Of a stretch of 64,000 nucleotides of DNA, positions 1 to 64,000 are shown piece after piece. This DNA is from Alkaliphilus serpentinus (lineage in GTDB: Bacteria > Bacillota > Clostridia > Peptostreptococcales > Natronincolaceae), in contig NZ_WBZB01000025.1 in assembly GCF_009017255.1 (NCBI RefSeq), forward strand, positions 34,239 through 98,238, written 5' to 3'. The translations under genes and the position numbers were made by a program. The first letter of the stretch is position 1; every line of letters begins with the position of its first letter. The notes below the pieces were generated by a model. That model did not search any database, was not told the DNA's origin, and saw nothing but the letters and a program-made list of their open reading frames with translations.

Positions 1-191
1 GGCTATATAGCCAATAGATAAGGTTAGATAAAAAAAATTCGACTTCGGTTAAACCAAAAGGCCATAAGCATACCAAAGGAGAATATAACATAGGGGGCAT
101 ACTGGGTTATTGTAACCATGGCTGGAGATAAGGAGTCTAAGAAAAAGTAGTATGCAATAGTAAGTGCTGTGACAATTATTGAAATAATCAA
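1..191 (-). pseudogene. 5' end of a membrane protein gene, frame broken and cut by window edge
   Basis: On the minus strand an AGGAGGCGGAG-type ribosome binding site (194-204) sits 7 bases before a TTG start at 191. The frame encodes a hydrophobic N terminus starting MIISIIVTALTIAYYFF, then YAPYVIFSFGMLMAFWFNRSRIFF, and stops at a TAA right after a run of eight A (30-37, T8 on the coding strand). Adding one base to that run keeps the frame open to the window edge (RIFFYLTLSIGYIA). I infer a membrane-anchored protein with two N-terminal helices. A sensor such as a membrane GGDEF protein is possible but not shown. The frame break may be a real mutation, slippage, or a sequence error. Confidence 0.45.
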
Positions 192-317
192 ATCTCCGCC
201 TCCTTTTTATTCCTTCTTTAAGGAAATAATATGAGAATATCTATGATTAAATTATATCAATCTTTGACATTTTATTCAATAGATGTCGAAAGGGAGAAGC
301 CTAAGCTTCACTCTTTT

Positions 318-1070
318 TTACTTTTTTGAACATTCATATATCACTGTTTTGTCCTCTGGAGTTGCAGCTTCTTGGGTATATGCCCTTAGAGTTTTTAACA
401 TCTTAAAACCTACCTCTTCTAGTATTTCTTTAAATTCATGAATCCCATAAAGCATGATGTACAAATCCATGGATTCTGTTTCAATTATTTCTCCTCCATC
501 TATAAGCTCATACTTCAAAGGATACTTAATCAGCTTATTGCTTTGGTCATATTGAGATTGGTTACTTTCTACAATAACCTTACCATCTTCCCTTTCTAAA
601 GCCTTAGATTGTTTCCAAGTATTATTATTACTGCCCTTAATGTTATCTGTTAGAATCTCTATAACAAATTTCCCATTAGGTTTTAAACAATTATACATGC
701 TTTTCAAGCTTTCTAAGAGCTTCTCCCTTTCTTTTATGGTGACAAAGGAGCCTCCCGGTGTAATAATAAGGTCATATTTAATATCAGACTTAAAATCCTT
801 AGCCTTTGAGTTCATCACTCTACAGTTTAAATTCCTTTTGCTAGCCTTCCTCCTACATGCAGCCAGCATATCTTCAGATAGATCAAAGCCTTCTATATCA
901 TATCCCATCTCTAAGAAGGGGATTAAAAACCTTCCTGAACCACACATGGCCTCTAATATTTTTATATCCTTATTTTTAAAGTATCCTAGATAAAAATCAA
1001 ACTCATCTTCAGGAGGTTTAGGCTTATCTAAATCATACAACTGTGTACACAAGCTTCCGTAAAAATTCAT
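318..1070 (-). CDS. class I SAM-dependent methyltransferase
   Basis: A 250-residue protein with the Rossmann-fold SAM-binding motif I ILEAMCGSGRFLIPF at about residues 38-52 and the acidic post-strand-2 motif IEGFDLSEDML at about 58-68. Motif IV-like DLIITPGGSF and a long C-terminal substrate region follow, which fits small soluble class I methyltransferases. The ATG is preceded by AAAGGGGATAG. The substrate cannot be read from the sequence. The gene stands alone: a broken gene follows downstream and a GyrI-like remnant lies just upstream. A related protein of similar length is encoded at 8121-8867. Confidence 0.85.
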   Translation of the reverse strand: MNFYGSLCTQLYDLDKPKPPEDEFDFYLGYFKNKDIKILEAMCGSGRFLIPFLEMGYDIEGFDLSEDMLAACRRKASKRNLNCRVMNSKAKDFKSDIKYDLIITPGGSFVTIKEREKLLESLKSMYNCLKPNGKFVIEILTDNIKGSNNNTWKQSKALEREDGKVIVESNQSQYDQSNKLIKYPLKYELIDGGEIIETESMDLYIMLYGIHEFKEILEEVGFKMLKTLRAYTQEAATPEDKTVIYECSKK

Positions 1071-1089
1071 ACTCTATCCCCTTTAAATT

Positions 1090-1250
1090 TTATATTTTTA
1101 CAACTGGAATATATATTTCCATAATAACATCTGTTGCTGAATGGCATCTCTCATCATAGAATTCAAATTCTACCCTTCCATCAGCAAATTCATAGCCTGA
1201 ATTTTGAAACCATATTTCAAATATATACCTTCAAGTGTCCTTAATGGTTT
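1090..1250 (-). pseudogene. C-terminal remnant of a GyrI-like (AraC effector-binding type) domain
   Basis: The minus strand reads IFEIWFQNSGYEFADG, then RVEFEFYDERCHSATD, then VIMEIYIPVVKI and a TAA at 1090-1092. The pattern WF.NSGYE-ADG-DFE-YDER-MEIYIPV is the typical C terminus of GyrI-like small-molecule-binding domains. Upstream the same frame contains GFVKTIKDT followed by TGA, so it is already interrupted, and it then runs into the REP-like palindrome at 1263. No start codon or N-terminal half is present. I infer that an older gene was destroyed, perhaps when the neighbouring transposase unit arrived. Assignment rests on motif recognition only. Confidence 0.6.
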
Positions 1251-1262
1251 TTACAAATCCAT

Positions 1263-1286
1263 CACAACGGGGACGGTTCTCATTGC
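1263..1286 (-). repeat. REP-like palindrome, copy 1 (3' side of the transposase)
   Basis: The minus strand reads GCAATGAGAACCGTCCCCGTTGTG, an imperfect palindrome with the shared core GAGAACCGTCCC. It abuts the transposase stop codon and is inverted relative to copies at 2194-2220, 2330-2356 and 16893-16919. Confidence 0.8.
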
Positions 1287-2044
1287 TACACCTTGGCTAT
1301 GGCTCTTCTATTGATTCCTGTTATTCGCGATACCTGAAGTATCGAAACTTTTTCTAAAGCTTTTGCTTTCCGCAACAAATTATTTCTCTCTATCTTCTCC
1401 AACTTATGGATATCAGCGATATTTTTTAGATTTCCAAGCTGGATAATATGCCTTTTAACTTTTTCATCACTTAATCTGCTGAATTCATCTATTTCCATAC
1501 ACCTATCATTATTGATTTCCATCATATAATCAATATATCTTACTATGGCCTTTTCTCTATTAGTTGCTAACATATTTAAAAAGAAATCTGTATCTATTAA
1601 TTCCTCATTATAGATATAACTTTTATAGCTACTCCATTTGAAGTCTTCTATATTTGCTATTCTTGCCTTTATTGGATTTTGATGAATGTACCTTATTACT
1701 GAATAAAAGTACTTATCATCTTCTACTACCTCGCTTTTATATCTATCCTGAAACAAATGCCCCACTCTTTCATATTTAGAATTAAAATAATAAACATAGC
1801 TTGTACTTATTTTCTTAATGATATCTGAAATATTAACCTCATCTTCCTTTAATAATAAATGAAGGTGATTATTCATAAGACAATAGGCATAGAGATTAAA
1901 CATAGTTTCTTTCTTGAATCTTAATAATGTATCTAAGAATCTCTCCCTATCCTCATCATCCTTAAAGATATCTTGTTTATTTACTCCCCTTACCATTATA
2001 TGATAAATACCTGTATTGCTTTTTACTCGTGCTAAACGTGGCAT
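1286..2044 (-). CDS. REP-associated tyrosine transposase (RAYT, Y1_Tnp family)
   Basis: A 252-residue HUH-type single-strand transposase of the TnpA_REP class. The N terminus MPRLARVKSNTGIYHIMVRG is characteristic. The HUH metal motif is NNHLHLLL with histidines at about residues 60 and 62, and the tyrosine-bearing helix contains SVIRYIHQNP (Tyr about 119). GHLFQDRYKS is also typical. The ATG follows AAGGGGGATCAT. RAYT enzymes are single-copy domesticated relatives of IS200/IS605 transposases that cut and move short palindromes. Here REP-like palindromes flank the gene in inverted orientation (1263-1286 and 2194-2220) and two further copies lie nearby, which fits an enzyme with its own substrate repeats. 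The frame looks intact, so it may be active. Confidence 0.9.
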   Translation of the reverse strand: MPRLARVKSNTGIYHIMVRGVNKQDIFKDDEDRERFLDTLLRFKKETMFNLYAYCLMNNHLHLLLKEDEVNISDIIKKISTSYVYYFNSKYERVGHLFQDRYKSEVVEDDKYFYSVIRYIHQNPIKARIANIEDFKWSSYKSYIYNEELIDTDFFLNMLATNREKAIVRYIDYMMEINNDRCMEIDEFSRLSDEKVKRHIIQLGNLKNIADIHKLEKIERNNLLRKAKALEKVSILQVSRITGINRRAIAKV

Positions 2045-2193
2045 ATGATCCCCCTTATGAATATTTAATTTGATTTTAATGCTATAGTAAGCAACATCAT
2101 ACTATGATAGTTTTGTAAATACGCTAGTAATATTTACATTATAAGGTTATACATACTAATTGTAACATCGTTTCTTTTTATTGTAAATAAAAG

Positions 2194-2220
2194 GCGCAAC
2201 GAGAACCGTCCCCATTGTGC
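2194..2220 (+). repeat. REP-like palindrome, copy 2 (5' side of the transposase)
   Basis: GCGCAACGAGAACCGTCCCC followed by ATTGTGC. The ends GCGCAA and TTGTGC pair (one wobble) around the conserved core AGAACCGTCCC. It lies 150 bases upstream of the RAYT start, inverted relative to copy 1. Confidence 0.8.
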
Positions 2221-2297
2221 CTTGGCTGAACTTCTTCGTTGCATCATTACTGATAAATTACCACTTATAATACTTTCAACAGGTCTTAAATAAAACT

Positions 2298-2323
2298 AAA
2301 GGCGAAGCCGTAGCTTCACCTTT
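2298..2323 (-). terminator. thrS: intrinsic terminator after thrS
   Basis: AAAGGTGAAGC, loop TACG, GCTTCGCCTTT on the minus strand, followed by AGTTTTATTT. The 11-bp stem has one wobble pair and lies 35 bases past the thrS stop. Confidence 0.75.
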
Positions 2324-2329
2324 ATCCTT

Positions 2330-2356
2330 GCACAATGAGAACCGTCCCTATTGTGC
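2330..2356 (+). repeat. REP-like palindrome, copy 3 (against the thrS stop codon)
   Basis: GCACAATGAGAACCGTCCCT followed by ATTGTGC. The outer arms GCACAAT and ATTGTGC are perfect complements, with GAGAACCGTCCCT between them. It is 2 bases from the thrS stop. Confidence 0.8.
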
Positions 2357-2357
2357 A

Positions 2358-4277
2358 TTATACTAAAATAACCTTCTTATCGATCTCTTCAATTAAATCC
2401 TTCATAAAGCCATCTATCTTAACAACCCCCAGCTCTCCCTTATCACGGGATCTTACTGCTACGGTACCAGCCTCGGCTTCCTTTTCCCCTACCACCAGCA
2501 TATAAGGTACTTTTTGTAGCTGGGCTTCCCGGATTTTATAGCCAATCTTTTCATTTCTAGCATCCACCTCAACCCGTATATCCTTAGCTTGAAGCTTTTC
2601 CTTAATGGTATTGGCATAATCGTTGTATTTGTCTGTTATGGGCAATACCTTTACTTGAACTGGTGCCAGCCAGGCTGGAAATTTACCTGCAAAGTGCTCT
2701 ATTAAAATCCCTATGAATCTTTCAATGCTTCCATAAAGAACCCTGTGGATCATAATTGGTCTATGTTTTTCCCCATCTGCACCAACATAATTTAAGTCAA
2801 AGCGTTGGGGCATCTGGAAGTCCAGTTGGATAGTACCGCATTGCCAGGTACGACCAATACAATCCTCAAGCTGGAAGTCTAGCTTAGGACCATAGAAGGC
2901 ACCATCCCCCTCATTGATTTTATAGGGCAGACCCTTGGATTCCATAGCTTCCTTTAGAGCATTGGTTGCCAAATCCCATTCTTCATCGGTTCCCATGGCC
3001 TTCTCAGGCTTAGTTGAAAGCTCAATGTGGTACTTAAATCCAAATAGCTTATACATGTAATCGATGAAATTAATCACCCCTATGATTTCATCCTTGATTT
3101 GCTCTGGCAGCATAAATAGATGGGCATCATCCTGTGTAAAGCATCTCACCCTCATTAATCCATGAAGAACTCCAGATAGCTCATGGCGATGAACCAAGCC
3201 TAGCTCTCCCATACGTATGGGTAGATCCCTATAGCTATGCATTTTCCGCTTATAGGTTAAAATTGCTCCGGGACAATTCATAGGCTTAACGGCATAATCT
3301 CCTTCATCTATTTTAGTAAAGTACATGTTCTCCTGATAATGATCCCAGTGGCCTGACTGTCTCCAAAGCTGTTCATTTAAAATGATTGGAGTTTTAATCT
3401 CTTCATACCCCCATTTGACATGCTCTTTCCTCCATAGGTCCTCCAGCTGATTCCGTACAATCATACCCTTTGGATGGAAGAAGGGGAAACCTGGACCCTC
3501 CTCTTGAAGACTGAATAAATCCAGCTCTTTGCCAAGCTTTCTATGATCTCTCTTTTTGGCCTCCTCCAGCCGGTGAATATAATCCTCGAGATCCTTTTTC
3601 TTTTCAAAGGAAGTTCCATAAATCCTCTGAAGCATTTTATTGTTTTCATTACCCCTCCAATAGGCCCCAGCCACACTTAGGAGCTTAAATGCCTTAACCT
3701 TTCCAGTGCTGGGTAGATGGGGGCCTGCACAAAGGTCAACAAAATCCCCCTGTTTATAGAAGGATATTATGGAATCCACTGGGAGGTCTTGAATAAGCTC
3801 AACCTTATAGTCTTCTCCCTGCTTTTTCATAAAGTCAATGGCTTCACCCCTTGGCAATTCAAACCTTTCAAGGGACAAATCCTCTTTAACAATCTTCTTC
3901 ATTTCATCTTCGATTTTCTCTAAATCCTCAGGAGTAAATTTATGGGGTGAATCAAAATCGTAGTAGAAGCCATTGTCTATTGCCGGTCCTATTGCCAATA
4001 TGGTTTCTGGATATAGTCTTTTTACTGCCTGGGCAAGGATATGGGCACTGGTATGTCTGAAAAATTCCTTACCCTCCTCATCGTCAAAACGAAGGATGTT
4101 TAAATTACAATCCTTGGTTATATTGAAGCTTAAATCCACCAGCTGGTTATCTAATTCACCGCCAACGGCTACTCTGGCAAGGCCTTCGCTTATGTCCTTA
4201 GCCACTTCATATACCGAGGTACCCTTAGTTACCTCCCTAGAAGAACCATCCTTTAAAGTAATTTTTACCATTTCCAT
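2358..4277 (-). CDS. thrS: threonyl-tRNA synthetase
   Basis: A 639-residue class II aminoacyl-tRNA synthetase that charges tRNA-Thr. In order: TGS domain (VKITLKDGSSREVTKG, residues 4-60), editing domain with HTSAHILAQAVKRLYP (about 75-90) and the CAGPHLPSTG zinc-type motif (about 182-191), then the catalytic core with GMIVRNQLE, motif 2 region MGELGLVHRHELSG-LHGLMRVR, MNCPGAI, and motif 3 MIHRVLYGSIERFIGILIEH, then a C-terminal anticodon-binding domain. Length and order match canonical ThrRS. The ATG at 4277 follows GGAGGCGTAGAGA. Expression is controlled by a T-box leader just upstream (4278-4583). Neighbours DUF445, ytxC and thrS are often found together in Clostridia. Confidence 0.98.
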   Translation of the reverse strand: MEMVKITLKDGSSREVTKGTSVYEVAKDISEGLARVAVGGELDNQLVDLSFNITKDCNLNILRFDDEEGKEFFRHTSAHILAQAVKRLYPETILAIGPAIDNGFYYDFDSPHKFTPEDLEKIEDEMKKIVKEDLSLERFELPRGEAIDFMKKQGEDYKVELIQDLPVDSIISFYKQGDFVDLCAGPHLPSTGKVKAFKLLSVAGAYWRGNENNKMLQRIYGTSFEKKKDLEDYIHRLEEAKKRDHRKLGKELDLFSLQEEGPGFPFFHPKGMIVRNQLEDLWRKEHVKWGYEEIKTPIILNEQLWRQSGHWDHYQENMYFTKIDEGDYAVKPMNCPGAILTYKRKMHSYRDLPIRMGELGLVHRHELSGVLHGLMRVRCFTQDDAHLFMLPEQIKDEIIGVINFIDYMYKLFGFKYHIELSTKPEKAMGTDEEWDLATNALKEAMESKGLPYKINEGDGAFYGPKLDFQLEDCIGRTWQCGTIQLDFQMPQRFDLNYVGADGEKHRPIMIHRVLYGSIERFIGILIEHFAGKFPAWLAPVQVKVLPITDKYNDYANTIKEKLQAKDIRVEVDARNEKIGYKIREAQLQKVPYMLVVGEKEAEAGTVAVRSRDKGELGVVKIDGFMKDLIEEIDKKVILV

Positions 4278-4583
4278 TCTCTACGCCTCCTTTTTCTTTA
4301 ATATTTAAATTCGATTAATCTACTAAGGTCCAAAAACAAAAAATCCCTCATCCTACTGATAGGACGAGAGACATATTTCCCGCGGTTCCACCTAAATTGA
4401 TAAATCCACCTCTAATGACTATAACGGAGTCACCGGTTTAACTTTTGTCGTAGACTACTAATAAACAGCTCCAAGGTTAGTTTTCAGCTAAACACATACA
4501 GAAGCACTTTCAGCCGAGGATGCTTCTTCTCTTTCTATAGGACTTAGCCTACTCTTCCTCTTCATAGCATTTTTCATTTAATT
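4278..4583 (-). promoter_or_regulatory. T-box riboswitch leader of thrS
   Basis: The minus-strand leader contains the near-invariant T-box sequence GGTGGAACCGCGGGAAA (4376-4392), which pairs with the uncharged tRNA acceptor end as part of the antiterminator. It is followed by the terminator stem at 4337-4372. Upstream is the long stem I region with AGAGAAGAAGC, and a specifier-loop candidate GCTGAAAACTAACCTTGGAG whose ACC would be a threonine codon. The T-box family and its role in aminoacyl-tRNA synthetase control are established. The specifier assignment is my reading. Confidence 0.93.
4337..4372 (-). terminator. T-box-controlled terminator of the thrS leader
   Basis: On the minus strand CTCTCGTCCTA and TAGGATGAGGG form a stem with a short loop, followed by ATTTTTTG. 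It competes with the antiterminator made by the adjacent T-box sequence. Confidence 0.85.
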
Positions 4584-4589
4584 TAGAAT

Positions 4590-4618
4590 ATTATAAAACT
4601 TTAATCTTCTTTTGTCAA
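4590..4618 (-). promoter_or_regulatory. sigma-A promoter of the thrS T-box leader
   Basis: TTGACA (4613-4618), 17-base spacer, TATAAT (4590-4595) on the minus strand, a perfect consensus promoter placed so that transcription starts near 4583. Confidence 0.85.
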
Positions 4619-4648
4619 GGTACTCTAATAGTGATTATTATTTAGAAT

Positions 4649-5251
4649 TTACAATAATACAATAATTATTCCTTGAACCAAGCCTATAGAAAAGCCTAAA
4701 ATACCTCCTAGTATTTCTATATGCTTTAATTCTTCCTTGGATATTTTCAACACTACCTCTTCTAGCTTTTCCACCGGAAAGGCTTTTATTCTTTCCTCCA
4801 CCATTTCAGCTAAGTTAATGTTGGTAACAGCTTTATGAATCATGCCCTCCATAGTATGGGTGATCATAGCTGCAGCTTCTTCTTCAATGATGGTATTGAA
4901 ATATTTTTCAATACGTCCCTTTAGGGATGATGGTATAAATATCGGTAGCCTGTCCTTTATGATTGCATTCACCTTTATTTTAATAAGTTCCACCAGTTCC
5001 TTTGGATTTTGCTGCTTGATGAATTTATCTATAATCTCTTCTATGGATAATAGTTCTTCCTGAATGGTTGCTCCTATGCTTTTAGCCATTTCTTCCTTTC
5101 GCTTAGGTATTAAGCCCTGAAACTGAAAGGGGATTAAGGGTAGCTTTATAGGATTAAAGGGTCTAAACAAAAGCTTTATGGCAAGAAGATTGGTAATCCA
5201 TCCAATTAATGCACCAATTAATGAAAGTAGAATAATCTTAAATGCTACCAT
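4649..5251 (-). CDS. DUF445 family membrane protein
   Basis: A 200-residue protein of the DUF445 (YheB-like) family, function unknown. The N-terminal membrane helix IILLSLIGALIGWITNLLAIKLLFRP is the family hallmark (GxxIGxxTNxxAIKxLFRP), followed by GLIPKRKEEMAKSIG, also typical. A second hydrophobic segment, LGGILGFSIGLVQGIIIVLL, ends the protein. The middle is helical and charged. The start has GAGGTGAAAAT upstream of ATG. It sits between ytxC and the thrS leader and is probably transcribed with its upstream neighbour or alone. No function can be inferred from context beyond the company of a sporulation gene. Confidence 0.85.
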   Translation of the reverse strand: MVAFKIILLSLIGALIGWITNLLAIKLLFRPFNPIKLPLIPFQFQGLIPKRKEEMAKSIGATIQEELLSIEEIIDKFIKQQNPKELVELIKIKVNAIIKDRLPIFIPSSLKGRIEKYFNTIIEEEAAAMITHTMEGMIHKAVTNINLAEMVEERIKAFPVEKLEEVVLKISKEELKHIEILGGILGFSIGLVQGIIIVLL

Positions 5252-5360
5252 ATTTTCACCTCATTTTTATCTGGTGATATTATATCATATATAACTACTA
5301 GATTTCTCTTAGTTTATCCATCGTAGAATGATTAAATAATAAGAGAGAATCCTATTATAC

Positions 5361-5389
5361 AAAAAGAAACCTCGTTTTTAGACGAGGAT
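5361..5389 (-). terminator. intrinsic terminator after ytxC
   Basis: CCTCGT-loop-ACGAGG stem, extended by flanking A/T pairs, followed on the minus strand by TTTCTTTTT, 5 bases after the ytxC stop. Confidence 0.75.
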
Positions 5390-5393
5390 TCTA

Positions 5394-6314
5394 TTATTCA
5401 TTGTTCTTAACCTTAGAATTTATGTTGCACCAATCACATCCATTACACAGCTTTACCTTTGTAGTAAAGACCTTGGCAATGGTTTTAATCATCTCAGGTT
5501 GCTGAATGCTGGAGACCTTATGAATGTAGATGATTGAAGGTGCCATGGTAATCAGGGTACTTATTAGGATATCTTCATAGGTTAAATGATTATAGTCGGT
5601 TAGTTCTTTGGCAATTTCATTGAAACAGTTATTATCTATGGGCTTATTATGATTGTCATACAATTTATATTTGTGATCCTCTTCATCCATTACAACATGA
5701 ACTAAATCAATCTTTGATTCTTGAATATCTACAAAATACTTTAAAAGCTTAATGAACTCATTGTACTCACGATCCATTAAGAAATCCTCTATTGCCCTTT
5801 CTAAGGTATCCTCTAAGTCTATAAAATAATCCTTTAAGCGGAAGGTTATAAAGCCCTTTAGGTGTATTTCGTTGCTGTCTCTAAAATACTCTAGAAGATC
5901 CTTTATAATTTTAGCCTTCCTTGAAAACTTATCACCATTTATGGCAACATCCACATCATTATCACTATTGAGTATATCTATAGCAATCCTCTCAATTTCT
6001 GCCCTTTCAGCCACTTCAAAATAATAAAATTCATCATCTAGAATTTTTTTAATCAGCTTTGGTTCTTCATGATGTTGAATATATTCCCATAGAGCATTTG
6101 CAATACAATATTTAAATAGATTTACAAAGTCACTAACGGGGTAGTTTTTTATGCTTTCAATCTTCACACTATAGGAGATATTAAAAGCTGAATCTACATT
6201 TATTATATTTTCTTCAAGCTGAATATCCTCATTAATAAAGGATTGAATCTGCTTATTTAATTTTTCTTTTAAAAATTCTAAATCTTCCTCTACTATGATT
6301 GACAGCAAATTCAA
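5394..6314 (-). CDS. ytxC: YtxC-like sporulation protein
   Basis: A 306-residue protein resembling the YtxC family, a conserved but poorly characterised sporulation-associated protein of Firmicutes. It is acidic and largely helical. Recognisable family stretches are FKYCIANALWEYIQHHEEPKLIKKIL (about 88-113) and FITFRLKDYFIDLEDTLERAIEDFLMDREYNEFIKLLKYFVDIQ (about 156-199). The C-terminal CNGCDWCNIN is a cysteine pair motif. The start is TTG, supported by AAGGGAGTGATTTAC just upstream. In many clostridia ytxC precedes thrS on the chromosome as here, which supports the assignment. No membrane segment or signal peptide is visible. Confidence 0.8.
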   Translation of the reverse strand: MNLLSIIVEEDLEFLKEKLNKQIQSFINEDIQLEENIINVDSAFNISYSVKIESIKNYPVSDFVNLFKYCIANALWEYIQHHEEPKLIKKILDDEFYYFEVAERAEIERIAIDILNSDNDVDVAINGDKFSRKAKIIKDLLEYFRDSNEIHLKGFITFRLKDYFIDLEDTLERAIEDFLMDREYNEFIKLLKYFVDIQESKIDLVHVVMDEEDHKYKLYDNHNKPIDNNCFNEIAKELTDYNHLTYEDILISTLITMAPSIIYIHKVSSIQQPEMIKTIAKVFTTKVKLCNGCDWCNINSKVKNNE

Positions 6315-6560
6315 AGTAAATCACTCCCTTCTGCTGTATTAGTAGTATATGTTCAAAGATGATTCATATTCCCTTCAACAAGTTACAGTAACTTGAAATA
6401 AAACCATTTCCTTTATTAAAAGAAATTGCTTATATATTTCTTATACCCTACTTTCCTGTGATATACCTTAAAGATGCTTTTACTTTATTTAGTATATGTA
6501 TAAATCATTACCTATGTTTATGATTCCTTTCACTAAACCAATATTTTTCAAAAAAATGAA

Positions 6561-6584
6561 AAAAGTAGTTGATCACTACTTTTT
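6561..6584 (-). terminator. terminator after tRNA-Cys
   Basis: AAAAGTAGT, loop GATCA, ACTACTTTT on the minus strand, followed by more T, five bases past the tRNA 3' end. Confidence 0.7.
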
Positions 6585-6589
6585 AAAAT

Positions 6590-6664
<75 letters not shown>

Positions 6665-6755
6665 TTAATTACATCTTTAATTATACTATATTCCCCTAAA
6701 TCGAATTATATTATAACATTAAAACAAACTGTATTTCAAGTGGATTTTTAAGGGT

Positions 6756-7640
6756 TTATTTTTTGGCTTGCTTAGCCAACTCTTCAAGCCTTTCTTCATT
6801 AAAGTAGTATTTTTTATTACAAAAATGACAAGTCATTTCTGCCCCGTGATCTTCCTCGATAATCTCCCTTAATTCCTTATCTCCAAGACTTATAAGGGCC
6901 CTCTCAAGACGGTCCTCGTTACAATCACAAATAAAATCAACGGGATAGGTATATAAAACCTTCGGTTGAAAATCTCCCAAAAGGTGATGAATAACATCTT
7001 CTATAGACATACCCTTATCCATTAAAGTTGTAATGGGTTCCATTTGTCCTAATTTGTCTTCAAGAATATCCAGGGTTTCTTGTTCCACTCCTGGTAAAAC
7101 CTGAATAATAAAACCGCCTGACGCCTTAATGCTATGATCAACATCAATTAATACTCCTAAAGCCACTGCCGATGGCTGTTGCTCTGAATAAAGAAAGTAT
7201 GCTGCAACATCTTCACCTATCTCGCCAGTAGCCAGGGGATAGCTTCCTACATAGGGTTCTTTCAAACCAATATCTTTAATAATGGTTATACTGCCTTTTG
7301 TACCTACAGCTTTTCCTACATGAAGCTTACCGGGTTTTATATTGGTGGATTCAACCTGGGGATTATCAACATAACCCTTTACGTTACCTTCAGAATCGCC
7401 GGTAACCAGTATTGTGCCAATATCACCACCACCATTTATCTTGACCGTTATTTTATGATGCTCCTCTTTTAGCATTAATCCCATTATAGATGTAGCCGTT
7501 AAGGTTCTTCCTAGGGCCGAGGATGCCACAGGAGATGTTACATGAAGCTTACTGGCCTTATCAACTAATGCTGTTGTATCGGCAAAAAAACCCCTTATAG
7601 TATTGTTTGCAGCAGTTATTCTAATTACCTTACTATTCAT
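6756..7640 (-). CDS. hslO: redox-regulated chaperone Hsp33
   Basis: Hsp33 holdase, active in the cytoplasm under oxidative unfolding stress. The N-terminal domain contains ADTTALVDKASKLHVTSPVASSALGRTLTATSIMG and the family glycine-rich segment VKINGGGDIGTILVTGD. The C-terminal redox switch carries the four zinc cysteines in CDCNEDRLERALISLG and CHFCNKKYYF (CxC about 27 residues before CxxC). A longer frame exists upstream, but the ATG at 7640 is chosen because GAGGTGAATAG lies right before it, giving 294 residues, the usual family length. It is followed after a gap by tRNA-Cys and appears monocistronic. Confidence 0.96.
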   Translation of the reverse strand: MNSKVIRITAANNTIRGFFADTTALVDKASKLHVTSPVASSALGRTLTATSIMGLMLKEEHHKITVKINGGGDIGTILVTGDSEGNVKGYVDNPQVESTNIKPGKLHVGKAVGTKGSITIIKDIGLKEPYVGSYPLATGEIGEDVAAYFLYSEQQPSAVALGVLIDVDHSIKASGGFIIQVLPGVEQETLDILEDKLGQMEPITTLMDKGMSIEDVIHHLLGDFQPKVLYTYPVDFICDCNEDRLERALISLGDKELREIIEEDHGAEMTCHFCNKKYYFNEERLEELAKQAKK

Positions 7641-7784
7641 CCTATTCACCTCTAGTGTTTTAATGCTATTATTACCCATTTAATATATATAAAAAACCGA
7701 AAAAACAAGCTGGAATAACCAACTTGTTTTCATCTGGATCAAAACAAAGGATCTATATATCCAACTACATTATATCTTAAGCAA

Positions 7785-7985
7785 TTATGCTAAAGAAACG
7801 TTAGTAGCTTGTGGTCCTTTTGCTCCATCAACGATTTCAAACATTACACTTTGACCTTCTTGTAAAGTTTTGAAACCATCCATTGTGATTGCTGAAAAAT
7901 GAACAAACACGTCTTCTCCATTTTCTCTTGAGATAAATCCGTAACCCTTTTCAGCATTAAACCATTTAACTGTACCTTTTTCCAT
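7785..7985 (-). CDS. cold shock protein, CspA/CspB family
   Basis: A 66-residue single cold-shock domain, an RNA chaperone. RNP1 is [10 protein letters not shown] (residues 13-22) and RNP2 is VFVHFSAI (26-33). The N terminus [10 protein letters not shown] and C terminus GPQATNV are diagnostic. The start follows AGGAGGAATCATTAG. A consensus promoter lies at 8061-8089, leaving a leader of about 70 bases, short compared with the long thermosensing leader of E. coli cspA. Monocistronic. Confidence 0.98.
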
Positions 7986-8060
7986 CTAATGATTCCTCCT
8001 AAAAAAATAATTCAGATGATGATACCTACAATAATTGTCTATGTACCTTCATTCCAAATA

Positions 8061-8089
8061 ATTTTAACATATATACTATAAAGTGTCAA
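8061..8089 (-). promoter_or_regulatory. sigma-A promoter of the cold shock gene
   Basis: TTGACA (8084-8089), 17-base spacer, TAAAAT (8061-8066) on the minus strand; predicted start near 8054, about 70 bases before the ATG. Confidence 0.8.
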
Positions 8090-8120
8090 CTATATCAGGC
8101 CTCTTACTTTTCCATATTCT

Positions 8121-8867
8121 TCAATCTCCACTACACATAAAAAATAACCTTTCACTTTCATTTGTTGGAGGTTTCTTTTTAAAATCTCCATATACTATTA
8201 CTTTGTTAAAACCAGCAAGCTTTAAAGCTTCCATAATTTCCTTCTCACTATAGGCCCGTTGAATATGCTGTTCTTCATACTTTCTATATAAGCTTCCCTC
8301 CTGCATAAAGAAGGCAATATCCATTTCCACCAACATGTTCTCATCATCAAAGTAGTTCTCCCATAGATAACATAAGTCCCCTAGGTTTTCGCCAAAGGTA
8401 TTATTACCAATTGTATTTTTAAGTTTATATAGGCTACTTATATCAAATAGGAAGGTTCCACCTTCAGAAAGATGGTTTTTTACCTTCTTAAACATTTTTA
8501 TTAAGTCATTGGTATCAATAATATAGTTGATTCCATCACAGGCACATAGGATATTATCAAAGAAACCATTGATCTCAAGATTCACTATGTCTTGCTGTAT
8601 TAGCAGTATATCGTCATAACCAAAACCAAACAGCTTATCCTTAGCTACAGCCAGCATATCTTCAGAGATATCTACCCCGATGATTTTATAACCCCTTTCT
8701 GCTAAGGCCAATGTTAGATTACCTGTACCACAAGCCAGCTCTAAAATTACTTGGGATTTTTTTATATTGGGCAATAGCTCTTCTATAAAGCTACACCAAT
8801 GCCGATAGTCTACTTCTTCCATCAAGCGGTCATATAGATAAGCAAATTCTGCATATTGTTTTCCCAT
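8121..8867 (-). CDS. class I SAM-dependent methyltransferase
   Basis: A 248-residue protein opening with MGKQYAEFAYLYDRLME, typical of a common clostridial methyltransferase family. Motif I VILELACGTGNLTLALAERG is at about 40-59, followed by IIGVDISEDMLAVAKDK (62-78) and the acidic motif IVNLEINGFFDNILCACDGINYI. The C terminus ends in an arm FKKKPPTNESERLFF seen in this family. The gene has AGGAGAGAAATT before its ATG and lies just downstream of the SASP gene at 8903-9100. The substrate is unknown. It resembles the protein at 318-1070 in size and layout but is clearly a different gene. Confidence 0.88.
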   Translation of the reverse strand: MGKQYAEFAYLYDRLMEEVDYRHWCSFIEELLPNIKKSQVILELACGTGNLTLALAERGYKIIGVDISEDMLAVAKDKLFGFGYDDILLIQQDIVNLEINGFFDNILCACDGINYIIDTNDLIKMFKKVKNHLSEGGTFLFDISSLYKLKNTIGNNTFGENLGDLCYLWENYFDDENMLVEMDIAFFMQEGSLYRKYEEQHIQRAYSEKEIMEALKLAGFNKVIVYGDFKKKPPTNESERLFFMCSGD

Positions 8868-8902
8868 AATTTCTCTCCTATACTACTGATCATCTATCAA
8901 TA

Positions 8903-9100
8903 TTATATCTTATCAGCCTTATTATAGGAACTCTTCTTTTTTCTGACCGTCATCAACCCACCGATTCTTCCAGTTTCTTTAGCAGTTAAACCTCCCCAAC
9001 CAAGTTTCTTGACCTTATCGATTAAGCCTAACTCTTCTGCAATTTCATATTTCATTAAAAGATCTGGTGTAAATTCTTTGTTTTGAATATCTTCTTTCAT
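8903..9100 (-). CDS. alpha/beta-type small acid-soluble spore protein (divergent)
   Basis: A 65-residue DNA-binding spore protein. LLMKYEIAEELGLIDKV (with the GPR-protease-type site YE-IA) and GGLTAKETGRIGGLMTVRKKK match the two conserved blocks of alpha/beta SASPs. These proteins coat spore DNA and are degraded at germination by GPR. The start is set at 9100 because GGAGGG lies 6 bases before this ATG; an upstream in-frame ATG at 9139 has no such site. The C terminus (TVRKKKSSYNKADKI) is more basic and diverges from the usual MVRRMIE, so this is probably a minor SASP. Expression in the forespore is inferred from the family, not from a promoter I could define. Confidence 0.85.
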   Translation of the reverse strand: MKEDIQNKEFTPDLLMKYEIAEELGLIDKVKKLGWGGLTAKETGRIGGLMTVRKKKSSYNKADKI

Positions 9101-9450
9101 GATCATCCCTCCATTATCTATTATGGTGGGATATTTCATAAATTATACAGCTCTAGTCGTAATTTCACCCATTGGTTTATATTCCCTAAAGTTTTATTGC
9201 GATTTAGTAATAGAACAAAGGGAAATGTTAAACTTATGTCACATTTACATTAGCTTGTTGCTTGTATGATTTTTTAATGATAAATTATAAATGGTTAAAA
9301 AACCTAGTCTTATTTCTCACTCCCCCGTGAAAAATAGATAAAGAAAGGACTGCTCACCCCAGTCCTTTTTTGTTTTTTGATTTTTCCCAACCAGCTTATG
9401 TCCTTTTACTCTTTCATTAGATTATGGTTAACGTTTTTTTCGCTATCTAA
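9101..9450. other. intergenic gap: one terminator, no gene seen
   Basis: Apart from the terminator at 9344-9372, this 350-base stretch shows no frame with a ribosome binding site and no RNA structure I recognise. Confidence 0.6.
9344..9372 (-). terminator. bidirectional-looking terminator after the CPBP gene
   Basis: AAAGGACTG, 7-base loop, CAGTCCTTT. On the minus strand it is followed by CTTTATCTATTTTT; on the plus strand by TTTGTTTTTTG. The only neighbouring gene it can serve is the CPBP gene at 9451. Confidence 0.7.
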
Positions 9451-10446
9451 TTATCCTAAGCTTATGATTTCACTGATTTGAAAATAGATTATGTATATCA
9501 ATATTGGAGTTACCAGTAAGAGGGGAAAATACTCTATAGCTCTAGGTTGTTTATCTATAATTTCAGGATCTTCATCCTCTATTATTGTAATATCAGACTC
9601 CAACTCTTTGTTTTTAACAGCTGCCATGTCCTTTTTAATGATTTTAATCAGCAAAATGGCAATAAAAACTGTTACAGTTGCAATTATGGCAAATACTACA
9701 ACACTGCTTAGCATCGCAATGGTGGTAGATACCTCTTCTGTAGCTGGGGCTACCCCTTCTAGATCGATATCCTCCATTATTTTCATCAATTTATTCAGCA
9801 GAAAGTTTAGAGTAACTGCAAAGCCATTATTGGCTATATGTCCAATAATTCCCGCGAATATTGAGTCAGTTATAGTAACCAGATAGGCAAACACTACTCC
9901 AATTACTATTGGACCCATCAAATTATATAGATTAAAGTGAAAAATACCAAATAAAACTGATGAGAAAATGATTGCCTTTTTTTGACCAAGCCTTTCATAA
10001 CCGGATAACACAAAGCCCCTAAAGAAAACCTCTTCACAAATACCAGGTGTTACTGCCATTAATATCATTAAAAATAGATATTCTGACGTGTTGTTAGCCG
10101 AGGGTAATTCAGGAATATTTAAATTACCCAATAAACTTAGGAGGAGCATCATAATTGCATTTCCTACTACTGCCAGAGGATATATTAACAAAGTTATGGC
10201 TATTATTAAAAACCCATGTTTTACTCTAATCTTATTTAGCCTAAGGGTTTTTTTAAGATTTAAACCCTTTATCTTAATATAAATTATTGGAGGCAGGAGA
10301 ATTACCAACAATTGAATAATGACAACAGAATAGCTGAAGCTTTTATCTCCAATAAACAGACTAAAGGCTACAAAAAGATAGGCACCTATAAAATATAAAA
10401 TGTTTGAATCTATAACCTTTAAAACCTTTTCCTTCAAATTATTCAC
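9451..10446 (-). CDS. CPBP family intramembrane metalloprotease
   Basis: A 331-residue multi-pass membrane protein of the CPBP (CAAX protease/Abi) family. It has about eight hydrophobic segments and the catalytic motifs EEVFFRGFV (about residues 136-144), FGIFHFNLYN (about 165-174) and IIGHIANNGF (about 198-207). The acidic loop DITIIEDEDPEIIDKQPRAIE precedes a last membrane helix. Members process prenylated or other membrane-embedded peptides; the substrate here is unknown. The ATG follows AAGGGGTGAATA. The stop of the M20 hydrolase lies 3 bases upstream, so the two form an operon. Confidence 0.9.
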   Translation of the reverse strand: MNNLKEKVLKVIDSNILYFIGAYLFVAFSLFIGDKSFSYSVVIIQLLVILLPPIIYIKIKGLNLKKTLRLNKIRVKHGFLIIAITLLIYPLAVVGNAIMMLLLSLLGNLNIPELPSANNTSEYLFLMILMAVTPGICEEVFFRGFVLSGYERLGQKKAIIFSSVLFGIFHFNLYNLMGPIVIGVVFAYLVTITDSIFAGIIGHIANNGFAVTLNFLLNKLMKIMEDIDLEGVAPATEEVSTTIAMLSSVVVFAIIATVTVFIAILLIKIIKKDMAAVKNKELESDITIIEDEDPEIIDKQPRAIEYFPLLLVTPILIYIIYFQISEIISLG

Positions 10447-10449
10447 CCC

Positions 10450-11610
10450 TTATTTTTCCAAAGCACCTCGTTGCTTTAATATATTTATGTAGGCATTTAA
10501 GCCGAAGGCCAAAATGTCTTCATTAAAGTTAAATCGATTGTTATGTAAAGAATGATTAAACTCTTTACTTCCGCTTCCTAAGAATAAAAATACTCCAGGT
10601 ACAGATTTTTGATAATATGAAAAGTCCTCAGCCAGCATTACCGGTTGAATTTCTTCAATAACACCAGGGTCTTGACCCTTTATGAGTTCTTCAGTTAAAT
10701 ACTTATCGTTCTCAACAGCTGGGTACATATCTCTAAATATTATGCTGATTTCACAATTATGGATGAGCCTTAGACCTTTAGTATAGTTCTCCATTTCTTG
10801 TTTAATTTTATCATAAACCTCCTGACTAAAGCTCCTAATGGTACCCTCTAATATTGCTTCGCCAGCAATTACATTTCTTCTTTCACCAGCTATAACCCTT
10901 CCTATGGTAACCACAGAAGGTTCAATTGGATTAATGCTTCTGCTGACAATAGTCTGAAGACCAGAAATCAATTGTGCAGCAATTACAACACTATCTATTG
11001 ATGTGTGGGGCATTGCTCCATGTCCGCTTACGCCCTTGATCAGAATGTCAAATTCTCCAGTTTGAGACATCATGGGTCCTGGCTTTACCCCCATTTTCCC
11101 CTCTTCTATTCCAGGATATATGTGTATCCCATAAATCTCATCCACATGATACTTTTTCAAAAAACCTTTTTCTACAATAGGTTGAGCTCCCCCGATACCC
11201 TCTTCTGCTGGTTGAAAGATCAGCACCACATCATCATTTAATTGATGGATATTTTCTTTTAAATAGGCGGCCAAACCTATTAGCATAGCCATATGTCCAT
11301 CATGACCACAGGCATGCATTTTCCCACTATGACTTGAAATATAATCCGATGCGTTCTTCTCCTCTATTTCAAGGGCATCCATATCTGCTCTAAAGGCAAG
11401 GGTTCTTTTCCCTTCTCTTCCTTTAATATGGGCTATGATTCCGGTTCCTATAACCTGTTCCTCGAAATCTACACCTATTTCCCTTAGCGAGTCCGCTATA
11501 TATTTGGAGGTTTTAACCTCTTGGAAGGCCAGCTCAGGTATTCTATGGAGCTCTCTTCTATATTCTTTCATCTTATAAGCTAACTGTTTCAAATCATTTT
11601 TTATAAGCAC
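10450..11610 (-). CDS. M20 family amidohydrolase (possible N-acetyl-diaminopimelate deacetylase)
   Basis: A 386-residue M20D peptidase/aminoacylase-type zinc hydrolase. Metal-site motifs are FRADMDALEIEE (about 75-86), HACGHDGHMAMLIGLA (about 102-117), FQPAEEGIGGA (about 137-147) and the C-terminal AEDFSYYQKSVPGVFLFLGSG. GVSGHGAMPH in the dimerisation domain is typical. The start is GTG with AAGGGGTGATTAA upstream. It is divergent from dapH (11841), and in Bacillus the dapH neighbour is the N-acetyl-LL-diaminopimelate deacetylase of the same family. That role is therefore plausible here, but generic N-acyl-amino-acid amidohydrolases look the same at this level. The CPBP gene follows 3 bases later. 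Confidence 0.88.
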   Translation of the reverse strand: MLIKNDLKQLAYKMKEYRRELHRIPELAFQEVKTSKYIADSLREIGVDFEEQVIGTGIIAHIKGREGKRTLAFRADMDALEIEEKNASDYISSHSGKMHACGHDGHMAMLIGLAAYLKENIHQLNDDVVLIFQPAEEGIGGAQPIVEKGFLKKYHVDEIYGIHIYPGIEEGKMGVKPGPMMSQTGEFDILIKGVSGHGAMPHTSIDSVVIAAQLISGLQTIVSRSINPIEPSVVTIGRVIAGERRNVIAGEAILEGTIRSFSQEVYDKIKQEMENYTKGLRLIHNCEISIIFRDMYPAVENDKYLTEELIKGQDPGVIEEIQPVMLAEDFSYYQKSVPGVFLFLGSGSKEFNHSLHNNRFNFNEDILAFGLNAYINILKQRGALEK

Positions 11611-11840
11611 TTAATCACCCCTTAGTTTTTTAGATGTTTTTAATAAGATTAACCTCTTCCATTTTATCACGTTATTGTGGTTAAATACCATATATAGCTT
11701 TTAGTTTTTCATTTTTTTAATGGAATTGCTAAAAACAGTATTTTTATCAGTAATCATAAATATATATATTAAAAAGAGCATTCCCTAAAATTTCGATAAA
11801 TAATTAAACCAAATAAATAATATGGAAAGGACTGAAGACT

Positions 11841-12581
11841 ATGGGCAGTCAATCAACTAAGATTAAGACCGAAATTGATTTAACTTCTGCTGAATCCATC
11901 GCAAGATCAATAAAAAAGGCTAAAAAAAGTACTCCAGTTAAGGTTTATATACAGGGTTACTTAGCAAATCTAGATTCTAATGACCTTCTAATCTTTGGCA
12001 ATGATCAATTTAGAATTATCATTGGTGATTATACTGAAGTTAAAAAAATCCTGGATGAAAATCAAAATTTTATTAGTCATTTTCATATAGAGTATGATAG
12101 GCGCAATTCTGCAATTCCTCTTTTGGAAACCTTAGAACTTCAGGCTAGAATAGAACCGGGTTCAATCATTAGAGATAGTGTTGCTATAGGTAAAAATGCA
12201 GTAATCATGATGGGAGCAGTCATAAATGTTGGTGCTGTCATTGGAGAAAACTCTATGATTGATATGAACTGTGTAATTGGTGCAAGGGGTATTATTGGAA
12301 GAAATGTCCATGTTGGAGCAGGAACTGTAATTGCAGGGGTTTTGGAGCCTCCCAGTATTAAGCCAGTAATCATCGAGGATAATGTGTTTATAGGTGCCAA
12401 TTCAGTGGTTTTAGAGGGGATACAAGTTGGTGAGGGTGCGGTAATTGCAGCAGGATCCGTTGTTACAAGGGATGTGCCTCCAAATACCGTGGTTGCTGGA
12501 ATGCCTGCAAAAATCATTAAGGTTAAGGATGAAAGAACCCAGGATAAGGTGAAGTTATTAGAGGATTTAAGAGGACTTTAA
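11841..12581 (+). CDS. dapH: 2,3,4,5-tetrahydropyridine-2,6-dicarboxylate N-acetyltransferase
   Basis: A 246-residue enzyme of lysine/diaminopimelate synthesis by the acetylase branch. The N-terminal domain (residues 1-95: [29 protein letters not shown]) is the DapH-specific region. The rest is a left-handed beta helix of hexapeptide repeats ([71 protein letters not shown]) ending [11 protein letters not shown]. Length matches the B. subtilis enzyme. The ATG follows GGAAAGGACTGAAGACT, a moderate site. It supplies meso-diaminopimelate for peptidoglycan and lysine. The divergent M20 hydrolase at 10450-11610 may catalyse a later step. Confidence 0.96.
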
Positions 12582-12583
12582 GT

Positions 12584-12705
12584 AGACTGTTGAAAACCCA
12601 ACATCTTTTTTGTCGCATCAAAAAACCAGCATCCTCACTTATTATAGTATAAGCTCCGGTGCTGGTTTTTCTTACTTCGTAAATCTAATAACTTTTGAAC
12701 AGTCT
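12584..12705. mobile_element. MITE-like palindromic element, copy 1
   Basis: Terminal inverted repeats AGACTGTTGAAAA (12584-12596) and TTTTGAACAGTCT (12693-12705) match in 12 of 13 positions. Inside is a second inverted repeat, AAAAACCAGCA and TGCTGGTTTTT, around a segment reading CCTCACTTATTATAGTATAAGCTCCGG in two pieces. The same interior, in opposite orientation, occurs at 23049-23098. No coding capacity. It lies 2 bases after the dapH stop and could act as its terminator. Confidence 0.75.
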
Positions 12706-12730
12706 GTTGAGAGTTTAACCCTAAAATTCT

Positions 12731-13270
12731 TTATCTATCCTTATCCGTTACAACAAATACGTAGGGGACGTTTCTATAATAATCTCCATAATTTAGGCCA
12801 TATCCTACTACAAACTTATCTGGTATGGTAAAGCCAAGGTAATCCGGGACGATATCAACCTTTCTACGTTCTGGTTTATCTAGTAAAACACAGCACTTCA
12901 CACTGGCTGCATTCTTTTTGGAAAGATGCTCCATAACAAACTTCATAGTAAGGCCCGAATCGGTTATATCATCTACAACCAATACATCATAACCAGTAAG
13001 GTCCTTCTTGATATCATTTATAATATTGATAATCCCACTGCTTTCTTCACCATGTCCATAGCTGGAAGTTGTCATAAATTCGATCTTTACAGGAATGGAT
13101 AACTGTCTAACTAAATCCGCAGTAAAAATAAAACTACCCTTTAATAAAGAAACCACCACCAGCTTTTTATTTGCATACTCTTCTGAAAGCTGTTGACCCA
13201 GCTCTTTAGTTCTCCTTCTTATATCCTCTTCCGAAAGAAGGATTTCCCACACTTTTTTCTCTATATCCAT
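12731..13270 (-). CDS. hpt: hypoxanthine phosphoribosyltransferase
   Basis: A 179-residue purine-salvage enzyme that converts hypoxanthine or guanine plus PRPP to IMP or GMP. The PRPP-binding loop is VLVVDDITDSGLTM (about 97-110). EEDIRRRTKELGQQLSEEY, VSLLKGSFIFTADLVRQL and the C-terminal FVVGYGLNYGDYYRNVPYV complete the family pattern. An upstream in-frame ATG at 13285 is rejected in favour of 13270, which has GGAGGG 7 bases ahead. In many Firmicutes hpt sits with tilS and ftsH, but here it is alone next to a MITE. Confidence 0.96.
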   Translation of the reverse strand: MDIEKKVWEILLSEEDIRRRTKELGQQLSEEYANKKLVVVSLLKGSFIFTADLVRQLSIPVKIEFMTTSSYGHGEESSGIINIINDIKKDLTGYDVLVVDDITDSGLTMKFVMEHLSKKNAASVKCCVLLDKPERRKVDIVPDYLGFTIPDKFVVGYGLNYGDYYRNVPYVFVVTDKDR

Positions 13271-13470
13271 TGGACTTCCCTCCATATAGTTTCTAGTTAT
13301 TATTATTATTCTAATTTAAATATTTTCTCTTGTCAAAATTTTTTTATAGGATTTTTTCAATATATTAACCATAATAAGGAATTGTTAATTTTTTGACTTA
13401 GTTACAAATATGTGTTGATATTGAATCTCAATAATAGTACAATAAATTGTATTCTTCAGGAGGTGTACTA

Positions 13471-14679
13471 ATGAAAAGCATCGATTTTGCAGAAGCAACC
13501 GCCGTGTCATCAGTTAAAACCAAGAAATCAGTGTCGAAGGAAACCTATATTTTTATACTCATTGTTGTAGGGGCCTTCTGGTATATGGGTAAAACCATGG
13601 GAGTCGGCACAATGTTTGATGTCATTATGAAAACTGCCCACGACCTATTACTCAACACAGTCTTTTTTATTTTAGCAATTTCAGTATTGGCAGGATCATT
13701 GTCTGCATTATTATCAGAGTTTGGTGTGGTGGCTTTAATCAATAAGATTATTTCCCCTATTATGAAACCCTTATATGGATTACCAGGGGCTGCATCAATA
13801 GGAGCAATAACCACATATCTATCAGATAATCCTGCTATCATATCTTTGGCTAAGGATAAAGGGTTTATAAAATATTTTAAAAACTACCAAGTACCTACCT
13901 TATGTAACCTTGGTACTGCCTTTGGCATGGGCTTGGTATTAACCACCTATATGATGAGCTTAGGACAGCAATTTTTTATTCCTGCCCTTATTGGAAACTT
14001 AGGTGCTATAGTTGGTAGTATAGTAAGTGTTCGTATTATGACCTATCATACAAAAAAATATTACGGCATTGAGGGATCCGATGATATTGAAGATAAAAAG
14101 CAAATAATTGATTATGGAGCAACCAGGGAAATTAGAGAAGGAAATGTATTTGAAAGAAGCTTAGATGCAATTTTAGAGGGGGGTAAAAGCGGAGTTGAAT
14201 TAGGCCTTGCCATCATTCCAGGTGTACTATTCATCTGTACAATTGTAATGCTTTTAACCTTCGGGCCAAGTGGTGTTGAAAATGGTGTATCCGTCTATCA
14301 AGGCCAAGCCTATGAGGGGGTTGCCCTATTACCTAAGCTAGGGAAATACATTTTCCCCGTTATTAAGCCCCTCTTTGGATTTGAAAGTGTTGAAGCCTTG
14401 GCCCTTCCAATAACCTCATTGGGTGCAGTTTCTGCTGCTATGGGCTTTGTAAAGAGCTTTATTGATAACGGCTTAATTGGCCCTAAGGATATAGCAGTAT
14501 TTACTGCCATGGGGATGTGCTGGAGTGGTTATTTAAGTACCCACGTAGGTATGATGGATGCCCTTAATGTAAGGCAGTTGACCAATAAGGCAATCTTTTC
14601 CCATACCATTGGTGGAATTGCAGCAGGAATAGCTGCCAATTATGGATATATGCTTTATTCACTGCTCTTTATAAAATAG
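13471..14679 (+). CDS. Gate-domain (nucleoside recognition) membrane protein
   Basis: A 402-residue integral membrane protein with two copies of the Gate/nucleoside-recognition fold. NTVFFILAISVLAGSLSALLSEFGVVALINKIISPIMKPLYGLPG (about 58-102) and AIIPGVLFICTIVMLLTFGPSG plus the second half AVSAAMGFVKSFIDNG show the repeated pattern. GAASIGAITTYLSDNPAIISLAKDKG is a conserved motif of the YjiH-like branch. The start ATG at 13471 has AGGAGGTG five bases upstream and is preferred over a frame extension to 13447. Transport of nucleosides or another small molecule is suggested by the family but unproven. It stands alone. Confidence 0.85.
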   Translation: MKSIDFAEATAVSSVKTKKSVSKETYIFILIVVGAFWYMGKTMGVGTMFDVIMKTAHDLLLNTVFFILAISVLAGSLSALLSEFGVVALINKIISPIMKPLYGLPGAASIGAITTYLSDNPAIISLAKDKGFIKYFKNYQVPTLCNLGTAFGMGLVLTTYMMSLGQQFFIPALIGNLGAIVGSIVSVRIMTYHTKKYYGIEGSDDIEDKKQIIDYGATREIREGNVFERSLDAILEGGKSGVELGLAIIPGVLFICTIVMLLTFGPSGVENGVSVYQGQAYEGVALLPKLGKYIFPVIKPLFGFESVEALALPITSLGAVSAAMGFVKSFIDNGLIGPKDIAVFTAMGMCWSGYLSTHVGMMDALNVRQLTNKAIFSHTIGGIAAGIAANYGYMLYSLLFIK

Positions 14680-14732
14680 AGGATCCTATAATATCCTCAT
14701 ATGATTCTTATAATTAACCATTAATAACTTCT

Positions 14733-14802
14733 AAACCTAGCATTCATGCGTATTTCCCTAAACACTTATCACAAAGGGGTATAGGCTGTAATAGCTAGGT
14801 TT
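14733..14802 (+). terminator. long-loop inverted repeat after the Gate-domain gene
   Basis: AAACCTAGC (14733-14741) and GCTAGGTTT (14794-14802) are perfect complements separated by 52 bases, followed by ACTTTATT. It may be a weak terminator or the base of a structured RNA. No known riboswitch is recognised. Confidence 0.35.
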
Positions 14803-14931
14803 ACTTTATTGAAAACATTAAACTGCTTTAACTCAAAGGAGGATTTTAATAGTTTTGAACTTTACACTTCTTTTTTAGAAAAATTGTGGTAAAATAATAT
14901 TAGTTTATTATGAAGGAAGGAGAATACATAG

Positions 14932-15399
14932 GTGGACAAGGATAAGAAAAGAGTACTATTTAAAGAACTGGAGTTAAAGGCAAAGAACTTAATTGAAAAT
15001 GAATCAGACATTGATAAAGTGTTTCAGGGTATCGTTGAATTGTTAGATGAAAATATTCCTTATTATGACTGGACAGGTTTTTATATGATAGAAAACGGAG
15101 AGTTGGTTTTAGGTAATTATGTTGGCAAACCTACCGATCATGTTAAAATACAAGTAGGTCAAGGTATTTGCGGACAAGCCGCCGATAGAAAGGAAACCTT
15201 TATTGTTGACGATGTTACAAAGGAATCTAATTACTTAGCCTGTAGCTTCGAAACGGCTTCTGAAATTGTTGTACCCATCATAAAAAATGATGTAGTGCTG
15301 GGTGAAATTGATATTGATAGCCATACTCCAGCAGCCTTTGATGAATATGATCAGGAATTATTGGAATCAATTGCCAATATGCTGATTATAAGATTTTAG
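14932..15399 (+). CDS. GAF-domain protein, probable free methionine-R-sulfoxide reductase
   Basis: A 155-residue single GAF domain. The stretch DWTGFYMIENGELVLGNYVGKP, QGICGQAADRKETFIVDDV and SNYLACSFETASEIVVPIIKNDVVLGEIDIDS follows the fRMsr pattern (GVCG, IAC, SEIVVP). Two of the cysteines used by fRMsr enzymes are present (in GICG and LAC). The third family cysteine, about ten residues after the first, is not, so activity on free Met-R-sulfoxide is likely but not certain. The start is GTG, with GGAAGGAGAATACATAG upstream. Followed by its own terminator. Confidence 0.82.
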   Translation: MDKDKKRVLFKELELKAKNLIENESDIDKVFQGIVELLDENIPYYDWTGFYMIENGELVLGNYVGKPTDHVKIQVGQGICGQAADRKETFIVDDVTKESNYLACSFETASEIVVPIIKNDVVLGEIDIDSHTPAAFDEYDQELLESIANMLIIRF

Positions 15400-15411
15400 A
15401 AAAGAGAAATA

Positions 15412-15438
15412 AAATCCTGATAATTTCAGGATTTTTTT
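15412..15438 (+). terminator. intrinsic terminator after the GAF gene
   Basis: AAATCCTGA, loop, TCAGGATTT followed by TTTTA, 13 bases after the stop. Confidence 0.85.
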
Positions 15439-15468
15439 ATTTTCATAATTAATGTTAACTTGTTATAG

Positions 15469-15609
15469 TTATTGCAAGTCGTCGTCATAATGTTGATTTA
15501 AAAGAATTCTTTTGATATCCTTTAGCAGTACAATGATTCTATTTAGTGAATACTGAATTGATATTAATACAATAAAGAGTATGACAATAGGCACGATAAT
15601 TTTTTCCAT
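15469..15609 (-). CDS. small membrane protein, 46 residues
   Basis: MEKIIVPIVILFIVLISIQ forms one membrane helix, followed by YSLNRIIVLLKDIKRILLNQ and an acidic tail HYDDDLQ. The ATG at 15609 has GGAGGG five bases upstream, which decides against the longer frame to 15678. I do not recognise a family. A single N-terminal helix with an amphipathic tail fits many small membrane regulators, but no role can be named. The divergent small gene at 15714 starts 104 bases away. Confidence 0.6.
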   Translation of the reverse strand: MEKIIVPIVILFIVLISIQYSLNRIIVLLKDIKRILLNQHYDDDLQ

Positions 15610-15713
15610 AGAATCCCTCCTCATGACTATTATAATACGATTCGTTTTTTTTACAACACCTTTTTTTACTCCCTTCATAATATATAGTGAAATATGAAGG
15701 GAGGGTAAGTAAT

Positions 15714-15953
15714 ATGTCTAACATAAAGTGTCCACCACCTACCTCATGTCCAACATTACCAGGAACCCTTATTAAAATCAACGTTCCTGCTGGAGCAGTG
15801 ATTAACCTCTTTAACATAATAGAACTAGTATCTCCCAGTGGAATTTGCTTAATAATTAGAATTCCTACTCAAACTAATAATGCAACTGTCCTAAGCACAA
15901 TAGTAGATGGAATAAAGGCTAGTGGTGGCACCATTGAATTTTTAACCCAATAA
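15714..15953 (+). CDS. 79-residue protein with Cys/Pro-rich N terminus, function unknown
   Basis: Begins MSNIKCPPPTSCPTLPG, then a hydrophobic beta-rich region (TLIKINVPAGAVINLFNIIELV, GICLIIRIPTQTNNATVL) and ends in SGGTIEFLTQ. The ATG has GGGAGGG eight bases upstream; the frame extension to 15687 overlaps that site and is rejected. No signal peptide. A short, cysteine-bearing, beta-rich protein beside spore genes could be a spore-surface component, but that is a guess from composition. Confidence 0.55.
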   Translation: MSNIKCPPPTSCPTLPGTLIKINVPAGAVINLFNIIELVSPSGICLIIRIPTQTNNATVLSTIVDGIKASGGTIEFLTQ

Positions 15954-15960
15954 TTAAGCA

Positions 15961-15986
15961 GGAGGTAGATACCATGATCTACCTCC
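15961..15986. terminator. hairpin between convergent genes
   Basis: GGAGGTAGAT, loop ACCATG, ATCTACCTCC; a 10-bp perfect stem between the 79-residue gene and the SSB-like gene. The flanking T tracts are poor, so terminator function is uncertain. Confidence 0.5.
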
Positions 15987-15992
15987 CTCAGG

Positions 15993-16622
15993 TTATTCAT
16001 CAACTTTTTCCATTTTAGATATGGAAACTTCATAGGCTACTTTATTTAAGACATTTCCATCAGATAGTTTCTTCTGGTAGCTTCTGCTTTGTATCCTACC
16101 CCAGCTCTTTATATGATCACCGATATCTAGCTTTGAGGAGAATCTGGCATTTCTACCCCAAGCTATACATGGTATATAGTCAGATTTATTATAGGCCCTG
16201 TTTACAGCCAATAAAATATCTGTAATTTCTCTACCGAAGGGAGTTTCCCTATAAACAGGAGATTTACAAACATAACCTTCAAGGTAGATTTGATTGGGAT
16301 TTTTAATATCCCCCTCATCTTCTAAAATGGCCAAATCCCTCACAAATATTGTTAGTACCAATCTATTGCTACCATCAATATATTTATTATAAGATCTTAG
16401 TTGACCCTCCACCTTAACCATAGCTCCAGACCTAATATTCTCATCAACCAAAAGCCTTTCGGATATTGTTAGAGGTAAAAAATCACTGTTCTCACTTAAT
16501 CGAGGTATTTCAATTTTATAGGTATAAAACCCCTCCCCAAACATCTCGTGGCTAAATTCCTTTTCTCCAGCGATCTTTCCAACAAGTGTTACGACATTGC
16601 TGTTAATAATGTTATTAGACAT
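15993..16622 (-). CDS. single-stranded DNA-binding protein-like, two OB folds
   Basis: A 209-residue protein with two SSB-type OB folds. The first (residues 8-105) runs NVVTLVGKIAGEKEFSHEMFG to MVKVEGQLRSYNKYIDGSNRLVLTIFVRDLAILE. The second runs NQIYLEGYVCKSPVYRETPFGREITDILLAVNRAYNKSDYIPCIAWGRNARFSSKLDIGDHIKSWGRIQSRSYQKKL. The second resembles canonical Ssb (GR..D.PE.RYT..G..V); there is no acidic C-terminal DIPF tail, so it is not the replicative SSB. Such two-fold versions occur in clostridia as an accessory protein. The start is close behind GGGGTGA. Its exact role is unknown. Confidence 0.75.
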   Translation of the reverse strand: MSNNIINSNVVTLVGKIAGEKEFSHEMFGEGFYTYKIEIPRLSENSDFLPLTISERLLVDENIRSGAMVKVEGQLRSYNKYIDGSNRLVLTIFVRDLAILEDEGDIKNPNQIYLEGYVCKSPVYRETPFGREITDILLAVNRAYNKSDYIPCIAWGRNARFSSKLDIGDHIKSWGRIQSRSYQKKLSDGNVLNKVAYEVSISKMEKVDE

Positions 16623-16892
16623 TCACCCCAAGCCCCCTTCTATTCTTATGTTTCTTTTAATATAATCTATAAACATATTTATTCGTTGGACTTGAGGATT
16701 ATGTTTTTATATATAAGTTTTTTTTATTTTTTTGCTGAAACATCCTTCTGATTATTTTGGGTTTGAACCCCTTCTTATCGACATGATAAATAAATTTCTA
16801 GATTATTCTTAAAATGCTATCTTATGATAGATAAAAGCAAGCTATGAGATGTTTTATCCTTAAAACGACTATGCATGCCTTTGTTGTTACAT
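16623..16892. other. intergenic stretch, no gene seen
   Basis: AT-rich, no supported frame. The REP-like palindrome at 16893 closes this gap. Confidence 0.5.
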
Positions 16893-16919
16893 GCACAAAA
16901 AGAACCGTCCCCGTTGTGC
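16893..16919 (+). repeat. REP-like palindrome, copy 4 (remote from the transposase)
   Basis: GCACAAAAAGAACCGTCCCC then GTTGTGC. Arms GCACAA and TTGTGC are perfect complements around the core AGAACCGTCCCC shared with the three copies around the RAYT gene 14.5 kb away. It lies a few bases beyond the MurE-like stop codon. Confidence 0.8.
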
Positions 16920-16924
16920 TGTTC

Positions 16925-18382
16925 TTAATGATTAATTATTAAGTGTCTTTCTCTCTTTGCCACTATATCCATAGCAAACTCTCTGCCCCCGTCCATACCT
17001 TGGGCACCTAGTAGCAGCAACAAATCACCCTCTTTTAACAGATTAACTGTTTTCTCGATTGCCTCCTTAAGGGTTTCTTCATAATCATAGGGTAATGAGG
17101 TATTTGAAAAGATATTCAGATAAGCATTCCTTTCCTCATCGGTAACTTGATCCTTAGAGGTAGAATGATCTTTGCTGGAGGTAATCAATACTTTTTCTAC
17201 CCCCAATAGCTTACACCATTGTCTCAAAACTTCAGCGTTTTCCTTATTAATTTCTATTCCCCTATTTCCCCGTATTGCGTTTACGATATATAAGTTATTG
17301 TACTCCAAGCTTTGAACACTGGTTAATGCTGCCTCATAGCTGGCTGGATTGTGGCTGTAATCATCAATTATCTTAAAATCCTTATCATATATAGTCTCCA
17401 GCCTTCTAGTGATGGGCCTACAATCCTTTAATGCCTGTGCAATGGAAGCTATGGGTATGTCCAACAATAATCCACAGGTAATAGCTGCTAATCCATTATA
17501 TACATTGTGTTTCCCCAATAATGGCAACACTACTGGGTATTCAAATAGATCGATCTCTTTCCCTGATAGGGTAGTTATTCCTCTTTGTAGGCAGTAATTG
17601 AAACTGGTGACATTGAAGTAATCAATGCTGGAGGCAGTAATTGTTGATTTAGAATTTAATCCATAACTAATTACAAAAATATCCTTATTCCCCTCCAATA
17701 GCTTCAATCCATGTTCATCATCAAAATTTATCACTGCATAGGTTCCTTTTTTTAATCCGTCAAATAGCAACTTCTTTGTATTAATATAATCTTCAAGGGT
17801 TTTGTGAAAGTTCATATGGTCCCTATCAATATTGGTATGAAGGGCTATATCAAATTCTATTCCGTAAACTCTTCTATTTTTAAGACCATGGGAGGATACC
17901 TCCATCACTAGAATCTCTACTTCTTTATCAACCATCTTCGCTAAGTAATAATAGATTTCTTCGGCAATTGGAGTTGTATATTGACACTGATAAACCTCAT
18001 CATTGATCCTTATATCTAAGCTCCCCACCAAGCCTGCGGAGATTCCTTGATTTCTCAACATTTTATAAATCAGCTGAGTAGTTGTGGTTTTACCATTGGT
18101 TCCTGTAACCCCGATTATTTTCAGCTTTTTTGAAGGATAATCATAAAAGGTATTGCATAATGAAGCTAAGGCTTTTCTTGCATCCTCCACCTTTATAACA
18201 GGAATCCCTTCACAAAAGAAATTTTCTGCTGTATAGATCATCACTGCCCCTTTACTTATCGCTTCATCTATATAAGCATTACCATCAAATTCTTCGCCTT
18301 TTATTGCAACAAAAATATATCCTTCCTTTACCTTTTTAGAATTGCTGGTAACTCCTTGGATTTCTATTCCATTTATTTTCAT
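16925..18382 (-). CDS. MurE-like Mur ligase (atypical)
   Basis: A 485-residue ATP-dependent ligase of the Mur family. The N-terminal domain VTSNSKKVKEGYIFVAIKG (10-29), P-loop IIGVTGTNGKTTTTQL (89-104), the MurE substrate motif YQCQYTTP, EVSSHGLKNRRVYGIEFD, HTNIDRDHMNFH, the carbamylated-lysine helix DYINTKKLLFD and the C-terminal DDYSHNPASYEAAL are all present. The DNPR signature that recognises diaminopimelate in MurE is absent: the equivalent place reads TSSKDHSTSKDQ. It may be a specialised paralogue acting on another UDP-MurNAc-peptide or a non-peptidoglycan substrate. Start ATG after GGAGCTGAGGCA. It is not within a dcw cluster. Confidence 0.85.
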   Translation of the reverse strand: MKINGIEIQGVTSNSKKVKEGYIFVAIKGEEFDGNAYIDEAISKGAVMIYTAENFFCEGIPVIKVEDARKALASLCNTFYDYPSKKLKIIGVTGTNGKTTTTQLIYKMLRNQGISAGLVGSLDIRINDEVYQCQYTTPIAEEIYYYLAKMVDKEVEILVMEVSSHGLKNRRVYGIEFDIALHTNIDRDHMNFHKTLEDYINTKKLLFDGLKKGTYAVINFDDEHGLKLLEGNKDIFVISYGLNSKSTITASSIDYFNVTSFNYCLQRGITTLSGKEIDLFEYPVVLPLLGKHNVYNGLAAITCGLLLDIPIASIAQALKDCRPITRRLETIYDKDFKIIDDYSHNPASYEAALTSVQSLEYNNLYIVNAIRGNRGIEINKENAEVLRQWCKLLGVEKVLITSSKDHSTSKDQVTDEERNAYLNIFSNTSLPYDYEETLKEAIEKTVNLLKEGDLLLLLGAQGMDGGREFAMDIVAKRERHLIINH

Positions 18383-18511
18383 TGCCTCAGCTCCTTATAT
18401 TCCTTAGCTTGTAGAGTCAAATTGATAATTATAGTGTGTATAAAGTCTCTTTAATCTATTCAATGGGGGTGGTAAAAACTCTAGATTAATATTAAATACC
18501 CCTATAACATG

Positions 18512-18533
18512 AAAAAATCTCCCTTAGGAGATT
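18512..18533 (-). terminator. terminator after the polysaccharide deacetylase gene
   Basis: AATCTCC, loop TAAG, GGAGATT then TTTTC on the minus strand. Confidence 0.75.
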
Positions 18534-18550
18534 CATGATAATTTTATTTT

Positions 18551-19318
18551 TTAATTTTTTAATTTCTGACGACCTGCATGATCAATATAGTAGTTGTCTT
18601 TATAAATTAGATCAGATATTGGTACGATTTCATAGCCCTGTTGCTGTAGCTTTTCAATTACTAAAGGTAAAAATTCTGTGATATACTTCGCGTTATTGTG
18701 AAATAAAACGATGGATCCCGGCTTAACATTTCTAGTAACCCGATCAACCACCGGCCCTGTCCCCAACTCCTTCCAATCCAAGGAATCTACATCCCATTGA
18801 ATTGTATGATAGCCTAATTCCTCTGCTGTTTCTATAAGCTGATTATTATAATCCCCAAAGGGTGGTCTAAAGACCGTTGGTTGTACCCCTATGATGTCAT
18901 AGATTTTATCTCCGGTTTCTTTAAGCTCTTGAATAATCTCAGCTTTACTGATTTTAGACATATGGGGATGGGTGCTGGAATGATTACCGATTTCATGGCA
19001 TCTAGCATAGATTTCCTTAACCCAATCGGGATACTTATCTACCCAAAAGGCAACAAGGAAAAATGTAGATTTCACATGATATTTATCAAGGGTATCTAAG
19101 ATATCATCGGTGAATTCATCTCCCCAAGCTGCATCAAAGCTTATAGCGATCTTTTTATCCTCAGTATCAACACTATATATTGGCAATCTCTTTTGTGGAG
19201 AAAAAACATCCAGGACCTCAGTACCTATCTTGAAGTAATATATAATAGCAAATAATAGAACTACTAATATAAGTCCGATGATCATCACTGTTTTTTTATT
19301 TAAAATCCATATCCTCAT
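18551..19318 (-). CDS. polysaccharide deacetylase, PdaB-like, membrane anchored
   Basis: A 255-residue NodB-fold deacetylase with an N-terminal membrane anchor (VMIIGLILVVLLFAIIYYF, about 11-29). Catalytic motifs are ISFDAAWGDE (Asp base and metal Asp), HSSTHPHMS (metal histidines), RPPFGDYN, WDVDSLDW and IVLFHNN. This arrangement and the DAAWG motif match PdaB-like sporulation deacetylases, which act on peptidoglycan or a related polymer outside the membrane. The TTG-initiated extension to 19351 is rejected: the ATG at 19318 has AGGGGGA 7 bases before it. It has its own terminator. Confidence 0.88.
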   Translation of the reverse strand: MRIWILNKKTVMIIGLILVVLLFAIIYYFKIGTEVLDVFSPQKRLPIYSVDTEDKKIAISFDAAWGDEFTDDILDTLDKYHVKSTFFLVAFWVDKYPDWVKEIYARCHEIGNHSSTHPHMSKISKAEIIQELKETGDKIYDIIGVQPTVFRPPFGDYNNQLIETAEELGYHTIQWDVDSLDWKELGTGPVVDRVTRNVKPGSIVLFHNNAKYITEFLPLVIEKLQQQGYEIVPISDLIYKDNYYIDHAGRQKLKN

Positions 19319-19571
19319 CTCTAATTCCCCCTGGAAAGTCCTTTTATACAAGTGTATTCAGGGAATTGAGATTTATGAATACTTATTGCTACCACAATGT
19401 ATGGGTGGAAACTATTCACTCATCATGATTTCTATAAACAAAAAGACATAAAGGCTATTACTCTTGATTAGCATTTATGCCTTTCAGTTGAATTTAGTTA
19501 TATATTGCATCTAAGTAGTTGCACTCATAGATTTTTTCTACTGCATCTACCTCTAGGGGCTCCCTCCTAAG

Positions 19572-21518
19572 CTATTTCTCATAATGAATGACAAGGTCCT
19601 TCACATGTTTTCGATTCATATCATGCTTTTTCTTCCTATTTTCCTTACTCTCAAGGACTATATCCATGTCGTAATTATCTGGATACAGTTCTTCCTTATC
19701 GATATAGAGGCTTAATCGCTTATAATTAATTTTTAGCTTTTTCTTCATTATCATCACTCCAACCTCACCCTTTGGATTGGCCTCTTCACAAACAATACCA
19801 GTTCGATTCAGACTCCTTATGAATACGCAATCTCCCACCTTGAAATTGATTTCTACCTTCTTTTCTTTTTCCTTTTTATAGTCATTAACTGTATGGTATT
19901 TTATGACCTCTGTTTCTAAAGCTACTGGTTTAACAGCCTCCAATTCCTTTGTATAGGATTCCAACTTAAATTGGCTATAATCCTTATCCTCTTTATAGGT
20001 AAGTCTATGGGCCCTTTCTATAATTCTTTTATCCATCCCAAGCCTTAGGGCAATTAAAAATCCATTACTCTCCCCAGCTTTACCTATACTCAAACGATAT
20101 AAAGGCTTTAGGGTATGAATATCAAACTCCATGCAACCATTTTCAAAGCCCTCTGACTTAAAGGCAAATTCCTTAATCTCACTGAAATGGGAGGTGGCCA
20201 TAATTATAGCACCTTTTTTATACAGAGCTTCAAGGATGGCTGTAGCCAAACCCATCCCCTCACCCGGGTCCGTTCCTGCCCCCAATTCATCCACCAATAC
20301 CAAGCTTTCTGGGGTAACCCTTTCTAAAATATAAATGAGATTCTTCAAATGGCCTGAGAAGGTACTAAGGGATTGCTCTATGCTTTGACTATCTCCGATA
20401 TCAACTAGTATATCCTTAAATATTGGAAAGGAGCTACCTTCCTCTAGGGGTACATGCAATCCTGATTGCACCATTAAGGACATTAATCCTACAGTCTTTA
20501 ATGAAACGGTTTTTCCTCCGGTGTTGGGGCCTGTAATCACTAAGCCCCGATAATCTAATCCAAGGGTTAAATTAATGGGCACGGCTTCTTTACCCAATAA
20601 TGGATGCCTTCCATTGACAATTACCATCCTTTGCTGATGACTTAGTTGCACTTCATTACCATCCATTTGTCTGCTTAGTTTGGCTCTTGCGAAGATAAAA
20701 TCATAATTTGCCATAATCTCTACGTTTATTGATATATCCCGATGGTGATCCTCTGCCATGGCTGTTAGGTAGGATAGAATCTTATACTCCTCCTCCTCTT
20801 CCTCCATCCTAAGCTGACTCAATTGTCTTTGAAGGTTCTTAACCTCCTCAGGCTCAATAAAGACCGTTGATCCTGTATTGGATCTATCTAGAACGTCACC
20901 ATGAATATTCTTTGTATACTCCCTCTTTACTGGTATAACGTACCTACCTTCCCTTACTGAAACTATATTATCCTGAAGATATTGATTATTACCTAAGGAT
21001 TTCACAAGACTATCAAGCTTACTCTTCATACGATCCTCTAGGATAATGATCTTTTTTCTAATTTTAGCTAGGCCTGAAGAAGCTTTGTCATCTACTCTAT
21101 TGGCCTTTATACATCGGTCAATTTCCTCCACTAACCAATCCATTTCATGAAGGGATAATCCATAGGAGGCCACCAATGGAGCAATATCCTCAGCCCTTTT
21201 CATAAAGGTCTTCATTCGTTGACTATATACCAAAAAATCCTTAATCAATGACAATTCGCTGGGCTGTAGGGCTGTTACAACCCCTAGCTTTTTTAAAATG
21301 TTTTCCATACCATTTAGGCTATATAGGGGGGTGGCTGATGGTCCATTTAATATTTGTTTTGCTTCAGCGGTTTCCCTAAGACTACTCTCTATTTTAGCCC
21401 TTATAAATCCTGGTTTCATATCCTCCACCAATTTACATCCTAAATCCGATAATGTGTATTCCTTCAGCATATCCTTAATTTTGTTATATTCTAATAGTTC
21501 TAAAGCTGTATTATTCAA
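19572..21518 (-). CDS. MutS2 paralogue lacking the Smr nuclease domain
   Basis: A 648-residue MutS2-type ATPase. The N-terminal core and lever (ALELLEYNKIKDMLKEYTLS; DRSNTGSTVFIEPEEVKNLQRQL, about 211-233) are MutS2-specific. Walker A is GPNTGGKT (330-337), Walker B LVLVDELGAGTDPGEGMGLA (406-424), and the H-loop MATSHFSEIKEFA follows. A shortened coiled coil leads to a KOW-like domain (FKVGDCVFIRSLNRTGIV, about 559-576). The protein ends where the Smr domain should begin, 137 residues short of the 785-residue Bacillus protein. Bacillus MutS2 splits collided ribosomes and its ATPase is the key activity, so a ribosome-directed ATPase is plausible. The ATG has GGAGG 7 bases ahead. Expression is controlled by the attenuator-type leader at 21519-21827. 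Confidence 0.9.
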   Translation of the reverse strand: MNNTALELLEYNKIKDMLKEYTLSDLGCKLVEDMKPGFIRAKIESSLRETAEAKQILNGPSATPLYSLNGMENILKKLGVVTALQPSELSLIKDFLVYSQRMKTFMKRAEDIAPLVASYGLSLHEMDWLVEEIDRCIKANRVDDKASSGLAKIRKKIIILEDRMKSKLDSLVKSLGNNQYLQDNIVSVREGRYVIPVKREYTKNIHGDVLDRSNTGSTVFIEPEEVKNLQRQLSQLRMEEEEEEYKILSYLTAMAEDHHRDISINVEIMANYDFIFARAKLSRQMDGNEVQLSHQQRMVIVNGRHPLLGKEAVPINLTLGLDYRGLVITGPNTGGKTVSLKTVGLMSLMVQSGLHVPLEEGSSFPIFKDILVDIGDSQSIEQSLSTFSGHLKNLIYILERVTPESLVLVDELGAGTDPGEGMGLATAILEALYKKGAIIMATSHFSEIKEFAFKSEGFENGCMEFDIHTLKPLYRLSIGKAGESNGFLIALRLGMDKRIIERAHRLTYKEDKDYSQFKLESYTKELEAVKPVALETEVIKYHTVNDYKKEKEKKVEINFKVGDCVFIRSLNRTGIVCEEANPKGEVGVMIMKKKLKINYKRLSLYIDKEELYPDNYDMDIVLESKENRKKKHDMNRKHVKDLVIHYEK

Positions 21519-21545
21519 TGTTACATCCTCCTTCTAATTTTCACC

Positions 21546-21582
21546 TAATAAAAAAGCCATAAATGAACACATCATCTATGGC
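21546..21582 (-). terminator. second leader terminator before the MutS2 paralogue
   Basis: GCCATAGATG, loop ATGTGTT, CATTTATGGC, then TTTTTTATT on the minus strand; the stem ends about 40 bases before the start codon. Confidence 0.85.
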
Positions 21583-21641
21583 TATCCTATATATATTTTC
21601 GGAACCAAAATAATTGGTATAATATACCATTTAATTGACAC

Positions 21642-21663
21642 AAAAAAACCGTGATTAACACGG
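21642..21663 (-). terminator. first leader terminator before the MutS2 paralogue
   Basis: CCGTG, loop TTAAT, CACGG, then TTTTTTT on the minus strand. Upstream AACAC can pair with the GTGTT in this stem, a possible antiterminator. Confidence 0.85.
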
Positions 21664-21772
21664 CTATTCATTCCTATAGGGCCTGTGTTCTTAACATTTT
21701 ATTCAGAGAAGGAGACAACAACAACTAAACCTGCCTTTAGCAGATTCTTAAAATCTCTTCTCTGATATTCAA

Positions 21773-21799
21773 TTACTTGTTAAGAACTCTATCCAGCAT
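21773..21799 (-). CDS. leader peptide MLDRVLNK in the MutS2-paralogue leader
   Basis: ATG at 21799, stop TAA at 21773-21775, with AAGGAG (21808-21813) 8 bases ahead. An in-frame ATG at 21829 would give an 18-codon version without a ribosome binding site. The last codons overlap the 9-base arm that pairs with 21687-21695, so ribosome position on this peptide would change leader folding. Function is inferred from architecture. Confidence 0.65.
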   Translation of the reverse strand: MLDRVLNK

Positions 21800-21833
21800 A
21801 AAACAGTCTCCTTTTTCCTCTGGTTCCATAGTT

Positions 21834-21862
21834 ATTATATTCCATTCTATGGATATCGTCAA
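21834..21862 (-). promoter_or_regulatory. sigma-A promoter of the MutS2-paralogue leader
   Basis: TTGACG (21857-21862), 17-base spacer, TATAAT (21834-21839) on the minus strand. Confidence 0.88.
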
Positions 21863-21947
21863 CCTTAGTTTTCTTAATTTATATTAACTTATTCATTAAT
21901 TCATAATTGTCTCTGTAAGGGACGTATATTTAGATGAGAGGGGGATT

Positions 21948-22883
21948 ATGATGATCTATAGCTTTACTACTGCAATCACTGGTTTAGGCCTATTTCTATT
22001 AGGAATGAAATATTTAACTATTGGTTTAAAATACCTAGTATCCTCCCAGATTAAAAATAAAATTAAAGGGTTGACAATTCACCCCATATTGGGATTGTTT
22101 ATAGGGGCTGTCACCACCATGCTACTACAATCCAGCAGTAGCACCACCATCATTATGGTAGGCTTAGTGGAGGCAGGGCTATTATCGATATACCAGGTTA
22201 CTCCCATGATTATGGGTGCCAATATTGGAACTACAATTACAGCCCAAATAATTGCCTTCAATATTGGTCCTCTAGCTGCTATTATATTGCTTCTAGGTGT
22301 AATTCTTACCCTCTTGAAGGCTAATAAAAAGGTTCAATTATTAGGAGAGGTGCTTTTAGGAGTTGGGTTAATTTTTATTGGAATCAATCTTCTAGGGGAG
22401 GGCTTAGTTCCCCTAAAAGATTTTCTTGCCTTTAAAAATGTATTAGCTGAGCTGGGAAACAGGCCAATTTTAGGGGTACTTATGGGTTTTTCTACAACTG
22501 CCATCATTCAGAGCAGCAGTACTGGAGTGGCTATTCTCCAATCCTTGGTTATGAACAATACCATTGCTGTAGCCTCGGCAATACCGATTCTGCTAGGTCA
22601 AAATATCGGCACCTGTGTTACAACCCTCATCGCCAGCCTTCATCTTGGAGGAGCAGGTAAAAAAGTGGCTGTTATTCATTTGTTATTCAATACCTTGGGA
22701 GTAATAGTGATCCTACCATTTCTACATCAGCTATATAACTTGGCTGTCTTTATGGCCCCCACCAATTATGCCCGCCAGCTAGCCCACACCCATACATTGT
22801 TTAATGTAATAACAACCCTATTGCTTTTACCTTTGTTTCCCTTGATGGTGAAGGGGGTAGAAAAGATCATTAGAGACAATTAG
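21948..22883 (+). CDS. Na/Pi cotransporter family protein (no PhoU domain)
   Basis: A 311-residue membrane transporter of the PNaS family, which couples sodium to phosphate uptake or export. The two inverted repeats carry the signature QSSSSTTIIMVGLVEAG (about 61-77) and QSSSTGVAILQSLV (about 189-202), each followed by GANIGTT or GQNIGTCVTT. About eight membrane segments are visible. Many homologues carry a C-terminal PhoU-like domain; this one ends soon after the last helix at LMVKGVEKIIRDN. GAGGGGG lies 3 bases before ATG 21948 and 6 before the ATG at 21951, so the start may be the latter. It is divergent from the MutS2 paralogue. Confidence 0.92.
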   Translation: MMIYSFTTAITGLGLFLLGMKYLTIGLKYLVSSQIKNKIKGLTIHPILGLFIGAVTTMLLQSSSSTTIIMVGLVEAGLLSIYQVTPMIMGANIGTTITAQIIAFNIGPLAAIILLLGVILTLLKANKKVQLLGEVLLGVGLIFIGINLLGEGLVPLKDFLAFKNVLAELGNRPILGVLMGFSTTAIIQSSSTGVAILQSLVMNNTIAVASAIPILLGQNIGTCVTTLIASLHLGGAGKKVAVIHLLFNTLGVIVILPFLHQLYNLAVFMAPTNYARQLAHTHTLFNVITTLLLLPLFPLMVKGVEKIIRDN

Positions 22884-23013
22884 TAATGAGTAATAGTAAT
22901 AGTAATGAGCCCCCAATAAAAATCCATAAACAATCTTCCTCTACGCCTTGAGGTCAATGACTGACAAATTAACCAGTAACCTAAATGTAAAATCACCAAA
23001 CATTGGAGTTTTG
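22882..23013. other. intergenic with short degenerate TAATGAG repeats
   Basis: Begins with TAGTAATGAGTAATAGTAATAG, the same simple-sequence style seen around 28320-28370, and has no supported frame. Confidence 0.4.
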
Positions 23014-23277
23014 AGACTGTTCAAAAGCCTTTATATTCGAGGCGCAAGAAAAACCAACACCGGAGCTTATATAGTAATAAGTGAGGATGTTGGTTTTTGA
23101 AGCACAATTATTCAGATGAAAGAGGTTAGAAATCTCACAATTCAAAGCTTATTTAACTATATGATGCTAGTTAATTTGATACAAAATAAGGAAGTATGTT
23201 TATGAAATCTTATATCAAATTCCTAGCTAAGTGACTGACACAAATCAGAGATTTGGTCATCTACTTATCAACAGTCT
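23014..23277. mobile_element. MITE-like palindromic element, copy 2, with extra DNA inside
   Basis: Ends AGACTGTTCAAAA (23014-23026) and TTATCAACAGTCT (23265-23277) match the termini of the element at 12584-12705. The internal hairpin AAAAACCAACA (23049-23059) and TGTTGGTTTTT (23088-23098) encloses CCGGAGCTTATATAGTAATAAG, the inverted interior of copy 1. About 160 bases between 23105 and 23264 have no counterpart in copy 1. Confidence 0.7.
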
Positions 23278-23284
23278 AATTATT

Positions 23285-25168
23285 CTAATTAATTAACTTC
23301 GTCATTATTTCATTACTTCTCCTTATAAACCTCTCCATAGCTTCAGGAGATAATGGTCTATGGCTGATGGTGGCTAAATCATAAATTTGTTGAGCCACCA
23401 ATTTTAAGGTTTCTTCATCCTTTTCTCCATCCCCCATCATATACTGTAGCAATTGATGCTTTTTATTAAGAATAAGGGTTTCATCGGTGGGGATATGATC
23501 GAAATTCATCCCACCCATTCCATACATTTTCATCATTTCCTGCATACGTCGACTGTTTTCAGACAATATAATGATCCCTGCAACATCATCAGACTTTAAG
23601 CCTTCCATCTTTAACTTTAGGTCATCCCTGCCAAGGGCCTTCTTAAAGATATCCGTTACCTTCTGGGAATTATTCTTCATAGCTTCCTGATCTTCTGCTT
23701 CTCCATCATCCTTCAATAACTCTGCCAGATCAGAATCTACCCTTAAAAATTTAATTTTTTCATTTTTGGCCTCTAGCTGAGAGATAAAGGCGGAATCGAT
23801 GGCATGGTCCAATATCACAGCCTGCAAATCATGCTCCTTTAAAAGCCTAATATATTGGGACTGTTGCATTTGATCAGTTGCATAGTAAACCTGATTCTCT
23901 AACTTTCCTTCCATGGCGGAAAGGTATTCTTCTAGGGTAACAGATTTCTCCTCTGTAGTTTTAAATAGGATAATCCCTTCTACTTGCTTAAGGAATTTAT
24001 CATTTTTCAAGGAGCCGAATTTCACAAAGGGGCTGATATCATCCCAGAATTTCTTATAATCTGAGCGTTGAGACTTAAACAATTGATTGAGCTTATCAGC
24101 TACCTTCTTGGTGATATAATCGGAAATTTTCTTTACTGATCCATCATTTTGCAGGAAGCTTCTGGATACGTTAAGGGGTAAGTCTGGACAATCAATCACT
24201 CCCTTAAGGAGCAATAAAAATTCTGGAATAACCTCTTTAATGTTATCAGCAATAAAAACCTGGTTATTATATAGCTTAATTCTCCCCTCCAGTGTATCAA
24301 ACTGGTTATTAAGCTTAGGAAAATACAAGATCCCCTTTAAATTGAAGGGGTAATCCATATTTAAATGAATCCAGAATAATGGTTCTCTAAAATCACTAAA
24401 GGTTTTTCGATAAAACTCCTGATACTCTTCATCTGTACATTCATTGGGCACCTTTAAATATAAAGGTTTGGGCTCATTTAGTGGCTTGATTTCTGGAAGT
24501 ATTATATTGCCATCCTTGTCCTTTTCCGGATCTTTATCTGCAACATCTAAGTATATTGGGTAGGGCATAAAGGAGCAGTACTTTTCAATGGTTTCCCTGA
24601 TTGTATATTCCTCTAAAAATTCAACCCCCTCTTCACCAATATGTAGGGTGATTTCTGTGCCCCTAGTTCTTCTTAAGCCCTTTTCAATTTCAAATTCTGT
24701 TCCTCCATCACAGGACCATTTAACAGCCTCGGCGCCTTCTTTATAGGAAAGGGTATCGATTTCTACGGTATGTGCCACCATAAAGGCTGAGTAAAAGCCC
24801 AATCCAAAGTGACCTATAATCTGATCCTTTTCTCCCTTGTCCTTATAGGTATTAAAGAAATCCTCTGCTCCAGAGAAGGCAATTTGATTAATATATTTAT
24901 TGATCTCCTCCTCAGTCATTCCAATACCATTATCGATAAACTTAAGAGTTCTAGCGGTTTTATCCAAAACAACCTTAATGCTAAAATCAGCATCCTCCTT
25001 TAAATCTGCCTCACCAAGACTATTTAATCGCTTTACCTTTGTTATGGCGTCACAGCCATTGGAGATTAGCTCCCTTATAAATATGTCTTGGTCGGAATAC
25101 AACCACTTCTTGATTATCGGAAAAATGTTTTCACTATGAATAGACAAGCTACCTCTTTGTTTACTCAT
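23285..25168 (-). CDS. htpG: Hsp90-type molecular chaperone HtpG
   Basis: A 627-residue bacterial Hsp90. The GHKL ATPase domain shows [31 protein letters not shown] (N box), [13 protein letters not shown] and [16 protein letters not shown] (glycine motif). The middle domain has [32 protein letters not shown] and [38 protein letters not shown]. The C-terminal dimerisation domain is intact. The start is 25168; an upstream GTG at 25177 overlaps the ribosome binding site AAGGAG. A CIRCE operator (25261-25287) sits just before the promoter, so HrcA control is expected. Confidence 0.98.
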   Translation of the reverse strand: [627 protein letters not shown]

Positions 25169-25224
25169 GTAAATCACTCCTTCTTATGTATTTAATTGAG
25201 GATAAATATCCCTTTTACAGATTT

Positions 25225-25253
25225 ATGATACAACTGAAGGAGTAATATGTCAA
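25225..25253 (-). promoter_or_regulatory. sigma-A promoter of htpG
   Basis: TTGACA (25248-25253), 17-base spacer, TATCAT (25225-25230) on the minus strand, directly downstream of the CIRCE element. Confidence 0.8.
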
Positions 25254-25260
25254 TAAAAAA

Positions 25261-25287
25261 TTAGCACTCTCAATGGTCAAGTGCTAA
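25261..25287. promoter_or_regulatory. CIRCE operator (HrcA site) upstream of htpG
   Basis: TTAGCACTC, nine bases, AAGTGCTAA. The CIRCE consensus is TTAGCACTC-N9-GAGTGCTAA; only one base differs. It lies 7 bases upstream of the htpG -35 box. CIRCE is the known HrcA repressor site of class I heat-shock genes. Confidence 0.9.
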
Positions 25288-25301
25288 AAAAGATGAAAAA
25301 T

Positions 25302-25326
25302 AAAACCCCAAGGAAATTGGGGTTTT
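25302..25326 (-). terminator. terminator of the 2-oxoacid oxidoreductase operon
   Basis: AAAACCCCA, loop, TGGGGTTTT, then ATTTTTC on the minus strand, 9 bases after the gamma-subunit stop. Confidence 0.85.
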
Positions 25327-25334
25327 AGTATTAT

Positions 25335-25871
25335 CTATTGATTTTTAAACTCAAGCCCCTTATTAATGGCGGTTAGGTTTACATCCATTAACTGTGGACG
25401 TTTAGCTGTAAGCTTTGTCATTGCCTTTTCTACCTTATTAAAATCGATTAACTTTAGATGGGGTATTAAAGCTCCAAGGCAAATCATATTGGCAATACTA
25501 GGGTTTCCTAGCTCATTGGCCATATCTGTGGCCGGTATTTCAATAACTGTGATATCATCCCTCTTGGATTCTAGCTTCGCTAGAGAGGAGTTTACAACCA
25601 GCACTCCGCCTGGCTTAACCCTTGGAGAAAACTTTTCATAGGCTGGTTTATTTAAAACAATTGCACAATCAGCATAATCAATAACATGAGAATAGATTTC
25701 CTCATCTGAAAGAATAACAGAACAGTTGGCTGTTCCACCACGCATCTCAGGTCCATAGGAGGGTATCCAGCAAAGCTCTAAATCTGAGCCCATTCCAGCA
25801 TAGGCCATAACCTTACCCAAAAACATTACCCCTTGGCCTCCAAATCCGGCAATTATAACCTTATCCATCAT
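25335..25871 (-). CDS. 2-oxoacid:ferredoxin oxidoreductase, gamma subunit
   Basis: A 178-residue gamma-type subunit. GFGGQGVMFLGKVMAYAGM (about 9-27), SYGPEMRGGTANCSVILSD (about 37-56) and SIANMICLGALIPHL are typical of the gamma subunit of the 2-oxoglutarate/2-oxoisovalerate ferredoxin oxidoreductase family. It completes a four-gene set: ferredoxin (27716), alpha (26623), beta (25868), gamma. The start ATGA overlaps the beta stop, indicating translational coupling. The complex oxidises a branched 2-oxoacid or 2-oxoglutarate to the acyl-CoA and reduces ferredoxin; the exact substrate is not readable. Confidence 0.92.
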   Translation of the reverse strand: MMDKVIIAGFGGQGVMFLGKVMAYAGMGSDLELCWIPSYGPEMRGGTANCSVILSDEEIYSHVIDYADCAIVLNKPAYEKFSPRVKPGGVLVVNSSLAKLESKRDDITVIEIPATDMANELGNPSIANMICLGALIPHLKLIDFNKVEKAMTKLTAKRPQLMDVNLTAINKGLEFKNQ

Positions 25872-26620
25872 AAGCTCTTTACCTCCTCTGTCACCTTTAA
25901 TTCACCCATTTGATAAACAGGCATCATATTTTCACGCAGCCACTGTAAGCTGTCTACAGGAGAGATTCCCCAGTTGGTTGGACAGGTGGATAATACACTT
26001 ACAAAGGCAAAGCCTAAACCTGCCATTTGTACTTGGAAAGCCTTTTTAATGGCCTTCTTGGCTTGATTAATATTCTTTGGTGAATCCACTGAAACGGCAG
26101 CTACATAAACTGCACCTTCTAGATTAGCAATCAGTCTTGGTAAATCTATTGGATATCCAGTGGTTGATACATCCTTCCCATAGGGGCTAGTTGTTGTCTT
26201 CATTCCCTCAAGGGTTGTTGGTGCCATTTGTCCACCGGTCATTCCAAAAATTGCATTGTTTACCATTATTGAAGTAATTTTTTCCCCTCTGGCAGCAGCA
26301 TGGATAGCATGCTGAGTACCTATAGCAGCAATGTCTCCATCCCCTTGATAGGTGAAGACAATTCTATCTGGAAGGGATCTTTTTACACCGATTCCAACTG
26401 CTTGGGCTCTACCATGGGCAGCCCCTATAAAATCGCAGCTGAAAAAGTTTTGGCTAAAGCCCGCACATCCTACTGGGGAGATTCCTATAGTGTCCTCTAT
26501 AATATCTAATTCTTCCATAACCTCTGCAATTAATCTCATAATGGTTCCGTGGGTACATCCAGGACAGAAGGAAAATGGAACATCTGTTAAGCCTTTACTT
26601 CTACCGAATATCTTTTCCAT
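25868..26620 (-). CDS. 2-oxoacid:ferredoxin oxidoreductase, beta subunit (TPP-binding)
   Basis: A 250-residue subunit with CPGCTHGTIMRLIAEVMEELD, GAAHGRAQAVGIGVKRSLPDRIVFTYQGDGDIAAIG (the GDG...N thiamine-diphosphate motif, with MVNNAIFGMTGGQMAPTT) and the C-terminal CPTNWGISPVDSLQWL. This is the catalytic TPP half of the oxidoreductase. Coupled to the gamma gene by a 4-base overlap and 2 bases after the alpha stop. The second cysteine pattern for an in-subunit iron-sulfur cluster is partial, consistent with the small family that relies on the separate ferredoxin subunit. Confidence 0.93.
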   Translation of the reverse strand: MEKIFGRSKGLTDVPFSFCPGCTHGTIMRLIAEVMEELDIIEDTIGISPVGCAGFSQNFFSCDFIGAAHGRAQAVGIGVKRSLPDRIVFTYQGDGDIAAIGTQHAIHAAARGEKITSIMVNNAIFGMTGGQMAPTTLEGMKTTTSPYGKDVSTTGYPIDLPRLIANLEGAVYVAAVSVDSPKNINQAKKAIKKAFQVQMAGLGFAFVSVLSTCPTNWGISPVDSLQWLRENMMPVYQMGELKVTEEVKSL

Positions 26621-26622
26621 TA

Positions 26623-27690
26623 CTACACCTCCCTAGCAGCTATGCCAAAGGTATTTTCAACATAGTCTAATATTTCATGTTCTGTAGGTAGCATACCACC
26701 TTGTCTTCTGTATAAATGAACAGGTACTTTACACTCAACTGATAGTTTAACATCTTCAATCATTTGACCAGTGTTTAGCTCTACTGTAACAATCCCTTTA
26801 ACTTTATCTTTAAAGGGTAAAAAGGCTTTCTCAGGATAGGGCCATAAAGTAATAGGTCTAATGAGTCCAAGCTTAATTCCCTTCTTGCGTGCATTTAATA
26901 CTGTACTCTTACAGATTCTTCCGGTAATTCCATAGCTAACAAGAAGGTATTCAGCATCTTCTGTATAGAATTCCTCCCAATGCTGCTCCTTTTCTTGTAT
27001 ATCCTTATATTTAGCTTCCCAAACCAGATTATTAGCCTCACCAATTTCATTGGTTAAGGAATAGCTGGCTAAAACTCTCTTTTCTCTTCCTCTAGCACCA
27101 TCAACTACCCAGTCTCTATCCACTGCTGGTGCTTCTGGTCTTTCCTTTAAAACCACAGGCTCCATCGTTTGACCTAAGAAACCGTCAGTTAAAAGCAATA
27201 CAGGATTTCTATATTTATCTGCTAAATCGAAGGCCATCATGGTATAATCATATAATTCCTGAGCCTTAGAAGGAGCTAAAACGATGGTTCTATAATCCCC
27301 ATGGCCACCGCCCCTAGTTGATTGGAAATAATCGGATTGAGCAGGACCTAGTCCGCCTAGTCCTGGACCACACCTATTTACATTAACGATTACCATTGGT
27401 AGTCCTACAGCAGCACTATAGGAGATACCTTCTTGCTTTAAGCTTACTCCGGGGCTTGATGAAGCAGTCATAACCCTTGTTCCTGTACAGGCTGCTCCAT
27501 AGCACATGTTTATAGCTCCTATTTCATCCTCTGCCTGAAGAACTGTACCTCCATGCTTAGGCATATGGGCTGATAGGTATTCCACCACTTCTGTAGAGGG
27601 TGTAATAGGATATCCAAAAAATACTTTACAGCCTGATCGAATGGCAGCTTCGCCAATTATTTCATTACCCTTCATTAGTACCTTTTCCAT
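26623..27690 (-). CDS. 2-oxoacid:ferredoxin oxidoreductase, alpha subunit
   Basis: A 355-residue subunit beginning with MKGNEIIGEAAIRSGCKVFFGYPITPSTEVVEYL, then AEDEIGAINMCYGAACTGTRVMTASSSPGVSLKQEGISYSAAVGLP, which is the conserved pyrimidine/CoA region. LYDYTMMAFDLADKYRNPVLLLTDGFLGQTMEP and the C-terminal TRICKSTVLNARKKGIKLGLIRPITLWPYPE and LNTGQMIEDV follow. The profile fits VorB/KorA of anaerobes (3-methyl-2-oxobutanoate or 2-oxoglutarate). It sits 25 bases after the ferredoxin gene. Confidence 0.93.
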   Translation of the reverse strand: MEKVLMKGNEIIGEAAIRSGCKVFFGYPITPSTEVVEYLSAHMPKHGGTVLQAEDEIGAINMCYGAACTGTRVMTASSSPGVSLKQEGISYSAAVGLPMVIVNVNRCGPGLGGLGPAQSDYFQSTRGGGHGDYRTIVLAPSKAQELYDYTMMAFDLADKYRNPVLLLTDGFLGQTMEPVVLKERPEAPAVDRDWVVDGARGREKRVLASYSLTNEIGEANNLVWEAKYKDIQEKEQHWEEFYTEDAEYLLVSYGITGRICKSTVLNARKKGIKLGLIRPITLWPYPEKAFLPFKDKVKGIVTVELNTGQMIEDVKLSVECKVPVHLYRRQGGMLPTEHEILDYVENTFGIAAREV

Positions 27691-27715
27691 GTATTATATC
27701 ACTCCCATCTATACT

Positions 27716-27919
27716 CTATTTGTAAACCTCTATCGCTACATCTGGACACACAGTTGCGCATAAGGCACAGCTAATGCACTTTTCTTGATCTGTACAGACA
27801 ACTGTAAAGTATCCCTTTTGATTTGACTTATCTCCGATTGCTAGAATTTTCTTGGGACAAATATCAACACAAAGGTTACAGCTTTTGCAGTACTGGCTTA
27901 ATATTTTTACCTTTTCCAA
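27716..27919 (-). CDS. 2x[4Fe-4S] ferredoxin subunit of the oxidoreductase
   Basis: A 67-residue ferredoxin with CKSCNLCVDICP (11-22) and CISCALCATVCP (48-59), the two CxxCxxCxxxCP cluster motifs. It is the first gene of the oxidoreductase operon and serves as the delta-type electron-transfer subunit. The start follows GGAGGGATTAG. Confidence 0.94.
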   Translation of the reverse strand: MEKVKILSQYCKSCNLCVDICPKKILAIGDKSNQKGYFTVVCTDQEKCISCALCATVCPDVAIEVYK

Positions 27920-28427
27920 TCTAATCCCTCCTTTAATTCTTGATCTTATTTCTAAAAATATTTTAAGAAATAAAATTTAATCCTAACTATAGGATACAGA
28001 ATATTAGCTACATTGTGAAATATGAGAATTAAATATCAGTAATAAGTAAAAGTGATTACTGTTGATGGATATAGAATAAAATGTTATTATTATATTGATT
28101 CAGCAGAGCTGAATCATAAATGAAGAATGTAGAATTTAGAATGTAGAAAATTATAGATTGAAAATGGAGAAATGACAATTGAAAATTGAAAACTAAGATA
28201 AAAATAAGAATGGTTTTAGAATGCCTATTTTAACTAAAATATAGGTTTTATAATTAACTTTAACTCACCAATTTTTTATTTCATTTTACACTTTTAATTG
28301 TTACTTATCACTTATTATCTATTACTCATTACTAATTACTCATTACTCATTACTAATGATCTTTGTTATATTTCATTCTTCATTCTTAACTCATAATTCT
28401 TAATGATCTTACCGAAGGGGTGATTCC
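27920..28427. other. divergent intergenic region between the oxidoreductase operon and lysR-type gene
   Basis: About 500 bases. It contains the perfect inverted repeat GATTCAG-CAGAG-CTGAATC (28098-28116), a possible operator, and low-complexity blocks: variations on GAATGTAGAA and ATTGAAAATTG (28120-28200) and ACTCATTACT repeats (28320-28370). No gene or known RNA is visible. Regulation of the operon by the divergent LysR protein is an inference. Confidence 0.5.
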
Positions 28428-29339
28428 ATGGATATCCGCCAGTTACAATACTTTATAGCAGTAGCAGAAAATTTAAGCTTTACTGAAGCATCAAAAGAAT
28501 TATTTGTGGCTCAATCAGCCGTTAGTCAGCAAATTGCCGATTTAGAAAAAAAGATTGGAGCCAAGCTATTTATTAGAAATAAGAGGACTGTTAAACTCAC
28601 CAATGCTGGACAGGTTCTTTTAAAGGAAGCTATTGGTCTTGTAAATAAAACTCAAGAGGCCTTGGAAAAAACAAGACAAGCAGATTTGGGTATTATTGGG
28701 AATTTAAAGATAGGATTTTTAGGCTATACCGAAAGGCATTTTCTCCCCCATTTGATTAGACAATTTAGAAGAAGTTACCCAAAGGTGGACCTACACCTAA
28801 ATCAATTTAATCATGGCACTTTAATAGAGGCTTTAAAGGCAAAGGAATTAGACATAGGCTTTACCTTATCCTTTGGAATTGATAATATTGGAGATTTAGA
28901 GGGTAAAAGGATATTTACTGAAACCATTTCTGTTGCCATGCATCAAAAGCATCCCCTAGCAAATAAAGAAATTTTAAAACTTGAGGAGCTTGCCGATGAG
29001 CGTTTTATCGTGTTAAATAGATTGGAATCTCCCCAGGGCTTTAACAAAACCCTATTAATGTGTAGCAACAGTGGTTTCTCCCCCAATATCGTTAGGGAAC
29101 CTAGGCTTATAAACACTGTACTTCTCTTAGTGGATGCCGGGATGGGAATCGCAATCGTTCCTAAAAGTCTAAAGCTATACTCCAGCCCCAGCCTTAGATT
29201 TATTGATATTGATGGGGAGCAGACGGAGGATCAGCTAGTGGCGGCATGGAACAAATCTAACGAAAATCCTTCTATTCCCTTATTTTTAAAGGAACTGGAA
29301 GGTATAAATGAAGAATATTTTCAAAGGTCCAGTATCTAA
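28428..29339 (+). CDS. LysR-family transcriptional regulator
   Basis: A 303-residue regulator. The N-terminal winged helix-turn-helix MDIRQLQYFIAVAENLSFTEASKELFVAQSAVSQQIADLEKKIGAKLFIRNKRTVKLTNAG (residues 1-60 region) is classical. The effector-binding domain (about 90-300) is of type-2 periplasmic binding fold: KIGFLGYTERHFLPHLIRQFRRSYP and LVDAGMGIAIVP are typical. The ATG follows GAAGGGGTGATTCC. It is divergent from the 2-oxoacid oxidoreductase operon and so is the natural candidate to regulate it. Its effector cannot be told from the sequence. Confidence 0.93.
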   Translation: MDIRQLQYFIAVAENLSFTEASKELFVAQSAVSQQIADLEKKIGAKLFIRNKRTVKLTNAGQVLLKEAIGLVNKTQEALEKTRQADLGIIGNLKIGFLGYTERHFLPHLIRQFRRSYPKVDLHLNQFNHGTLIEALKAKELDIGFTLSFGIDNIGDLEGKRIFTETISVAMHQKHPLANKEILKLEELADERFIVLNRLESPQGFNKTLLMCSNSGFSPNIVREPRLINTVLLLVDAGMGIAIVPKSLKLYSSPSLRFIDIDGEQTEDQLVAAWNKSNENPSIPLFLKELEGINEEYFQRSSI

Positions 29340-29355
29340 CACTGGACCTTTATTA
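29323..29355 (+). terminator. terminator overlapping the end of the lysR-type gene
   Basis: AAAGGTCCAGT, loop ATCTAAC containing the stop, ACTGGACCTTT, then ATTATA. An 11-bp perfect stem. Confidence 0.8.
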
Positions 29356-29497
29356 TAAGCGTATATCATTTCATCATCTCTGATAAAACTCTTATCTCCC
29401 CTTCTATTGCATCCACCTCTCTTTTTTTCTGTAGCAATAATGAGTTTTTCATCCGATGTCGAATACTTGTAGTATCAACGACTTTGGAGGTAGTTAC

Positions 29498-30977
29498 ATG
29501 TCCGTAAATCTTATAAATATTAAAACTTATACAGATGGTAAAGCCGCTTTTTTAGTCGGTTCATTAAAACAAATGGGTTTACCACAAATTATTGATAATC
29601 ATATGATTAGCGAGATGTTCAGCCAAGTTGATGCTAATTCTTTTGTTCGATTTGGTATTAAGGTTCAGAGCGTTAACTTTGACACCATTTCCAAGGTTCT
29701 GTGGGGTACTTATGAAGTAGATTGTGAAGAGGATGGTGTCATTCAAATTGGTTATGGTTATAGTAAGCAAAAACGTCAAGATTAGAAACAACTGAAAGTC
29801 TCACTGGGAGCTGCCAGTGGTACCTTCGTTAATGCGAAAGTTTTATCCATCAACATGGATGACAAGGCTTATAATAAAGAATAGCTAGATGATGTGGAGG
29901 ATCTTCTGAAATTGTTGAAAATAAATCCAGATACGTTCTACTACATTGCAGATAGTAACTTGTTTTCACATGAAAATCTACTCAAGGCGAATACTAGAAA
30001 TATTAATCTCATTACAAGAACTCCTTACAACACCAAAGCTACTAAAGTATTGATTGAAAAAGCCTGTAGAGACTTTAAAAACATGATACCTATAGAATCG
30101 AATGATAAAAAGTCTGCTCGATACAGTATTATGGAAGCTTCAGGTGACTATAAAGAAGTACCTTTAACGGTACTGCGTTTGCTATTCAGAAGACCTTTGT
30201 AAAAAGAATGAATAAAGCTTTTATAAGCAGGTGTCTTCTGAAAGCGATGCTCTTGATAAATTGATTAAACAGTATTCCAAACGAACCTGCACATCCCTTA
30301 AAGATGCTGAAATTGAAATTCAAAAAATAGTCTCTAAAGCACTGAAGAAGTTCAAATATCATAGTGTAAATGTTGATAACAAGAAGTCACAAAGCGGAAA
30401 CCTGGTAGATCTTCTAATAAATCAGACTCTGATACTTTAGAGCTTTGCTATTACATGCAAATTTCCAGTCAAATGGACAATAAGGGGATAGAAAAAACCT
30501 TCTAAGTCAATCTATGTTTGTGTTTTGCAGCAATGATCTAATGCCAATGCTTGAACCATTTTCAAAGAATACAAGACTCAAGGTCAAGTTGAAAAGAAAT
30601 CTCAACAGTTGAAATCGCCTCAACCACTCAACTAGTCAACTCCTTGTATTTGAATTTTTCAAAGCGAATCTATGCTTCGATGTACCTACTTCTGATAGAT
30701 GTGATGGATTTGTCTATTGCTGAATATGTTGTTCGTCGTGAGATGGCAGAAAACGAAGAAGTGATCATTGGCCCAGGAAAGTTCAAAATGACTCGTCCTT
30801 CATTAGTTGCCATTTATTAATTCTTTTACAGTATCCAAACCATTGTTTATTACGCTGGGGCCCAGACTCAGCGAGATTTTACGCACGCTATTAATAATAG
30901 CATTAAGACGATTCTCTGATGCTTAGGCATACCAAAGGACATCTTTATACGTGGTGCCACTTATTTTTAAAAACCTA
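29498..30977 (+). pseudogene. decayed IS1634-family transposase
   Basis: The start has GGAGG upstream, and translation gives MSVNLINIKTYTDGKAAF, then the DUF4277-like N terminus and IGYGYSKQKRQD followed by TAG. Frame-by-frame reading recovers LKVSLGAASGTFVNAKVLSI, TFYYIADSNLFSHENL, SLKDAEIEIQKIVSKALKKFKYH, ASMYLLLIDVMDLSIAEYVVRRE, IGPGKFKMTRPSLVAIY and IQTIVYYAGAQTQRDF, then CLGIPKDIFIRGA. These are the ordered blocks of IS1634/IS4-superfamily transposases. In-frame stops and frameshifts interrupt it several times, so it is dead. Terminal inverted repeats were not located. It borders the accessory cluster that follows. Confidence 0.82.
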
Positions 30978-31022
30978 AGAAAAACCTTGAAAAAGTTATA
31001 TCCACTTCAGCGGAATGTGAGT

Positions 31023-31694
31023 CTAAATTAATTTCACCCTTGTGCAATTAGTACCTCTTTTATTTTTAAAGACTTTAATAAACCTAGACCTTTTAGAATC
31101 AAAGCACTGTATTGGTTGAATCTCTAAAATAAAAAATAGCTCCTTTATCTTTTCATCAGTAACTATTGGCTGAGGAGTTTCCCATTCAACTTCAAAATCT
31201 TCATTATCAAGAAATTGATTCTCATCTAATAACAAGGGTTCCATACAGCTTACCACTTCAAAGGCAGTTCTTTGAGTAGATAGACTTCCTATAACATTTA
31301 TACTGGTAATCTCTTTAAAATCTTCCAGCGGGGGAAATTGCTGAAGGTTTATAGTTTTGACATCGTTAAACCCTCCAGTTAATATATTATTAAAAGTACT
31401 AAAATCAAGGGGTATAGTTAATTCTTTTTTTATATGTAAGTAATCCTTTCCTACTGAAAACCTCTTGGTTTTCAATGTAAATTCAAACCTAACTCCTTCT
31501 ACTTCCCTTACTCTAGCTGTAATTCCCTGATTTTCTAAATAGTAATCCTCTGTATCCAAATAATAATTAGTCTGCTTTATTGTTGAAATGACATCAAAAT
31601 TTTCATAAAGATACTCCTTTAATCTTAAAAAATCGCTTTTACATAGTAAGTACTTTAACTCCATTTCAATTACTGGTTCTTTTATAGCTATCAA
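31023..31694 (-). CDS. CYTH-domain protein (triphosphatase-like)
   Basis: A 223-residue CYTH/TTM-superfamily protein. The defining ExExK motif is EMELK (residues 10-14). TIKQTNYYLDTEDYYLENQGITARVREVEG and RFEFTLKTK carry further ligands of the triphosphate-binding tunnel. Members hydrolyse inorganic triphosphate, thiamine triphosphate or make cyclic AMP; which one is unknown. The TTG at 31694 sits directly against AAAGGAG, so spacing is poor and the true start is uncertain. It is the last gene of the minus-strand accessory cluster, 100 bases after the nucleotidyltransferase. Confidence 0.75.
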   Translation of the reverse strand: MIAIKEPVIEMELKYLLCKSDFLRLKEYLYENFDVISTIKQTNYYLDTEDYYLENQGITARVREVEGVRFEFTLKTKRFSVGKDYLHIKKELTIPLDFSTFNNILTGGFNDVKTINLQQFPPLEDFKEITSINVIGSLSTQRTAFEVVSCMEPLLLDENQFLDNEDFEVEWETPQPIVTDEKIKELFFILEIQPIQCFDSKRSRFIKVFKNKRGTNCTRVKLI

Positions 31695-31794
31695 CTCCTT
31701 TAAAGATTAGTAGTTATGTTAAATTCAAAATTATTTTATTATATGTCATATATATATTATCTTATAAACTTTACTGGCATATCTTTTGCTTTAT

Positions 31795-32523
31795 TTAGAT
31801 TGCAGAATTCATATGATCCTTATGTACTATTATCTCATGTTGTTTATACTTCACATATACATCAAAGTCTTTAGGAGTTCCGATATCAAAAAAAATATTT
31901 TCTACTTTATAAGCTAATACTTCGCCCTCAAGTATATATTTTTCTAAGACCTTATCCAATTGTGAGTAAATGGGCATAATTCTCAATACTTCTTTATTAA
32001 ATAAGTATAAACCTCCGTCAATATACTCTTCTTCTGTTTCATTACCTTTAGGTATAAAATCTGTAACTTTATTTTCCTGATTAATTCTTAATCTTCCGAA
32101 ACGCATATCTGGCCTATACTTTGTAGTTAATATTGTAACTTTAGAGTGAACTTTTATCATTTCATTAAGATTAATACTACAAAATACGTCTCCATACCCA
32201 ACTAGTACTATATCAGTTTCAATAAGCTCACTTGCTTTTTTTAATGCTCCTCCTGTACCTAATTTATCGTTTCCCTCATTGCTATATATGATATTTATCC
32301 CCCTGTAATTGTAACCAAAATAATCAACAATCATATCACCTAGATAGCCTATAGCAAGTATTATTTTATTTATGCTGTCACCCATTTCATTAATTATTTC
32401 ATCTAATTTATATCTCAAAAATGGTATCCCCTCGATTTTTACCATTGGCTTTGGTAGTCTGTTTTTTGTTATCTCCCTCAATCTTTTTCCTTCTCCGCCA
32501 ACTAGTAAAATAACATCTATCAT
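31795..32523 (-). CDS. sugar-phosphate nucleotidyltransferase (HddC/GlmU-like)
   Basis: A 242-residue NTP-transferase fold. LLVGGEGKRLREITKNRLPKPMVKI (6-30) is the GxGxRL...PK signature. KLGTGGALKKASELI, VGYGDVFCSINLNEMI and ILTTKYRPDMRFGRLRI place it near D-glycero-manno-heptose-phosphate guanylyltransferases and related enzymes that activate sugar-1-phosphates. The ATG follows AGAGGAGAAAAA. In the cluster it would supply an NDP-sugar for the glycosyltransferase at 38026-39261; that is inference from proximity. Confidence 0.85.
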   Translation of the reverse strand: MIDVILLVGGEGKRLREITKNRLPKPMVKIEGIPFLRYKLDEIINEMGDSINKIILAIGYLGDMIVDYFGYNYRGINIIYSNEGNDKLGTGGALKKASELIETDIVLVGYGDVFCSINLNEMIKVHSKVTILTTKYRPDMRFGRLRINQENKVTDFIPKGNETEEEYIDGGLYLFNKEVLRIMPIYSQLDKVLEKYILEGEVLAYKVENIFFDIGTPKDFDVYVKYKQHEIIVHKDHMNSAI

Positions 32524-32556
32524 TTTTTCTCCTCTCCCCTTATTTCTAAATTCAAA

Positions 32557-33243
32557 CTAACTACATCCCTTTGATGAATGATAATATTTAGTCAGTTCAG
32601 AGTGCAGCTGTTTATATTCTGCTATTAGAGTTTCTTTATCAAATGAATTCTGTTTAAATTTTAAGCTTAGTATTTTATCTTTTAACTCTTCCTTATTCAT
32701 ATTATCAGCCTCTATTGTTATAAATGTCTGACTTTTCATGATTGTTTGATATAAATCATAAAAATTTATTTGTGCATTTATTACGTCTTTATTAACCCAA
32801 AAATCACTTAGTTTTTTCTTGGTGTTTCTTCTTGAAACAGTATCATAGGTAATCTTTAGATAAACATAATAATCAACATGAAATGCATATGGATTCTTTT
32901 TAACTATATTTATAATGTCATCAAACAATCCATCCAATGTGTTATAACCTCTTTTCAAACAATATCCATAGGTTATGGCTATTACGGAAGGTAGTGCTCT
33001 ATCAGCAAAAGATAGTTTAGTTAGTGAGCTTTTCTTTCCTAATTCTGCCCTTTTAATTTCTAAGTCTAAGATAAACTTTTCATTGATTCTAGCCTCTAGA
33101 AAATTTGTTGGAGGTGGTGGAAAATTTGATGCCATTTTACCAGTCTCAGGTACAACAAAAAATCCATCAGATTTCAACGATGATAATAATGTAGTTTTCC
33201 CCGCATTGCATACACCCTCAATTACACAAAACCCTTTATTCAT
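32557..33243 (-). CDS. P-loop nucleoside/thymidylate kinase-like protein
   Basis: A 228-residue P-loop NTPase. Walker A is GVCNAGKTT (10-18). A polar PETG segment follows the P-loop, and RRNTKKKLSDFWVNKDV near 130 looks like a kinase lid with paired arginines. The overall shape resembles deoxynucleoside or thymidylate kinases (AAA_28/dNK). The ATG at 33243 has AAGGAG 9 bases upstream; a GTG 6 bases earlier is less well placed. Together with the NDP-kinase-like neighbour it suggests a phosphorylation step in the pathway. The substrate is unknown. Confidence 0.65.
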   Translation of the reverse strand: MNKGFCVIEGVCNAGKTTLLSSLKSDGFFVVPETGKMASNFPPPPTNFLEARINEKFILDLEIKRAELGKKSSLTKLSFADRALPSVIAITYGYCLKRGYNTLDGLFDDIINIVKKNPYAFHVDYYVYLKITYDTVSRRNTKKKLSDFWVNKDVINAQINFYDLYQTIMKSQTFITIEADNMNKEELKDKILSLKFKQNSFDKETLIAEYKQLHSELTKYYHSSKGCS

Positions 33244-33270
33244 ATACACAAGCTCCTTTTGTATTGATTA

Positions 33271-33756
33271 TTATCGGGTCCATCTTTGCAAAAATAAATC
33301 ATATTCAAACAATTCATTTTCTTTGAAAAATACTTCAATCTCATAATTACTCTTATCAAGATTAGAACAGTGAAGCAAATTACGTGCAGGGTGCATGGAT
33401 AAATCCCCCCTTATAGTACCTGATATGCCTACTTTTCCACAAACCTCATTTGCATTCTTATTGCCATTAATGCCCTCTACAACTAATACTATTACAGGAC
33501 CTTCTGTATGATATCGCAACATTTCATCAAAATATGGTAAATCAAAACAGTTTGAATATAGATTACACATTATTTCTTCATTTAGATTTACCATCTTAAT
33601 TCCAATTATTTTTAAACCTTTCTTTTCAATTCTTTTGATTATTTCTCCCACTAAATTTCTTTGAATAGCTTCAGTTCTTATTAAAAATAAAGCCCTGCTA
33701 ACTTTATCCCGTTCATTCTCAATACTTAATCCTTGTTCAAAGACATCTATACTCAT
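33271..33756 (-). CDS. nucleoside diphosphate kinase-like protein with altered active site
   Basis: A 161-residue protein of the NDK fold. RALFLIRTEAIQRNLVGEIIKRIEKKGLKIIGIKMV, EGPVIVLVVEGINGNKNANEVCGKVG, TIRGDLSMHPARNLLHCSN match NDK blocks. The phosphohistidine is kept (His about 129 in NLLHCSN). The normal IKPDGV is IRTEAI, so the catalytic lysine position is arginine, and HGSD is HCSN. It may phosphorylate an unusual acceptor or be non-catalytic. The ATG follows GGAGGTTAGT. The PEP-synthase-like gene ends 47 bases upstream. Confidence 0.85.
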   Translation of the reverse strand: MSIDVFEQGLSIENERDKVSRALFLIRTEAIQRNLVGEIIKRIEKKGLKIIGIKMVNLNEEIMCNLYSNCFDLPYFDEMLRYHTEGPVIVLVVEGINGNKNANEVCGKVGISGTIRGDLSMHPARNLLHCSNLDKSNYEIEVFFKENELFEYDLFLQRWTR

Positions 33757-33803
33757 ACTAACCTCCATAAATTAAATAATTCTCCAAATTCAAAATACCA
33801 CCT

Positions 33804-35717
33804 TTAGAAGACTATAAATTCTCCATTATTAATCATAACTTCATCGCCATCATTTATTCTATCAAAAATGTCTTGGTCAATTATTGCAGGTTTACCCTTC
33901 TCTCTTAGAATAATTGATAGATGACATAGTAAAGATCCTCTTCGAAAAACAAAACCCTCAACATGCTCAATTAATGTAACAAGCGTTTCTTTTGGATATT
34001 CACAGACTAATATTGTATCTGTACGTTCATTAATTATTTTCTTTTTAATTTCTTTTATTTCATCACTTTTTTTCATTTCTGATAGTTTATGTCCCATTCT
34101 TATGCTTACTTCTTGTATATATTTATCGAATACGGATATGTCATTAAGAATTTTTACTTTCCCCTTTGCTATTCCACTTGATAATATATTGCTACTTAGA
34201 TAAGTATTTCCAATCTTTGTTTTTTCAACTGTTAGGTCAAACAAATATATATCCTCTTTATTACCAATCCATTCTAGTCTAACCTCACCGTATTTTTTTT
34301 TTATAATAGCCGTCATATTTATAATCTTTTGTATTACTTCTTTAGAAATAGTTAAGGGGTTTTTCTCTATATCTCTTACTTGCCATTTCCCATCATTAGG
34401 ATTGAGGAAGTATTCTTGTTCAAACTCTTCAATTGTTTCACTTATTATGCTTCCATTCAAATCTACAATATATTTTGTTGGATTAAAGCCTTCATATAAT
34501 CCAGTGAAACCACCCTTAACAGTTTCAATATATATTTTTCCATCCAAATAAGTTGAGAAACCACAATATTCTGTTGAAATTGACTCACCTATCCTCAATA
34601 CCTGGCTATCTTTATATTCTTTATTTATAATTTCTTTTAAATATTGTTTATCTATCAACATGTTTTTCTTTCCATCTACTACTTCGATTATATTGCTTCT
34701 CATGTAGAAAATAATATTATCAACATCATTATGATATTTATCATTACTGCTAAAGTAATAGATAAACCTTTGTAAATTAATATTGTTCTCTTTGCAATAC
34801 TTTCTAACAGGTATTTTTTTTTCAAGCCATCTTGAGTGCATTGATGTACAGTTTTGTAGATTGAACTTTGTTACCATAGCATCTTCAGTTTCAAAGATAT
34901 TTTTTTCCATAACTGCTGATAATGTTGTAATTGGTCTTACTTGTAAAAAATATAAAGTACCCATAGTGTATACCCATTCAACGTCTATGGGCTTTTCTCT
35001 CAATATCTCAATATCTAATAAGCTTTTAATTAATTCATCAAAAGGGTAATCTATGCTTTCTGAACAAATTTCTAATTTATTAAAAATTTTGCATTCACAA
35101 AAACCTGAGCCACTAACTACTTCTTTGCTACCATCTTTGGATACTTCTATAACTATTTCACGTTCATCCATGGTAACAGGATTAGCAGTAAAGGCTACCC
35201 CTCCAAATTCTGGTATTATTTGCTCTTGAACTATTAACGATATGGCATAATCTCTTCTTTTTCCTACAATTACATCTATCATGTCATTAAATGAAGATAT
35301 CCAGCATAGCTTTATTGCGTCTATAAATTTATTAAACTGGTAGATATCTCCAATACTCTTATATAATCCAGCACAACTTGACAATTCATTATCTTCAATA
35401 CTTGAAGAACTCCTTACTATAATTGGCTTTTTTAACTTTTCATAGGTATCATATAAAACATTTAAGACTTCTTCATTGAAATGACCATTATATATTTTTT
35501 CTCTAATTTCATCATATTGAAAAAGCTCATCTCTACTTTCTTCTATAGTAATATTATTGTTTATTACATAATCCTCATATAATTCTTTTGTAAGTACATA
35601 CCCTTTTGGGACTGTATAACCCCTATTTATTAAGATATTAAGCCAATATGCCTTACCACCTAGATAGTTTTCATCGTAGTAAATACAGTCTCTTAAACTT
35701 CTAACAAAGCCCATCAT
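33804..35717 (-). CDS. PEP-synthase-like dikinase/phosphotransferase
   Basis: A 637-residue protein. The ATP-grasp PPDK N-domain has NYLGGKAYWLNILINRGYTVPKGYV (about 17-41), PIIVRSSSSIEDNELSSCAGLY (about 94-115), ISLIVQEQIIPEFGGVAFTANPVT and VEWVYTMGTLYFLQVRPITT. The C-terminal mobile domain carries GSLLCHLSIILREKGKPAIID with the phosphorylatable His at about 599. There is no PEP-binding TIM barrel. This swivelling ATP-grasp plus His layout matches antibiotic phosphotransferases of the rifampin type, which make AMP, Pi and a phosphorylated product. The acceptor is unknown. It is the largest gene of the accessory cluster, in the strand order of the pathway genes. Confidence 0.8.
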   Translation of the reverse strand: MMGFVRSLRDCIYYDENYLGGKAYWLNILINRGYTVPKGYVLTKELYEDYVINNNITIEESRDELFQYDEIREKIYNGHFNEEVLNVLYDTYEKLKKPIIVRSSSSIEDNELSSCAGLYKSIGDIYQFNKFIDAIKLCWISSFNDMIDVIVGKRRDYAISLIVQEQIIPEFGGVAFTANPVTMDEREIVIEVSKDGSKEVVSGSGFCECKIFNKLEICSESIDYPFDELIKSLLDIEILREKPIDVEWVYTMGTLYFLQVRPITTLSAVMEKNIFETEDAMVTKFNLQNCTSMHSRWLEKKIPVRKYCKENNINLQRFIYYFSSNDKYHNDVDNIIFYMRSNIIEVVDGKKNMLIDKQYLKEIINKEYKDSQVLRIGESISTEYCGFSTYLDGKIYIETVKGGFTGLYEGFNPTKYIVDLNGSIISETIEEFEQEYFLNPNDGKWQVRDIEKNPLTISKEVIQKIINMTAIIKKKYGEVRLEWIGNKEDIYLFDLTVEKTKIGNTYLSSNILSSGIAKGKVKILNDISVFDKYIQEVSIRMGHKLSEMKKSDEIKEIKKKIINERTDTILVCEYPKETLVTLIEHVEGFVFRRGSLLCHLSIILREKGKPAIIDQDIFDRINDGDEVMINNGEFIVF

Positions 35718-35726
35718 CTTTTCCCC

Positions 35727-37298
35727 TTATCTAAAAATATTTTTAGTATTTGATTTTAAATTTAAAGATGTGTAGAAATCATTAATTTTATTAACTAACT
35801 GGTCATTTTCTCTATAATTATCAACTAAAGTATAGTACTTATCACGGATTTTTGAAAAATCTTCGATTCTACTATTCAACAACTCCTCGAAGGCGTCATA
35901 ACACATCTTATCAAACTCAACCCTTAGGTTGTTGAAAAAATCATCATTTAGATTTAGTTTCAGTTCTAATTTCATTTTAGTAGGCATCCTTAATATTTCT
36001 CTAAAATCTAATATGTTATTAATTATCTTTAATAAATAAGAATATATTTGTCTTATTTCTTCATTTTTAAATTTTATACTTCCATCTTCATTAATTAAAT
36101 CTTCTTTTTCAATCCTTCTTCTTATTGGTGTATTATAATAAGGAATTATTGATACAGTTAATTTTTTGGGTGTTACATTAAATTCCCTTAAGAACTTAAC
36201 ACTCTCCATCAATGTTTCTCTTGATGAATAAGGATTGAACATAATATATCCAATATTTAGCCTTAAAGTTGAATTAACATCACACTTAAAGCCTATTTCG
36301 TTGAGTTCCCTAAGTTTTTTTATAACGTCAGTTACACCAGCTACTCTTCCATAAATTTTTAACTCATCTTCATTTATAGATTCGATTCCAGTAAATATAC
36401 CTCTAAGCCCAATTTTTCTTAATTCATCTATAGAATCAATGTGCAGGTTATCAGGTCTACACTGAATGAAAAAATTTAAGTTTTTTATTTCACTTCTCTT
36501 AATATATCTGGTAAATTTATCTATTTTTTCTCTCGCATCACTCAGCCTTCTAGGAACAAAATTGTCGTCTTCAAAAATAAACTTCCTAATTCTGAAGGTG
36601 TTATATAAATTCTGCATTTCTTCAACAATTGACTCTACTGATCTTTCTCTATAATTCTTCCCTTTTTGTAACTTAGAAAATGATTGTACAGAGCAGTAGC
36701 TACAGTTCATATAACAGCCTCTACTACCAATAATTTGTGCCGCAATCTCATCTCCAAATTTTTTATGTAATTGAAATAAAACATCTCTACTCATGAAAGG
36801 AAGATCATCTAAATTGTCAGTTCTTTCTGATGGTTCATTAATAATAATCTTCCCGTTCGAATCCTTGAAGGCTATACCTGGTAAATTTTTAGTTGTTTCT
36901 CTCTTTAATAGCCTATCTAAATACATTATAAAACTCTTTTCACTCTCACCAATAAATACTGCATCTACTATATCATGTAGGAATAGTTCAGGTCTTATAG
37001 AAGGCCCATGTCCACCAATAACAATAGTAGTTTTTCTATTAGACTGCTTATATTTTTCAAGAAAATTAACTATATCTTCTGTTTTAAAGCCCACAACTGA
37101 AATACCCAATACATCATGTTCTTCTAAAAGAACTTTATCATAAGCTATATCAACGCTATCGCCATCTATACAAGGATCATAAATGGAAACTTTGTATGAA
37201 GTGCTTTTCTTTATTACTGATGCTAAAATAGAAATACCCAATGGTTCAGATATTTTCTTAATATTAAACATTCCATTAACTAAGAGAACCTTTTTCAC
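35727..37298 (-). CDS. cobalamin-binding radical SAM enzyme
   Basis: A 523-residue protein. The N-terminal B12-binding fold has DVLGISVVGF and TIVIGGHGPSIRPELFL, without the DxHxxG base-off motif. The radical SAM CX3CX2C is GCYMNCSYC (Cys about 195, 199, 202). FIFEDDNFVPRR, QCRPDNLHI and FTGIESINEDELKIYGR follow the class. Members methylate unreactive carbons or build rings. The frame begins in GAGGTG at 37310, but GTG at 37298 has that site 9 bases ahead and is preferred. The deacetylase stop is 19 bases upstream. In a peptide pathway it could modify the precursor; this is inferred. Confidence 0.9.
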   Translation of the reverse strand: MKKVLLVNGMFNIKKISEPLGISILASVIKKSTSYKVSIYDPCIDGDSVDIAYDKVLLEEHDVLGISVVGFKTEDIVNFLEKYKQSNRKTTIVIGGHGPSIRPELFLHDIVDAVFIGESEKSFIMYLDRLLKRETTKNLPGIAFKDSNGKIIINEPSERTDNLDDLPFMSRDVLFQLHKKFGDEIAAQIIGSRGCYMNCSYCSVQSFSKLQKGKNYRERSVESIVEEMQNLYNTFRIRKFIFEDDNFVPRRLSDAREKIDKFTRYIKRSEIKNLNFFIQCRPDNLHIDSIDELRKIGLRGIFTGIESINEDELKIYGRVAGVTDVIKKLRELNEIGFKCDVNSTLRLNIGYIMFNPYSSRETLMESVKFLREFNVTPKKLTVSIIPYYNTPIRRRIEKEDLINEDGSIKFKNEEIRQIYSYLLKIINNILDFREILRMPTKMKLELKLNLNDDFFNNLRVEFDKMCYDAFEELLNSRIEDFSKIRDKYYTLVDNYRENDQLVNKINDFYTSLNLKSNTKNIFR

Positions 37299-37316
37299 TA
37301 ACCCAACCACCTCAAA

Positions 37317-38051
37317 TTAAAACAACTCTTCGTATGTTATTTTTTTATAATTTTTTTTCATGAAAATTATGGCTTCTTTACTTTTTAAAATATTGTATTC
37401 TTTTTCTCTGCTCTCATTGTAGTTATCATTAATATTACTGGATGAGTACCCAATATGAGTCACTAATTCTAACACATTGCCTTCTATTTTTGGTAATTGC
37501 ACCAACAAATTGTCTAGGGTAGCACCTTCATCATAAAAATCAAGAAAGCATCTATCAGTACACTTTATTCCATTTTTTCTTAAGGTTGCTGTCATTTCTT
37601 CGTTGATTGATCTTACAGCTAAGTTATATTTTTGAGCTAGTTTCACAACAACACTGAAAACTTGACTTAATTCATGTATATGGTTATGCGTATCTAAGTA
37701 GCTAATATTTACAATTGATTTTACTTTATCTATTTGAGATTCAAATTCTCTTTCAATTATTTCTTCTTTTATAGAATACTGAACCCTGCCGTCTTTTCTA
37801 AAAAACTTAGGAAAATTATAATTAACTAAATACTCTAAAGGATATTCACTGTACATGGGTTTACCAAGGGTCAGGTTTAAATGGACACCAAAAGCAATAT
37901 TAGATTTTTTTAAGCTGCCTAGATTATTCAATATACCATTTGCTAATATTGATGTTCCAGTAATAATGCTATAAAAGACAGCCTCTTCAATTCCTTCATT
38001 TACCTCCCTTGATATTCCATAATCGTCAGCTGTTACTATAATTTTTTTCAT
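37317..38051 (-). CDS. YdjC/ChbG-family carbohydrate deacetylase
   Basis: A 244-residue YdjC-type deacetylase. VTADDYGISREVNEGIEEAV (about 6-25), GVHLNLTLGKPM (about 60-71) and DTHNHIHELSQVF carry the family DDYG, H and HxH metal ligands. Such enzymes deacetylate N-acetyl amino sugars or hopanoid lipids. The ATG at 38051 has GGAGGG upstream and overlaps the glycosyltransferase end by 26 bases. Paired with the upstream glycosyltransferase it suggests a deacetylated amino-sugar decoration. Confidence 0.88.
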   Translation of the reverse strand: MKKIIVTADDYGISREVNEGIEEAVFYSIITGTSILANGILNNLGSLKKSNIAFGVHLNLTLGKPMYSEYPLEYLVNYNFPKFFRKDGRVQYSIKEEIIEREFESQIDKVKSIVNISYLDTHNHIHELSQVFSVVVKLAQKYNLAVRSINEEMTATLRKNGIKCTDRCFLDFYDEGATLDNLLVQLPKIEGNVLELVTHIGYSSSNINDNYNESREKEYNILKSKEAIIFMKKNYKKITYEELF

Positions 38052-39261
38052 TATGGGCTTCCCTCCTCGGGGTTTTATACTTAACAACCTCTTTAGTATA
38101 AAAGAACTTTAATATTTGATTTATTATGTATTTTAGAGGTCCTAGATTATAAAGAAATAAATATATCATTAGACTAAAGGATGAAATCAATAAATGCTTC
38201 CCTTTATACTCTTCAGTAGTAAGCTTATTAATAATAGATGTAGTAATTATACAATAAAGACCTATCATTAGTAGCAATATAGGATTATATATACATAACA
38301 AAGATAAAAAAAGAGGTGCACAAAGCCATATCATGTTCATAATAATCCTTTTGAAAATGAAGTACCAAAATAGTAAGGGTAATTCATTATTAAGACTAGA
38401 TTTAACATATTTATATAATTCATAGAAGCTGTTTGCTGTATGAAACCAAACTGAATGCTGTTTAATTATTGAAGTTAAATCCGGTGGAGCTTCGTTAAAT
38501 TCTAAAGTATTTATTGTATATATTTTCTCCTTGTTACTTTTAAGAAAAAAATATAAGGAAATATCTTCACAAAAAAAGTTTTCTGGAAATATACAATCTC
38601 CAACTTTATCTTTCCTTAAAAATAACCCTCTGCCAGCTATGATTCCGCCATTACCATATAAATCTTTCCACATATTAACAGAAAGTTCAAAAATTGTCTG
38701 ATGATATGCGTATCCAAGTGAAAATAGATTATTATTTAAGTTGCTAAAAAAAGAAATCCTCTGCTGAAGGTAATTTACCTTGGAGTCTTTGAATTTTTCT
38801 GACACATGTAAGAATGTATCTTTTTGAGGTATAGAATCTGCATTATATATTCCTACTATGTTTGCTTCTTCCATTCTTAATTGGTTAAAAGCATAGTTAA
38901 CCTGTTCAGCAGAACTCCCATATTCTTCAGGGTACATAAGTACCTGATATTCAAATATGGTAGTATTAGATTGTAAGTATTCCTCTAAAATATCATGGGT
39001 ATGAGGTTTTACTTTTTCCTTGTTAGTTGTAGCAAAAACTATTTTTACTTTGTTATTATCATAGTTTATTCTTTCAAAGGCCTTTATACATTGTTTTATT
39101 CGAAGTTGCTCTTTATACACAGGAATAATGATTAAAAATTTATGTAGCTTTTCATAATCAACTTCCTTTTTCTTTAAAACTAAATAAACTTTATATAGTT
39201 TTAATAACTTAAATAATCCGAACAGTATTAATACGATTGTTAAAACCATTATAAAATTCAT
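38026..39261 (-). CDS. membrane family 2 glycosyltransferase
   Basis: A 411-residue inverting GT-A enzyme. An N-terminal helix (FIMVLTIVLILFGLFKLLKL) precedes FLIIIPVYKEQLRIKQCIKAFE. The metal site is GIYNADSIPQ (DxD-like), the acceptor/catalytic motif FFCEDISLYFF and the last motif KQHSVWFH (QxxRW-like). Four or so C-terminal helices follow. The layout is that of polyisoprenyl or membrane hexosamine transferases. A TTG extension upstream was rejected because AGAGGTT precedes the ATG at 39261. The stop overlaps the next gene. Confidence 0.85.
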   Translation of the reverse strand: MNFIMVLTIVLILFGLFKLLKLYKVYLVLKKKEVDYEKLHKFLIIIPVYKEQLRIKQCIKAFERINYDNNKVKIVFATTNKEKVKPHTHDILEEYLQSNTTIFEYQVLMYPEEYGSSAEQVNYAFNQLRMEEANIVGIYNADSIPQKDTFLHVSEKFKDSKVNYLQQRISFFSNLNNNLFSLGYAYHQTIFELSVNMWKDLYGNGGIIAGRGLFLRKDKVGDCIFPENFFCEDISLYFFLKSNKEKIYTINTLEFNEAPPDLTSIIKQHSVWFHTANSFYELYKYVKSSLNNELPLLFWYFIFKRIIMNMIWLCAPLFLSLLCIYNPILLLMIGLYCIITTSIINKLTTEEYKGKHLLISSFSLMIYLFLYNLGPLKYIINQILKFFYTKEVVKYKTPRREAHNEKNYSNS

Positions 39262-39290
39262 ATTTAACCTCTTGTCATTAAATATATTTT

Positions 39291-40253
39291 CTAGCAAAAT
39301 AGGTAATACACTTTATTACCATCAAGTAAGTTTCTCATTTGCTTGTTATACGAATGCCACCTACAATCATAAAGGTTGCATTCATCAACAACTATATTAT
39401 TTATCTTTTCTTTATGTATTTGTGAGGCCCAAATTTGACTAAAAGTTTTTTCAAATACATTTCCTATCCTGTGTTTATCTGGCCTATTTACATAATAGCA
39501 ACAAATATAAAGATCTCCATATGGATCAATTAGTGCATGAATTGGAGACATCCAACATTTTTCATTAATAATCGACTTCTCTAATCCAACAACAATAACC
39601 TCGCTATTGATTTGTTTTAGAAGCTGTGATAGTTCTTTTGCCTGCTGAACAGTTATTTCGCATTCTGAATTTCTTTCAGCTTTTATTGAGATTAAATTTA
39701 AATCTAAATATGTTAACTCTACGCATTGGCTAGGTATCATATCTATGTTACGATTAGAAACCAGCAGTTTACTAGAAACTTCAATTGTTGAACCATTACT
39801 TTTTTTTAGTTCAATCAACTTTTTTAATCCATCAAATACTTCATAAAAGGTGCTGTCATATAATGAAATTCTAATATAAGATGCATTGTTTATAATTAGA
39901 TTGCTTATTTCATCATCTAATAATATTCCATTAGTCATAATCCCAAAAGCTAATTTTTTATCTTCTGTAATGTAGGTTATCATTTCTTTAATATATGGAT
40001 GAAGCAAGGGTTCCCCACCACCACAAAATTCTATAGATTCAACTCCGTACTCTTTTAACTCTGTGATTAGTTTTTTAAATTTCTCAAAATCCATGTAAAT
40101 AGGGTTATAATTATCAGATTGACATATACAGCCCTTGCAGTCCAAATTGCATCCATAAACAGGATATATTATTGCTGTTCTTGGTTTACATATACCACCA
40201 TTGTATAATATTTTAGCTTCATTATAATAAGTTAAAATCCTTGAATATGCCAT
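39291..40253 (-). CDS. radical SAM protein with SPASM-type C terminus
   Basis: A 320-residue radical SAM enzyme. The cluster motif is YGCNLDCKGC (Cys about 35, 39, 42), with the SAM-binding GGGEPLLHPYI (about 82-92). The C-terminal region CWMSPIHALIDPYGDLYICCYYVNRPDKHRIGN and later CNLYDC supply the cysteines expected of a SPASM/twitch auxiliary cluster. SPASM enzymes modify ribosomal peptides (PqqE, thioether or cyclophane makers), usually with a PqqD-type partner, and one is encoded at 44436-44705. The ATG follows GAGGTACTGTAT. It is the best candidate for core-peptide modification. Confidence 0.9.
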   Translation of the reverse strand: MAYSRILTYYNEAKILYNGGICKPRTAIIYPVYGCNLDCKGCICQSDNYNPIYMDFEKFKKLITELKEYGVESIEFCGGGEPLLHPYIKEMITYITEDKKLAFGIMTNGILLDDEISNLIINNASYIRISLYDSTFYEVFDGLKKLIELKKSNGSTIEVSSKLLVSNRNIDMIPSQCVELTYLDLNLISIKAERNSECEITVQQAKELSQLLKQINSEVIVVGLEKSIINEKCWMSPIHALIDPYGDLYICCYYVNRPDKHRIGNVFEKTFSQIWASQIHKEKINNIVVDECNLYDCRWHSYNKQMRNLLDGNKVYYLFC

Positions 40254-40291
40254 ATACAGTACCTCTATCAATAATATTATATTTTTAGATA

Positions 40292-41071
40292 TTAGTTAGT
40301 AATAATGTCATCTGCTTTAAGATAGCAGTCACAATATTCTCTATTTCTGATATTCGATAGTGCATTCCTAATGATATCTACTGTTTTATCAATATGTTTA
40401 TTTACTTCTTCGCGACAATCTTTTCTTAAAACTAGATTCCCCTCAATACCTGCTCCATAATTAACGATTAAAGCAATAGTTGCATAGCACAGTCCTAATT
40501 CCCTCGCTAGAATTACCTCGGGTATATTAGTCATGCCAACTACATCTCCACCAAGAATACTATATGCTTTTACTTCAGCTGCAGTTTCAAACCTTGGTCC
40601 ATCAACTCCTACATAGCAACCACTTTCTTTATAATCAACACCTATTTTTTCACAGGAATTAGCCAAGACTTGCCTTAAGCTATTACAGTAGGGGTACGTA
40701 AAGTCAACAAAAGCAAATTCATCTTTATTATAGACTGTGAAAATCCTATACTTTGTAAAATCCAAAAATTGATCTATTATAATATGGTCTCCTGGTTTAT
40801 ACTCAGGCCTTAAGCTACCTACAACTGATGTTGCCAATATTGAATTAACCTGCAACAGCTGCATTGCTTTCATTATTCTAAGATAATCAACAGAATGAGG
40901 TGGACATGCCCCTTTCCTTATATTTCTAACAAAGAAGTATATATCTATTCCATGAAAATCTCCAGATAAATATTTTATACTTTCTAAGTCAACTATTATT
41001 TCCTTTTCTATATATGAATCGCATATTCTATAAAACTCAAATCCCGTACTGCCAATAATACCTACTTTCAC
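40292..41071 (-). CDS. MTA/purine nucleoside phosphorylase family protein
   Basis: A 259-residue protein of the MTAP/PNP family 2. GIIGSTGFEFY (phosphate loop, about 5-15), ACPPHSVDYLRIMKAMQLLQVNSILATSVVGSL, CYVGVDGPRFETAAEVKAYSILGGDVVGMTNIPEVILARELGLCYATIALIVNYGAG contain the purine- and ribose-site motifs. The GTG at 41071 follows AGGGGAG 8 bases upstream. In a pathway with two radical SAM enzymes it could clear 5'-deoxyadenosine or methylthioadenosine, or it could split a pathway nucleoside. It starts 41 bases after the permease stop. Confidence 0.85.
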   Translation of the reverse strand: MKVGIIGSTGFEFYRICDSYIEKEIIVDLESIKYLSGDFHGIDIYFFVRNIRKGACPPHSVDYLRIMKAMQLLQVNSILATSVVGSLRPEYKPGDHIIIDQFLDFTKYRIFTVYNKDEFAFVDFTYPYCNSLRQVLANSCEKIGVDYKESGCYVGVDGPRFETAAEVKAYSILGGDVVGMTNIPEVILARELGLCYATIALIVNYGAGIEGNLVLRKDCREEVNKHIDKTVDIIRNALSNIRNREYCDCYLKADDIITN

Positions 41072-41111
41072 TAAAAACACTCCCCTTACTATTATAACAA
41101 TAAAAATCTAT

Positions 41112-41906
41112 CTAATATAATTCAAGAGTAGCCTTTCTTTTTGCTATATGCTCTGTAATTATAATGAACATATAACCCAAGGCTATATATACTATACCTA
41201 CAAAAATTTCCTTAACTATCAAGCTGTATATAACTTGAGTACTACCTCCATTCATCAATAAATTTGCAGCTTTTATACTTCTTGTAATTGGTAAGCAATA
41301 GGATATTATTCTGATTGAATTAGGAAGAGTTTCGATTGGAAAGTTTGCTCCAGTTAGTGCTATTAAAATCATAGAAACTATATTGGCAATGAAGTTCATG
41401 CTACTCGTTACTAATCCAAAACTTCCAAGTAGTAATCCTAATCCAGCCACTGAAAACATTGCTACTAGTGCAATAATTATAAATATCGGAATACTAATGT
41501 TACTAAAACTAACATTAAATACAATTGAACCAATAATTAATCCAATAGCCACCGTGGATAGAGAATCTATGATATGAACAAAACCTCTTTGAAAAAATGT
41601 TAAGAATTTATTAAAGGGAGCGGCAATAATCATTTTTAATGTTCCTGCATACCTATCCATCACAAAAACATGACCAATACCAAAAATTGAATTATATATA
41701 CACAGTAGAAATGAATTTCCAATTACCCAGGGTGTTAGATCATTTGTTTTAAAGCTATACTTTGCTAGTAAGCAAAAGAACAATAATTGAAAAATGGGAT
41801 TTAAAACTTTTACAAAAAAATATGTTTTTGGTTCTATCCATCCAAATAATGCTTTAAAAGATAACCAAGATTGAACAAAAAATCTTTCTATACCTTCAAA
41901 ACTCAT
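41112..41906 (-). CDS. ABC-2 type exporter permease 2
   Basis: A 264-residue six-helix ABC-2 permease: FFVKVLNPIFQLLFFCLLAKYSF, LGLLLGSFGLVTSSMNFIANIVSMILIALTGANFPIETLP (the conserved ABC-2 loop), and helix pairs before and after. Works with the ATPase at 42690 and the first permease at 41908. The TTG at 41915 is passed over for the ATG at 41906 with GGAG 9 bases upstream, although then it no longer overlaps permease 1. Confidence 0.87.
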   Translation of the reverse strand: MSFEGIERFFVQSWLSFKALFGWIEPKTYFFVKVLNPIFQLLFFCLLAKYSFKTNDLTPWVIGNSFLLCIYNSIFGIGHVFVMDRYAGTLKMIIAAPFNKFLTFFQRGFVHIIDSLSTVAIGLIIGSIVFNVSFSNISIPIFIIIALVAMFSVAGLGLLLGSFGLVTSSMNFIANIVSMILIALTGANFPIETLPNSIRIISYCLPITRSIKAANLLMNGGSTQVIYSLIVKEIFVGIVYIALGYMFIIITEHIAKRKATLELY

Positions 41907-41907
41907 A

Positions 41908-42693
41908 TTAAACAACTCCTAACGTAGCCTTTATTCTTGTCTTATTATCAATTATCTTAAAAAGTATATTTGACAAAATGAAGTATATTATTGTAATCGT
42001 AGTTAAAATACCAAAGTATTTACAAAATATGTCATTGCCCTCTAAACCCTCAACTGATAATCGTAATAATTTTACAGCCCAGGTTGGAGATAGTATATAG
42101 CTTAATGGAATTGTCCACTTTGGTAATATCTCTATAGGAAATAATATGCCACATAATATAAAGACTGGATATTCAATACAATTCATTAATATTCTTGAGC
42201 TTCTTGATAAAGTAAAAACTGCAGCAAATAGCATAGAAATGCCCATAAAAGATGCAATTGTAATAATCATTGAAATACCAAAAGCCATAGGATCTTTAAT
42301 ATACATATCTCCTCCTAAAAATAACCTAACAAATGCAAATGATATAAAAAAAGGTAATAAACCTAACATTGTATTTCCTAAAATTTTGCCAAGGATTATA
42401 ACTTTGAAGTTTGTTGGAGTATTATAAATTACCTGTAGAGTTCCCATATATCTTTCACGTTCTATATCGCCAGCTGATGAAAAACATATACAACTCCATA
42501 ATGTTAATATCCCTGTGCCCAATACAGTATATGCAACAAAGTTGTCATGGCCTGAATTAATAAACATTTTGTATGTTATTAGCGAATAAATTATTGGTTG
42601 AATGAGTAAGCAAAACCTGAAAGTAGGTCTGGTTACTGCTTCTTTCATCTGTAGCTTAGCAGTAGAATATATTGTTTCTAATACAGTTATCAT
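41908..42693 (-). CDS. ABC-2 type exporter permease 1
   Basis: A 261-residue ABC-2 permease with six membrane segments and the conserved loop SRILMNCIEYPVFILCGILFPIEILPKW. The ATG follows AGGAGGTAGTAT and overlaps the ATPase stop by 4 bases, so translation is coupled. The paired permeases form the heterodimeric channel; export of the cluster product, or self-resistance, is the natural role. Confidence 0.88.
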   Translation of the reverse strand: MITVLETIYSTAKLQMKEAVTRPTFRFCLLIQPIIYSLITYKMFINSGHDNFVAYTVLGTGILTLWSCICFSSAGDIERERYMGTLQVIYNTPTNFKVIILGKILGNTMLGLLPFFISFAFVRLFLGGDMYIKDPMAFGISMIITIASFMGISMLFAAVFTLSRSSRILMNCIEYPVFILCGILFPIEILPKWTIPLSYILSPTWAVKLLRLSVEGLEGNDIFCKYFGILTTITIIYFILSNILFKIIDNKTRIKATLGVV

Positions 42694-43667
42694 ATACTAC
42701 CTCCTACCAGTCTTACATAAGCATCTTCTAGTAAAGCTCCTCTTTCATTTACAGAGATAACTGTGTTGTTTTTTAGAACATTTAGTACATTTTGTGTTAT
42801 ATTATGAGTGTTTTTAAACTGTATTAGTATTAATTGCCATTGATCATTTTTTTTGACTGCTACAGTTTCTACCCCTTCTATTTTTTTAATCTCTTCAAGT
42901 TCTTTATCGTAAATACCTAATACATTTATTTCAAGTACTGAAGTTATTCTATTTTGCTTCTTCAAATTAACTGGGGTATCCAATGCTACAATCTTACCCT
43001 TGTTAATAATTGCAATTCTATCACATAGCTCATCAGCTTCATGCATATAATGTGTTGTTAGTAATATAGTTTTTCTTCTCAACGAAAGCTCTTTTATTAT
43101 ATCTCTTAGCTCTCTTGCTCCAATTGGATCCAATCCGATTGTCGGCTCATCTAAGTAAATTATCTCAGGATCATTTATTAATCCCCTAGCTATTTGTAAT
43201 CTTTGAATCATCCCCTTTGAATAGGTTTCAACCTTTAAATCACCTTTTTCAGAAAGCCCTACTAGCTCTAGCAATTCGTCTATTCTTTTATCTCGTATAT
43301 TTTTCCTAATCTTGTATAGATTTGAAAAATATACCAAATTATCTCTTCCTGATAATCTCCTATATACACCTAGCTCCCCGCCAAAAATAAAATTTATATG
43401 CTGCCTAATCATATTTTCTTCTCCAAATGTCTTATACCCTAATACCCTACTTTCACCTGAAGTAGGTGCTAGTAGTGTTGAAAGAATTTTAATCGTTGTT
43501 GTTTTCCCTGCCCCATTTGGCCCTAATAATCCAAAAATTTCACCTTTTTTAACCTCGAAAGAAATTCCCGCGAGTGCTTTAACTATAACTTTTTTTTTAT
43601 TAAGCCATCCTTTAGTAGTCTCATAATCTCTATACAAATTTTCAACACAAATAACTGAATCCTTCAT
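42690..43667 (-). CDS. ABC exporter ATP-binding protein
   Basis: A 325-residue NatA/CcmA-type ATPase. Walker A is GPNGAGKTT (49-57), the ABC signature YSKGMIQRLQIARGL (149-163), Walker B IIYLDEPTIGLDP (169-181) and the H-loop LLTTHYMHEADEL. A C-terminal extension of about 100 residues follows (ITSVLEINVLGIYDKELEEIKKIEGVETV). The ATG has AAAGGAGGACAATA upstream. Start of the three-gene exporter. Confidence 0.95.
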   Translation of the reverse strand: MKDSVICVENLYRDYETTKGWLNKKKVIVKALAGISFEVKKGEIFGLLGPNGAGKTTTIKILSTLLAPTSGESRVLGYKTFGEENMIRQHINFIFGGELGVYRRLSGRDNLVYFSNLYKIRKNIRDKRIDELLELVGLSEKGDLKVETYSKGMIQRLQIARGLINDPEIIYLDEPTIGLDPIGARELRDIIKELSLRRKTILLTTHYMHEADELCDRIAIINKGKIVALDTPVNLKKQNRITSVLEINVLGIYDKELEEIKKIEGVETVAVKKNDQWQLILIQFKNTHNITQNVLNVLKNNTVISVNERGALLEDAYVRLVGGSI

Positions 43668-43682
43668 TATTGTCCTCCTTTA

Positions 43683-44432
43683 TTAAATCTGATATTGGCT
43701 ATTCTTAGTAAAGTGATAATGATAATAGTAGCTTTTAATTGAATGTAGTATATGTGGGGAATTATATGTCACATGAGCAATAATACATGGTAATATTGAT
43801 TTAGATAAAATATAAAGGATTGAGTTAATCAAAGCAAATGTTATTTGCACAATATAGTCATACTTCTTAAAACCATTGTTCCACTTAACACCAAAGTGAT
43901 TCAAAAAGAACAATACACAGCTTAAAAGAATAGAAATATACCAATATCCTTGAGTAGTATATCCAATAATAAAATTTCTAAAGAAAATCTCTTCACTTAT
44001 TGCAGCACCCAATAACATGAAAACTTGAGTGTAATAATATACTCTAGAACTTTTTCTTGAGAATTCAATAATATCCATAGATAATGCAATACGCCAGTCT
44101 TTATACTTAGGGGCAATAAACGCTACTCCAATAAATAAACCTAAAGAACACCAGAAAAGCAAGTAATCACATTTAATATCTAGTTTAAAATCAGTTAATA
44201 AAGGTAGTAAATATGGTATAACATATAATGATCTTCTAATAACTGTAAAAAGTCCATAATTCTTTTCTGAATAAAATCTTTTGGCATTACCTACAAAAAC
44301 TATAATCATTGTCCAAAAAAATAATAATACTACATATTTAATATCAACAAAGAACGCTAAAATAGAAAGAACTAGCACACTAAACCATAATAGGTTTTCA
44401 TTCATTTTCATTACCGCACTATCAGTACTCAT
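43683..44432 (-). CDS. CPBP intramembrane protease
   Basis: A 249-residue membrane protein of the CPBP family. Motifs are AISEEIFFRNFIIG (Glu147-Glu148, Arg152), VLFFLNHFGVK and PCIIAHVTYN. CPBP proteins in peptide antibiotic clusters act as leader processing proteases or as immunity proteins. No clear ribosome binding site precedes the ATG, which lies 3 bases past the PqqD-like stop, so translation is probably coupled. It ends 15 bases before the ABC ATPase. Confidence 0.85.
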   Translation of the reverse strand: MSTDSAVMKMNENLLWFSVLVLSILAFFVDIKYVVLLFFWTMIIVFVGNAKRFYSEKNYGLFTVIRRSLYVIPYLLPLLTDFKLDIKCDYLLFWCSLGLFIGVAFIAPKYKDWRIALSMDIIEFSRKSSRVYYYTQVFMLLGAAISEEIFFRNFIIGYTTQGYWYISILLSCVLFFLNHFGVKWNNGFKKYDYIVQITFALINSILYILSKSILPCIIAHVTYNSPHILHSIKSYYYHYHFTKNSQYQI

Positions 44433-44435
44433 AAT

Positions 44436-44705
44436 CTATACACATGCATTAATAATATTTTTGTCAGCTAATCCTTCAATGAAATCTAATATATCTTTTT
44501 CTATAGTCTCTTTATCAATCTCTTCATACTGAGACTGAATTAAGTTTATTAAATACTCCGTATTATTCTCTCCGTTAAGATTATTCCAAATTAATAATGC
44601 TAGTTCATTTAGTTCTAGGCAATGACTAGGACCAAACAAAATATTTCTATTATCTAATTTTCTTATCCTATAAAGAATATTTCTTTTATAAACATTTCGA
44701 ACCAT
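44436..44705 (-). CDS. PqqD-like peptide recognition protein (RRE)
   Basis: An 89-residue PqqD-family protein. NILFGPSHCLELNELALLIWNNLNG (about 21-45) is the central winged-helix pattern with the N..A..IW core, followed by NTEYLINLIQSQYEEIDKETIEKDILDFIEGLADKNII. PqqD-type domains (RiPP recognition elements) bind leader peptides and deliver them to tailoring enzymes, often a SPASM radical SAM. The ATG at 44705 is chosen because GGAGG lies 8 bases upstream; the longer frame overlaps the preceding gene. With the 24-residue peptide at 45644-45718 it is the key evidence for a RiPP. Confidence 0.85.
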   Translation of the reverse strand: MVRNVYKRNILYRIRKLDNRNILFGPSHCLELNELALLIWNNLNGENNTEYLINLIQSQYEEIDKETIEKDILDFIEGLADKNIINACV

Positions 44706-44706
44706 A

Positions 44707-45564
44707 CTAAATACCTCCATCTTGTCCAATTTTTTGTATTATTTCGTTAGAGAAGTTAATTATCTTTTCAACGTTTAATCTAATATTGTTTCTTTCATCT
44801 AATTTTTCTTCATAATATAATTTAGCAAAGGTTTTATATTGCGTTTCTACTTCTTCATCATAAAGTCCTAAGTTCTTCAGCTTTAAGGGAATCCATTTAT
44901 CTCTATCTAGTGACGTTTTTTTATTAAAAATGTATGCCTTCATTGTTTCTAACAAAATATTTCTTGCAACTACTAGAGCCACTTCATATTGATGATTTTG
45001 AATGTTACCTATTGCATCCTCGTAAAAAACATCAACGTTATTTACTGCTAACCTTACCATTAATTTAAAATAATTATCCCTTTTTAAAAAATTACTAATC
45101 TGATAAAACACCTCTTCATTATATACTGGAATTCCATTTAAAAACCTATGTATAAATGAAGTAAAGCTATTCAAATCAAACCCAACTGGTAAATTTAATA
45201 AATTAAATGTTCTTATGTTAGTATTAAAGTCACAATTATTTAACTGTTCAATTAAATCTAAAATCACTTGCTTTGAGTATATTTCAATATCTAGGCTTAT
45301 ACTACATAATCTTTTAAATTGAGTTTTAAGATATTCTTTGTCATAGTCCAGCTTTGATTTTTGAATTTTTTTTATGTCATTCGATAAAATAAAAACATCA
45401 ATATCAGATAATTTATTGCCCATTCCATTGGAAAGCTTATTAATGCTACCTTCTATAAGCGAACCACCTAAAAAAATAATATCTTCTTCTTCATAATCGA
45501 GTTTTTCAAGTATATCCTTCTTGTTAAGAATAATATTTCTTTGCTTTATTTCAATAGAATCCAT
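44707..45564 (-). CDS. nucleotidyltransferase-fold protein with helical C terminus
   Basis: A 285-residue protein. LGGSLIEGS (residues 32-40) then LSDIDVFIL (52-60) is the GGS...DxD pol-beta nucleotidyltransferase signature. The remaining 220 residues are helical, and resemble antibiotic or MNT/HEPN-like proteins in outline only. The ATG at 45564 has AGGGGGG five bases upstream; a longer frame to 45615 would overlap the stem-loop 45590-45629. It is the first enzyme gene after the precursor, and similar nucleotidyltransferases accompany some lasso peptide clusters of Bacillus. A nucleotidyl or phosphosugar modification of the peptide is possible. Confidence 0.75.
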   Translation of the reverse strand: MDSIEIKQRNIILNKKDILEKLDYEEEDIIFLGGSLIEGSINKLSNGMGNKLSDIDVFILSNDIKKIQKSKLDYDKEYLKTQFKRLCSISLDIEIYSKQVILDLIEQLNNCDFNTNIRTFNLLNLPVGFDLNSFTSFIHRFLNGIPVYNEEVFYQISNFLKRDNYFKLMVRLAVNNVDVFYEDAIGNIQNHQYEVALVVARNILLETMKAYIFNKKTSLDRDKWIPLKLKNLGLYDEEVETQYKTFAKLYYEEKLDERNNIRLNVEKIINFSNEIIQKIGQDGGI

Positions 45565-45580
45565 AGTTACCCCCCTGTTT

Positions 45581-45629
45581 GAAAAAGTACATATGAACAG
45601 ATAATGAATTAACATTGTCTGTTCATATG
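45581..45629 (-). terminator. 12-bp stem-loop between precursor and first enzyme gene
   Basis: CATATGAACAGA (45618-45629 on the minus strand), 16-base loop, TCTGTTCATATG (45590-45601), then TACTTTTTC. The perfect 12-bp stem follows the precursor stop by 14 bases. It fits a partial terminator or RNA-stabilising element that gives more precursor than enzyme mRNA. Confidence 0.8.
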
Positions 45630-45643
45630 CTGAAAATCCTAGC

Positions 45644-45718
45644 TTACTTTGGCATATCTGGCATTAATGCTGCCGGAAATTGGATTTCCTTTGCTTTAGG
45701 AGCTACATACTTTTTCAT
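45644..45718 (-). CDS. 24-residue putative RiPP precursor peptide
   Basis: Starts ATG at 45718 with the strong site AAAGGAGGTG 5 bases upstream (GGAGG is 7 bases from ATG), and stops with TAA at 45644-45646. The sequence begins MKKYVAPKAKEIQF and ends PAALMPDMPK. The Tyr-x-x-Pro segment (YVAP, residues 4-7) is the motif that RRE/PqqD-type domains grip in several leader families. The size is near that of PqqA. The C-terminal part, rich in Pro, Met and Ala with one Asp and one Lys, is the probable core. It is followed by a stem-loop and then the biosynthetic operon. Evidence is position, ribosome binding site and motif; no homologue could be searched. Confidence 0.7.
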   Translation of the reverse strand: MKKYVAPKAKEIQFPAALMPDMPK

Positions 45719-45735
45719 GTACTCACCTCCTTTGT

Positions 45736-46037
45736 AATAATTGAATTAATATTATGATAAATTACCAGTTGAAAATTAATTTTAAATAAATACCCTTAGT
45801 ATGTATTCTTTAGTAAACCTTAAAAGCTAGAACAATAGGTGCAAAAATTTAAAAAGATGCACATAACAAAATTATTTCTATTCTTCTAGTTACTATAATA
45901 ACATATATTGGATATTTTTTATAACAAACCGTTAGAGAAATTTCTGTATATTTCGACAATTTTTACTTATTTTTCATCTGTTATATGGTTTATGACTATC
46001 CTGCATAACCCCTAGAAGGCTCCACAAAACCACAAAA
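45736..46037. other. AT-rich upstream region of the RiPP-like cluster
   Basis: About 300 bases upstream of the precursor, very AT rich. A clear sigma-A promoter was not found: TTGTTA and TATTAT pairs near 45890-45930 have poor spacing. It probably holds the cluster promoter and any regulator site. Confidence 0.4.
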
Positions 46038-46062
46038 TAAGGGAAGCCATTGGCTTCCCTTA
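46038..46062 (-). terminator. terminator after the lipoprotein deacetylase
   Basis: TAAGGGAAGCC, loop AAT, GGCTTCCCTTA on the minus strand, then TTTTGTGG. Confidence 0.8.
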
Positions 46063-46143
46063 CTTACTCCCTATTACCTGCCTTAAACTATTCACTTGCT
46101 CTTTTATCTTTAATATATAATCTCTCATCTATAATCTTTAATC

Positions 46144-47268
46144 TTACTCTATCCTATACTCCCTAATCTCCCTATCACCAAGGTCCTCCCTTAGCTTGTC
46201 AGCATCCTTTTCAAGGATTGTTACCATGTCAGGGTTTCCATCACTAATATATCTAACTCTACTACCTTTATCAAAGGCCCCCATCCAATCATACATTCCA
46301 ATTCCGTCAACCTTTGTTTCACTGGCCCTTACCCTTCTAATTTTTGATGGGGTAAAATTAGTATGAAAGGGAGAATTGTAGGGATCCCAACCAACCTCCA
46401 ACACAGCCGCATGGTTATATTCTACATCTTCATACTTACCAGAGACCAAGTAGCCTAACCAATCAGGGTTTTTAGGTTTAGAGCCAAAGGGCAGTGCTAG
46501 GGTCTTGATTTCATAATCCGGTAGATAACCCTTTACAAACTTAATCAGTCTGCCCATTTCCTCCTGAATCTTTTCTGGTGTAGCATTTGTAAAGTTGATG
46601 TGGGTCATCGTGTGATTACCAATATCCATCCCAGAATCAACAATATATTTTAGCTTGTACTCAATGAGTTCCTTTTGTCCAAAGGGCACACCACCATTAA
46701 TAAAGAAGGTGGCTTCCAAAGGGAAATCAGGATTTTTCTCATGGAAGTCTACCAATACCCCCACAGCACTATCAGGATCGATATACCACTCACCATTATC
46801 ATCCTGCAGCATATTAAAGTTATTTTGATTTCCATCATCAAAGGTAAAAACCACAGGAGTGAAACCTGCTTCAGTGGTGATATTTCCAGTTGCATAATCA
46901 TATAAACTTATGGGCCTGTACCCTCTATCATACAATTCCTGCAGGTCTCTTCTGAAATTATCTGGAGTTCTTGCCCATTCAGCCTCAGGTTCTCTAATAT
47001 GATGATACATCAGAACCATAATTTCTCCTGCCTCATTGGGCTTCACGACATTTAAATCAATCTCTTCTACCCCAGGGTCTTCTTCTGGAAGCTCCTCTAC
47101 AGGAGCCTCTATAGGATCTTTTTCTTCATTTATAGGTTCCGTAATCGGGTCTGCTATTTCTCCTGAATCCTTTGACTCTATTTCATCAGCGATCATTGGT
47201 TTGCTACAGCCCCCTAGTAGGGTAACTATAAGTATAGAAGTTATCAATATTTTTATAAATTTTTTCAA
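46144..47268 (-). CDS. polysaccharide deacetylase lipoprotein
   Basis: A 374-residue secreted lipoprotein. The signal peptide MKKFIKILITSILIVTLLGGC ends in a lipobox with lipidated Cys about 21. A long Glu/Pro linker (about 25-75, EEKDPIEAPVEELPEEDP) separates it from the NodB-like domain: VLMYHHIR, VVFTFDDGNQNNF, GNHTMTHIN (metal histidines), and the C-terminal regions of deacetylases. It probably acts on cell wall or capsule. Start is TTG after GGAGGAATAAAC. Monocistronic with its own terminator. Confidence 0.9.
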   Translation of the reverse strand: MKKFIKILITSILIVTLLGGCSKPMIADEIESKDSGEIADPITEPINEEKDPIEAPVEELPEEDPGVEEIDLNVVKPNEAGEIMVLMYHHIREPEAEWARTPDNFRRDLQELYDRGYRPISLYDYATGNITTEAGFTPVVFTFDDGNQNNFNMLQDDNGEWYIDPDSAVGVLVDFHEKNPDFPLEATFFINGGVPFGQKELIEYKLKYIVDSGMDIGNHTMTHINFTNATPEKIQEEMGRLIKFVKGYLPDYEIKTLALPFGSKPKNPDWLGYLVSGKYEDVEYNHAAVLEVGWDPYNSPFHTNFTPSKIRRVRASETKVDGIGMYDWMGAFDKGSRVRYISDGNPDMVTILEKDADKLREDLGDREIREYRIE

Positions 47269-47409
47269 GTTTATTCCTCCAGTTGTAAAAATTATATAAT
47301 GTTAATGCTGTAAGGTTTGACATTTATTGATTCAATTAAAGCCACAGCTTCAGGTAATAATATAACTAAGCCTAATTTTTTCATCCATCTAAAAGAAAGA
47401 GGTGATTTC

Positions 47410-47598
47410 ATGTCTATAAGAAGAAGTCAATGGACCAATATCAATGGCAACCAAGTTGAAGCCAGTTCAAAAACCTTTAAAAAGGAAGATAGACACTTTC
47501 ACCGGGAAGCAAAATCCCAAAAATCCCAGTTGGAAAGCAGTCACTGGGTAGGATTTAGAAAGGATGTAAAAAGGCCAATAAAGGATAAGTTAACCTAG
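47410..47598 (+). CDS. 62-residue basic protein, function unknown
   Basis: MSIRRSQWTNINGNQVEASS, then KTFKKEDRHFHREAKSQKSQ and a C-terminal ESSHWVGFRKDVKRPIKDKLT. It is Lys/Arg/Gln rich and without hydrophobic segment. The ATG at 47410 has AGAGGTG upstream; the frame upstream to 47317 has none. Composition fits a small DNA- or RNA-binding or spore-core protein. Its stop lies within the terminator at 47595-47626. Confidence 0.6.
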   Translation: MSIRRSQWTNINGNQVEASSKTFKKEDRHFHREAKSQKSQLESSHWVGFRKDVKRPIKDKLT

Positions 47599-47626
47599 GG
47601 TAGTTTACACTACCCTAGCCTTTTAT
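47595..47626. terminator. shared terminator between convergent genes
   Basis: CTAGGGTAG, loop TTTACA, CTACCCTAG, then CCTTTTATT on the plus strand. It overlaps the stop of the 62-residue gene and the end of the next minus gene. Confidence 0.8.
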
Positions 47627-48310
47627 TCTTACACCTTTAGGGCAAGCCTTAATGCAAATACCACAAACTGCGCCTCTACCAATATGCTGATAGGCTTTGT
47701 GCATATGCTGGCTACAAGCATGGGGATCCAATAGCTTTTCTCGATTCATACCAGCTTTCCACAGGCCGCCAACAAGGGCATTGGCAGGGCAAGCTTTAAC
47801 ACAGATATCACATTTACCACATAAGGATACAACTATTGGTGTATGATAATCAAATTCCATATTGGTTAAAACAGTACCTAACCGAATCCTTGGCCCAAAT
47901 TCTTCAGTAACTAAAGAGGAATTTTTCCCTATCCAGCCTATTCCCGATCTAGTGGCTGCTGTTCTATGGGGAAATAAGCTTTGATATTTCCATCCATCTT
48001 TATTAATTGATTGGGATGCTGGAACGGCCATGGCTAGATAACCCCAATTTTCCAAAATATTGCTTGTCTTTAATGTGGTTTGATCTATAAAGGTATTAAC
48101 CGTTCTATAATGATGAAAATAGGTGTGGGTTGGTCCTAAATTTATATCAATATCATCAATGATCTGTTGTGACAACCTTATTGCAACAGTGACGGCACTT
48201 TTTAAATGTTTATATCTTTCAGGTAAAAGATCCCCTACATAACTAAATCCAACTTTAGCTACTCCTTCTGCTACAAGAATATTCAGTAGCTTCTCTTGAA
48301 GCTCCTTCAT
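47615..48310 (-). CDS. epoxyqueuosine reductase-like 4Fe-4S double-cluster protein
   Basis: A 231-residue protein similar to the C-terminal half of QueG-type enzymes. CGKCDICVKACPANAL (about 165-180) and CGICIKACPKGV (about 217-228) bind two [4Fe-4S] clusters. ATRSGIGWIGKNSSLVTEEFGPRIRLGTVLT (about 118-148) is the family core. The length is much less than QueG (about 380) and the N-terminal domain is short, so it belongs to a clostridial subgroup of unknown reaction. The ATG has GAGGGATGCTTAG upstream. Confidence 0.82.
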   Translation of the reverse strand: MKELQEKLLNILVAEGVAKVGFSYVGDLLPERYKHLKSAVTVAIRLSQQIIDDIDINLGPTHTYFHHYRTVNTFIDQTTLKTSNILENWGYLAMAVPASQSINKDGWKYQSLFPHRTAATRSGIGWIGKNSSLVTEEFGPRIRLGTVLTNMEFDYHTPIVVSLCGKCDICVKACPANALVGGLWKAGMNREKLLDPHACSQHMHKAYQHIGRGAVCGICIKACPKGVRIKG

Positions 48311-48495
48311 CTAAGCATCCCTCCTCTAATCCATTATATCAAAAAAGCTTAGTGAAAGCATTATGTCACACTTTGGCAATATTTAAGTAGTATAGATAAA
48401 TACTTCTAACATAGATTTTTACGAAGCTGGACACACTATAAATACACAGAAATACTGTGTTGAAAAAGATTAAGATTGAAGGAGGCGGAAAAACT

Positions 48496-48702
48496 ATGGC
48501 ACGAAGTAGAAATCGTATTGTTGTTCCCGAAGCTCGTCAAGCTCTTAATCAAATGAAGCTAGAAATTGCATCGGAATTAGGATTAAGTAACTATGAAGAA
48601 ATTGATAAAGGAAACTTAACTTCAAGGGAAAATGGTTATGTTGGAGGCTATATGGTAAAGCGTCTCATTGAGCATGCAGAAAGAAGTATGTCAAATAAAT
48701 AG
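48496..48702 (+). CDS. alpha/beta-type small acid-soluble spore protein
   Basis: A 68-residue SASP, of the ordinary alpha/beta class. RNRIVVPEARQALNQMKLEIASELGL (with GPR-type site LE-IA) and NLTSRENGYVGGYMVKRLIEHAERS are the two conserved blocks. The ATG at 48496 follows GAAGGAGGCGG; the frame extends to 48457 without support. Forespore-specific expression by sigma-G is usual, but I could not define a firm promoter. A strong terminator follows. Confidence 0.96.
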   Translation: MARSRNRIVVPEARQALNQMKLEIASELGLSNYEEIDKGNLTSRENGYVGGYMVKRLIEHAERSMSNK

Positions 48703-48706
48703 ATTT

Positions 48707-48741
48707 AAAAGAAAATGCCCTTCAGCAGGGCATTTTCTTTT
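48707..48741 (+). terminator. terminator after the SASP gene
   Basis: AAAAGAAAATGCCC, loop TTCAGCA, GGGCATTTTCTTTT, a 14-bp stem, 5 bases after the stop. Confidence 0.9.
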
Positions 48742-48818
48742 GAGGTTATTGACCCCTATATTTTAAAACTGAGAAATTGGCTCTCGGTCAAAAGGCAGGA
48801 TGAACTCAAAAATCACAG

Positions 48819-48859
48819 GTATTTTCAAAACTCACCTTCGGCTCAGACATTGAAAATAC
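48819..48859. repeat. inverted repeat in an unexplained 250-base gap
   Basis: GTATTTTCAA (48819-48828) and TTGAAAATAC (48850-48859) are perfect 10-bp arms with a 21-base loop. Nearby GAGAAATTGGCTCTC is a second short hairpin. No gene is near; a mobile repeat or ncRNA is possible. Confidence 0.4.
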
Positions 48860-48988
48860 TATACTGTCATATGTTGGGGACTATCTCTCAGGGGTTATTG
48901 TATCTGTAATTTTCTCCTTCTTTTATTCTTATCTCCGCAGATTTCTCATTATTTAAAAAAATAGGGGTAGAAGAATCATTTTTGATAT

Positions 48989-49999
48989 TTATTTAGCCTC
49001 TTTAAGGGCCTTTAACTCCTCTATAACAGCAGGAATAACCTTTTCTACATCTCCTACGATACCTACATCGGCCACCTCAAATATGGGTGCGGTAGAATTT
49101 TTGTTAATGGCTATGATTAAGTCAGAGTCCTCCATTCCTGTAACATGCTGAATGGCTCCTGATATTCCGCAGGCAATATATAAGTTGGGTCTTACGGTTT
49201 TTCCCGTTTGTCCCACTTGATAATCTCGATCGATCCATCCTGCATCTACCACTGCTCGAGAGCCTGAAACAAGCCCCCCCAGCTCTTTAGCTAGTAGTTC
49301 CAGTGTAGCAAAGTTTTCCTTCTTACCTAAGCCCCTTCCACCTGACACTAAAACCTCAGCTTCTTCAATTTTCATTTTTGCCTTTTCTTCTTTAACAATT
49401 TCTATAATCTCAACGTTTACATCCTTCTCCGTTAATTCCGATGACAATTCAATAATTTCTCCACTTCTACACTCATCTCGTTCCATTTTAACCATTACCC
49501 CGGGCCTCACGGTAGACATTTGGGGTTTATGATCGGGGCAGATGATGGTAGCCATAATATTTCCCCCAAAGGCGGGCCTTGTCATTAACAGATTTTTTGT
49601 GTCTTCTTCAATTTCAAGGCTAGTACAATCAGCTGTCAAGCCGGTATGGATCCTGGCAGAAACCCTAGGGGCTAAATCCCTACCAATCGCAGTGGCTCCC
49701 ATTAAAATGATATCAGGCTTCCTCTCATTAATCACCTTAGTCATTACCTTCGTATAGGTTTCAGTCATGTAAACCTTTAGTAATTTATCCTCTACCACAA
49801 TTACCTCATCTGCGCCATAATGTATTAACTCAGAGGCGATATCCTTCACCTGATCTCCCAACAATACCGCCGTTAGCTTTGTTCCCAATGAATCAGCTAA
49901 TTCTCTACCTTTACCCAACAACTCTAAAGACACGTTTAGGATTTCGCCACCCCTTTGCTCAGCAAAAACCCAAACACCTTTATATTCAGATATAGCCAT
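48989..49999 (-). CDS. etfA: electron transfer flavoprotein, alpha subunit
   Basis: A 336-residue FAD-binding EtfA. The N-terminal adenine-binding domain (GVWVFAEQRGGEILNVSLELLGKGRELAD, about 6-34) and the C-terminal FAD-domain motif VVDAGWIDRDYQVGQTGKTVRPNLYIACGISGAIQHVTGMEDSDLIIAINKNSTAPIFEVADVGIVGDVEKVIPAVIEEL are complete. EtfAB passes electrons from acyl-CoA dehydrogenase to other carriers or bifurcates them to ferredoxin. Last gene of the maoC-acd-etfB-etfA operon. Start after AGGAGGGATACC. Confidence 0.97.
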   Translation of the reverse strand: MAISEYKGVWVFAEQRGGEILNVSLELLGKGRELADSLGTKLTAVLLGDQVKDIASELIHYGADEVIVVEDKLLKVYMTETYTKVMTKVINERKPDIILMGATAIGRDLAPRVSARIHTGLTADCTSLEIEEDTKNLLMTRPAFGGNIMATIICPDHKPQMSTVRPGVMVKMERDECRSGEIIELSSELTEKDVNVEIIEIVKEEKAKMKIEEAEVLVSGGRGLGKKENFATLELLAKELGGLVSGSRAVVDAGWIDRDYQVGQTGKTVRPNLYIACGISGAIQHVTGMEDSDLIIAINKNSTAPIFEVADVGIVGDVEKVIPAVIEELKALKEAK

Positions 50000-50013
50000 G
50001 GTATCCCTCCTAT

Positions 50014-50796
50014 TTAGATAATATATTTTTCCTTTAGCTTTTCTACAATAATTTTAGCAGCTTCCTTAGAATCTACCTCATACAGCTTTCCTGCCGTCTT
50101 AGCCCCCTTGGTGAAGGATTTCTTCACCTTTGTAGGTGACCCTTGAAGGCCCAAATTTCCAGAATCTATTTCAATATCCTTTAAGCCCCATACCTCGACT
50201 TCCTTTTCTCTATAGGCATCCAATATCCCCATTACCGACATATAACGAGGTTCATTCATTTCCTTTAATGTAGTAATTAAACAAGGAGTATTTACCCTGA
50301 CTAAGTGATAGCCATCCTCAAACATTCTTTTTAGGATTAGTTTATCTCCTTCTGTTTTTAAGTCTTCTACATAGCTTACCTGGGGTAGGCCGAGATGCTC
50401 TGCAATCTGTGGTCCAACTTGGGCTGTATCTCCATCAATGGCTTGCCTACCTGCGATGATTAAATCATAATCAATCTTACGGATAGCTGCAGCTAAAGTA
50501 CAGGAGGTTGCCCAGGTATCAGCTCCTGCAAAGGCTCTGTCGGTAAGAAGAATGCCTCGGTCAGCCCCCATAGCTAAGGCTTCCCTTAAAGCCACCTCAG
50601 CCTGAGGAGGCCCCATTGTCAGGACTGTTACCTTTGCCCCCATCTCTTCTTTAAGCTTTAAAGCAGCTTCAAGACCACTTTTGTCATCGGGATTGATGAT
50701 ACTAGGTACTCCATCCCGAATCAGTGTTCCAGTTACAGGATCCAATCGAACTTCCGTTGTATCAGGTACTTGTTTAATACAAACAATAATATTCAT
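50014..50796 (-). CDS. etfB: electron transfer flavoprotein, beta subunit
   Basis: A 260-residue EtfB. MNIIVCIKQVPDTTEVRLDPVTGTLIRDGVPSIINPDDKSGLEAALKLKE, VTVLTMGPPQAEVALREALAMGADRGILLTDRAFAGADTWATS and GRQAIDGDTAQVGPQIAEHLGLPQVSYVEDL are family motifs. AMP/FAD-binding partner of EtfA. It is 14 bases ahead of etfA and 14 bases after the dehydrogenase. Start after GGAGGATATATAG. Confidence 0.97.
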   Translation of the reverse strand: MNIIVCIKQVPDTTEVRLDPVTGTLIRDGVPSIINPDDKSGLEAALKLKEEMGAKVTVLTMGPPQAEVALREALAMGADRGILLTDRAFAGADTWATSCTLAAAIRKIDYDLIIAGRQAIDGDTAQVGPQIAEHLGLPQVSYVEDLKTEGDKLILKRMFEDGYHLVRVNTPCLITTLKEMNEPRYMSVMGILDAYREKEVEVWGLKDIEIDSGNLGLQGSPTKVKKSFTKGAKTAGKLYEVDSKEAAKIIVEKLKEKYII

Positions 50797-50810
50797 CTAT
50801 ATATCCTCCT

Positions 50811-51950
50811 CTACTTTAACAAGTGAGCAGAAATAACCATTTTCTGCACCTCAGATGTTCCCTCATAGATTTCAGTGATCTTTGCATCCCTCATCATTCT
50901 CTCCACTGGGTATTCCCTCGTATATCCATATCCTCCATGGAGCTGTACGGCCTTTGTAGTTACCTCCATTGCCGTTTCTGCGGCATAAAGCTTCGCCATA
51001 GCTGCTTCCATTGAATAGGGCATATTATTGCTTTTATTAAAGGCAGCTTTATATACTAGCATCCTTGAAGCTTCAATTTTGGTATGCATATCTGCCAATT
51101 GAAATTGTGTATTTTGGAAGTATGACAGGGGTTTTCCGAATTGGCGTCTTTCTCTAACATATCCTATGGTTTCATCTAAAGCGCCTTGGGCAATACCTAG
51201 GGCTTGAGCAGCGATCCCTATCCGTCCGCCATCTAGGGTTTTCATTGCAATTCCGAAGCCCTTACCAACCTTACCAAGCAAGTTGGCCTTTGGAATCCTA
51301 CAGTTTTCAAAAATTAACTCACAGGTGGCAGAGCCCTTTATCCCTAATTTCGCCTCTTTTTTTCCAACGGTAAAACCTTCAGTTTCAGCTTCTACTATAA
51401 AGGCTGATATTCCCCTTGTGCCTTGACTCTTGTCGGTCATGGCCATAATAATATATATATCCGCATAACCAGCATTGGTTATAAAAATCTTCGTTCCATT
51501 TAGAATATAATTATCCCCATCTAAAATAGCTGTGGTTTGTTGGGCAGAAGCATCTGTACCAGCATTAGGCTCTGTTAGTCCAAAGGCTCCTAGCTTTTCC
51601 CCCTTTGCCAAGGGAACTAAATACTTTTGCTTTTGCTCTTCAGTTCCAAACTCCAATATGGGTACTGCACATAAGGATGTATGGGCAGAAACAATCACCC
51701 CAGTAGTAGCACAAGCCTTCGACAGCTCTTCTACCGCCATAGCATAGGCTATATTGTCGCCACCTGCCCCTCCATATTCTTTAGGAATAGGAATACCCAT
51801 AAATCCATATCTGCTTAACTTTTTAACAGTCTCAACTGGAAATTCTTCTCTTTCATCCACTTCTTCAGCATAGGGCTTAACTTCCTTTTCAGTAAACTCC
51901 CTATACATCTTTTGAAGCATCACATGTTCCTTTGATAAATTGAAATTCAT
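50811..51950 (-). CDS. short-chain acyl-CoA dehydrogenase
   Basis: A 379-residue acyl-CoA dehydrogenase. SLCAVPILEFGTEEQKQKYLVPLAKGEKLGAFGLTEPNAGTDASAQQTTA, TNAGYADIYIIMAM, GIKGSATCELIFENCRIP, and catalytic-base region QLHGGYGYTREYPVERMMRDAKITEIYEGTSEVQKMVI (Glu in YEGTSE) fit butyryl-CoA/short-chain dehydrogenases. The reading frame opens with TTG at 51953 but ATG at 51950 after AGGAGGTAGGAATTG is preferred. Electrons go to EtfAB encoded next. Chain length specificity cannot be read. Confidence 0.95.
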   Translation of the reverse strand: MNFNLSKEHVMLQKMYREFTEKEVKPYAEEVDEREEFPVETVKKLSRYGFMGIPIPKEYGGAGGDNIAYAMAVEELSKACATTGVIVSAHTSLCAVPILEFGTEEQKQKYLVPLAKGEKLGAFGLTEPNAGTDASAQQTTAILDGDNYILNGTKIFITNAGYADIYIIMAMTDKSQGTRGISAFIVEAETEGFTVGKKEAKLGIKGSATCELIFENCRIPKANLLGKVGKGFGIAMKTLDGGRIGIAAQALGIAQGALDETIGYVRERRQFGKPLSYFQNTQFQLADMHTKIEASRMLVYKAAFNKSNNMPYSMEAAMAKLYAAETAMEVTTKAVQLHGGYGYTREYPVERMMRDAKITEIYEGTSEVQKMVISAHLLK

Positions 51951-51979
51951 CAATTCCTACCTCCTTTTAGTTGTTAGAA

Positions 51980-52396
51980 TTATTTTGGGGGCATAACAAA
52001 AGCAGTTCCCGAAAGAACAACTTCATCATTTTGATTTTTACATATGGTATTGAACTTCACTCTATTTTTTTCAGCAATAATCTCTATTGCCTCTACTTCT
52101 GCAACAATGGTATCTGAAAACCGAACGGGTGCATGGAACCTTAATTCCTGGGATAAATAAATGGTTCCCGGCCCCGGCAGCTGAGTACCTAAAACAGCTG
52201 ATATCAACCCCGATGTAAGCATTCCATGGACAATCCTCCCTTTGAAAAAGCTTTCCTTACTATAGCTTTCATTAATATGGGCTGGATTCAAGTCCCCAGT
52301 GATTCCTGCATATAAGTATACATCTGTCTCTGTTATGGTCTTTTGAAAAGAAGCCTTGTCCCCTATTACAATTTCAGATATTGTTTTTCCTTTCAC
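51980..52396 (-). CDS. MaoC-like (R)-specific enoyl-CoA hydratase
   Basis: A 138-residue hot-dog fold hydratase. YAGITGDLNPAHINESYSKESFFKGRIVHGMLTSGLISAVLGTQLPGPGTIYLSQELRF includes the catalytic Asp and His of PhaJ/MaoC hydratases. The start is GTG after AAGGGGGATACATT. It heads the operon with acyl-CoA dehydrogenase and EtfAB, so it probably serves a beta-oxidation-like or reverse step. Confidence 0.92.
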   Translation of the reverse strand: MKGKTISEIVIGDKASFQKTITETDVYLYAGITGDLNPAHINESYSKESFFKGRIVHGMLTSGLISAVLGTQLPGPGTIYLSQELRFHAPVRFSDTIVAEVEAIEIIAEKNRVKFNTICKNQNDEVVLSGTAFVMPPK

Positions 52397-52817
52397 AATG
52401 TATCCCCCTTATATTGTATTTTATTGTCGTTATATACGCAAGTGCTATGCCAAAAATAATGATTCATTATAATATATGTCATGGATCAATCAGTTAAGTC
52501 CAGAGATATTAAGGCTTTTATAAACAACCTACAGAATGCACAGGATTTTATTTGACAATTTTTATTTGTTTATTTTTTAACTATTTCCTTTACCATATGT
52601 CCAATATATGGACGTTTTTCTATCCCTTCAATCTACACTACTGTAATTCATCAAATTTTACTGATTGTATGATTTCACTACAGTGTCCAAATAATCGACA
52701 GTTACTATTTATATTCTTTAACTACCCTTAAAAATTTTTTTATCATGATATAACTACTTTTAAAATATATAAAAATGATTTAAACTAAATATATGGATTA
52801 CTTAGGAGGGAAAAATT
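52397..52817. other. divergent intergenic region between maoC operon and DUF4364 gene
   Basis: About 420 bases, AT rich. It should contain both promoters; a TATAAT-like box for maoC lies near 52465. No gene, RNA or repeat is recognised. Confidence 0.5.
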
Positions 52818-53348
52818 ATGTTTGTACATTCATCTCAACAAATGGCAGAAAAGAAACTTTTGCTTTTATATATTCTAAAAGAGCTAGAAATCCCCGTTAC
52901 TCAAAGTCAGATTACAGACTTCGTCCTAGAAAATGATATCATGAATTATTTCACTCTACAGCTGTTTCTTGGAGAATTAAAGGAATCAGAATTTGTTGTA
53001 GAAGAGGAAAGGAATTATAAACAGTATTTTGTAATTACAGACAAAGGAATTAGTACTTTAAACTATTTCTTAGATAGAATTCCTTCTTCTATGATCAAGA
53101 AAGTAGATGATTTGCTTCTTTCAAAAAAGGAAGAGCTTCAAAAGCAGGCAGAAATGTCAGCAGAGTACATAAAGCTTGGAGATTCAGATTTTCTGGTTAA
53201 GCTTCAAGTGGTTGAAAATGGTCAAACCACCTTTAACCTAAGTCTTAACGTGGCCAGTAATAAGCAGGCACGAGAGATTTGCGAAAACTGGAGGAATAAT
53301 GGGCAGGATCTTTATGGAAAGCTGATCAATGTCCTTATAATAGACTAA
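52818..53348 (+). CDS. DUF4364 winged-helix family protein
   Basis: A 176-residue member of the clostridial DUF4364 family. The N-terminal winged helix (KKLLLLYILKELEIPVTQSQITDFVLENDIMNYFTLQLFLGELKESEFVVEE, about 13-64) resembles PadR/ArsR-type domains. A helical linker follows, then a beta-rich domain KLQVVENGQTTFNLSLNVASNKQAREICENWR. A transcriptional role is likely but unproven. The ATG has AGGAGGGAAAAATT upstream. Followed by a bidirectional terminator. Confidence 0.85.
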   Translation: MFVHSSQQMAEKKLLLLYILKELEIPVTQSQITDFVLENDIMNYFTLQLFLGELKESEFVVEEERNYKQYFVITDKGISTLNYFLDRIPSSMIKKVDDLLLSKKEELQKQAEMSAEYIKLGDSDFLVKLQVVENGQTTFNLSLNVASNKQAREICENWRNNGQDLYGKLINVLIID

Positions 53349-53352
53349 ACTA

Positions 53353-53395
53353 AAAAGCCAACTGTATTTTCAAAGGTACAGTTGGCTTTTATTAT
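53353..53395. terminator. bidirectional terminator between convergent genes
   Basis: AAAAGCCAACTGTA, loop, TACAGTTGGCTTTT, a 14-bp stem between the DUF4364 and beta-propeller genes, with T/A tracts on both sides. Confidence 0.88.
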
Positions 53396-54327
53396 ATGAT
53401 TACGATGCTTGTAGGCTCTTTACCTACACTTATGGTTTTTTTTATGGTTTTATTCTTAAAATCAACTACATGAAGGGTATTACTATGGATTCCTGTTACA
53501 TAAATTTCTTCTTTTTCATAGTCCATTTCTAAGCCGTGGGGCATTTTACCTACATTAATTGGTTCTTCGGCTTTATTTGCTTGTAGATTATAAACATGGA
53601 GGACATCCATATCCGAATCACTTATATATAATCGTTCATTTATCTTATCACAAGCAACCTCTACAGGCATCTTTCCAATAGCTATTGTATTCATAAGTTC
53701 CATGTCCTCAACTCTGTAGACAAATATCTTACCCTTACGCTGGTAAAGATGGCTATAATGAACTGCAAACAACAATTTACCGTCACTACTGAGCTTTAAA
53801 TGCCATGGGTTACCATCCACCGAATAACACTTTCTCTTAATGTTTTTTTCAGTAATGATCTCAGTAATGGTTTTGGAACCTTGGTTGGCTACAAATAGTC
53901 TCTCCTGATCCTTTGATAAAACCATACCATGGGGCATTTGTCCGGTGGGTATCTGGAGGATCATCTTGAGGGAGTCCATTTGAATTACTGAAACGCTATT
54001 GGAATCTGAGTTGGCAACATAGATTAAATTATATTTCTTACATAAAACAACCTGACTGGGGCAGCTACCAACATATAGTATATCCGTCAGCTTTCCTGTA
54101 ATTAAATCGATGATAGCTAAGCTATTATGATAGGTATTGGGTACATAGAGAAATTTTGTATTTCCTTCAACTGCGATGTGATGGGGTCCGAAATGGGCTG
54201 GAGGATACAACAGATTGTCCTTAATCAGGCTTATTCTCTTAATCTCCTTACCCTCCTTTGTATCTACAATTGAAATAGAGTCGTCATAATAATTAGAAAT
54301 AATGATAACTCCACTATACAAATCCAT
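53392..54327 (-). CDS. YncE-like beta-propeller protein
   Basis: A 311-residue propeller of YVTN/YncE repeats: YVPNTYHNSLAIIDLITGKL, IYVANSDSNSVSVIQMDSLK, LFVANQGSKTITEI, LYISDSDMDVLHVYNL and IYVTGIHSNTLHVVDFKNK are the repeated blade motifs, about seven. No signal peptide is evident, unusual for the family, so it may be cytoplasmic or spore associated. The ATG follows GGGGTGATGGTTAG. The ligand is unknown. Confidence 0.82.
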   Translation of the reverse strand: MDLYSGVIIISNYYDDSISIVDTKEGKEIKRISLIKDNLLYPPAHFGPHHIAVEGNTKFLYVPNTYHNSLAIIDLITGKLTDILYVGSCPSQVVLCKKYNLIYVANSDSNSVSVIQMDSLKMILQIPTGQMPHGMVLSKDQERLFVANQGSKTITEIITEKNIKRKCYSVDGNPWHLKLSSDGKLLFAVHYSHLYQRKGKIFVYRVEDMELMNTIAIGKMPVEVACDKINERLYISDSDMDVLHVYNLQANKAEEPINVGKMPHGLEMDYEKEEIYVTGIHSNTLHVVDFKNKTIKKTISVGKEPTSIVII

Positions 54328-54488
54328 CTAACCATCACCCCACATAACCAATATCACCAATACCAATCCTATTGTTGCCTATCTATATACTTATCTTATG
54401 AGGAATAAGGGGATGTGTGATTAAGAAATATGGAATTGTCAGATTTTATATCAGCTATATTGTTGGTACTAAAGTATCTTAAACTTAA

Positions 54489-55790
54489 TTAATTGTTCAT
54501 TGATCTAATATATCTTCTGGCCTCACCGATCATATATAATGAGCCGGCAACAAGCACTACGCCTCCTGCAGGGGTGTTACCAATGGCTAAGTCTACAGCC
54601 TTGGCTATGTCATTCTCAGCAAACAATTCCTTTCCAAAGGCCGTAAGCTTCTCAGCTAGATTATTAGCATCCATAGCCCTTGGATTGTCGGGCTTTGTGG
54701 CTATTACCCTGTCAACTAAAGGAACTACAAGGGAGGTAAAGCCTTCAACATCCTTATCCTGCAGCATTCCTAAAACCAAGGTTACAGAATAATCCTTAAG
54801 ATATAGCTCTATACTATTCTTTAAAGCAACGGCACCATGAATATTATGGGCACCGTCAATGATTATCAACGGGCTCTGACCTACAATTTCTAGACGACCT
54901 GGCCATCGGGTATTTTCCAAGCCCTTATATATGGCAGTTTTAGAAACCTTAATATCCGCCCTTCTCTTTAATACCTCAATAGCCGTTAAGGCTGTGATTG
55001 AGTTATATATTTGATGCTGACCGATCAGCTTAATTTTTAAATCCTTATATTCCTCCCCCAATATGGTGGTGGTGAAACTTTGTTCTTCTATAGAAGCCCT
55101 ATGAAGGATTATATCCTCAAAATTAGCCACTTCTAGACTACTTTTTCTCTCTTTACATACCTCTTTAAAGACCTCTATAACACCTGGTTCCTGAGGATAA
55201 ACAACCGTTGGACAGTTTTCCTTTATAATCCCGGCCTTCTCAAAGGCTATTTTTTCTAGGGTATCGCCTAAATACTCCATATGATCGAAGCCTATAGGGG
55301 TTATTATTGATAACAAGGGATTTTCAACTACATTTGTTGCATCCAATCTACCTCCAAGCCCTACCTCCAGCACTAAGAGGTCTATAGCTTCTTCTGCATA
55401 ATAGTAGAAGGCTATGGCTGTTACCACCTCAAATTCAGTAGGATGATTTCTTCCTTCCTGAACCATCTCTTCAATTTTCTCTTTAACGATTTCTGTAATC
55501 CTTGCCAGTTTTTCTTCGGCTATATTCTCTCCATTAATCTTTATTCTTTCTGTAAAGCTTTCTAAATAGGGTGAAGTATATAAGCCTACTCGATATCCCT
55601 CCTCCATAAGAATTTGATGAAGGAAGGAGGCTGTAGACCCCTTACCATTGGTTCCGGCTATATGTATAACCTTTAGCTTCTTGTGGGGATCCCCTAACAT
55701 ACTCAAAAGATATTTAATATTTTCTATTCCCAGCTTACTACCAAATTTGTAGGTCCCATGAATGTGTTCTAAAGCTTGCTGATAGTTCAT
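54489..55790 (-). CDS. folC: folylpolyglutamate synthase / dihydrofolate synthase
   Basis: A 433-residue bifunctional Mur-like ligase that adds glutamate to folates. P-loop VIHIAGTNGKGSTASFLHQIL (about 41-61), YTSPYLESFTERIKINGE, LEVGLGGRLDATNVV, TPIGFDHMEYLGDTLEKIAFEKAGIIK and DGAHNIHG are family signatures. The ATG follows GGAGGAAGAAAA. It is next to valS, a common order in Firmicutes, 73 bases apart. Confidence 0.96.
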   Translation of the reverse strand: MNYQQALEHIHGTYKFGSKLGIENIKYLLSMLGDPHKKLKVIHIAGTNGKGSTASFLHQILMEEGYRVGLYTSPYLESFTERIKINGENIAEEKLARITEIVKEKIEEMVQEGRNHPTEFEVVTAIAFYYYAEEAIDLLVLEVGLGGRLDATNVVENPLLSIITPIGFDHMEYLGDTLEKIAFEKAGIIKENCPTVVYPQEPGVIEVFKEVCKERKSSLEVANFEDIILHRASIEEQSFTTTILGEEYKDLKIKLIGQHQIYNSITALTAIEVLKRRADIKVSKTAIYKGLENTRWPGRLEIVGQSPLIIIDGAHNIHGAVALKNSIELYLKDYSVTLVLGMLQDKDVEGFTSLVVPLVDRVIATKPDNPRAMDANNLAEKLTAFGKELFAENDIAKAVDLAIGNTPAGGVVLVAGSLYMIGEARRYIRSMNN

Positions 55791-55863
55791 TTTTCTTCCT
55801 CCACTTCATTTATAATGGGATTAGAAGGGTTCATTCTTCTAATCCCAGATGTCTTATCTACTC

Positions 55864-58521
55864 TTAAGCCTTACCCTTTAAAGAAGCCAATCTCTCCAAC
55901 ACGGTATCCAGCATTTGCTGATATTTTGTTTGCTTTTCTCGCTCCTCCTCAATCAGCTTTTCGGGAGCCTTCTTCAAGAAGCCTTCATTGGAGAGTTTTC
56001 CAACTACCCTCTTTATTTCTCCCTCTAGCTTTTGCTTCTCCTTCTCTAAACGTTCAATTTCCTTTTCAAAGTCAATTAGATCCTCTAGAGGCAGGAATAT
56101 CTCTGCTCCCTCTGCAACGATGGAAACAGAGTCAGCTGGGATTTCTTCCTTACTGTCAACCAATTGGATTTCTGAGATATTTGCAAGGGTAAAGAAATAC
56201 TGCTTAGCACCTTCAATAATCTCCCCCACTTCAGCCTTTGAAGGCAACACTGCCATTTTAGCCTTCCTTGATGGGGCAACATTCATTTCTGCCTTAACAT
56301 TTCTGATACTCTTTATGATTCCCATGATTAGATTCATTTCTTCCTCAGCTTTGTAATTTACTTCCCCTTCATTGTATTGAGGCCAAGGTGAAACAATAAC
56401 GTCACCCTTTACAGTGGCTAGGGTTCCCCAAATCTCCTCTGTGATAAAGGGCATAAAGGGATGTAGAAGCTTTAATATGTTTTCTAGTATATAGGTTAAT
56501 GTGTATTGTACGGTTTTTCTGTTTTCTTGATTTTCACCATAAAGTCTTGGTTTAGTCAATTCAATGTACCAGTCACAATACTCGCTCCAAATAAAGTCAT
56601 AGAGCTTTTGGGCGGCTAAACCTAGCTCAAACCGATCCATATTTTCTGTTACTTCCTTAATGAGCTGATTCATACGTGACATAATCCAATGGTCTGCTGT
56701 AGTGAAATTTGCTTCTACTGAGGCTCTATCAATATTATCTACATCAAGGTTCATCAATACAAATCGTGTAGCATTCCATAGCTTATTGGCAAAATTCCTG
56801 CTGGCCTCTAGTTTTTCCACATGGAAGCGCATATCATTTCCTGGAGAGTTGCCAGTTAGCAGAGTGAATCTTAATGCATCTGCACCATACTGATTTATGA
56901 TCTCCAAGGGATCTATACCATTTCCTAGAGATTTACTCATCTTTCGCCCCTCAGCATCTCTAACAATTCCATGCATGAATACATGCTTGAAGGGTACCTC
57001 CTTCATAAATTCCAATCCAGAAAAGGCCATCCTTACAACCCAGAAAAAGATTATATCATATCCTGTTACCAAAACATCGGTGGGATAGAAGTATTCCAGC
57101 TCCTCTGTTTTCTTAGGCCATCCGAGAGTTGAGAAGGGCCATAGGGCTGAGCTAAACCATGTATCTAAAACATCCTCATCCTGCTTAAAGCTAGAACCCT
57201 TGCATTTTTTACAGCTATTTGGTGCCTCCTTAGATACTATCACCTCACCGCAATCCTGACAGTAGTAGGCAGGTATTCTGTGGCCCCACCAAAGCTGTCT
57301 TGATATACACCAATCTCTAATATTCTCCAGCCAGTGGAGATAAACCTTAGAAAATCTTTCAGGTACAAATTTAATTTCTCCATTCCTAACGGCTTCAATT
57401 GCCGGTTTGGCCAATGGTTCCATTTTAACAAACCATTGAAGGGAGGTTAAAGGTTCTACAACGGTATTGCATCTATAGCACTGGCCTACACTGTGGGTAT
57501 GGTCCTTTACCTTTACCAGTAAGCCAAGCTCCTCTAAGTCTTTAACAACTTCTTTTCTAGCAGCATATCGATCTAGCCCTGCATATTTACCACCCTTTTC
57601 ATTGATGGTGGCATCGTCATTCATTACAACTAATTGTGGGAGATTATGTCTTAATCCTACCTCAAAATCGTTGGGGTCATGGGCTGGAGTGATTTTTACC
57701 GCCCCAGTACCAAATTCAGAATCTACATAGTCGTCGGCGATTACTGGAATTTCTCGATTCATAAGGGGCAGCATTAGGGTTTTTCCAATGAGATCCTTAT
57801 ATCGCTCATCTGTAGGGTTAACAGCTACTGCTGTATCTCCCAGCATGGTTTCCGGCCTAGTTGTAGCGATCTCAACATATTTACCCTCCATACCTACTAC
57901 AGGGTAGTTAATGTGCCAAAAGAATCCATTTTTATCTTCATGCTCAACTTCGGCGTCTGATAATGAGGTTTTACATTCAGGACACCAGTTGATAATCCTA
58001 TTTCCTCTATAGATTAAGCCTTTATTATATAGCTGAAGAAACACCTCTATAACTGCGTCATTTAGCACCTGGTCCATTGTAAATCTTTCTCTAGACCAAT
58101 CACAGGAGTCGCCAAGCTTTTTCATCTGTTCAACTATACGGCCTCCATATTCTTCCTTCCACTTCCATGCCCTTTGAAGAAAGCCTTCTCTACCAACATC
58201 CTGCTTTGTAAGTCCCTCTTCTTCTTTTATTTTTTCCACAACCTTAACCTCTGTGGCGATACTGGCATGGTCTGTCCCGGGCTGCCATAGGGTTTCATAG
58301 CCCTGCATCCTCTTCCATCTAATTAATACATCCTGAAGGGTATGATCTAGGGCATGACCCATATGAAGCTGTCCAGTAATATTTGGTGGTGGTAACACGA
58401 TTGAATAGGGTTTTTTATTAGGGTCCACCTTTGGTCTAAAGTATCCCTTTTCTTCCCAGCTATGATAAATGCGATCTTCAAAATCCTTTGGATCATAGGT
58501 TATGGATAAATTATTGATCAT
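55864..58521 (-). CDS. valS: valyl-tRNA synthetase
   Basis: An 885-residue class I enzyme. Catalytic HIGH is [15 protein letters not shown] (about 48-62), KMSKS is [17 protein letters not shown] (about 524-540). The CP1 editing domain lies between with [17 protein letters not shown]. Zinc-like cysteines include CQDCGEVI and CKKCKGSS. The C-terminal coiled coil ([26 protein letters not shown]) is present. The ATG follows AAAGGAGGAATTTTT. A T-box leader precedes the small membrane gene and valS. Confidence 0.99.
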
Positions 58522-58539
58522 AAAAATTCCTCCTTTAAT

Positions 58540-58743
58540 TTATATAAGCCTTAAAAATTCTAGCCTCTGGGGAAACTGTGCAAAAAACATGATGATTGCA
58601 CCGATTACTGCTAAGGCTAAGCCGCTTAATTTGACTACTAAAATGCCTTTGGTGGTTGTTATATTAAATATTTTTATTATTGGTACTGTGGCATATACTA
58701 GAACTGCCCCCAATAGTAGCAGAAATATACCAAAATTGAACAT
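58540..58743 (-). CDS. small membrane protein between T-box and valS
   Basis: A 67-residue protein with two membrane helices: FNFGIFLLLLGAVLVYATVPIIKIF and VVKLSGLALAVIGAIIMFFAQFP. The ATG has AAAGGTGTTGATAGC upstream. It lies downstream of the T-box terminator and 18 bases before valS, so it is presumably induced along with valS by uncharged tRNA-Val. The family is not recognised. Confidence 0.7.
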   Translation of the reverse strand: MFNFGIFLLLLGAVLVYATVPIIKIFNITTTKGILVVKLSGLALAVIGAIIMFFAQFPQRLEFLRLI

Positions 58744-58774
58744 GCTATCAACACCTTTCTAAAAGTAATGTTAA

Positions 58775-58858
58775 ATGTTGAATGTTGAATGTTGAATGTT
58801 GAATGTTGAATGTTGAATGTTGAATGTTGAATGTTGAATGTTGAATGTTGAATGTTGA
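58775..58858. repeat. twelve tandem copies of the 7-mer ATGTTGA
   Basis: ATGTTGA repeats perfectly 12 times, with a degenerate copy ATGTTAA at 58768-58774. The minus strand reads TCAACAT repeats, which have no stop in any of the three frames (period 21 bases, 7 codons). The array is in the transcribed leader between the T-box terminator and the small membrane gene. A length-variable microsatellite-like tract. Confidence 0.9.
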
Positions 58859-59024
58859 ATTATTGAAGAAATTTTATCATAAAAATTTCTATTATTGTCT
58901 TTTAGGGTAAAAATAAATTCCAAAATTGAAAATTAAAATCTAAATAACTCCTTAACTCACCTATCAAGTAGCCATCTCATTTTTTTTACTTTTTATTTTT
59001 TACTTTTCATTTTATTCCCCCAAT

Positions 59025-59060
59025 TAAAAAATCCCTCCATCCTAAAATAAGGACGAAGGG
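59025..59060 (-). terminator. T-box-controlled terminator of the valS leader
   Basis: CCCTTCGTCCT, loop TATTTT, AGGATGGAGGG, then ATTTTTT on the minus strand. Confidence 0.88.
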
Positions 59061-59291
59061 TTTGTTTTCGCGGTACCACCTTAATTCCTACACTAAATAA
59101 CGTATAGGCTCTTTATAAATTTAACGATTTCCCGTTTGCACCTACTTTGGTTCAGTGCAAAAGCTCCGAAGCTACCTTCAATATCCATTGTCCTGAAAAG
59201 CCTTTCAGCCACGGGCTCTTCTCTCTTAAGGAATTTGATATCTACTCCTCTTCATCTAAGCTTATTAAATATTTTTTTATTATTAGAATTT
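59025..59291 (-). promoter_or_regulatory. T-box riboswitch leader of valS
   Basis: The T-box core AAGGTGGTACCGCGAAAA is at 59065-59082 on the minus strand, followed by the terminator. Upstream lie stem I elements GAGAGAAGAGCC and the specifier-loop candidate ATTGAAGGTAGCTTCGGAGC, where GTA would be a valine codon. The regulated operon is small membrane gene plus valS. Confidence 0.93.
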
Positions 59292-59319
59292 ATTATATTT
59301 CTTTTTCTAAAATTGTCAA
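59292..59319 (-). promoter_or_regulatory. promoter of the valS leader, overlapping the pgsA stop
   Basis: TTGACA (59314-59319), 16-base spacer, TATAAT (59292-59297) on the minus strand. The TGA of TTGACA is the pgsA stop codon. Confidence 0.82.
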
Positions 59320-59855
59320 GGTGTATTTTGAATTTTTCTTTCTCGAACCTCCTTGAGACCAAGCTTTAGGTAATTTAGAAAAGCAAAGGCAGCAAAAAAC
59401 GCCATCAGGGAGATAATGGTTGTGGCCAATGGTAGATCAAAGACAAGCCATGTAATGGCAAAATAAAATAGTACAGTAGCCTGCTTACCGTACCTATTGG
59501 CAGGTATTACAACTTTACCCATCCTATGATAAAGAAATAATCCTCCTGCCACCATCAAGGTTTCCTTTATCCCTACAACAAAGGTGATCCATGTAGGGAT
59601 AAATTTTTTGATGGTAAAGGATATCAAAACCGTCATTTGCATTAATTTGTCTGCCAGTGGGTCCATAGCCTGGCCCCATTTTGTAACTAAATTATATTTC
59701 CTTGCAATATATCCATCTAGAACATCGGTGATTCCAGCCACCAAAAAAATGATTAAGGCATAAAGGGTGGAATTAGGAGATGAGGAAAAAAAGACGAGAA
59801 TGAAGACTGGTATAAGTGCAAATCGTAATATTGTTAATAGATTTGGTATATTCAT
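59316..59855 (-). CDS. pgsA: CDP-diacylglycerol-glycerol-3-phosphate phosphatidyltransferase
   Basis: A 179-residue membrane enzyme of phosphatidylglycerol synthesis. The CDP-alcohol phosphatidyltransferase motif DVLDGYIARKYNLVTKWGQAMDPLADK (about 44-70) carries the metal-binding aspartates. NIPNLLTILRFALIPVFI begins the protein. Four to five membrane segments. The ATG follows AGAGGGGTAGA. The next gene downstream is the T-box-controlled valS. Confidence 0.94.
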   Translation of the reverse strand: MNIPNLLTILRFALIPVFILVFFSSSPNSTLYALIIFLVAGITDVLDGYIARKYNLVTKWGQAMDPLADKLMQMTVLISFTIKKFIPTWITFVVGIKETLMVAGGLFLYHRMGKVVIPANRYGKQATVLFYFAITWLVFDLPLATTIISLMAFFAAFAFLNYLKLGLKEVRERKIQNTP

Positions 59856-59997
59856 TCTACCCCTCTTTTCTATTTAGTCTAATTAATATTCTATCTAATA
59901 AATCATTTATTATTTATATTCGACAAATCAGATTGAAAATATTTATGTGGCTTATATTCCATATTATAGCATTCAATCAAAAAAATCAAACAATCTA

Positions 59998-60318
59998 TTA
60001 CTTTACTAATCTTATTGAGTAAATTCTGTCTAGGTATTCAACTAAATATCGAATCATATCCTCATAGCTGCTATTAAAAACATCCCACTTCCTTTTATAG
60101 TTGGCGTATATCAATCTCTTAGTATAGGAGGACATAGGTATATCCTTATAGATACATAGCCGTGAAATTCTACCTGTGCCCTCATTAAGACTTATTGGAT
60201 CTATCCCATAATCTACATTATCCTTATGTACCAATGCATACCATTGGAAGTGATCAATTTCTCCCTTTATATATCCATACCGATTTTTACCCGGCGAAAG
60301 CTTTATGCTCCAAGACAT
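59998..60318 (-). CDS. 106-residue protein of unknown function
   Basis: MSWSIKLSPGKNRYGYIKGEID, then HFQWYALVHKDNVDYGIDP, RISRLCIYKDIPMSSYTKRLI and a C-terminal helix MIRYLVEYLDRIYSIRLVK. It is soluble, with no domain I recognise by name; the pattern GYIKG-(8)-F.ALVH...YGID resembles a small beta domain found in Firmicute orphans. The ATG has GGAGGGGATGGC upstream. Confidence 0.55.
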   Translation of the reverse strand: MSWSIKLSPGKNRYGYIKGEIDHFQWYALVHKDNVDYGIDPISLNEGTGRISRLCIYKDIPMSSYTKRLIYANYKRKWDVFNSSYEDMIRYLVEYLDRIYSIRLVK

Positions 60319-60460
60319 GCCATCCCCTCCATATCTTTACTTTTATTACAGTTGTATATATAATTTTATGCCTGTTTATTAAATCCTATTCAAAGGAACA
60401 CATGCTAATGCGATGAATATAATGGATTAGTAGGCTAAATATTTATAAGAGGTGATATGA

Positions 60461-61033
60461 ATGAGAAAATCTAAGCTGTTGTCGTCACTGGCCATCATCA
60501 TCATAATTTCATTGGTTGCATTTATGGGTTGCCAGCAAAAAGAAGAGGGTTTAACCAAAATTAGACTTATGGAGGTTACCCATTCAGTATTCTATGCTCC
60601 TCAATACGTAGCGATATCTGAGGGCTTCTTTAAGGAAGAAGGAATCGATATAGAGCTGATTGATGGAGGCGGAGCAGACAAAACTATGGCTGCATTACTT
60701 AGTGAACAAGTGGAAATAGGCTTTATGGGACCCGAAGCATCCATTTACGTATTCAATCAGGGTGCAGAGGATCCTGCCTTAAACTTTGCTCAACTTACTC
60801 AAAGGGATGGTTCCTTTATCGTTTCAAGGGAAGCTGATGAGGATTTTACCTTCGAAGATTTAAGGGGTAAGGAAATACTAGGGGGAAGAAAGGGTGGAAT
60901 GCCCAACATGGTGCTAGAATATGTTCTCAAAAATAACAATTTAGTACCAGGAAAAGACATCAATGTAAGAACAGATGTGCAATTTGCAGTTATGGCCGGC
61001 GCCTTTGTAGGGGGCGAAGGTGATTATACATAG
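60461..61033 (+). pseudogene. truncated NMT1/ThiY-type ABC substrate-binding lipoprotein
   Basis: The 190-residue frame has a lipoprotein signal (LAIIIIISLVAFMGCQQKE) and the domain start KIRLMEVTHSVFYAPQYVAISEGFFKEEGIDIELIDGGGADKTMAAL, EIGFMGPEASIYVFNQGAED and ILGGRKGGMPNMVLEYVLKNNNLVPGKDINVRTDVQFAVMAGAFVGGEGDYT, as in NitT/TauT/ThiY binding proteins. Those run to about 330 residues, but here TAG follows GDYT. The hinge and second lobe are lost and no permease or ATPase gene follows. Ribosome binding site AAGAGGTGATATGA. Likely inactive. Confidence 0.78.
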
Positions 61034-61091
61034 TCTTTTACATGATAACCCCTTAGTCATTAGGACCCTATATCTAGTTTTAGTCAAATAG

Positions 61092-61134
61092 AATAATGCC
61101 CATCTAGGTGGGTTATAACCTAAAGGGCATTATT
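61092..61134. terminator. stem-loop between the broken binding protein and the small Gln-rich gene
   Basis: AATAATGCCC and GGGCATTATT, 10 bp, loop 23 bases with an inner GGTGGG/ATAACC pair. It could terminate the minus-strand gene. Confidence 0.6.
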
Positions 61135-61154
61135 GTGGGTTCCTCTTTTACAAC

Positions 61155-61331
61155 TTAATCTTGATACCCAGATAGTTGTTGTTGGGCATTGTTCAGTGCG
61201 TTTATGGCTTGTTGAATCTTGTTTTTATTATCTGGTTTTTCTGCTGAGCTTAGTGCTTGTTGTAATGTACTTACTGTACTTTGTACTGATGTCATACTCT
61301 GGTCTACATATTGCTTAGCTTTTCCTGGCAT
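61155..61331 (-). CDS. 58-residue Gln/Ser-rich helical protein
   Basis: Begins MPGKAKQYVDQSMTSVQSTV, then STLQQALSSAEKPDNKNK and ends IQQAINALNNAQQQLSGYQD. The heptad-like spacing of Leu, Val, Ile and Ala with Gln/Ser elsewhere suggests an amphipathic helical hairpin around KPDNKN. The ATG at 61331 has AAAGGAGG 10 bases ahead, a very strong site. Stop TAA at 61155-61157. No family recognised. It is upstream of nothing on its strand. Confidence 0.65.
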   Translation of the reverse strand: MPGKAKQYVDQSMTSVQSTVSTLQQALSSAEKPDNKNKIQQAINALNNAQQQLSGYQD

Positions 61332-61412
61332 ATTGAAGACACCTCCTTTAATATATATTCAAGATTAGTGTCTCCGATAAGGAAGTAACTATTCTCTATT
61401 TATAAAGATAAC

Positions 61413-61441
61413 GAAAAAAAGAAGACACTGTTGTGTCTTCT
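61413..61441 (-). terminator. terminator after the serine hydrolase
   Basis: AGAAGACAC, loop AACA, GTGTCTTCT, then TTTTTTCG on the minus strand. Confidence 0.85.
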
Positions 61442-61491
61442 TCTAGAATACTTATATGAGTTCCCCTCACAAAAGGAGTCTCTATCTGAGT

Positions 61492-63273
61492 CTATTCTAA
61501 CAATTGTGCTGTAAATTGTTGCCCTGCTTGATAAAGAATGAACTCCTTTGGTGTATCCTTACTGTCAAATTCAATCGCTATACCGAAGGATGAAGATTCG
61601 TATTTTGTTTCTGATAATGGTTCTAGTTCGATGGCTGGTTGGCCCTCCCCTTGAAGCATTAGCTTCCCATCTTTTACAAAGATATCAATCACAAGGAGAT
61701 CTTTGATTTCGTAGGTACCAGTATATTTACTTAATTGTTCTTCAGATACTGTAATATAGGTAAGCTCTCCTAATGGAGCTACTACGTTACCCTTTAATAT
61801 ACTTGCAATGTTATATTTAATACTTGTAAGGTCTGCATACCCTTTGTTAGTAAGAATAATAATCTGAGTATTCTCATCGGTGAAAATCGCATTTTCACTT
61901 GTAAATCCAATTGTATTACCACCATGGAAGATTTCTTCTCCATACTCCTCACTATAGTTAAACATTAATCCGTAACCATAGGGTGCCAATAGCTCCATAT
62001 CTGGCGACTTTCCATACATTTTAACTAGACCATCAGTAGATACAATCTTTCCCTCATGTAAAGCCCTGTTCCATTTATAAAGATCTTGTGCAGTTGAGTG
62101 TAAAAATCCAGCACCATAGGCCACATTCAACAATAAGCTATCAGCAGTGTCTAGTACAACATCCATATTGCCTGAATAGCCATTGGCCTCTACAAGCTTA
62201 TCCTCTAGTTTGAAAGCTACACCTGTATTCTCCATTCCAAGAGGGATGAAAATGTTATCTTGTAAATATTTTTCTAAGGTTTCACCAGAAACCTGTTCTA
62301 CAATCTCCCCTAAAATAAGATAGCCCGTATTGGAATAATTCCATCCCTTTCCAGGTTCAAAATCCAATGGTTTATCTTGTATCAAGGAAATGATTTTTTC
62401 AAAGGTTAATTCTGATATATCCATACCTGCAAACTCAGGTAACATCATTGTATAATTATAAAGCCCCGAGGTATGGGTGAGGAGCTGATGTATGGTTATT
62501 TCGTCGCCATAAGAAACCTCACTAAAATACTTAGATACTTTATCATCATAGGATAACATATTATCTTCAGCTAGCTGAATAATAGCAGCTGCAGTGAATT
62601 GTTTAGTCACAGAACCAATTGCAAAGGTTGTTGTATTAAAGGCCTTTATATGATTTTCATAATCTGAATACCCATAGGAACGATCTATTAGAACTTGGTT
62701 ATCTTTAGCTACTAAAATCTGTCCCGAGAAGTTTCTATGAAGCTCAAGACTGGTTAGGTATGAAACTAAAGCATCTTTAGTATTCTGTTGAGAAGCGGTT
62801 AACTCAAGGCTTTCTGTGTTTACAGATGGTTTCTGCAAACTGATTGCTTTGGTATCTGCATTAATCTCAAATCTAGCTCCTAATATTTCACTGATGAATT
62901 CATAGGTTACATAGATCCTTGATTCTTTAAATTCTATGGGATAGTCTAACTTCTTTTCTACCCCATTTACCGTCACTACCTTTGTATTTGGATTAATCCA
63001 TATCTCATCTTGATCATCAATAACACTGGCACTATTTTTCGTTGGCTCCCAGCCTACTTCAGCACCTAGCCCCTCACTGATTAATCTCAAGGGATACATG
63101 ATTGTGCCATCTTCTGAGATATAGATTTCATAATTCGTTGCGTCAATTATCTGTCCGTCAACGCTGATTAATGGATTTATGTTGTTAGCTTCCGATGTAT
63201 TAAATGCAAATGTAGAAACTGTGGAGAAAATTAATACTAAGATTAAAAAAAACAACAAGAGCCTTTTTTTCAT
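61492..63273 (-). CDS. secreted beta-lactamase-family serine hydrolase with Cu-amine-oxidase-N-like domain
   Basis: A 593-residue exported protein. The signal peptide is MKKRLLLFFLILVLIFSTVSTFA. Residues 30-150 carry copper amine oxidase N-terminal-like repeats (YISEDGTIMYPLRLISEGLGAEVGWEPTKNSASV, SRIYVTYEFISEILGARF). The class C beta-lactamase-like domain (about 165-500) has SVTK (221-224), YSN (313-315) and HGGNT. A C-terminal region (LGELTYITVSEEQLSKYTGTYEIKDLLV) is the DUF3471-type wing of D-alanyl-D-alanine amidase-like hydrolases. It probably acts on cell-wall peptides rather than antibiotics. The ATG at 63273 has GGGAGGG six bases ahead. Confidence 0.9.
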   Translation of the reverse strand: MKKRLLLFFLILVLIFSTVSTFAFNTSEANNINPLISVDGQIIDATNYEIYISEDGTIMYPLRLISEGLGAEVGWEPTKNSASVIDDQDEIWINPNTKVVTVNGVEKKLDYPIEFKESRIYVTYEFISEILGARFEINADTKAISLQKPSVNTESLELTASQQNTKDALVSYLTSLELHRNFSGQILVAKDNQVLIDRSYGYSDYENHIKAFNTTTFAIGSVTKQFTAAAIIQLAEDNMLSYDDKVSKYFSEVSYGDEITIHQLLTHTSGLYNYTMMLPEFAGMDISELTFEKIISLIQDKPLDFEPGKGWNYSNTGYLILGEIVEQVSGETLEKYLQDNIFIPLGMENTGVAFKLEDKLVEANGYSGNMDVVLDTADSLLLNVAYGAGFLHSTAQDLYKWNRALHEGKIVSTDGLVKMYGKSPDMELLAPYGYGLMFNYSEEYGEEIFHGGNTIGFTSENAIFTDENTQIIILTNKGYADLTSIKYNIASILKGNVVAPLGELTYITVSEEQLSKYTGTYEIKDLLVIDIFVKDGKLMLQGEGQPAIELEPLSETKYESSSFGIAIEFDSKDTPKEFILYQAGQQFTAQLLE

Positions 63274-63452
63274 TTTTAACCCTCCCAAATCATATTGAGG
63301 ATTTATTATTTTTTAATAGATAACTACTTTATATCTAATATAAAACAATAGATCCTTATAAGTTTTTCCTTATTTAGTATATCATAGAAAGCAACGAAAC
63401 AATTCTTAAATAAATGTAAATCCTTATCTCTAGGAATTTTAGCAAAACAGCT

Positions 63453-63887
63453 CTATATATCCAATTCTAGGGCTGTTTCCCAACAGTTTTCAACCATCTT
63501 GCAAAAATCATCATAAAATTGTTTATTCCCTTTAAGATGTAGGATTAAATCAGTTCCATCCATATTATAATCTTTGTCCTTGTAACTTCCAGATATGAAA
63601 AAGATGTTCTTTTCAATCATAATAAACTTATACCTACATTTTGCATTTACTCTTATATGCTTATGATAGTCCTCTACTCTTTCTAAGAAATAAAGCTTAT
63701 GATCAAGATGGGAAATAAGAAATCTGAGATTAATATTGGGTTGGCTCTCAACAATACTATTTATTAAATTAAAAATATCCTCATCAAAAATACTCGATAA
63801 AAGGATCTCATGAACTTTTCTACTTTTACCTACTATCGCCCTAATGGTTTTGATTAATTCTTCCTTTCCAGTAATTAGTTTTACCAC
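63453..63887 (-). CDS. 144-residue protein, possible PLD-like fold, function unknown
   Basis: MVKLITGKEELIKTIRAIVGKSRKVHEILLSSIFDEDIFNL starts it; NINLRFLISHLDHKLYFLERV and HIRVNAKCRYKFIMIEKNIFFISGSYKDKD look like a strand-turn-strand of a phospholipase D-like domain, but there is no HxK catalytic motif. The start is GTG, with GGAGGG about 10 bases upstream. It could be a sensory or regulatory domain. Low confidence in the fold. Confidence 0.5.
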   Translation of the reverse strand: MVKLITGKEELIKTIRAIVGKSRKVHEILLSSIFDEDIFNLINSIVESQPNINLRFLISHLDHKLYFLERVEDYHKHIRVNAKCRYKFIMIEKNIFFISGSYKDKDYNMDGTDLILHLKGNKQFYDDFCKMVENCWETALELDI

Positions 63888-63949
63888 TATACCCTATCCC
63901 TCCTATTATATTTTAAGCTTCTTATTAAACTTCATAACCTTTATGTTTG

Positions 63950-63998
63950 AACAAAAGCATTTCATGAGTTAATTTTGGATGGTTAAAATGCTTTTGTT
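63950..63998. terminator. strong inverted repeat at the right edge
   Basis: AACAAAAGCATTT and AAATGCTTTTGTT, 13 bp, loop 23 bases, ending TTTT at the window end. It is a terminator for a gene beyond the window or for the 63453 gene's neighbour. Confidence 0.6.
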
Positions 63999-64000
63999 TT

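Follow-up and report, generated by a model that had tools for sequence, protein, structure and literature searches.

The window, by which we mean the whole 64,000-nucleotide stretch of Alkaliphilus serpentinus DNA that was analysed, carries on its minus strand a run of a 24-codon gene and 16 protein genes (positions 31023-45718) with intergenic gaps of -26 to 100 bases (Table 1). The G+C content of the run is 0.289 versus 0.362 outside it, and all 81 overlapping stretches of equal length taken outside lie above it (0.344-0.380), which bears out the AT-rich, single-strand run described in an earlier reading made from the letters alone. Pfam confirmed the PqqD, SPASM radical SAM, B12-binding radical SAM, CPBP/Rce1, ABC ATPase and two ABC2 permease assignments, together with GT2, YdjC, NTP_transferase, PPDK_N plus mobile domain, NDK and the PNP/MTAP superfamily. 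All the gene families named in the sequence-only reading are present, with Pfam matches except for the P-loop kinase and the nucleotidyltransferase (NT), but the CYTH protein encoded by the last gene had been overlooked. The NDP kinase, which that reading called degenerate, is divergent, yet our alignments show that it keeps the RNxxH active-site region and the active-site histidine.

Table 1. Features of the minus-strand run, in the order of transcription.
Feature	Position	Strand	Basis and remarks
24-residue precursor peptide MKKYVAPKAKEIQFPAALMPDMPK, YxxP leader	45644..45718	-	SD match; alignment with seven relatives
Hairpin, perfect 12-bp stem CATATGAACAGA/TCTGTTCATATG	45590..45629	-	Sequence; fold of 110 nt, native sequence only
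NT, aminoglycoside-nucleotidyltransferase-like fold	44707..45564	-	Likely start 45564; ORF open to 45615
PqqD-type peptide-binding protein (RRE)	44436..44729	-	TTG 44729, ATG at 44705; PF05402 1.2e-12
CPBP/Rce1-like intramembrane protease	43683..44432	-	PF02517 5.4e-14
ABC exporter ATPase, DrrA-like	42690..43667	-	PF00005 2.1e-27; drrA 286.1 bits, cut-off 312.45
ABC2 permease 1	41908..42693	-	PF01061 6.2e-15
ABC2 permease 2	41112..41915	-	PF01061 4.7e-08
MTA/purine-nucleoside-phosphorylase-like protein	40292..41080	-	MTAP model 189.5 bits, below cut-off 274.85
SPASM radical SAM enzyme, CxxxCxxC	39291..40271	-	PF04055 7e-14, PF13186 1e-08
GT2 glycosyltransferase	38026..39297	-	PF13641 3.9e-09
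YdjC carbohydrate deacetylase-like	37317..38051	-	PF04794 1e-37; ORF extends to TTG at 38087
B12-binding radical SAM enzyme, CxxxCxxC	35727..37310	-	PF02310 8.4e-12, PF04055 6.9e-18
PEP-synthase-like phosphotransferase, ATP-grasp + phosphohistidine domain	33804..35717	-	PF01326, PF00391
NDP-kinase-like protein, active-site histidine region kept	33271..33768	-	PF00334 5.2e-29; alignments
P-loop (deoxy)nucleoside/nucleotide kinase-like	32557..33249	-	dNK 20.9, TMPK 15.1 bits; below cut-off 27
Sugar-1-phosphate nucleotidyltransferase-like	31795..32523	-	PF00483 7.3e-25
CYTH (triphosphate tunnel type) protein, ExExK kept	31023..31694	-	PF01928 5.5e-14; L002/L018 alignment

The ribosome-binding site of the 24-codon gene (45718..45644) matches all 10 bases of AAGGAGGTGA. 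Similar peptides were found in eight loci that contain PqqD (the window and those labelled L003, L029, L030, L033, L034, L035 and L036), whose hosts are this genome, a Lachnospiraceae MAG, Parageobacillus, Corynebacterium, three Streptomyces and Nonomuraea. A strict rule, formulated after the peptides were known and with no separate loci found as an independent test set, asked for a 15- to 24-residue peptide that opens with M(K/R/Q/M)..Y-x-x-P and is preceded by a ribosome-binding site (SD of at least 5 bases), and returned exactly one peptide in each of the eight loci (7/8 with an SD of at least 6). The same rule returned none in 33 other stretches, made up of three NT loci without PqqD, four ACP-type pieces and 26 controls of real DNA (575,156 bp together), nor any in L061, a true PQQ operon; 100 random 64-kb sequences with the dinucleotide make-up of the window gave three matches, so the peptide stands above chance. 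Three of the peptides were first noticed by eye in the sequence, while those of Streptomyces and Nonomuraea came from a looser scan that also picked up chance ORFs. The looser pattern, with an SD of 5, gave 11 matches in the PqqD loci, one in L028 and three in the controls. Aligning short peptides near similar genes, a check that the sequence-only reading had proposed, thus yielded a family with seven further loci, and supports a RiPP-type cluster with a real short precursor.

According to PMC12710340, YxxP is an RRE-binding leader motif for PqqD-type domains. The eight loci therefore each have a short precursor with an RRE-binding leader motif, and the window also has the discrete PqqD-type RRE protein of an RRE-dependent RiPP (PF05402 48.4 bits, cut-off 23.4), the only one above cut-off in its genome. 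The cores behind the leader, as judged by eye on the alignment, comprise only about 6-10 residues. The L003 peptide is only 15 residues long, and an IS-type ORF (by eye) begins 72 bases behind it, so this peptide may be cut short; that of L036 has a GTG start and lies 8.5 kb away from PqqD. Precursors of 22-24 residues are easily overlooked in gene tables, and the PLSDB tables, themselves incomplete, contain no gene spanning the peptide in L029, L030, L033, L034 or L035.

The third recurrent element is the NT, for which neither Pfam nor NCBIfam gave a relevant match. Its model has the two-domain aminoglycoside-nucleotidyltransferase (ANT) fold with a GS...DxD site, as in the O-nucleotidyltransferases ANT(4'), AadA and LinB, but identity to these is 11-12% and the NT sits in biosynthetic operons adjoining PqqD. 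Relatives of the NT accompany PqqD in 7/8 loci, the contig of the eighth being short, and the two genes touch or overlap (gaps of -23 to 27 bases) in five of the seven loci that have both. Beyond these loci, three named Clostridia carry an NT at 61-65% identity; NT-bearing Clostridia include Abyssisolibacter fermentans and Clostridium thermarum. Peptide, PqqD and NT look like a constant head joined to varying small-molecule modules.

These modules differ widely. L029 contains an inositol-phosphate synthase, a HAD phosphatase, a split DegT aminotransferase and an SDR, and L035 an inositol monophosphatase and an NDK, with an annotated inosamine-phosphate amidinotransferase about 15.5 kb from the peptide; sugar or cyclitol genes thus recur among the peptide loci. 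AsnB-like genes occur in L033-L036. CPBP-type proteins were found in five of the eight loci, by Pfam in the window, by annotation in L029 and L030, and by BLAST in L003 and L036. Because the same opening motif is accompanied by very dissimilar sets of enzymes in bacteria that are not related, this cluster likely represents a new class of ribosomal natural product, with predicted sugar or phosphate decoration and export.

As to the module of the window, its SPASM enzyme is 44-60% identical to 29 relatives. The B12 radical SAM enzyme has relatives in L036 (BLAST E 8e-8) and in L033, where the radical SAM domain is above and the B12-binding domain below the Pfam cut-off. In the MTAP-like protein, VNYGAG stands in place of the TDYDVW of aligned MTAP, and NYGAG is shared with L002 and L003. 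The Walker A motif of the kinase is common to proteins in L002, L003, L030, L031 and L036, and a P-loop TMPK/dNK-like kinase is present in four of the eight peptide loci (window, L003, L030 and L036). By sequence, the nearest solved relative of the sugar-1-phosphate nucleotidyltransferase-like protein is a putative 6-deoxy-D-mannoheptose pathway protein. The PEP-synthase-like protein shares the ATP-grasp domain and the swivelling phosphohistidine domain with rifampin phosphotransferase and PEP synthase, and its model aligns with both, best as single domains; however, the PEP/pyruvate domain was not matched by Pfam, and its middle region is without assignment. The Cys-His of its LLCH motif is invariant in 12 sequences. 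Our full-text search found no paper joining such a phosphotransferase with PqqD, radical SAM, RiPP and precursor peptide; if the class is real, it would be an unusual enzyme partner.

The grouping of nucleotide-type enzymes raises the question of whether the SPASM enzyme, together with the kinase and the NDK-like and MTAP-like proteins, produces a viperin-like modified nucleotide, the peptide being incidental or regulatory. Indeed, the radical SAM core of the SPASM enzyme matches prokaryotic viperin models (2.7e-14), viperin chains also came up, and the kinase weakly matches the viperin-associated kinase VakA (2.1e-4). The viperin matches, however, span only about 105 residues of that core, as do those of many other models, a SPASM domain is present, and the peptide with PqqD in eight loci would be left unexplained; we therefore consider this pathway quite improbable.

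The module also occurs without the peptide. Six of the enzymes recur in L002 (SPASM 47%, GT2 38%, MTAP-like 48%, PEP-synthase-like 44%, NDK-like 48% and kinase 33%), which has no strict YxxP peptide and no BLAST hit to PqqD; what it has in their place is an acyl carrier protein, two proteins resembling a class-II aaRS and BtrH, respectively, and a CYTH protein. In L003, the genes from MTAP-like through kinase lie together with PqqD and the peptide. A homologous locus without a peptide, which the sequence-only reading had named as evidence against itself, thus exists, but the PqqD loci have the peptide in every case. The enzyme module is therefore not specific to the peptide, whereas the head module is. 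L002 adjoins apparent polysaccharide genes (by eye) and has PS_pyruv_trans, as does L003, which, with GT2, YdjC and the sugar nucleotidyltransferase, would suit a surface-glycan operon with a 24-codon ORF arisen by chance. Against this already disfavoured explanation, which we hold scarcely credible, stand the peptide family with its controls, the presence of PqqD, and the lack of any polymerase or flippase Pfam match among the 16 proteins.

The module of the window is found in one case beside an acyl carrier protein where a peptide is lacking, so the peptide may serve in part as a carrier. Taken to its limit, the peptide would be a platform on which a small molecule resembling a sugar, cyclitol or nucleoside is built and from which it is then cut off, with little or no peptide in the product, in the manner of pearlin scaffolds or of a carrier protein; scaffold peptides are an established principle (PMC9016710, PMC11117183). 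The short cores fit such a role, as does L029, which couples the peptide with an apparent aminocyclitol pathway and in which part of the C-terminal region of the HAD phosphatase resembles the PqqD of the window (28% over 74 residues, pairwise E 1e-8; no Pfam match up to E 1). Yet the acyl carrier set of L002 may serve another part of the product that also needs the module, and no peptide-loading enzyme was identified, and the 16 proteins gave no Pfam match to lantibiotic-dehydratase, the PEARL (LanB-like) ligase of pearlins (3-thiaglutamate, ammosamide). The window peptide also has 24 residues versus 50 in TglA. We regard a carrier-only peptide as rather unlikely.

Compared with known classes, the window shares with lasso peptides a PqqD-type RRE, a YxxP leader, an extra nucleotidyltransferase and, putatively, phosphate or sugar groups on the peptide. 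Its peptide is too short for a lasso, no AsnB-like cyclase or transglutaminase-like B2 protease was matched by Pfam among the 16 proteins, the lasso-specific PqqD model NF033536 gives 25.6 bits (cut-off 80), and the ANT-like NT differs from PsmN, which presumably belongs to PF14907. PsmN appears with the kinase PsmK for the lasso peptides paeninodin and pseudomycoidin (PMC9266682), and rumen lasso clusters have nucleotidyltransferase, HPr kinase, GT2 and PqqD genes (PMC7533575). Nucleotidyltransferases beside PqqD are thus already known; our full-text literature searches found no comparable class. PQQ operons likewise combine PqqD, a SPASM enzyme and a short peptide, and the PqqA of L061 starts in a similar style (MAWKKPVIKDI), but the window has neither PqqB/C, which define PQQ, nor a Glu-Tyr pair in the peptide core, and scores 35.7 bits with the PqqD equivalog TIGR03859 (cut-off 46). 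Mycofactocin clusters also hold a short peptide with an RRE protein, a SPASM enzyme and GT2; the MftC maturase model TIGR03962 reaches 64 bits versus a cut-off of 265. The peptide has no Cys, unlike the Cys-rich precursor of a SCIFF/ranthipeptide, and the SCIFF maturase model TIGR03974 gives 45.3 bits versus 425.

Our results partly support the RiPP-type reading, whose product would be a glycosylated, phosphorylated and exported peptide. The operon probably makes a ribosomally derived peptide conjugate, in which PqqD is predicted to hold the leader, through its YVAP, while other enzymes would modify or load the short core before release and export. The two radical SAM enzymes may introduce a carbon-centred modification into the core (about PAALMPDMPK) or its sugar. 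Kinase, PEP-synthase-like, NDK-like, MTAP-like and sugar nucleotidyltransferase proteins could prepare a phosphorylated sugar- or nucleoside-type unit, to be attached by GT2 and deacetylated by YdjC, with CYTH acting on a triphosphate. The NT might attach a nucleotide to one of the product's hydroxyls, either as a component of the finished compound or to keep it harmless inside the cell; CPBP would cleave off the leader at the membrane, and the product would leave through the ABC pump.

More tentatively, this may be a new RiPP class of Bacillota and Actinomycetota, in which a 22-24-residue YxxP mini-peptide, PqqD and an aminoglycoside-type NT together serve as an exchangeable carrier head for the assembly of peptide-aminoglycoside-like hybrids by different sugar, aminocyclitol or nucleoside modules, and one lineage swaps in an acyl carrier protein for the peptide. 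If the class is real, looking for a YxxP mini-peptide in the vicinity of PqqD and an ANT-like nucleotidyltransferase would be a simple search rule, opening a natural-product group in which sugar or cyclitol chemistry is combined with ribosomal peptides. If one enzyme module can indeed work with either a peptide or an acyl carrier protein, this would bear directly on the evolution of carrier-based pathways.

Finally, the hairpin lies between the peptide gene and the rest of the operon, which would share one transcript; it is possibly an attenuator or an mRNA stabiliser. By eye, no strong stem follows the peptide in L003 or L036, and strong stems do so in L029, L030, L033, L034 and L035.

In the window, a 24-codon gene is followed on the minus strand by 16 protein genes with intergenic gaps of -26 to 100 bases, in the order peptide, nucleotidyltransferase (NT), PqqD, CPBP protease, ABC ATPase, two ABC permeases, MTAP-like protein, SPASM radical SAM enzyme, GT2, YdjC, B12 radical SAM enzyme, PEP-synthase-like protein, NDK-like protein, P-loop kinase, sugar-phosphate nucleotidyltransferase and CYTH protein. 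The G+C content is 28.9% within the cluster and 36.2% outside. The adjoining transposase fragment (see table) would be consistent with a mobile or foreign block. The peptide, MKKYVAPKAKEIQFPAALMPDMPK, has a Shine-Dalgarno (SD) match of the full 10 bases, and a perfect 12-bp hairpin lies 3' of its gene. Its PqqD is the sole match above the Pfam cut-off in the genome, a second match falling below it. Since YxxP is a published lasso leader motif and PqqD is placed among the W/Y/LxxP binders in a 2025 study (PMC12710340), the PqqD of the window would be expected to bind the YxxP mini-peptide.

To find further loci we went from P0235, a close NT relative, to a distant NT on a Parageobacillus plasmid (L029), and from the latter and further NTs to others. 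Nine plasmid NT loci were opened (L028-L036). PqqD was also present in six of them (L029, L030 and L033-L036), while none was seen by annotation or BLAST within the stretches fetched for L028, L031 and L032. All six loci with PqqD have a peptide of 22-23 residues: MKKTYSTPKVTEVKVNTAVIINV in Parageobacillus, MKKAYRKPEATKAEFGAIMAWPG in Corynebacterium (L030), MRKYTKPTAKTISQGTVLRDNA, MRKYTKPAVKAITQGTVLRDTA and MQKYIKPATKKADFGTVVKNNV in Streptomyces and MKKRYVKPVVRHIDLLGAVIID in Nonomuraea. A Lachnospiraceae MAG contig reached through the PEP-synthase-like protein (L003) carries the peptide MMYEAPVLVRVIMVA 46 bases behind PqqD; the ORF that follows it (see table) suggests that this peptide may be truncated by an IS-type element.

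The peptides of L003, L029 and L030 were first detected by eye, and those of L033-L036 by a looser scan that also printed chance ORFs. A strict rule composed only after the peptides had been seen (a start, one or two of K/R/Q/M, an optional residue and Y-x-x-P, in 14-40 residues with an SD match of at least 5) gave exactly one match in each of the 8 PqqD loci (190,776 bp), whereas the 3 NT loci without PqqD, 4 ACP-type pieces and 26 control stretches (575,156 bp) had no match. With an SD match of 6, seven of the 8 PqqD loci were retained and L036 dropped out. At SD 6 the looser pattern matched 7 times in the PqqD loci and once each in L028 and the controls; at SD 5 the respective counts were 11, 1 and 3. 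When 100 random 64-kb sequences matching the window in make-up were scanned, the strict rule was satisfied 3 times. A true PQQ operon (L061) held no strict-rule peptide, and PqqD searches of plasmids for an independent test set returned nothing beyond the loci already known and a single true PQQ operon.

The genes around the peptide differ from locus to locus. L029 contains inositol-1-phosphate synthase, HAD phosphatase, methionine adenosyltransferase, a split DegT aminotransferase and an SDR, a set that points to an aminocyclitol route. L030 has a 2OG-Fe oxygenase and a TMPK-like kinase. L033 and L034 share asnB, a diiron oxygenase and MFS; L033 additionally has a radical SAM enzyme whose B12 domain scores below threshold. 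L035 combines asnB and a diiron oxygenase with inositol monophosphatase and NDK; an inosamine-phosphate amidinotransferase lies ~15.5 kb from its peptide, with transposase genes in between. In L036 a TauD oxygenase stands directly behind the peptide, and asnB, a kinase-like protein (TMPK below cut-off) and a CPBP-like protein (BLAST) are also present. The analysis establishes the gene content, the peptide family, the leader motif, the predicted aminoglycoside-nucleotidyltransferase (ANT)-like fold of the NT and the recurrence. We read a mini-peptide, probably held by PqqD, and this NT as a constant head; sugar, cyclitol or nucleotide-type modules vary. We consider it fairly probable that the product is a peptide conjugate and prefer this to the rather unlikely reading of the peptide as a pure scaffold; what we infer for such a conjugate is its binding by PqqD, the sequence in which the enzymes act, all of the chemistry, and its cleavage, export and activity.

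Two of these loci drew separate observations. The HAD phosphatase of L029 is a possible RRE fusion, judging by its C-terminal residues (see table); used as a query on plasmids it matched, besides itself, nothing but further HAD hydrolases or sites lacking annotation. The L030 peptide ends in AWPG at its C-terminus, and the product of this locus may target TrpRS.

Features with coordinates in the window and in the compared loci
Locus	Coordinates	Strand	Feature
Window	31023-45718	minus	Peptide cluster
Window	29894-30202		IS1634-type transposase fragment adjoining the cluster; weak model match, 25 bits vs cut-off 100
L002 (ACP-type locus)	7190-7918		242-residue protein similar to the PEP-synthase-like protein in the middle region of the latter only; catalytic ends absent
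L003 (Lachnospiraceae MAG)	9356-9408		Start of an ORF, IS-type by eye, 72 bases behind the peptide
L029 (Parageobacillus)	8274-9260		HAD phosphatase; C-terminal 83 residues PqqD-like by BLAST, not by Pfam
L030 (Corynebacterium glyciniphilum pCgly1)	7368-8977		Tryptophanyl-tRNA synthetase and GNAT genes adjoining the peptide cluster; ABC transporter genes farther away
L031 (Exiguobacterium plasmid)	9926-17343		NT relative without PqqD, adjoining a TMPK/dNK-like kinase; also alanyl-tRNA synthetase, aaRS-like protein, ATP-grasp protein and S66 peptidase
L035	4870-5886		NDK-like protein, 338 residues, N-x-x-H site kept

The enzyme module of the window recurs in part elsewhere. L002 has six of its proteins (SPASM, GT2, MTAP-like, PEP-synthase-like, NDK-like and kinase) with no strict-rule peptide and no PqqD match, and has ACP, aaRS-like, BtrH-like and CYTH genes instead. 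L003 has four, from MTAP-like to kinase, its MTAP-like gene being incomplete at the contig start. The PEP-synthase-like protein retains its ATP-grasp and phosphohistidine parts, and the NDK-like protein keeps RNxxH in the window, L002 and L003. The MTAP-like protein has Asn at the position of Asp in aligned MTAP, a residue that would point to 6-oxopurines. In protein databases, relatives of the SPASM and PEP-synthase-like proteins agree in longest-contig sizes, namely 98238 (the window's own), 37496, 16960 and 32723; the last three sizes suggest that the two may lie together on three further contigs. P0206, a SPASM enzyme relative, carries precomputed Hint/intein Pfam domains. L018 and L019 (G787:C31) hold an ACP (BLAST to that of L002), aaRS-like, two BtrH-like, CYTH and two PEP-synthase-like proteins, a relative of the NTP_transf_5 protein of L002, and genes of Sfp-like and AMP-binding type on visual reading; we regard them as a distant sister pathway without a strict peptide.

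The PEP-synthase-like protein was found in its own genome (1/1), in 1/297 of the sampled order (own) and in 2/391 of the class sample (own and a distant one in G787). The family of G787 gave 4/96 and that of G297 gave 6/397, comprising the one in G297, a distant one in G390, and four matches confined to the N-terminal part. Beside the PEP-synthase-like genes of G1119, G1138 and G1107, BLAST found no further cluster gene except ABC ATPases. The SPASM enzyme was found in 1/398 of the phylum sample (own), and the NT in 1/267 of the order sample (own) and 1/1 of the genus, its own genome only; a search without positive control found the NT in 0/106 of the G787 family. Viral contigs held no relatives of the PEP-synthase-like protein or the NT, and plasmids none of the PEP-synthase-like protein (query P0002) or the window's PqqD. 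L004 was rejected as a false relative.

Known systems were also weighed. Of the NCBIfam models, HpnJ scores highest for the B12 enzyme, yet with 87.5 bits against a cut-off of 577.6; with HpnK at 55.6 against 232.6 and no HpnI match listed, the analogy to an HpnG/H/I/J/K-like hopanoid set was dropped. The Campylobacter phosphoramidate pathway uses a glutamine kinase, a nucleotidyltransferase and a kinase; in considering this analogy we found no sugar nucleotidyltransferase in the L002/L003 cassette.

RiPPs with an RRE and YxxP are already known. The RRE-Finder paper describes RRE-glycosyltransferase fusions, and the word nucleotidyltransferase is absent from its main text (PMC7470986). Published accounts report lasso peptides acted on by a kinase plus a nucleotidyltransferase (PMC9266682) and rumen lasso clusters with nucleotidyltransferase, kinase, GT2 and PqqD genes (PMC7533575). 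Full-text searches of main articles revealed no class that has a mini-peptide, PqqD and an ANT-like NT as its defining features, and these clusters are possibly a new class.

The NT had no match in PADLOC. Its relative in L028 (Agrobacterium pAt1), where no PqqD was seen, lies near annotated tmk, nucleoside phosphorylase, pyrF and dihydroorotate dehydrogenase genes, and the gene set around its relative in L031 looks like an aminoacyl-nucleotide-type pathway.
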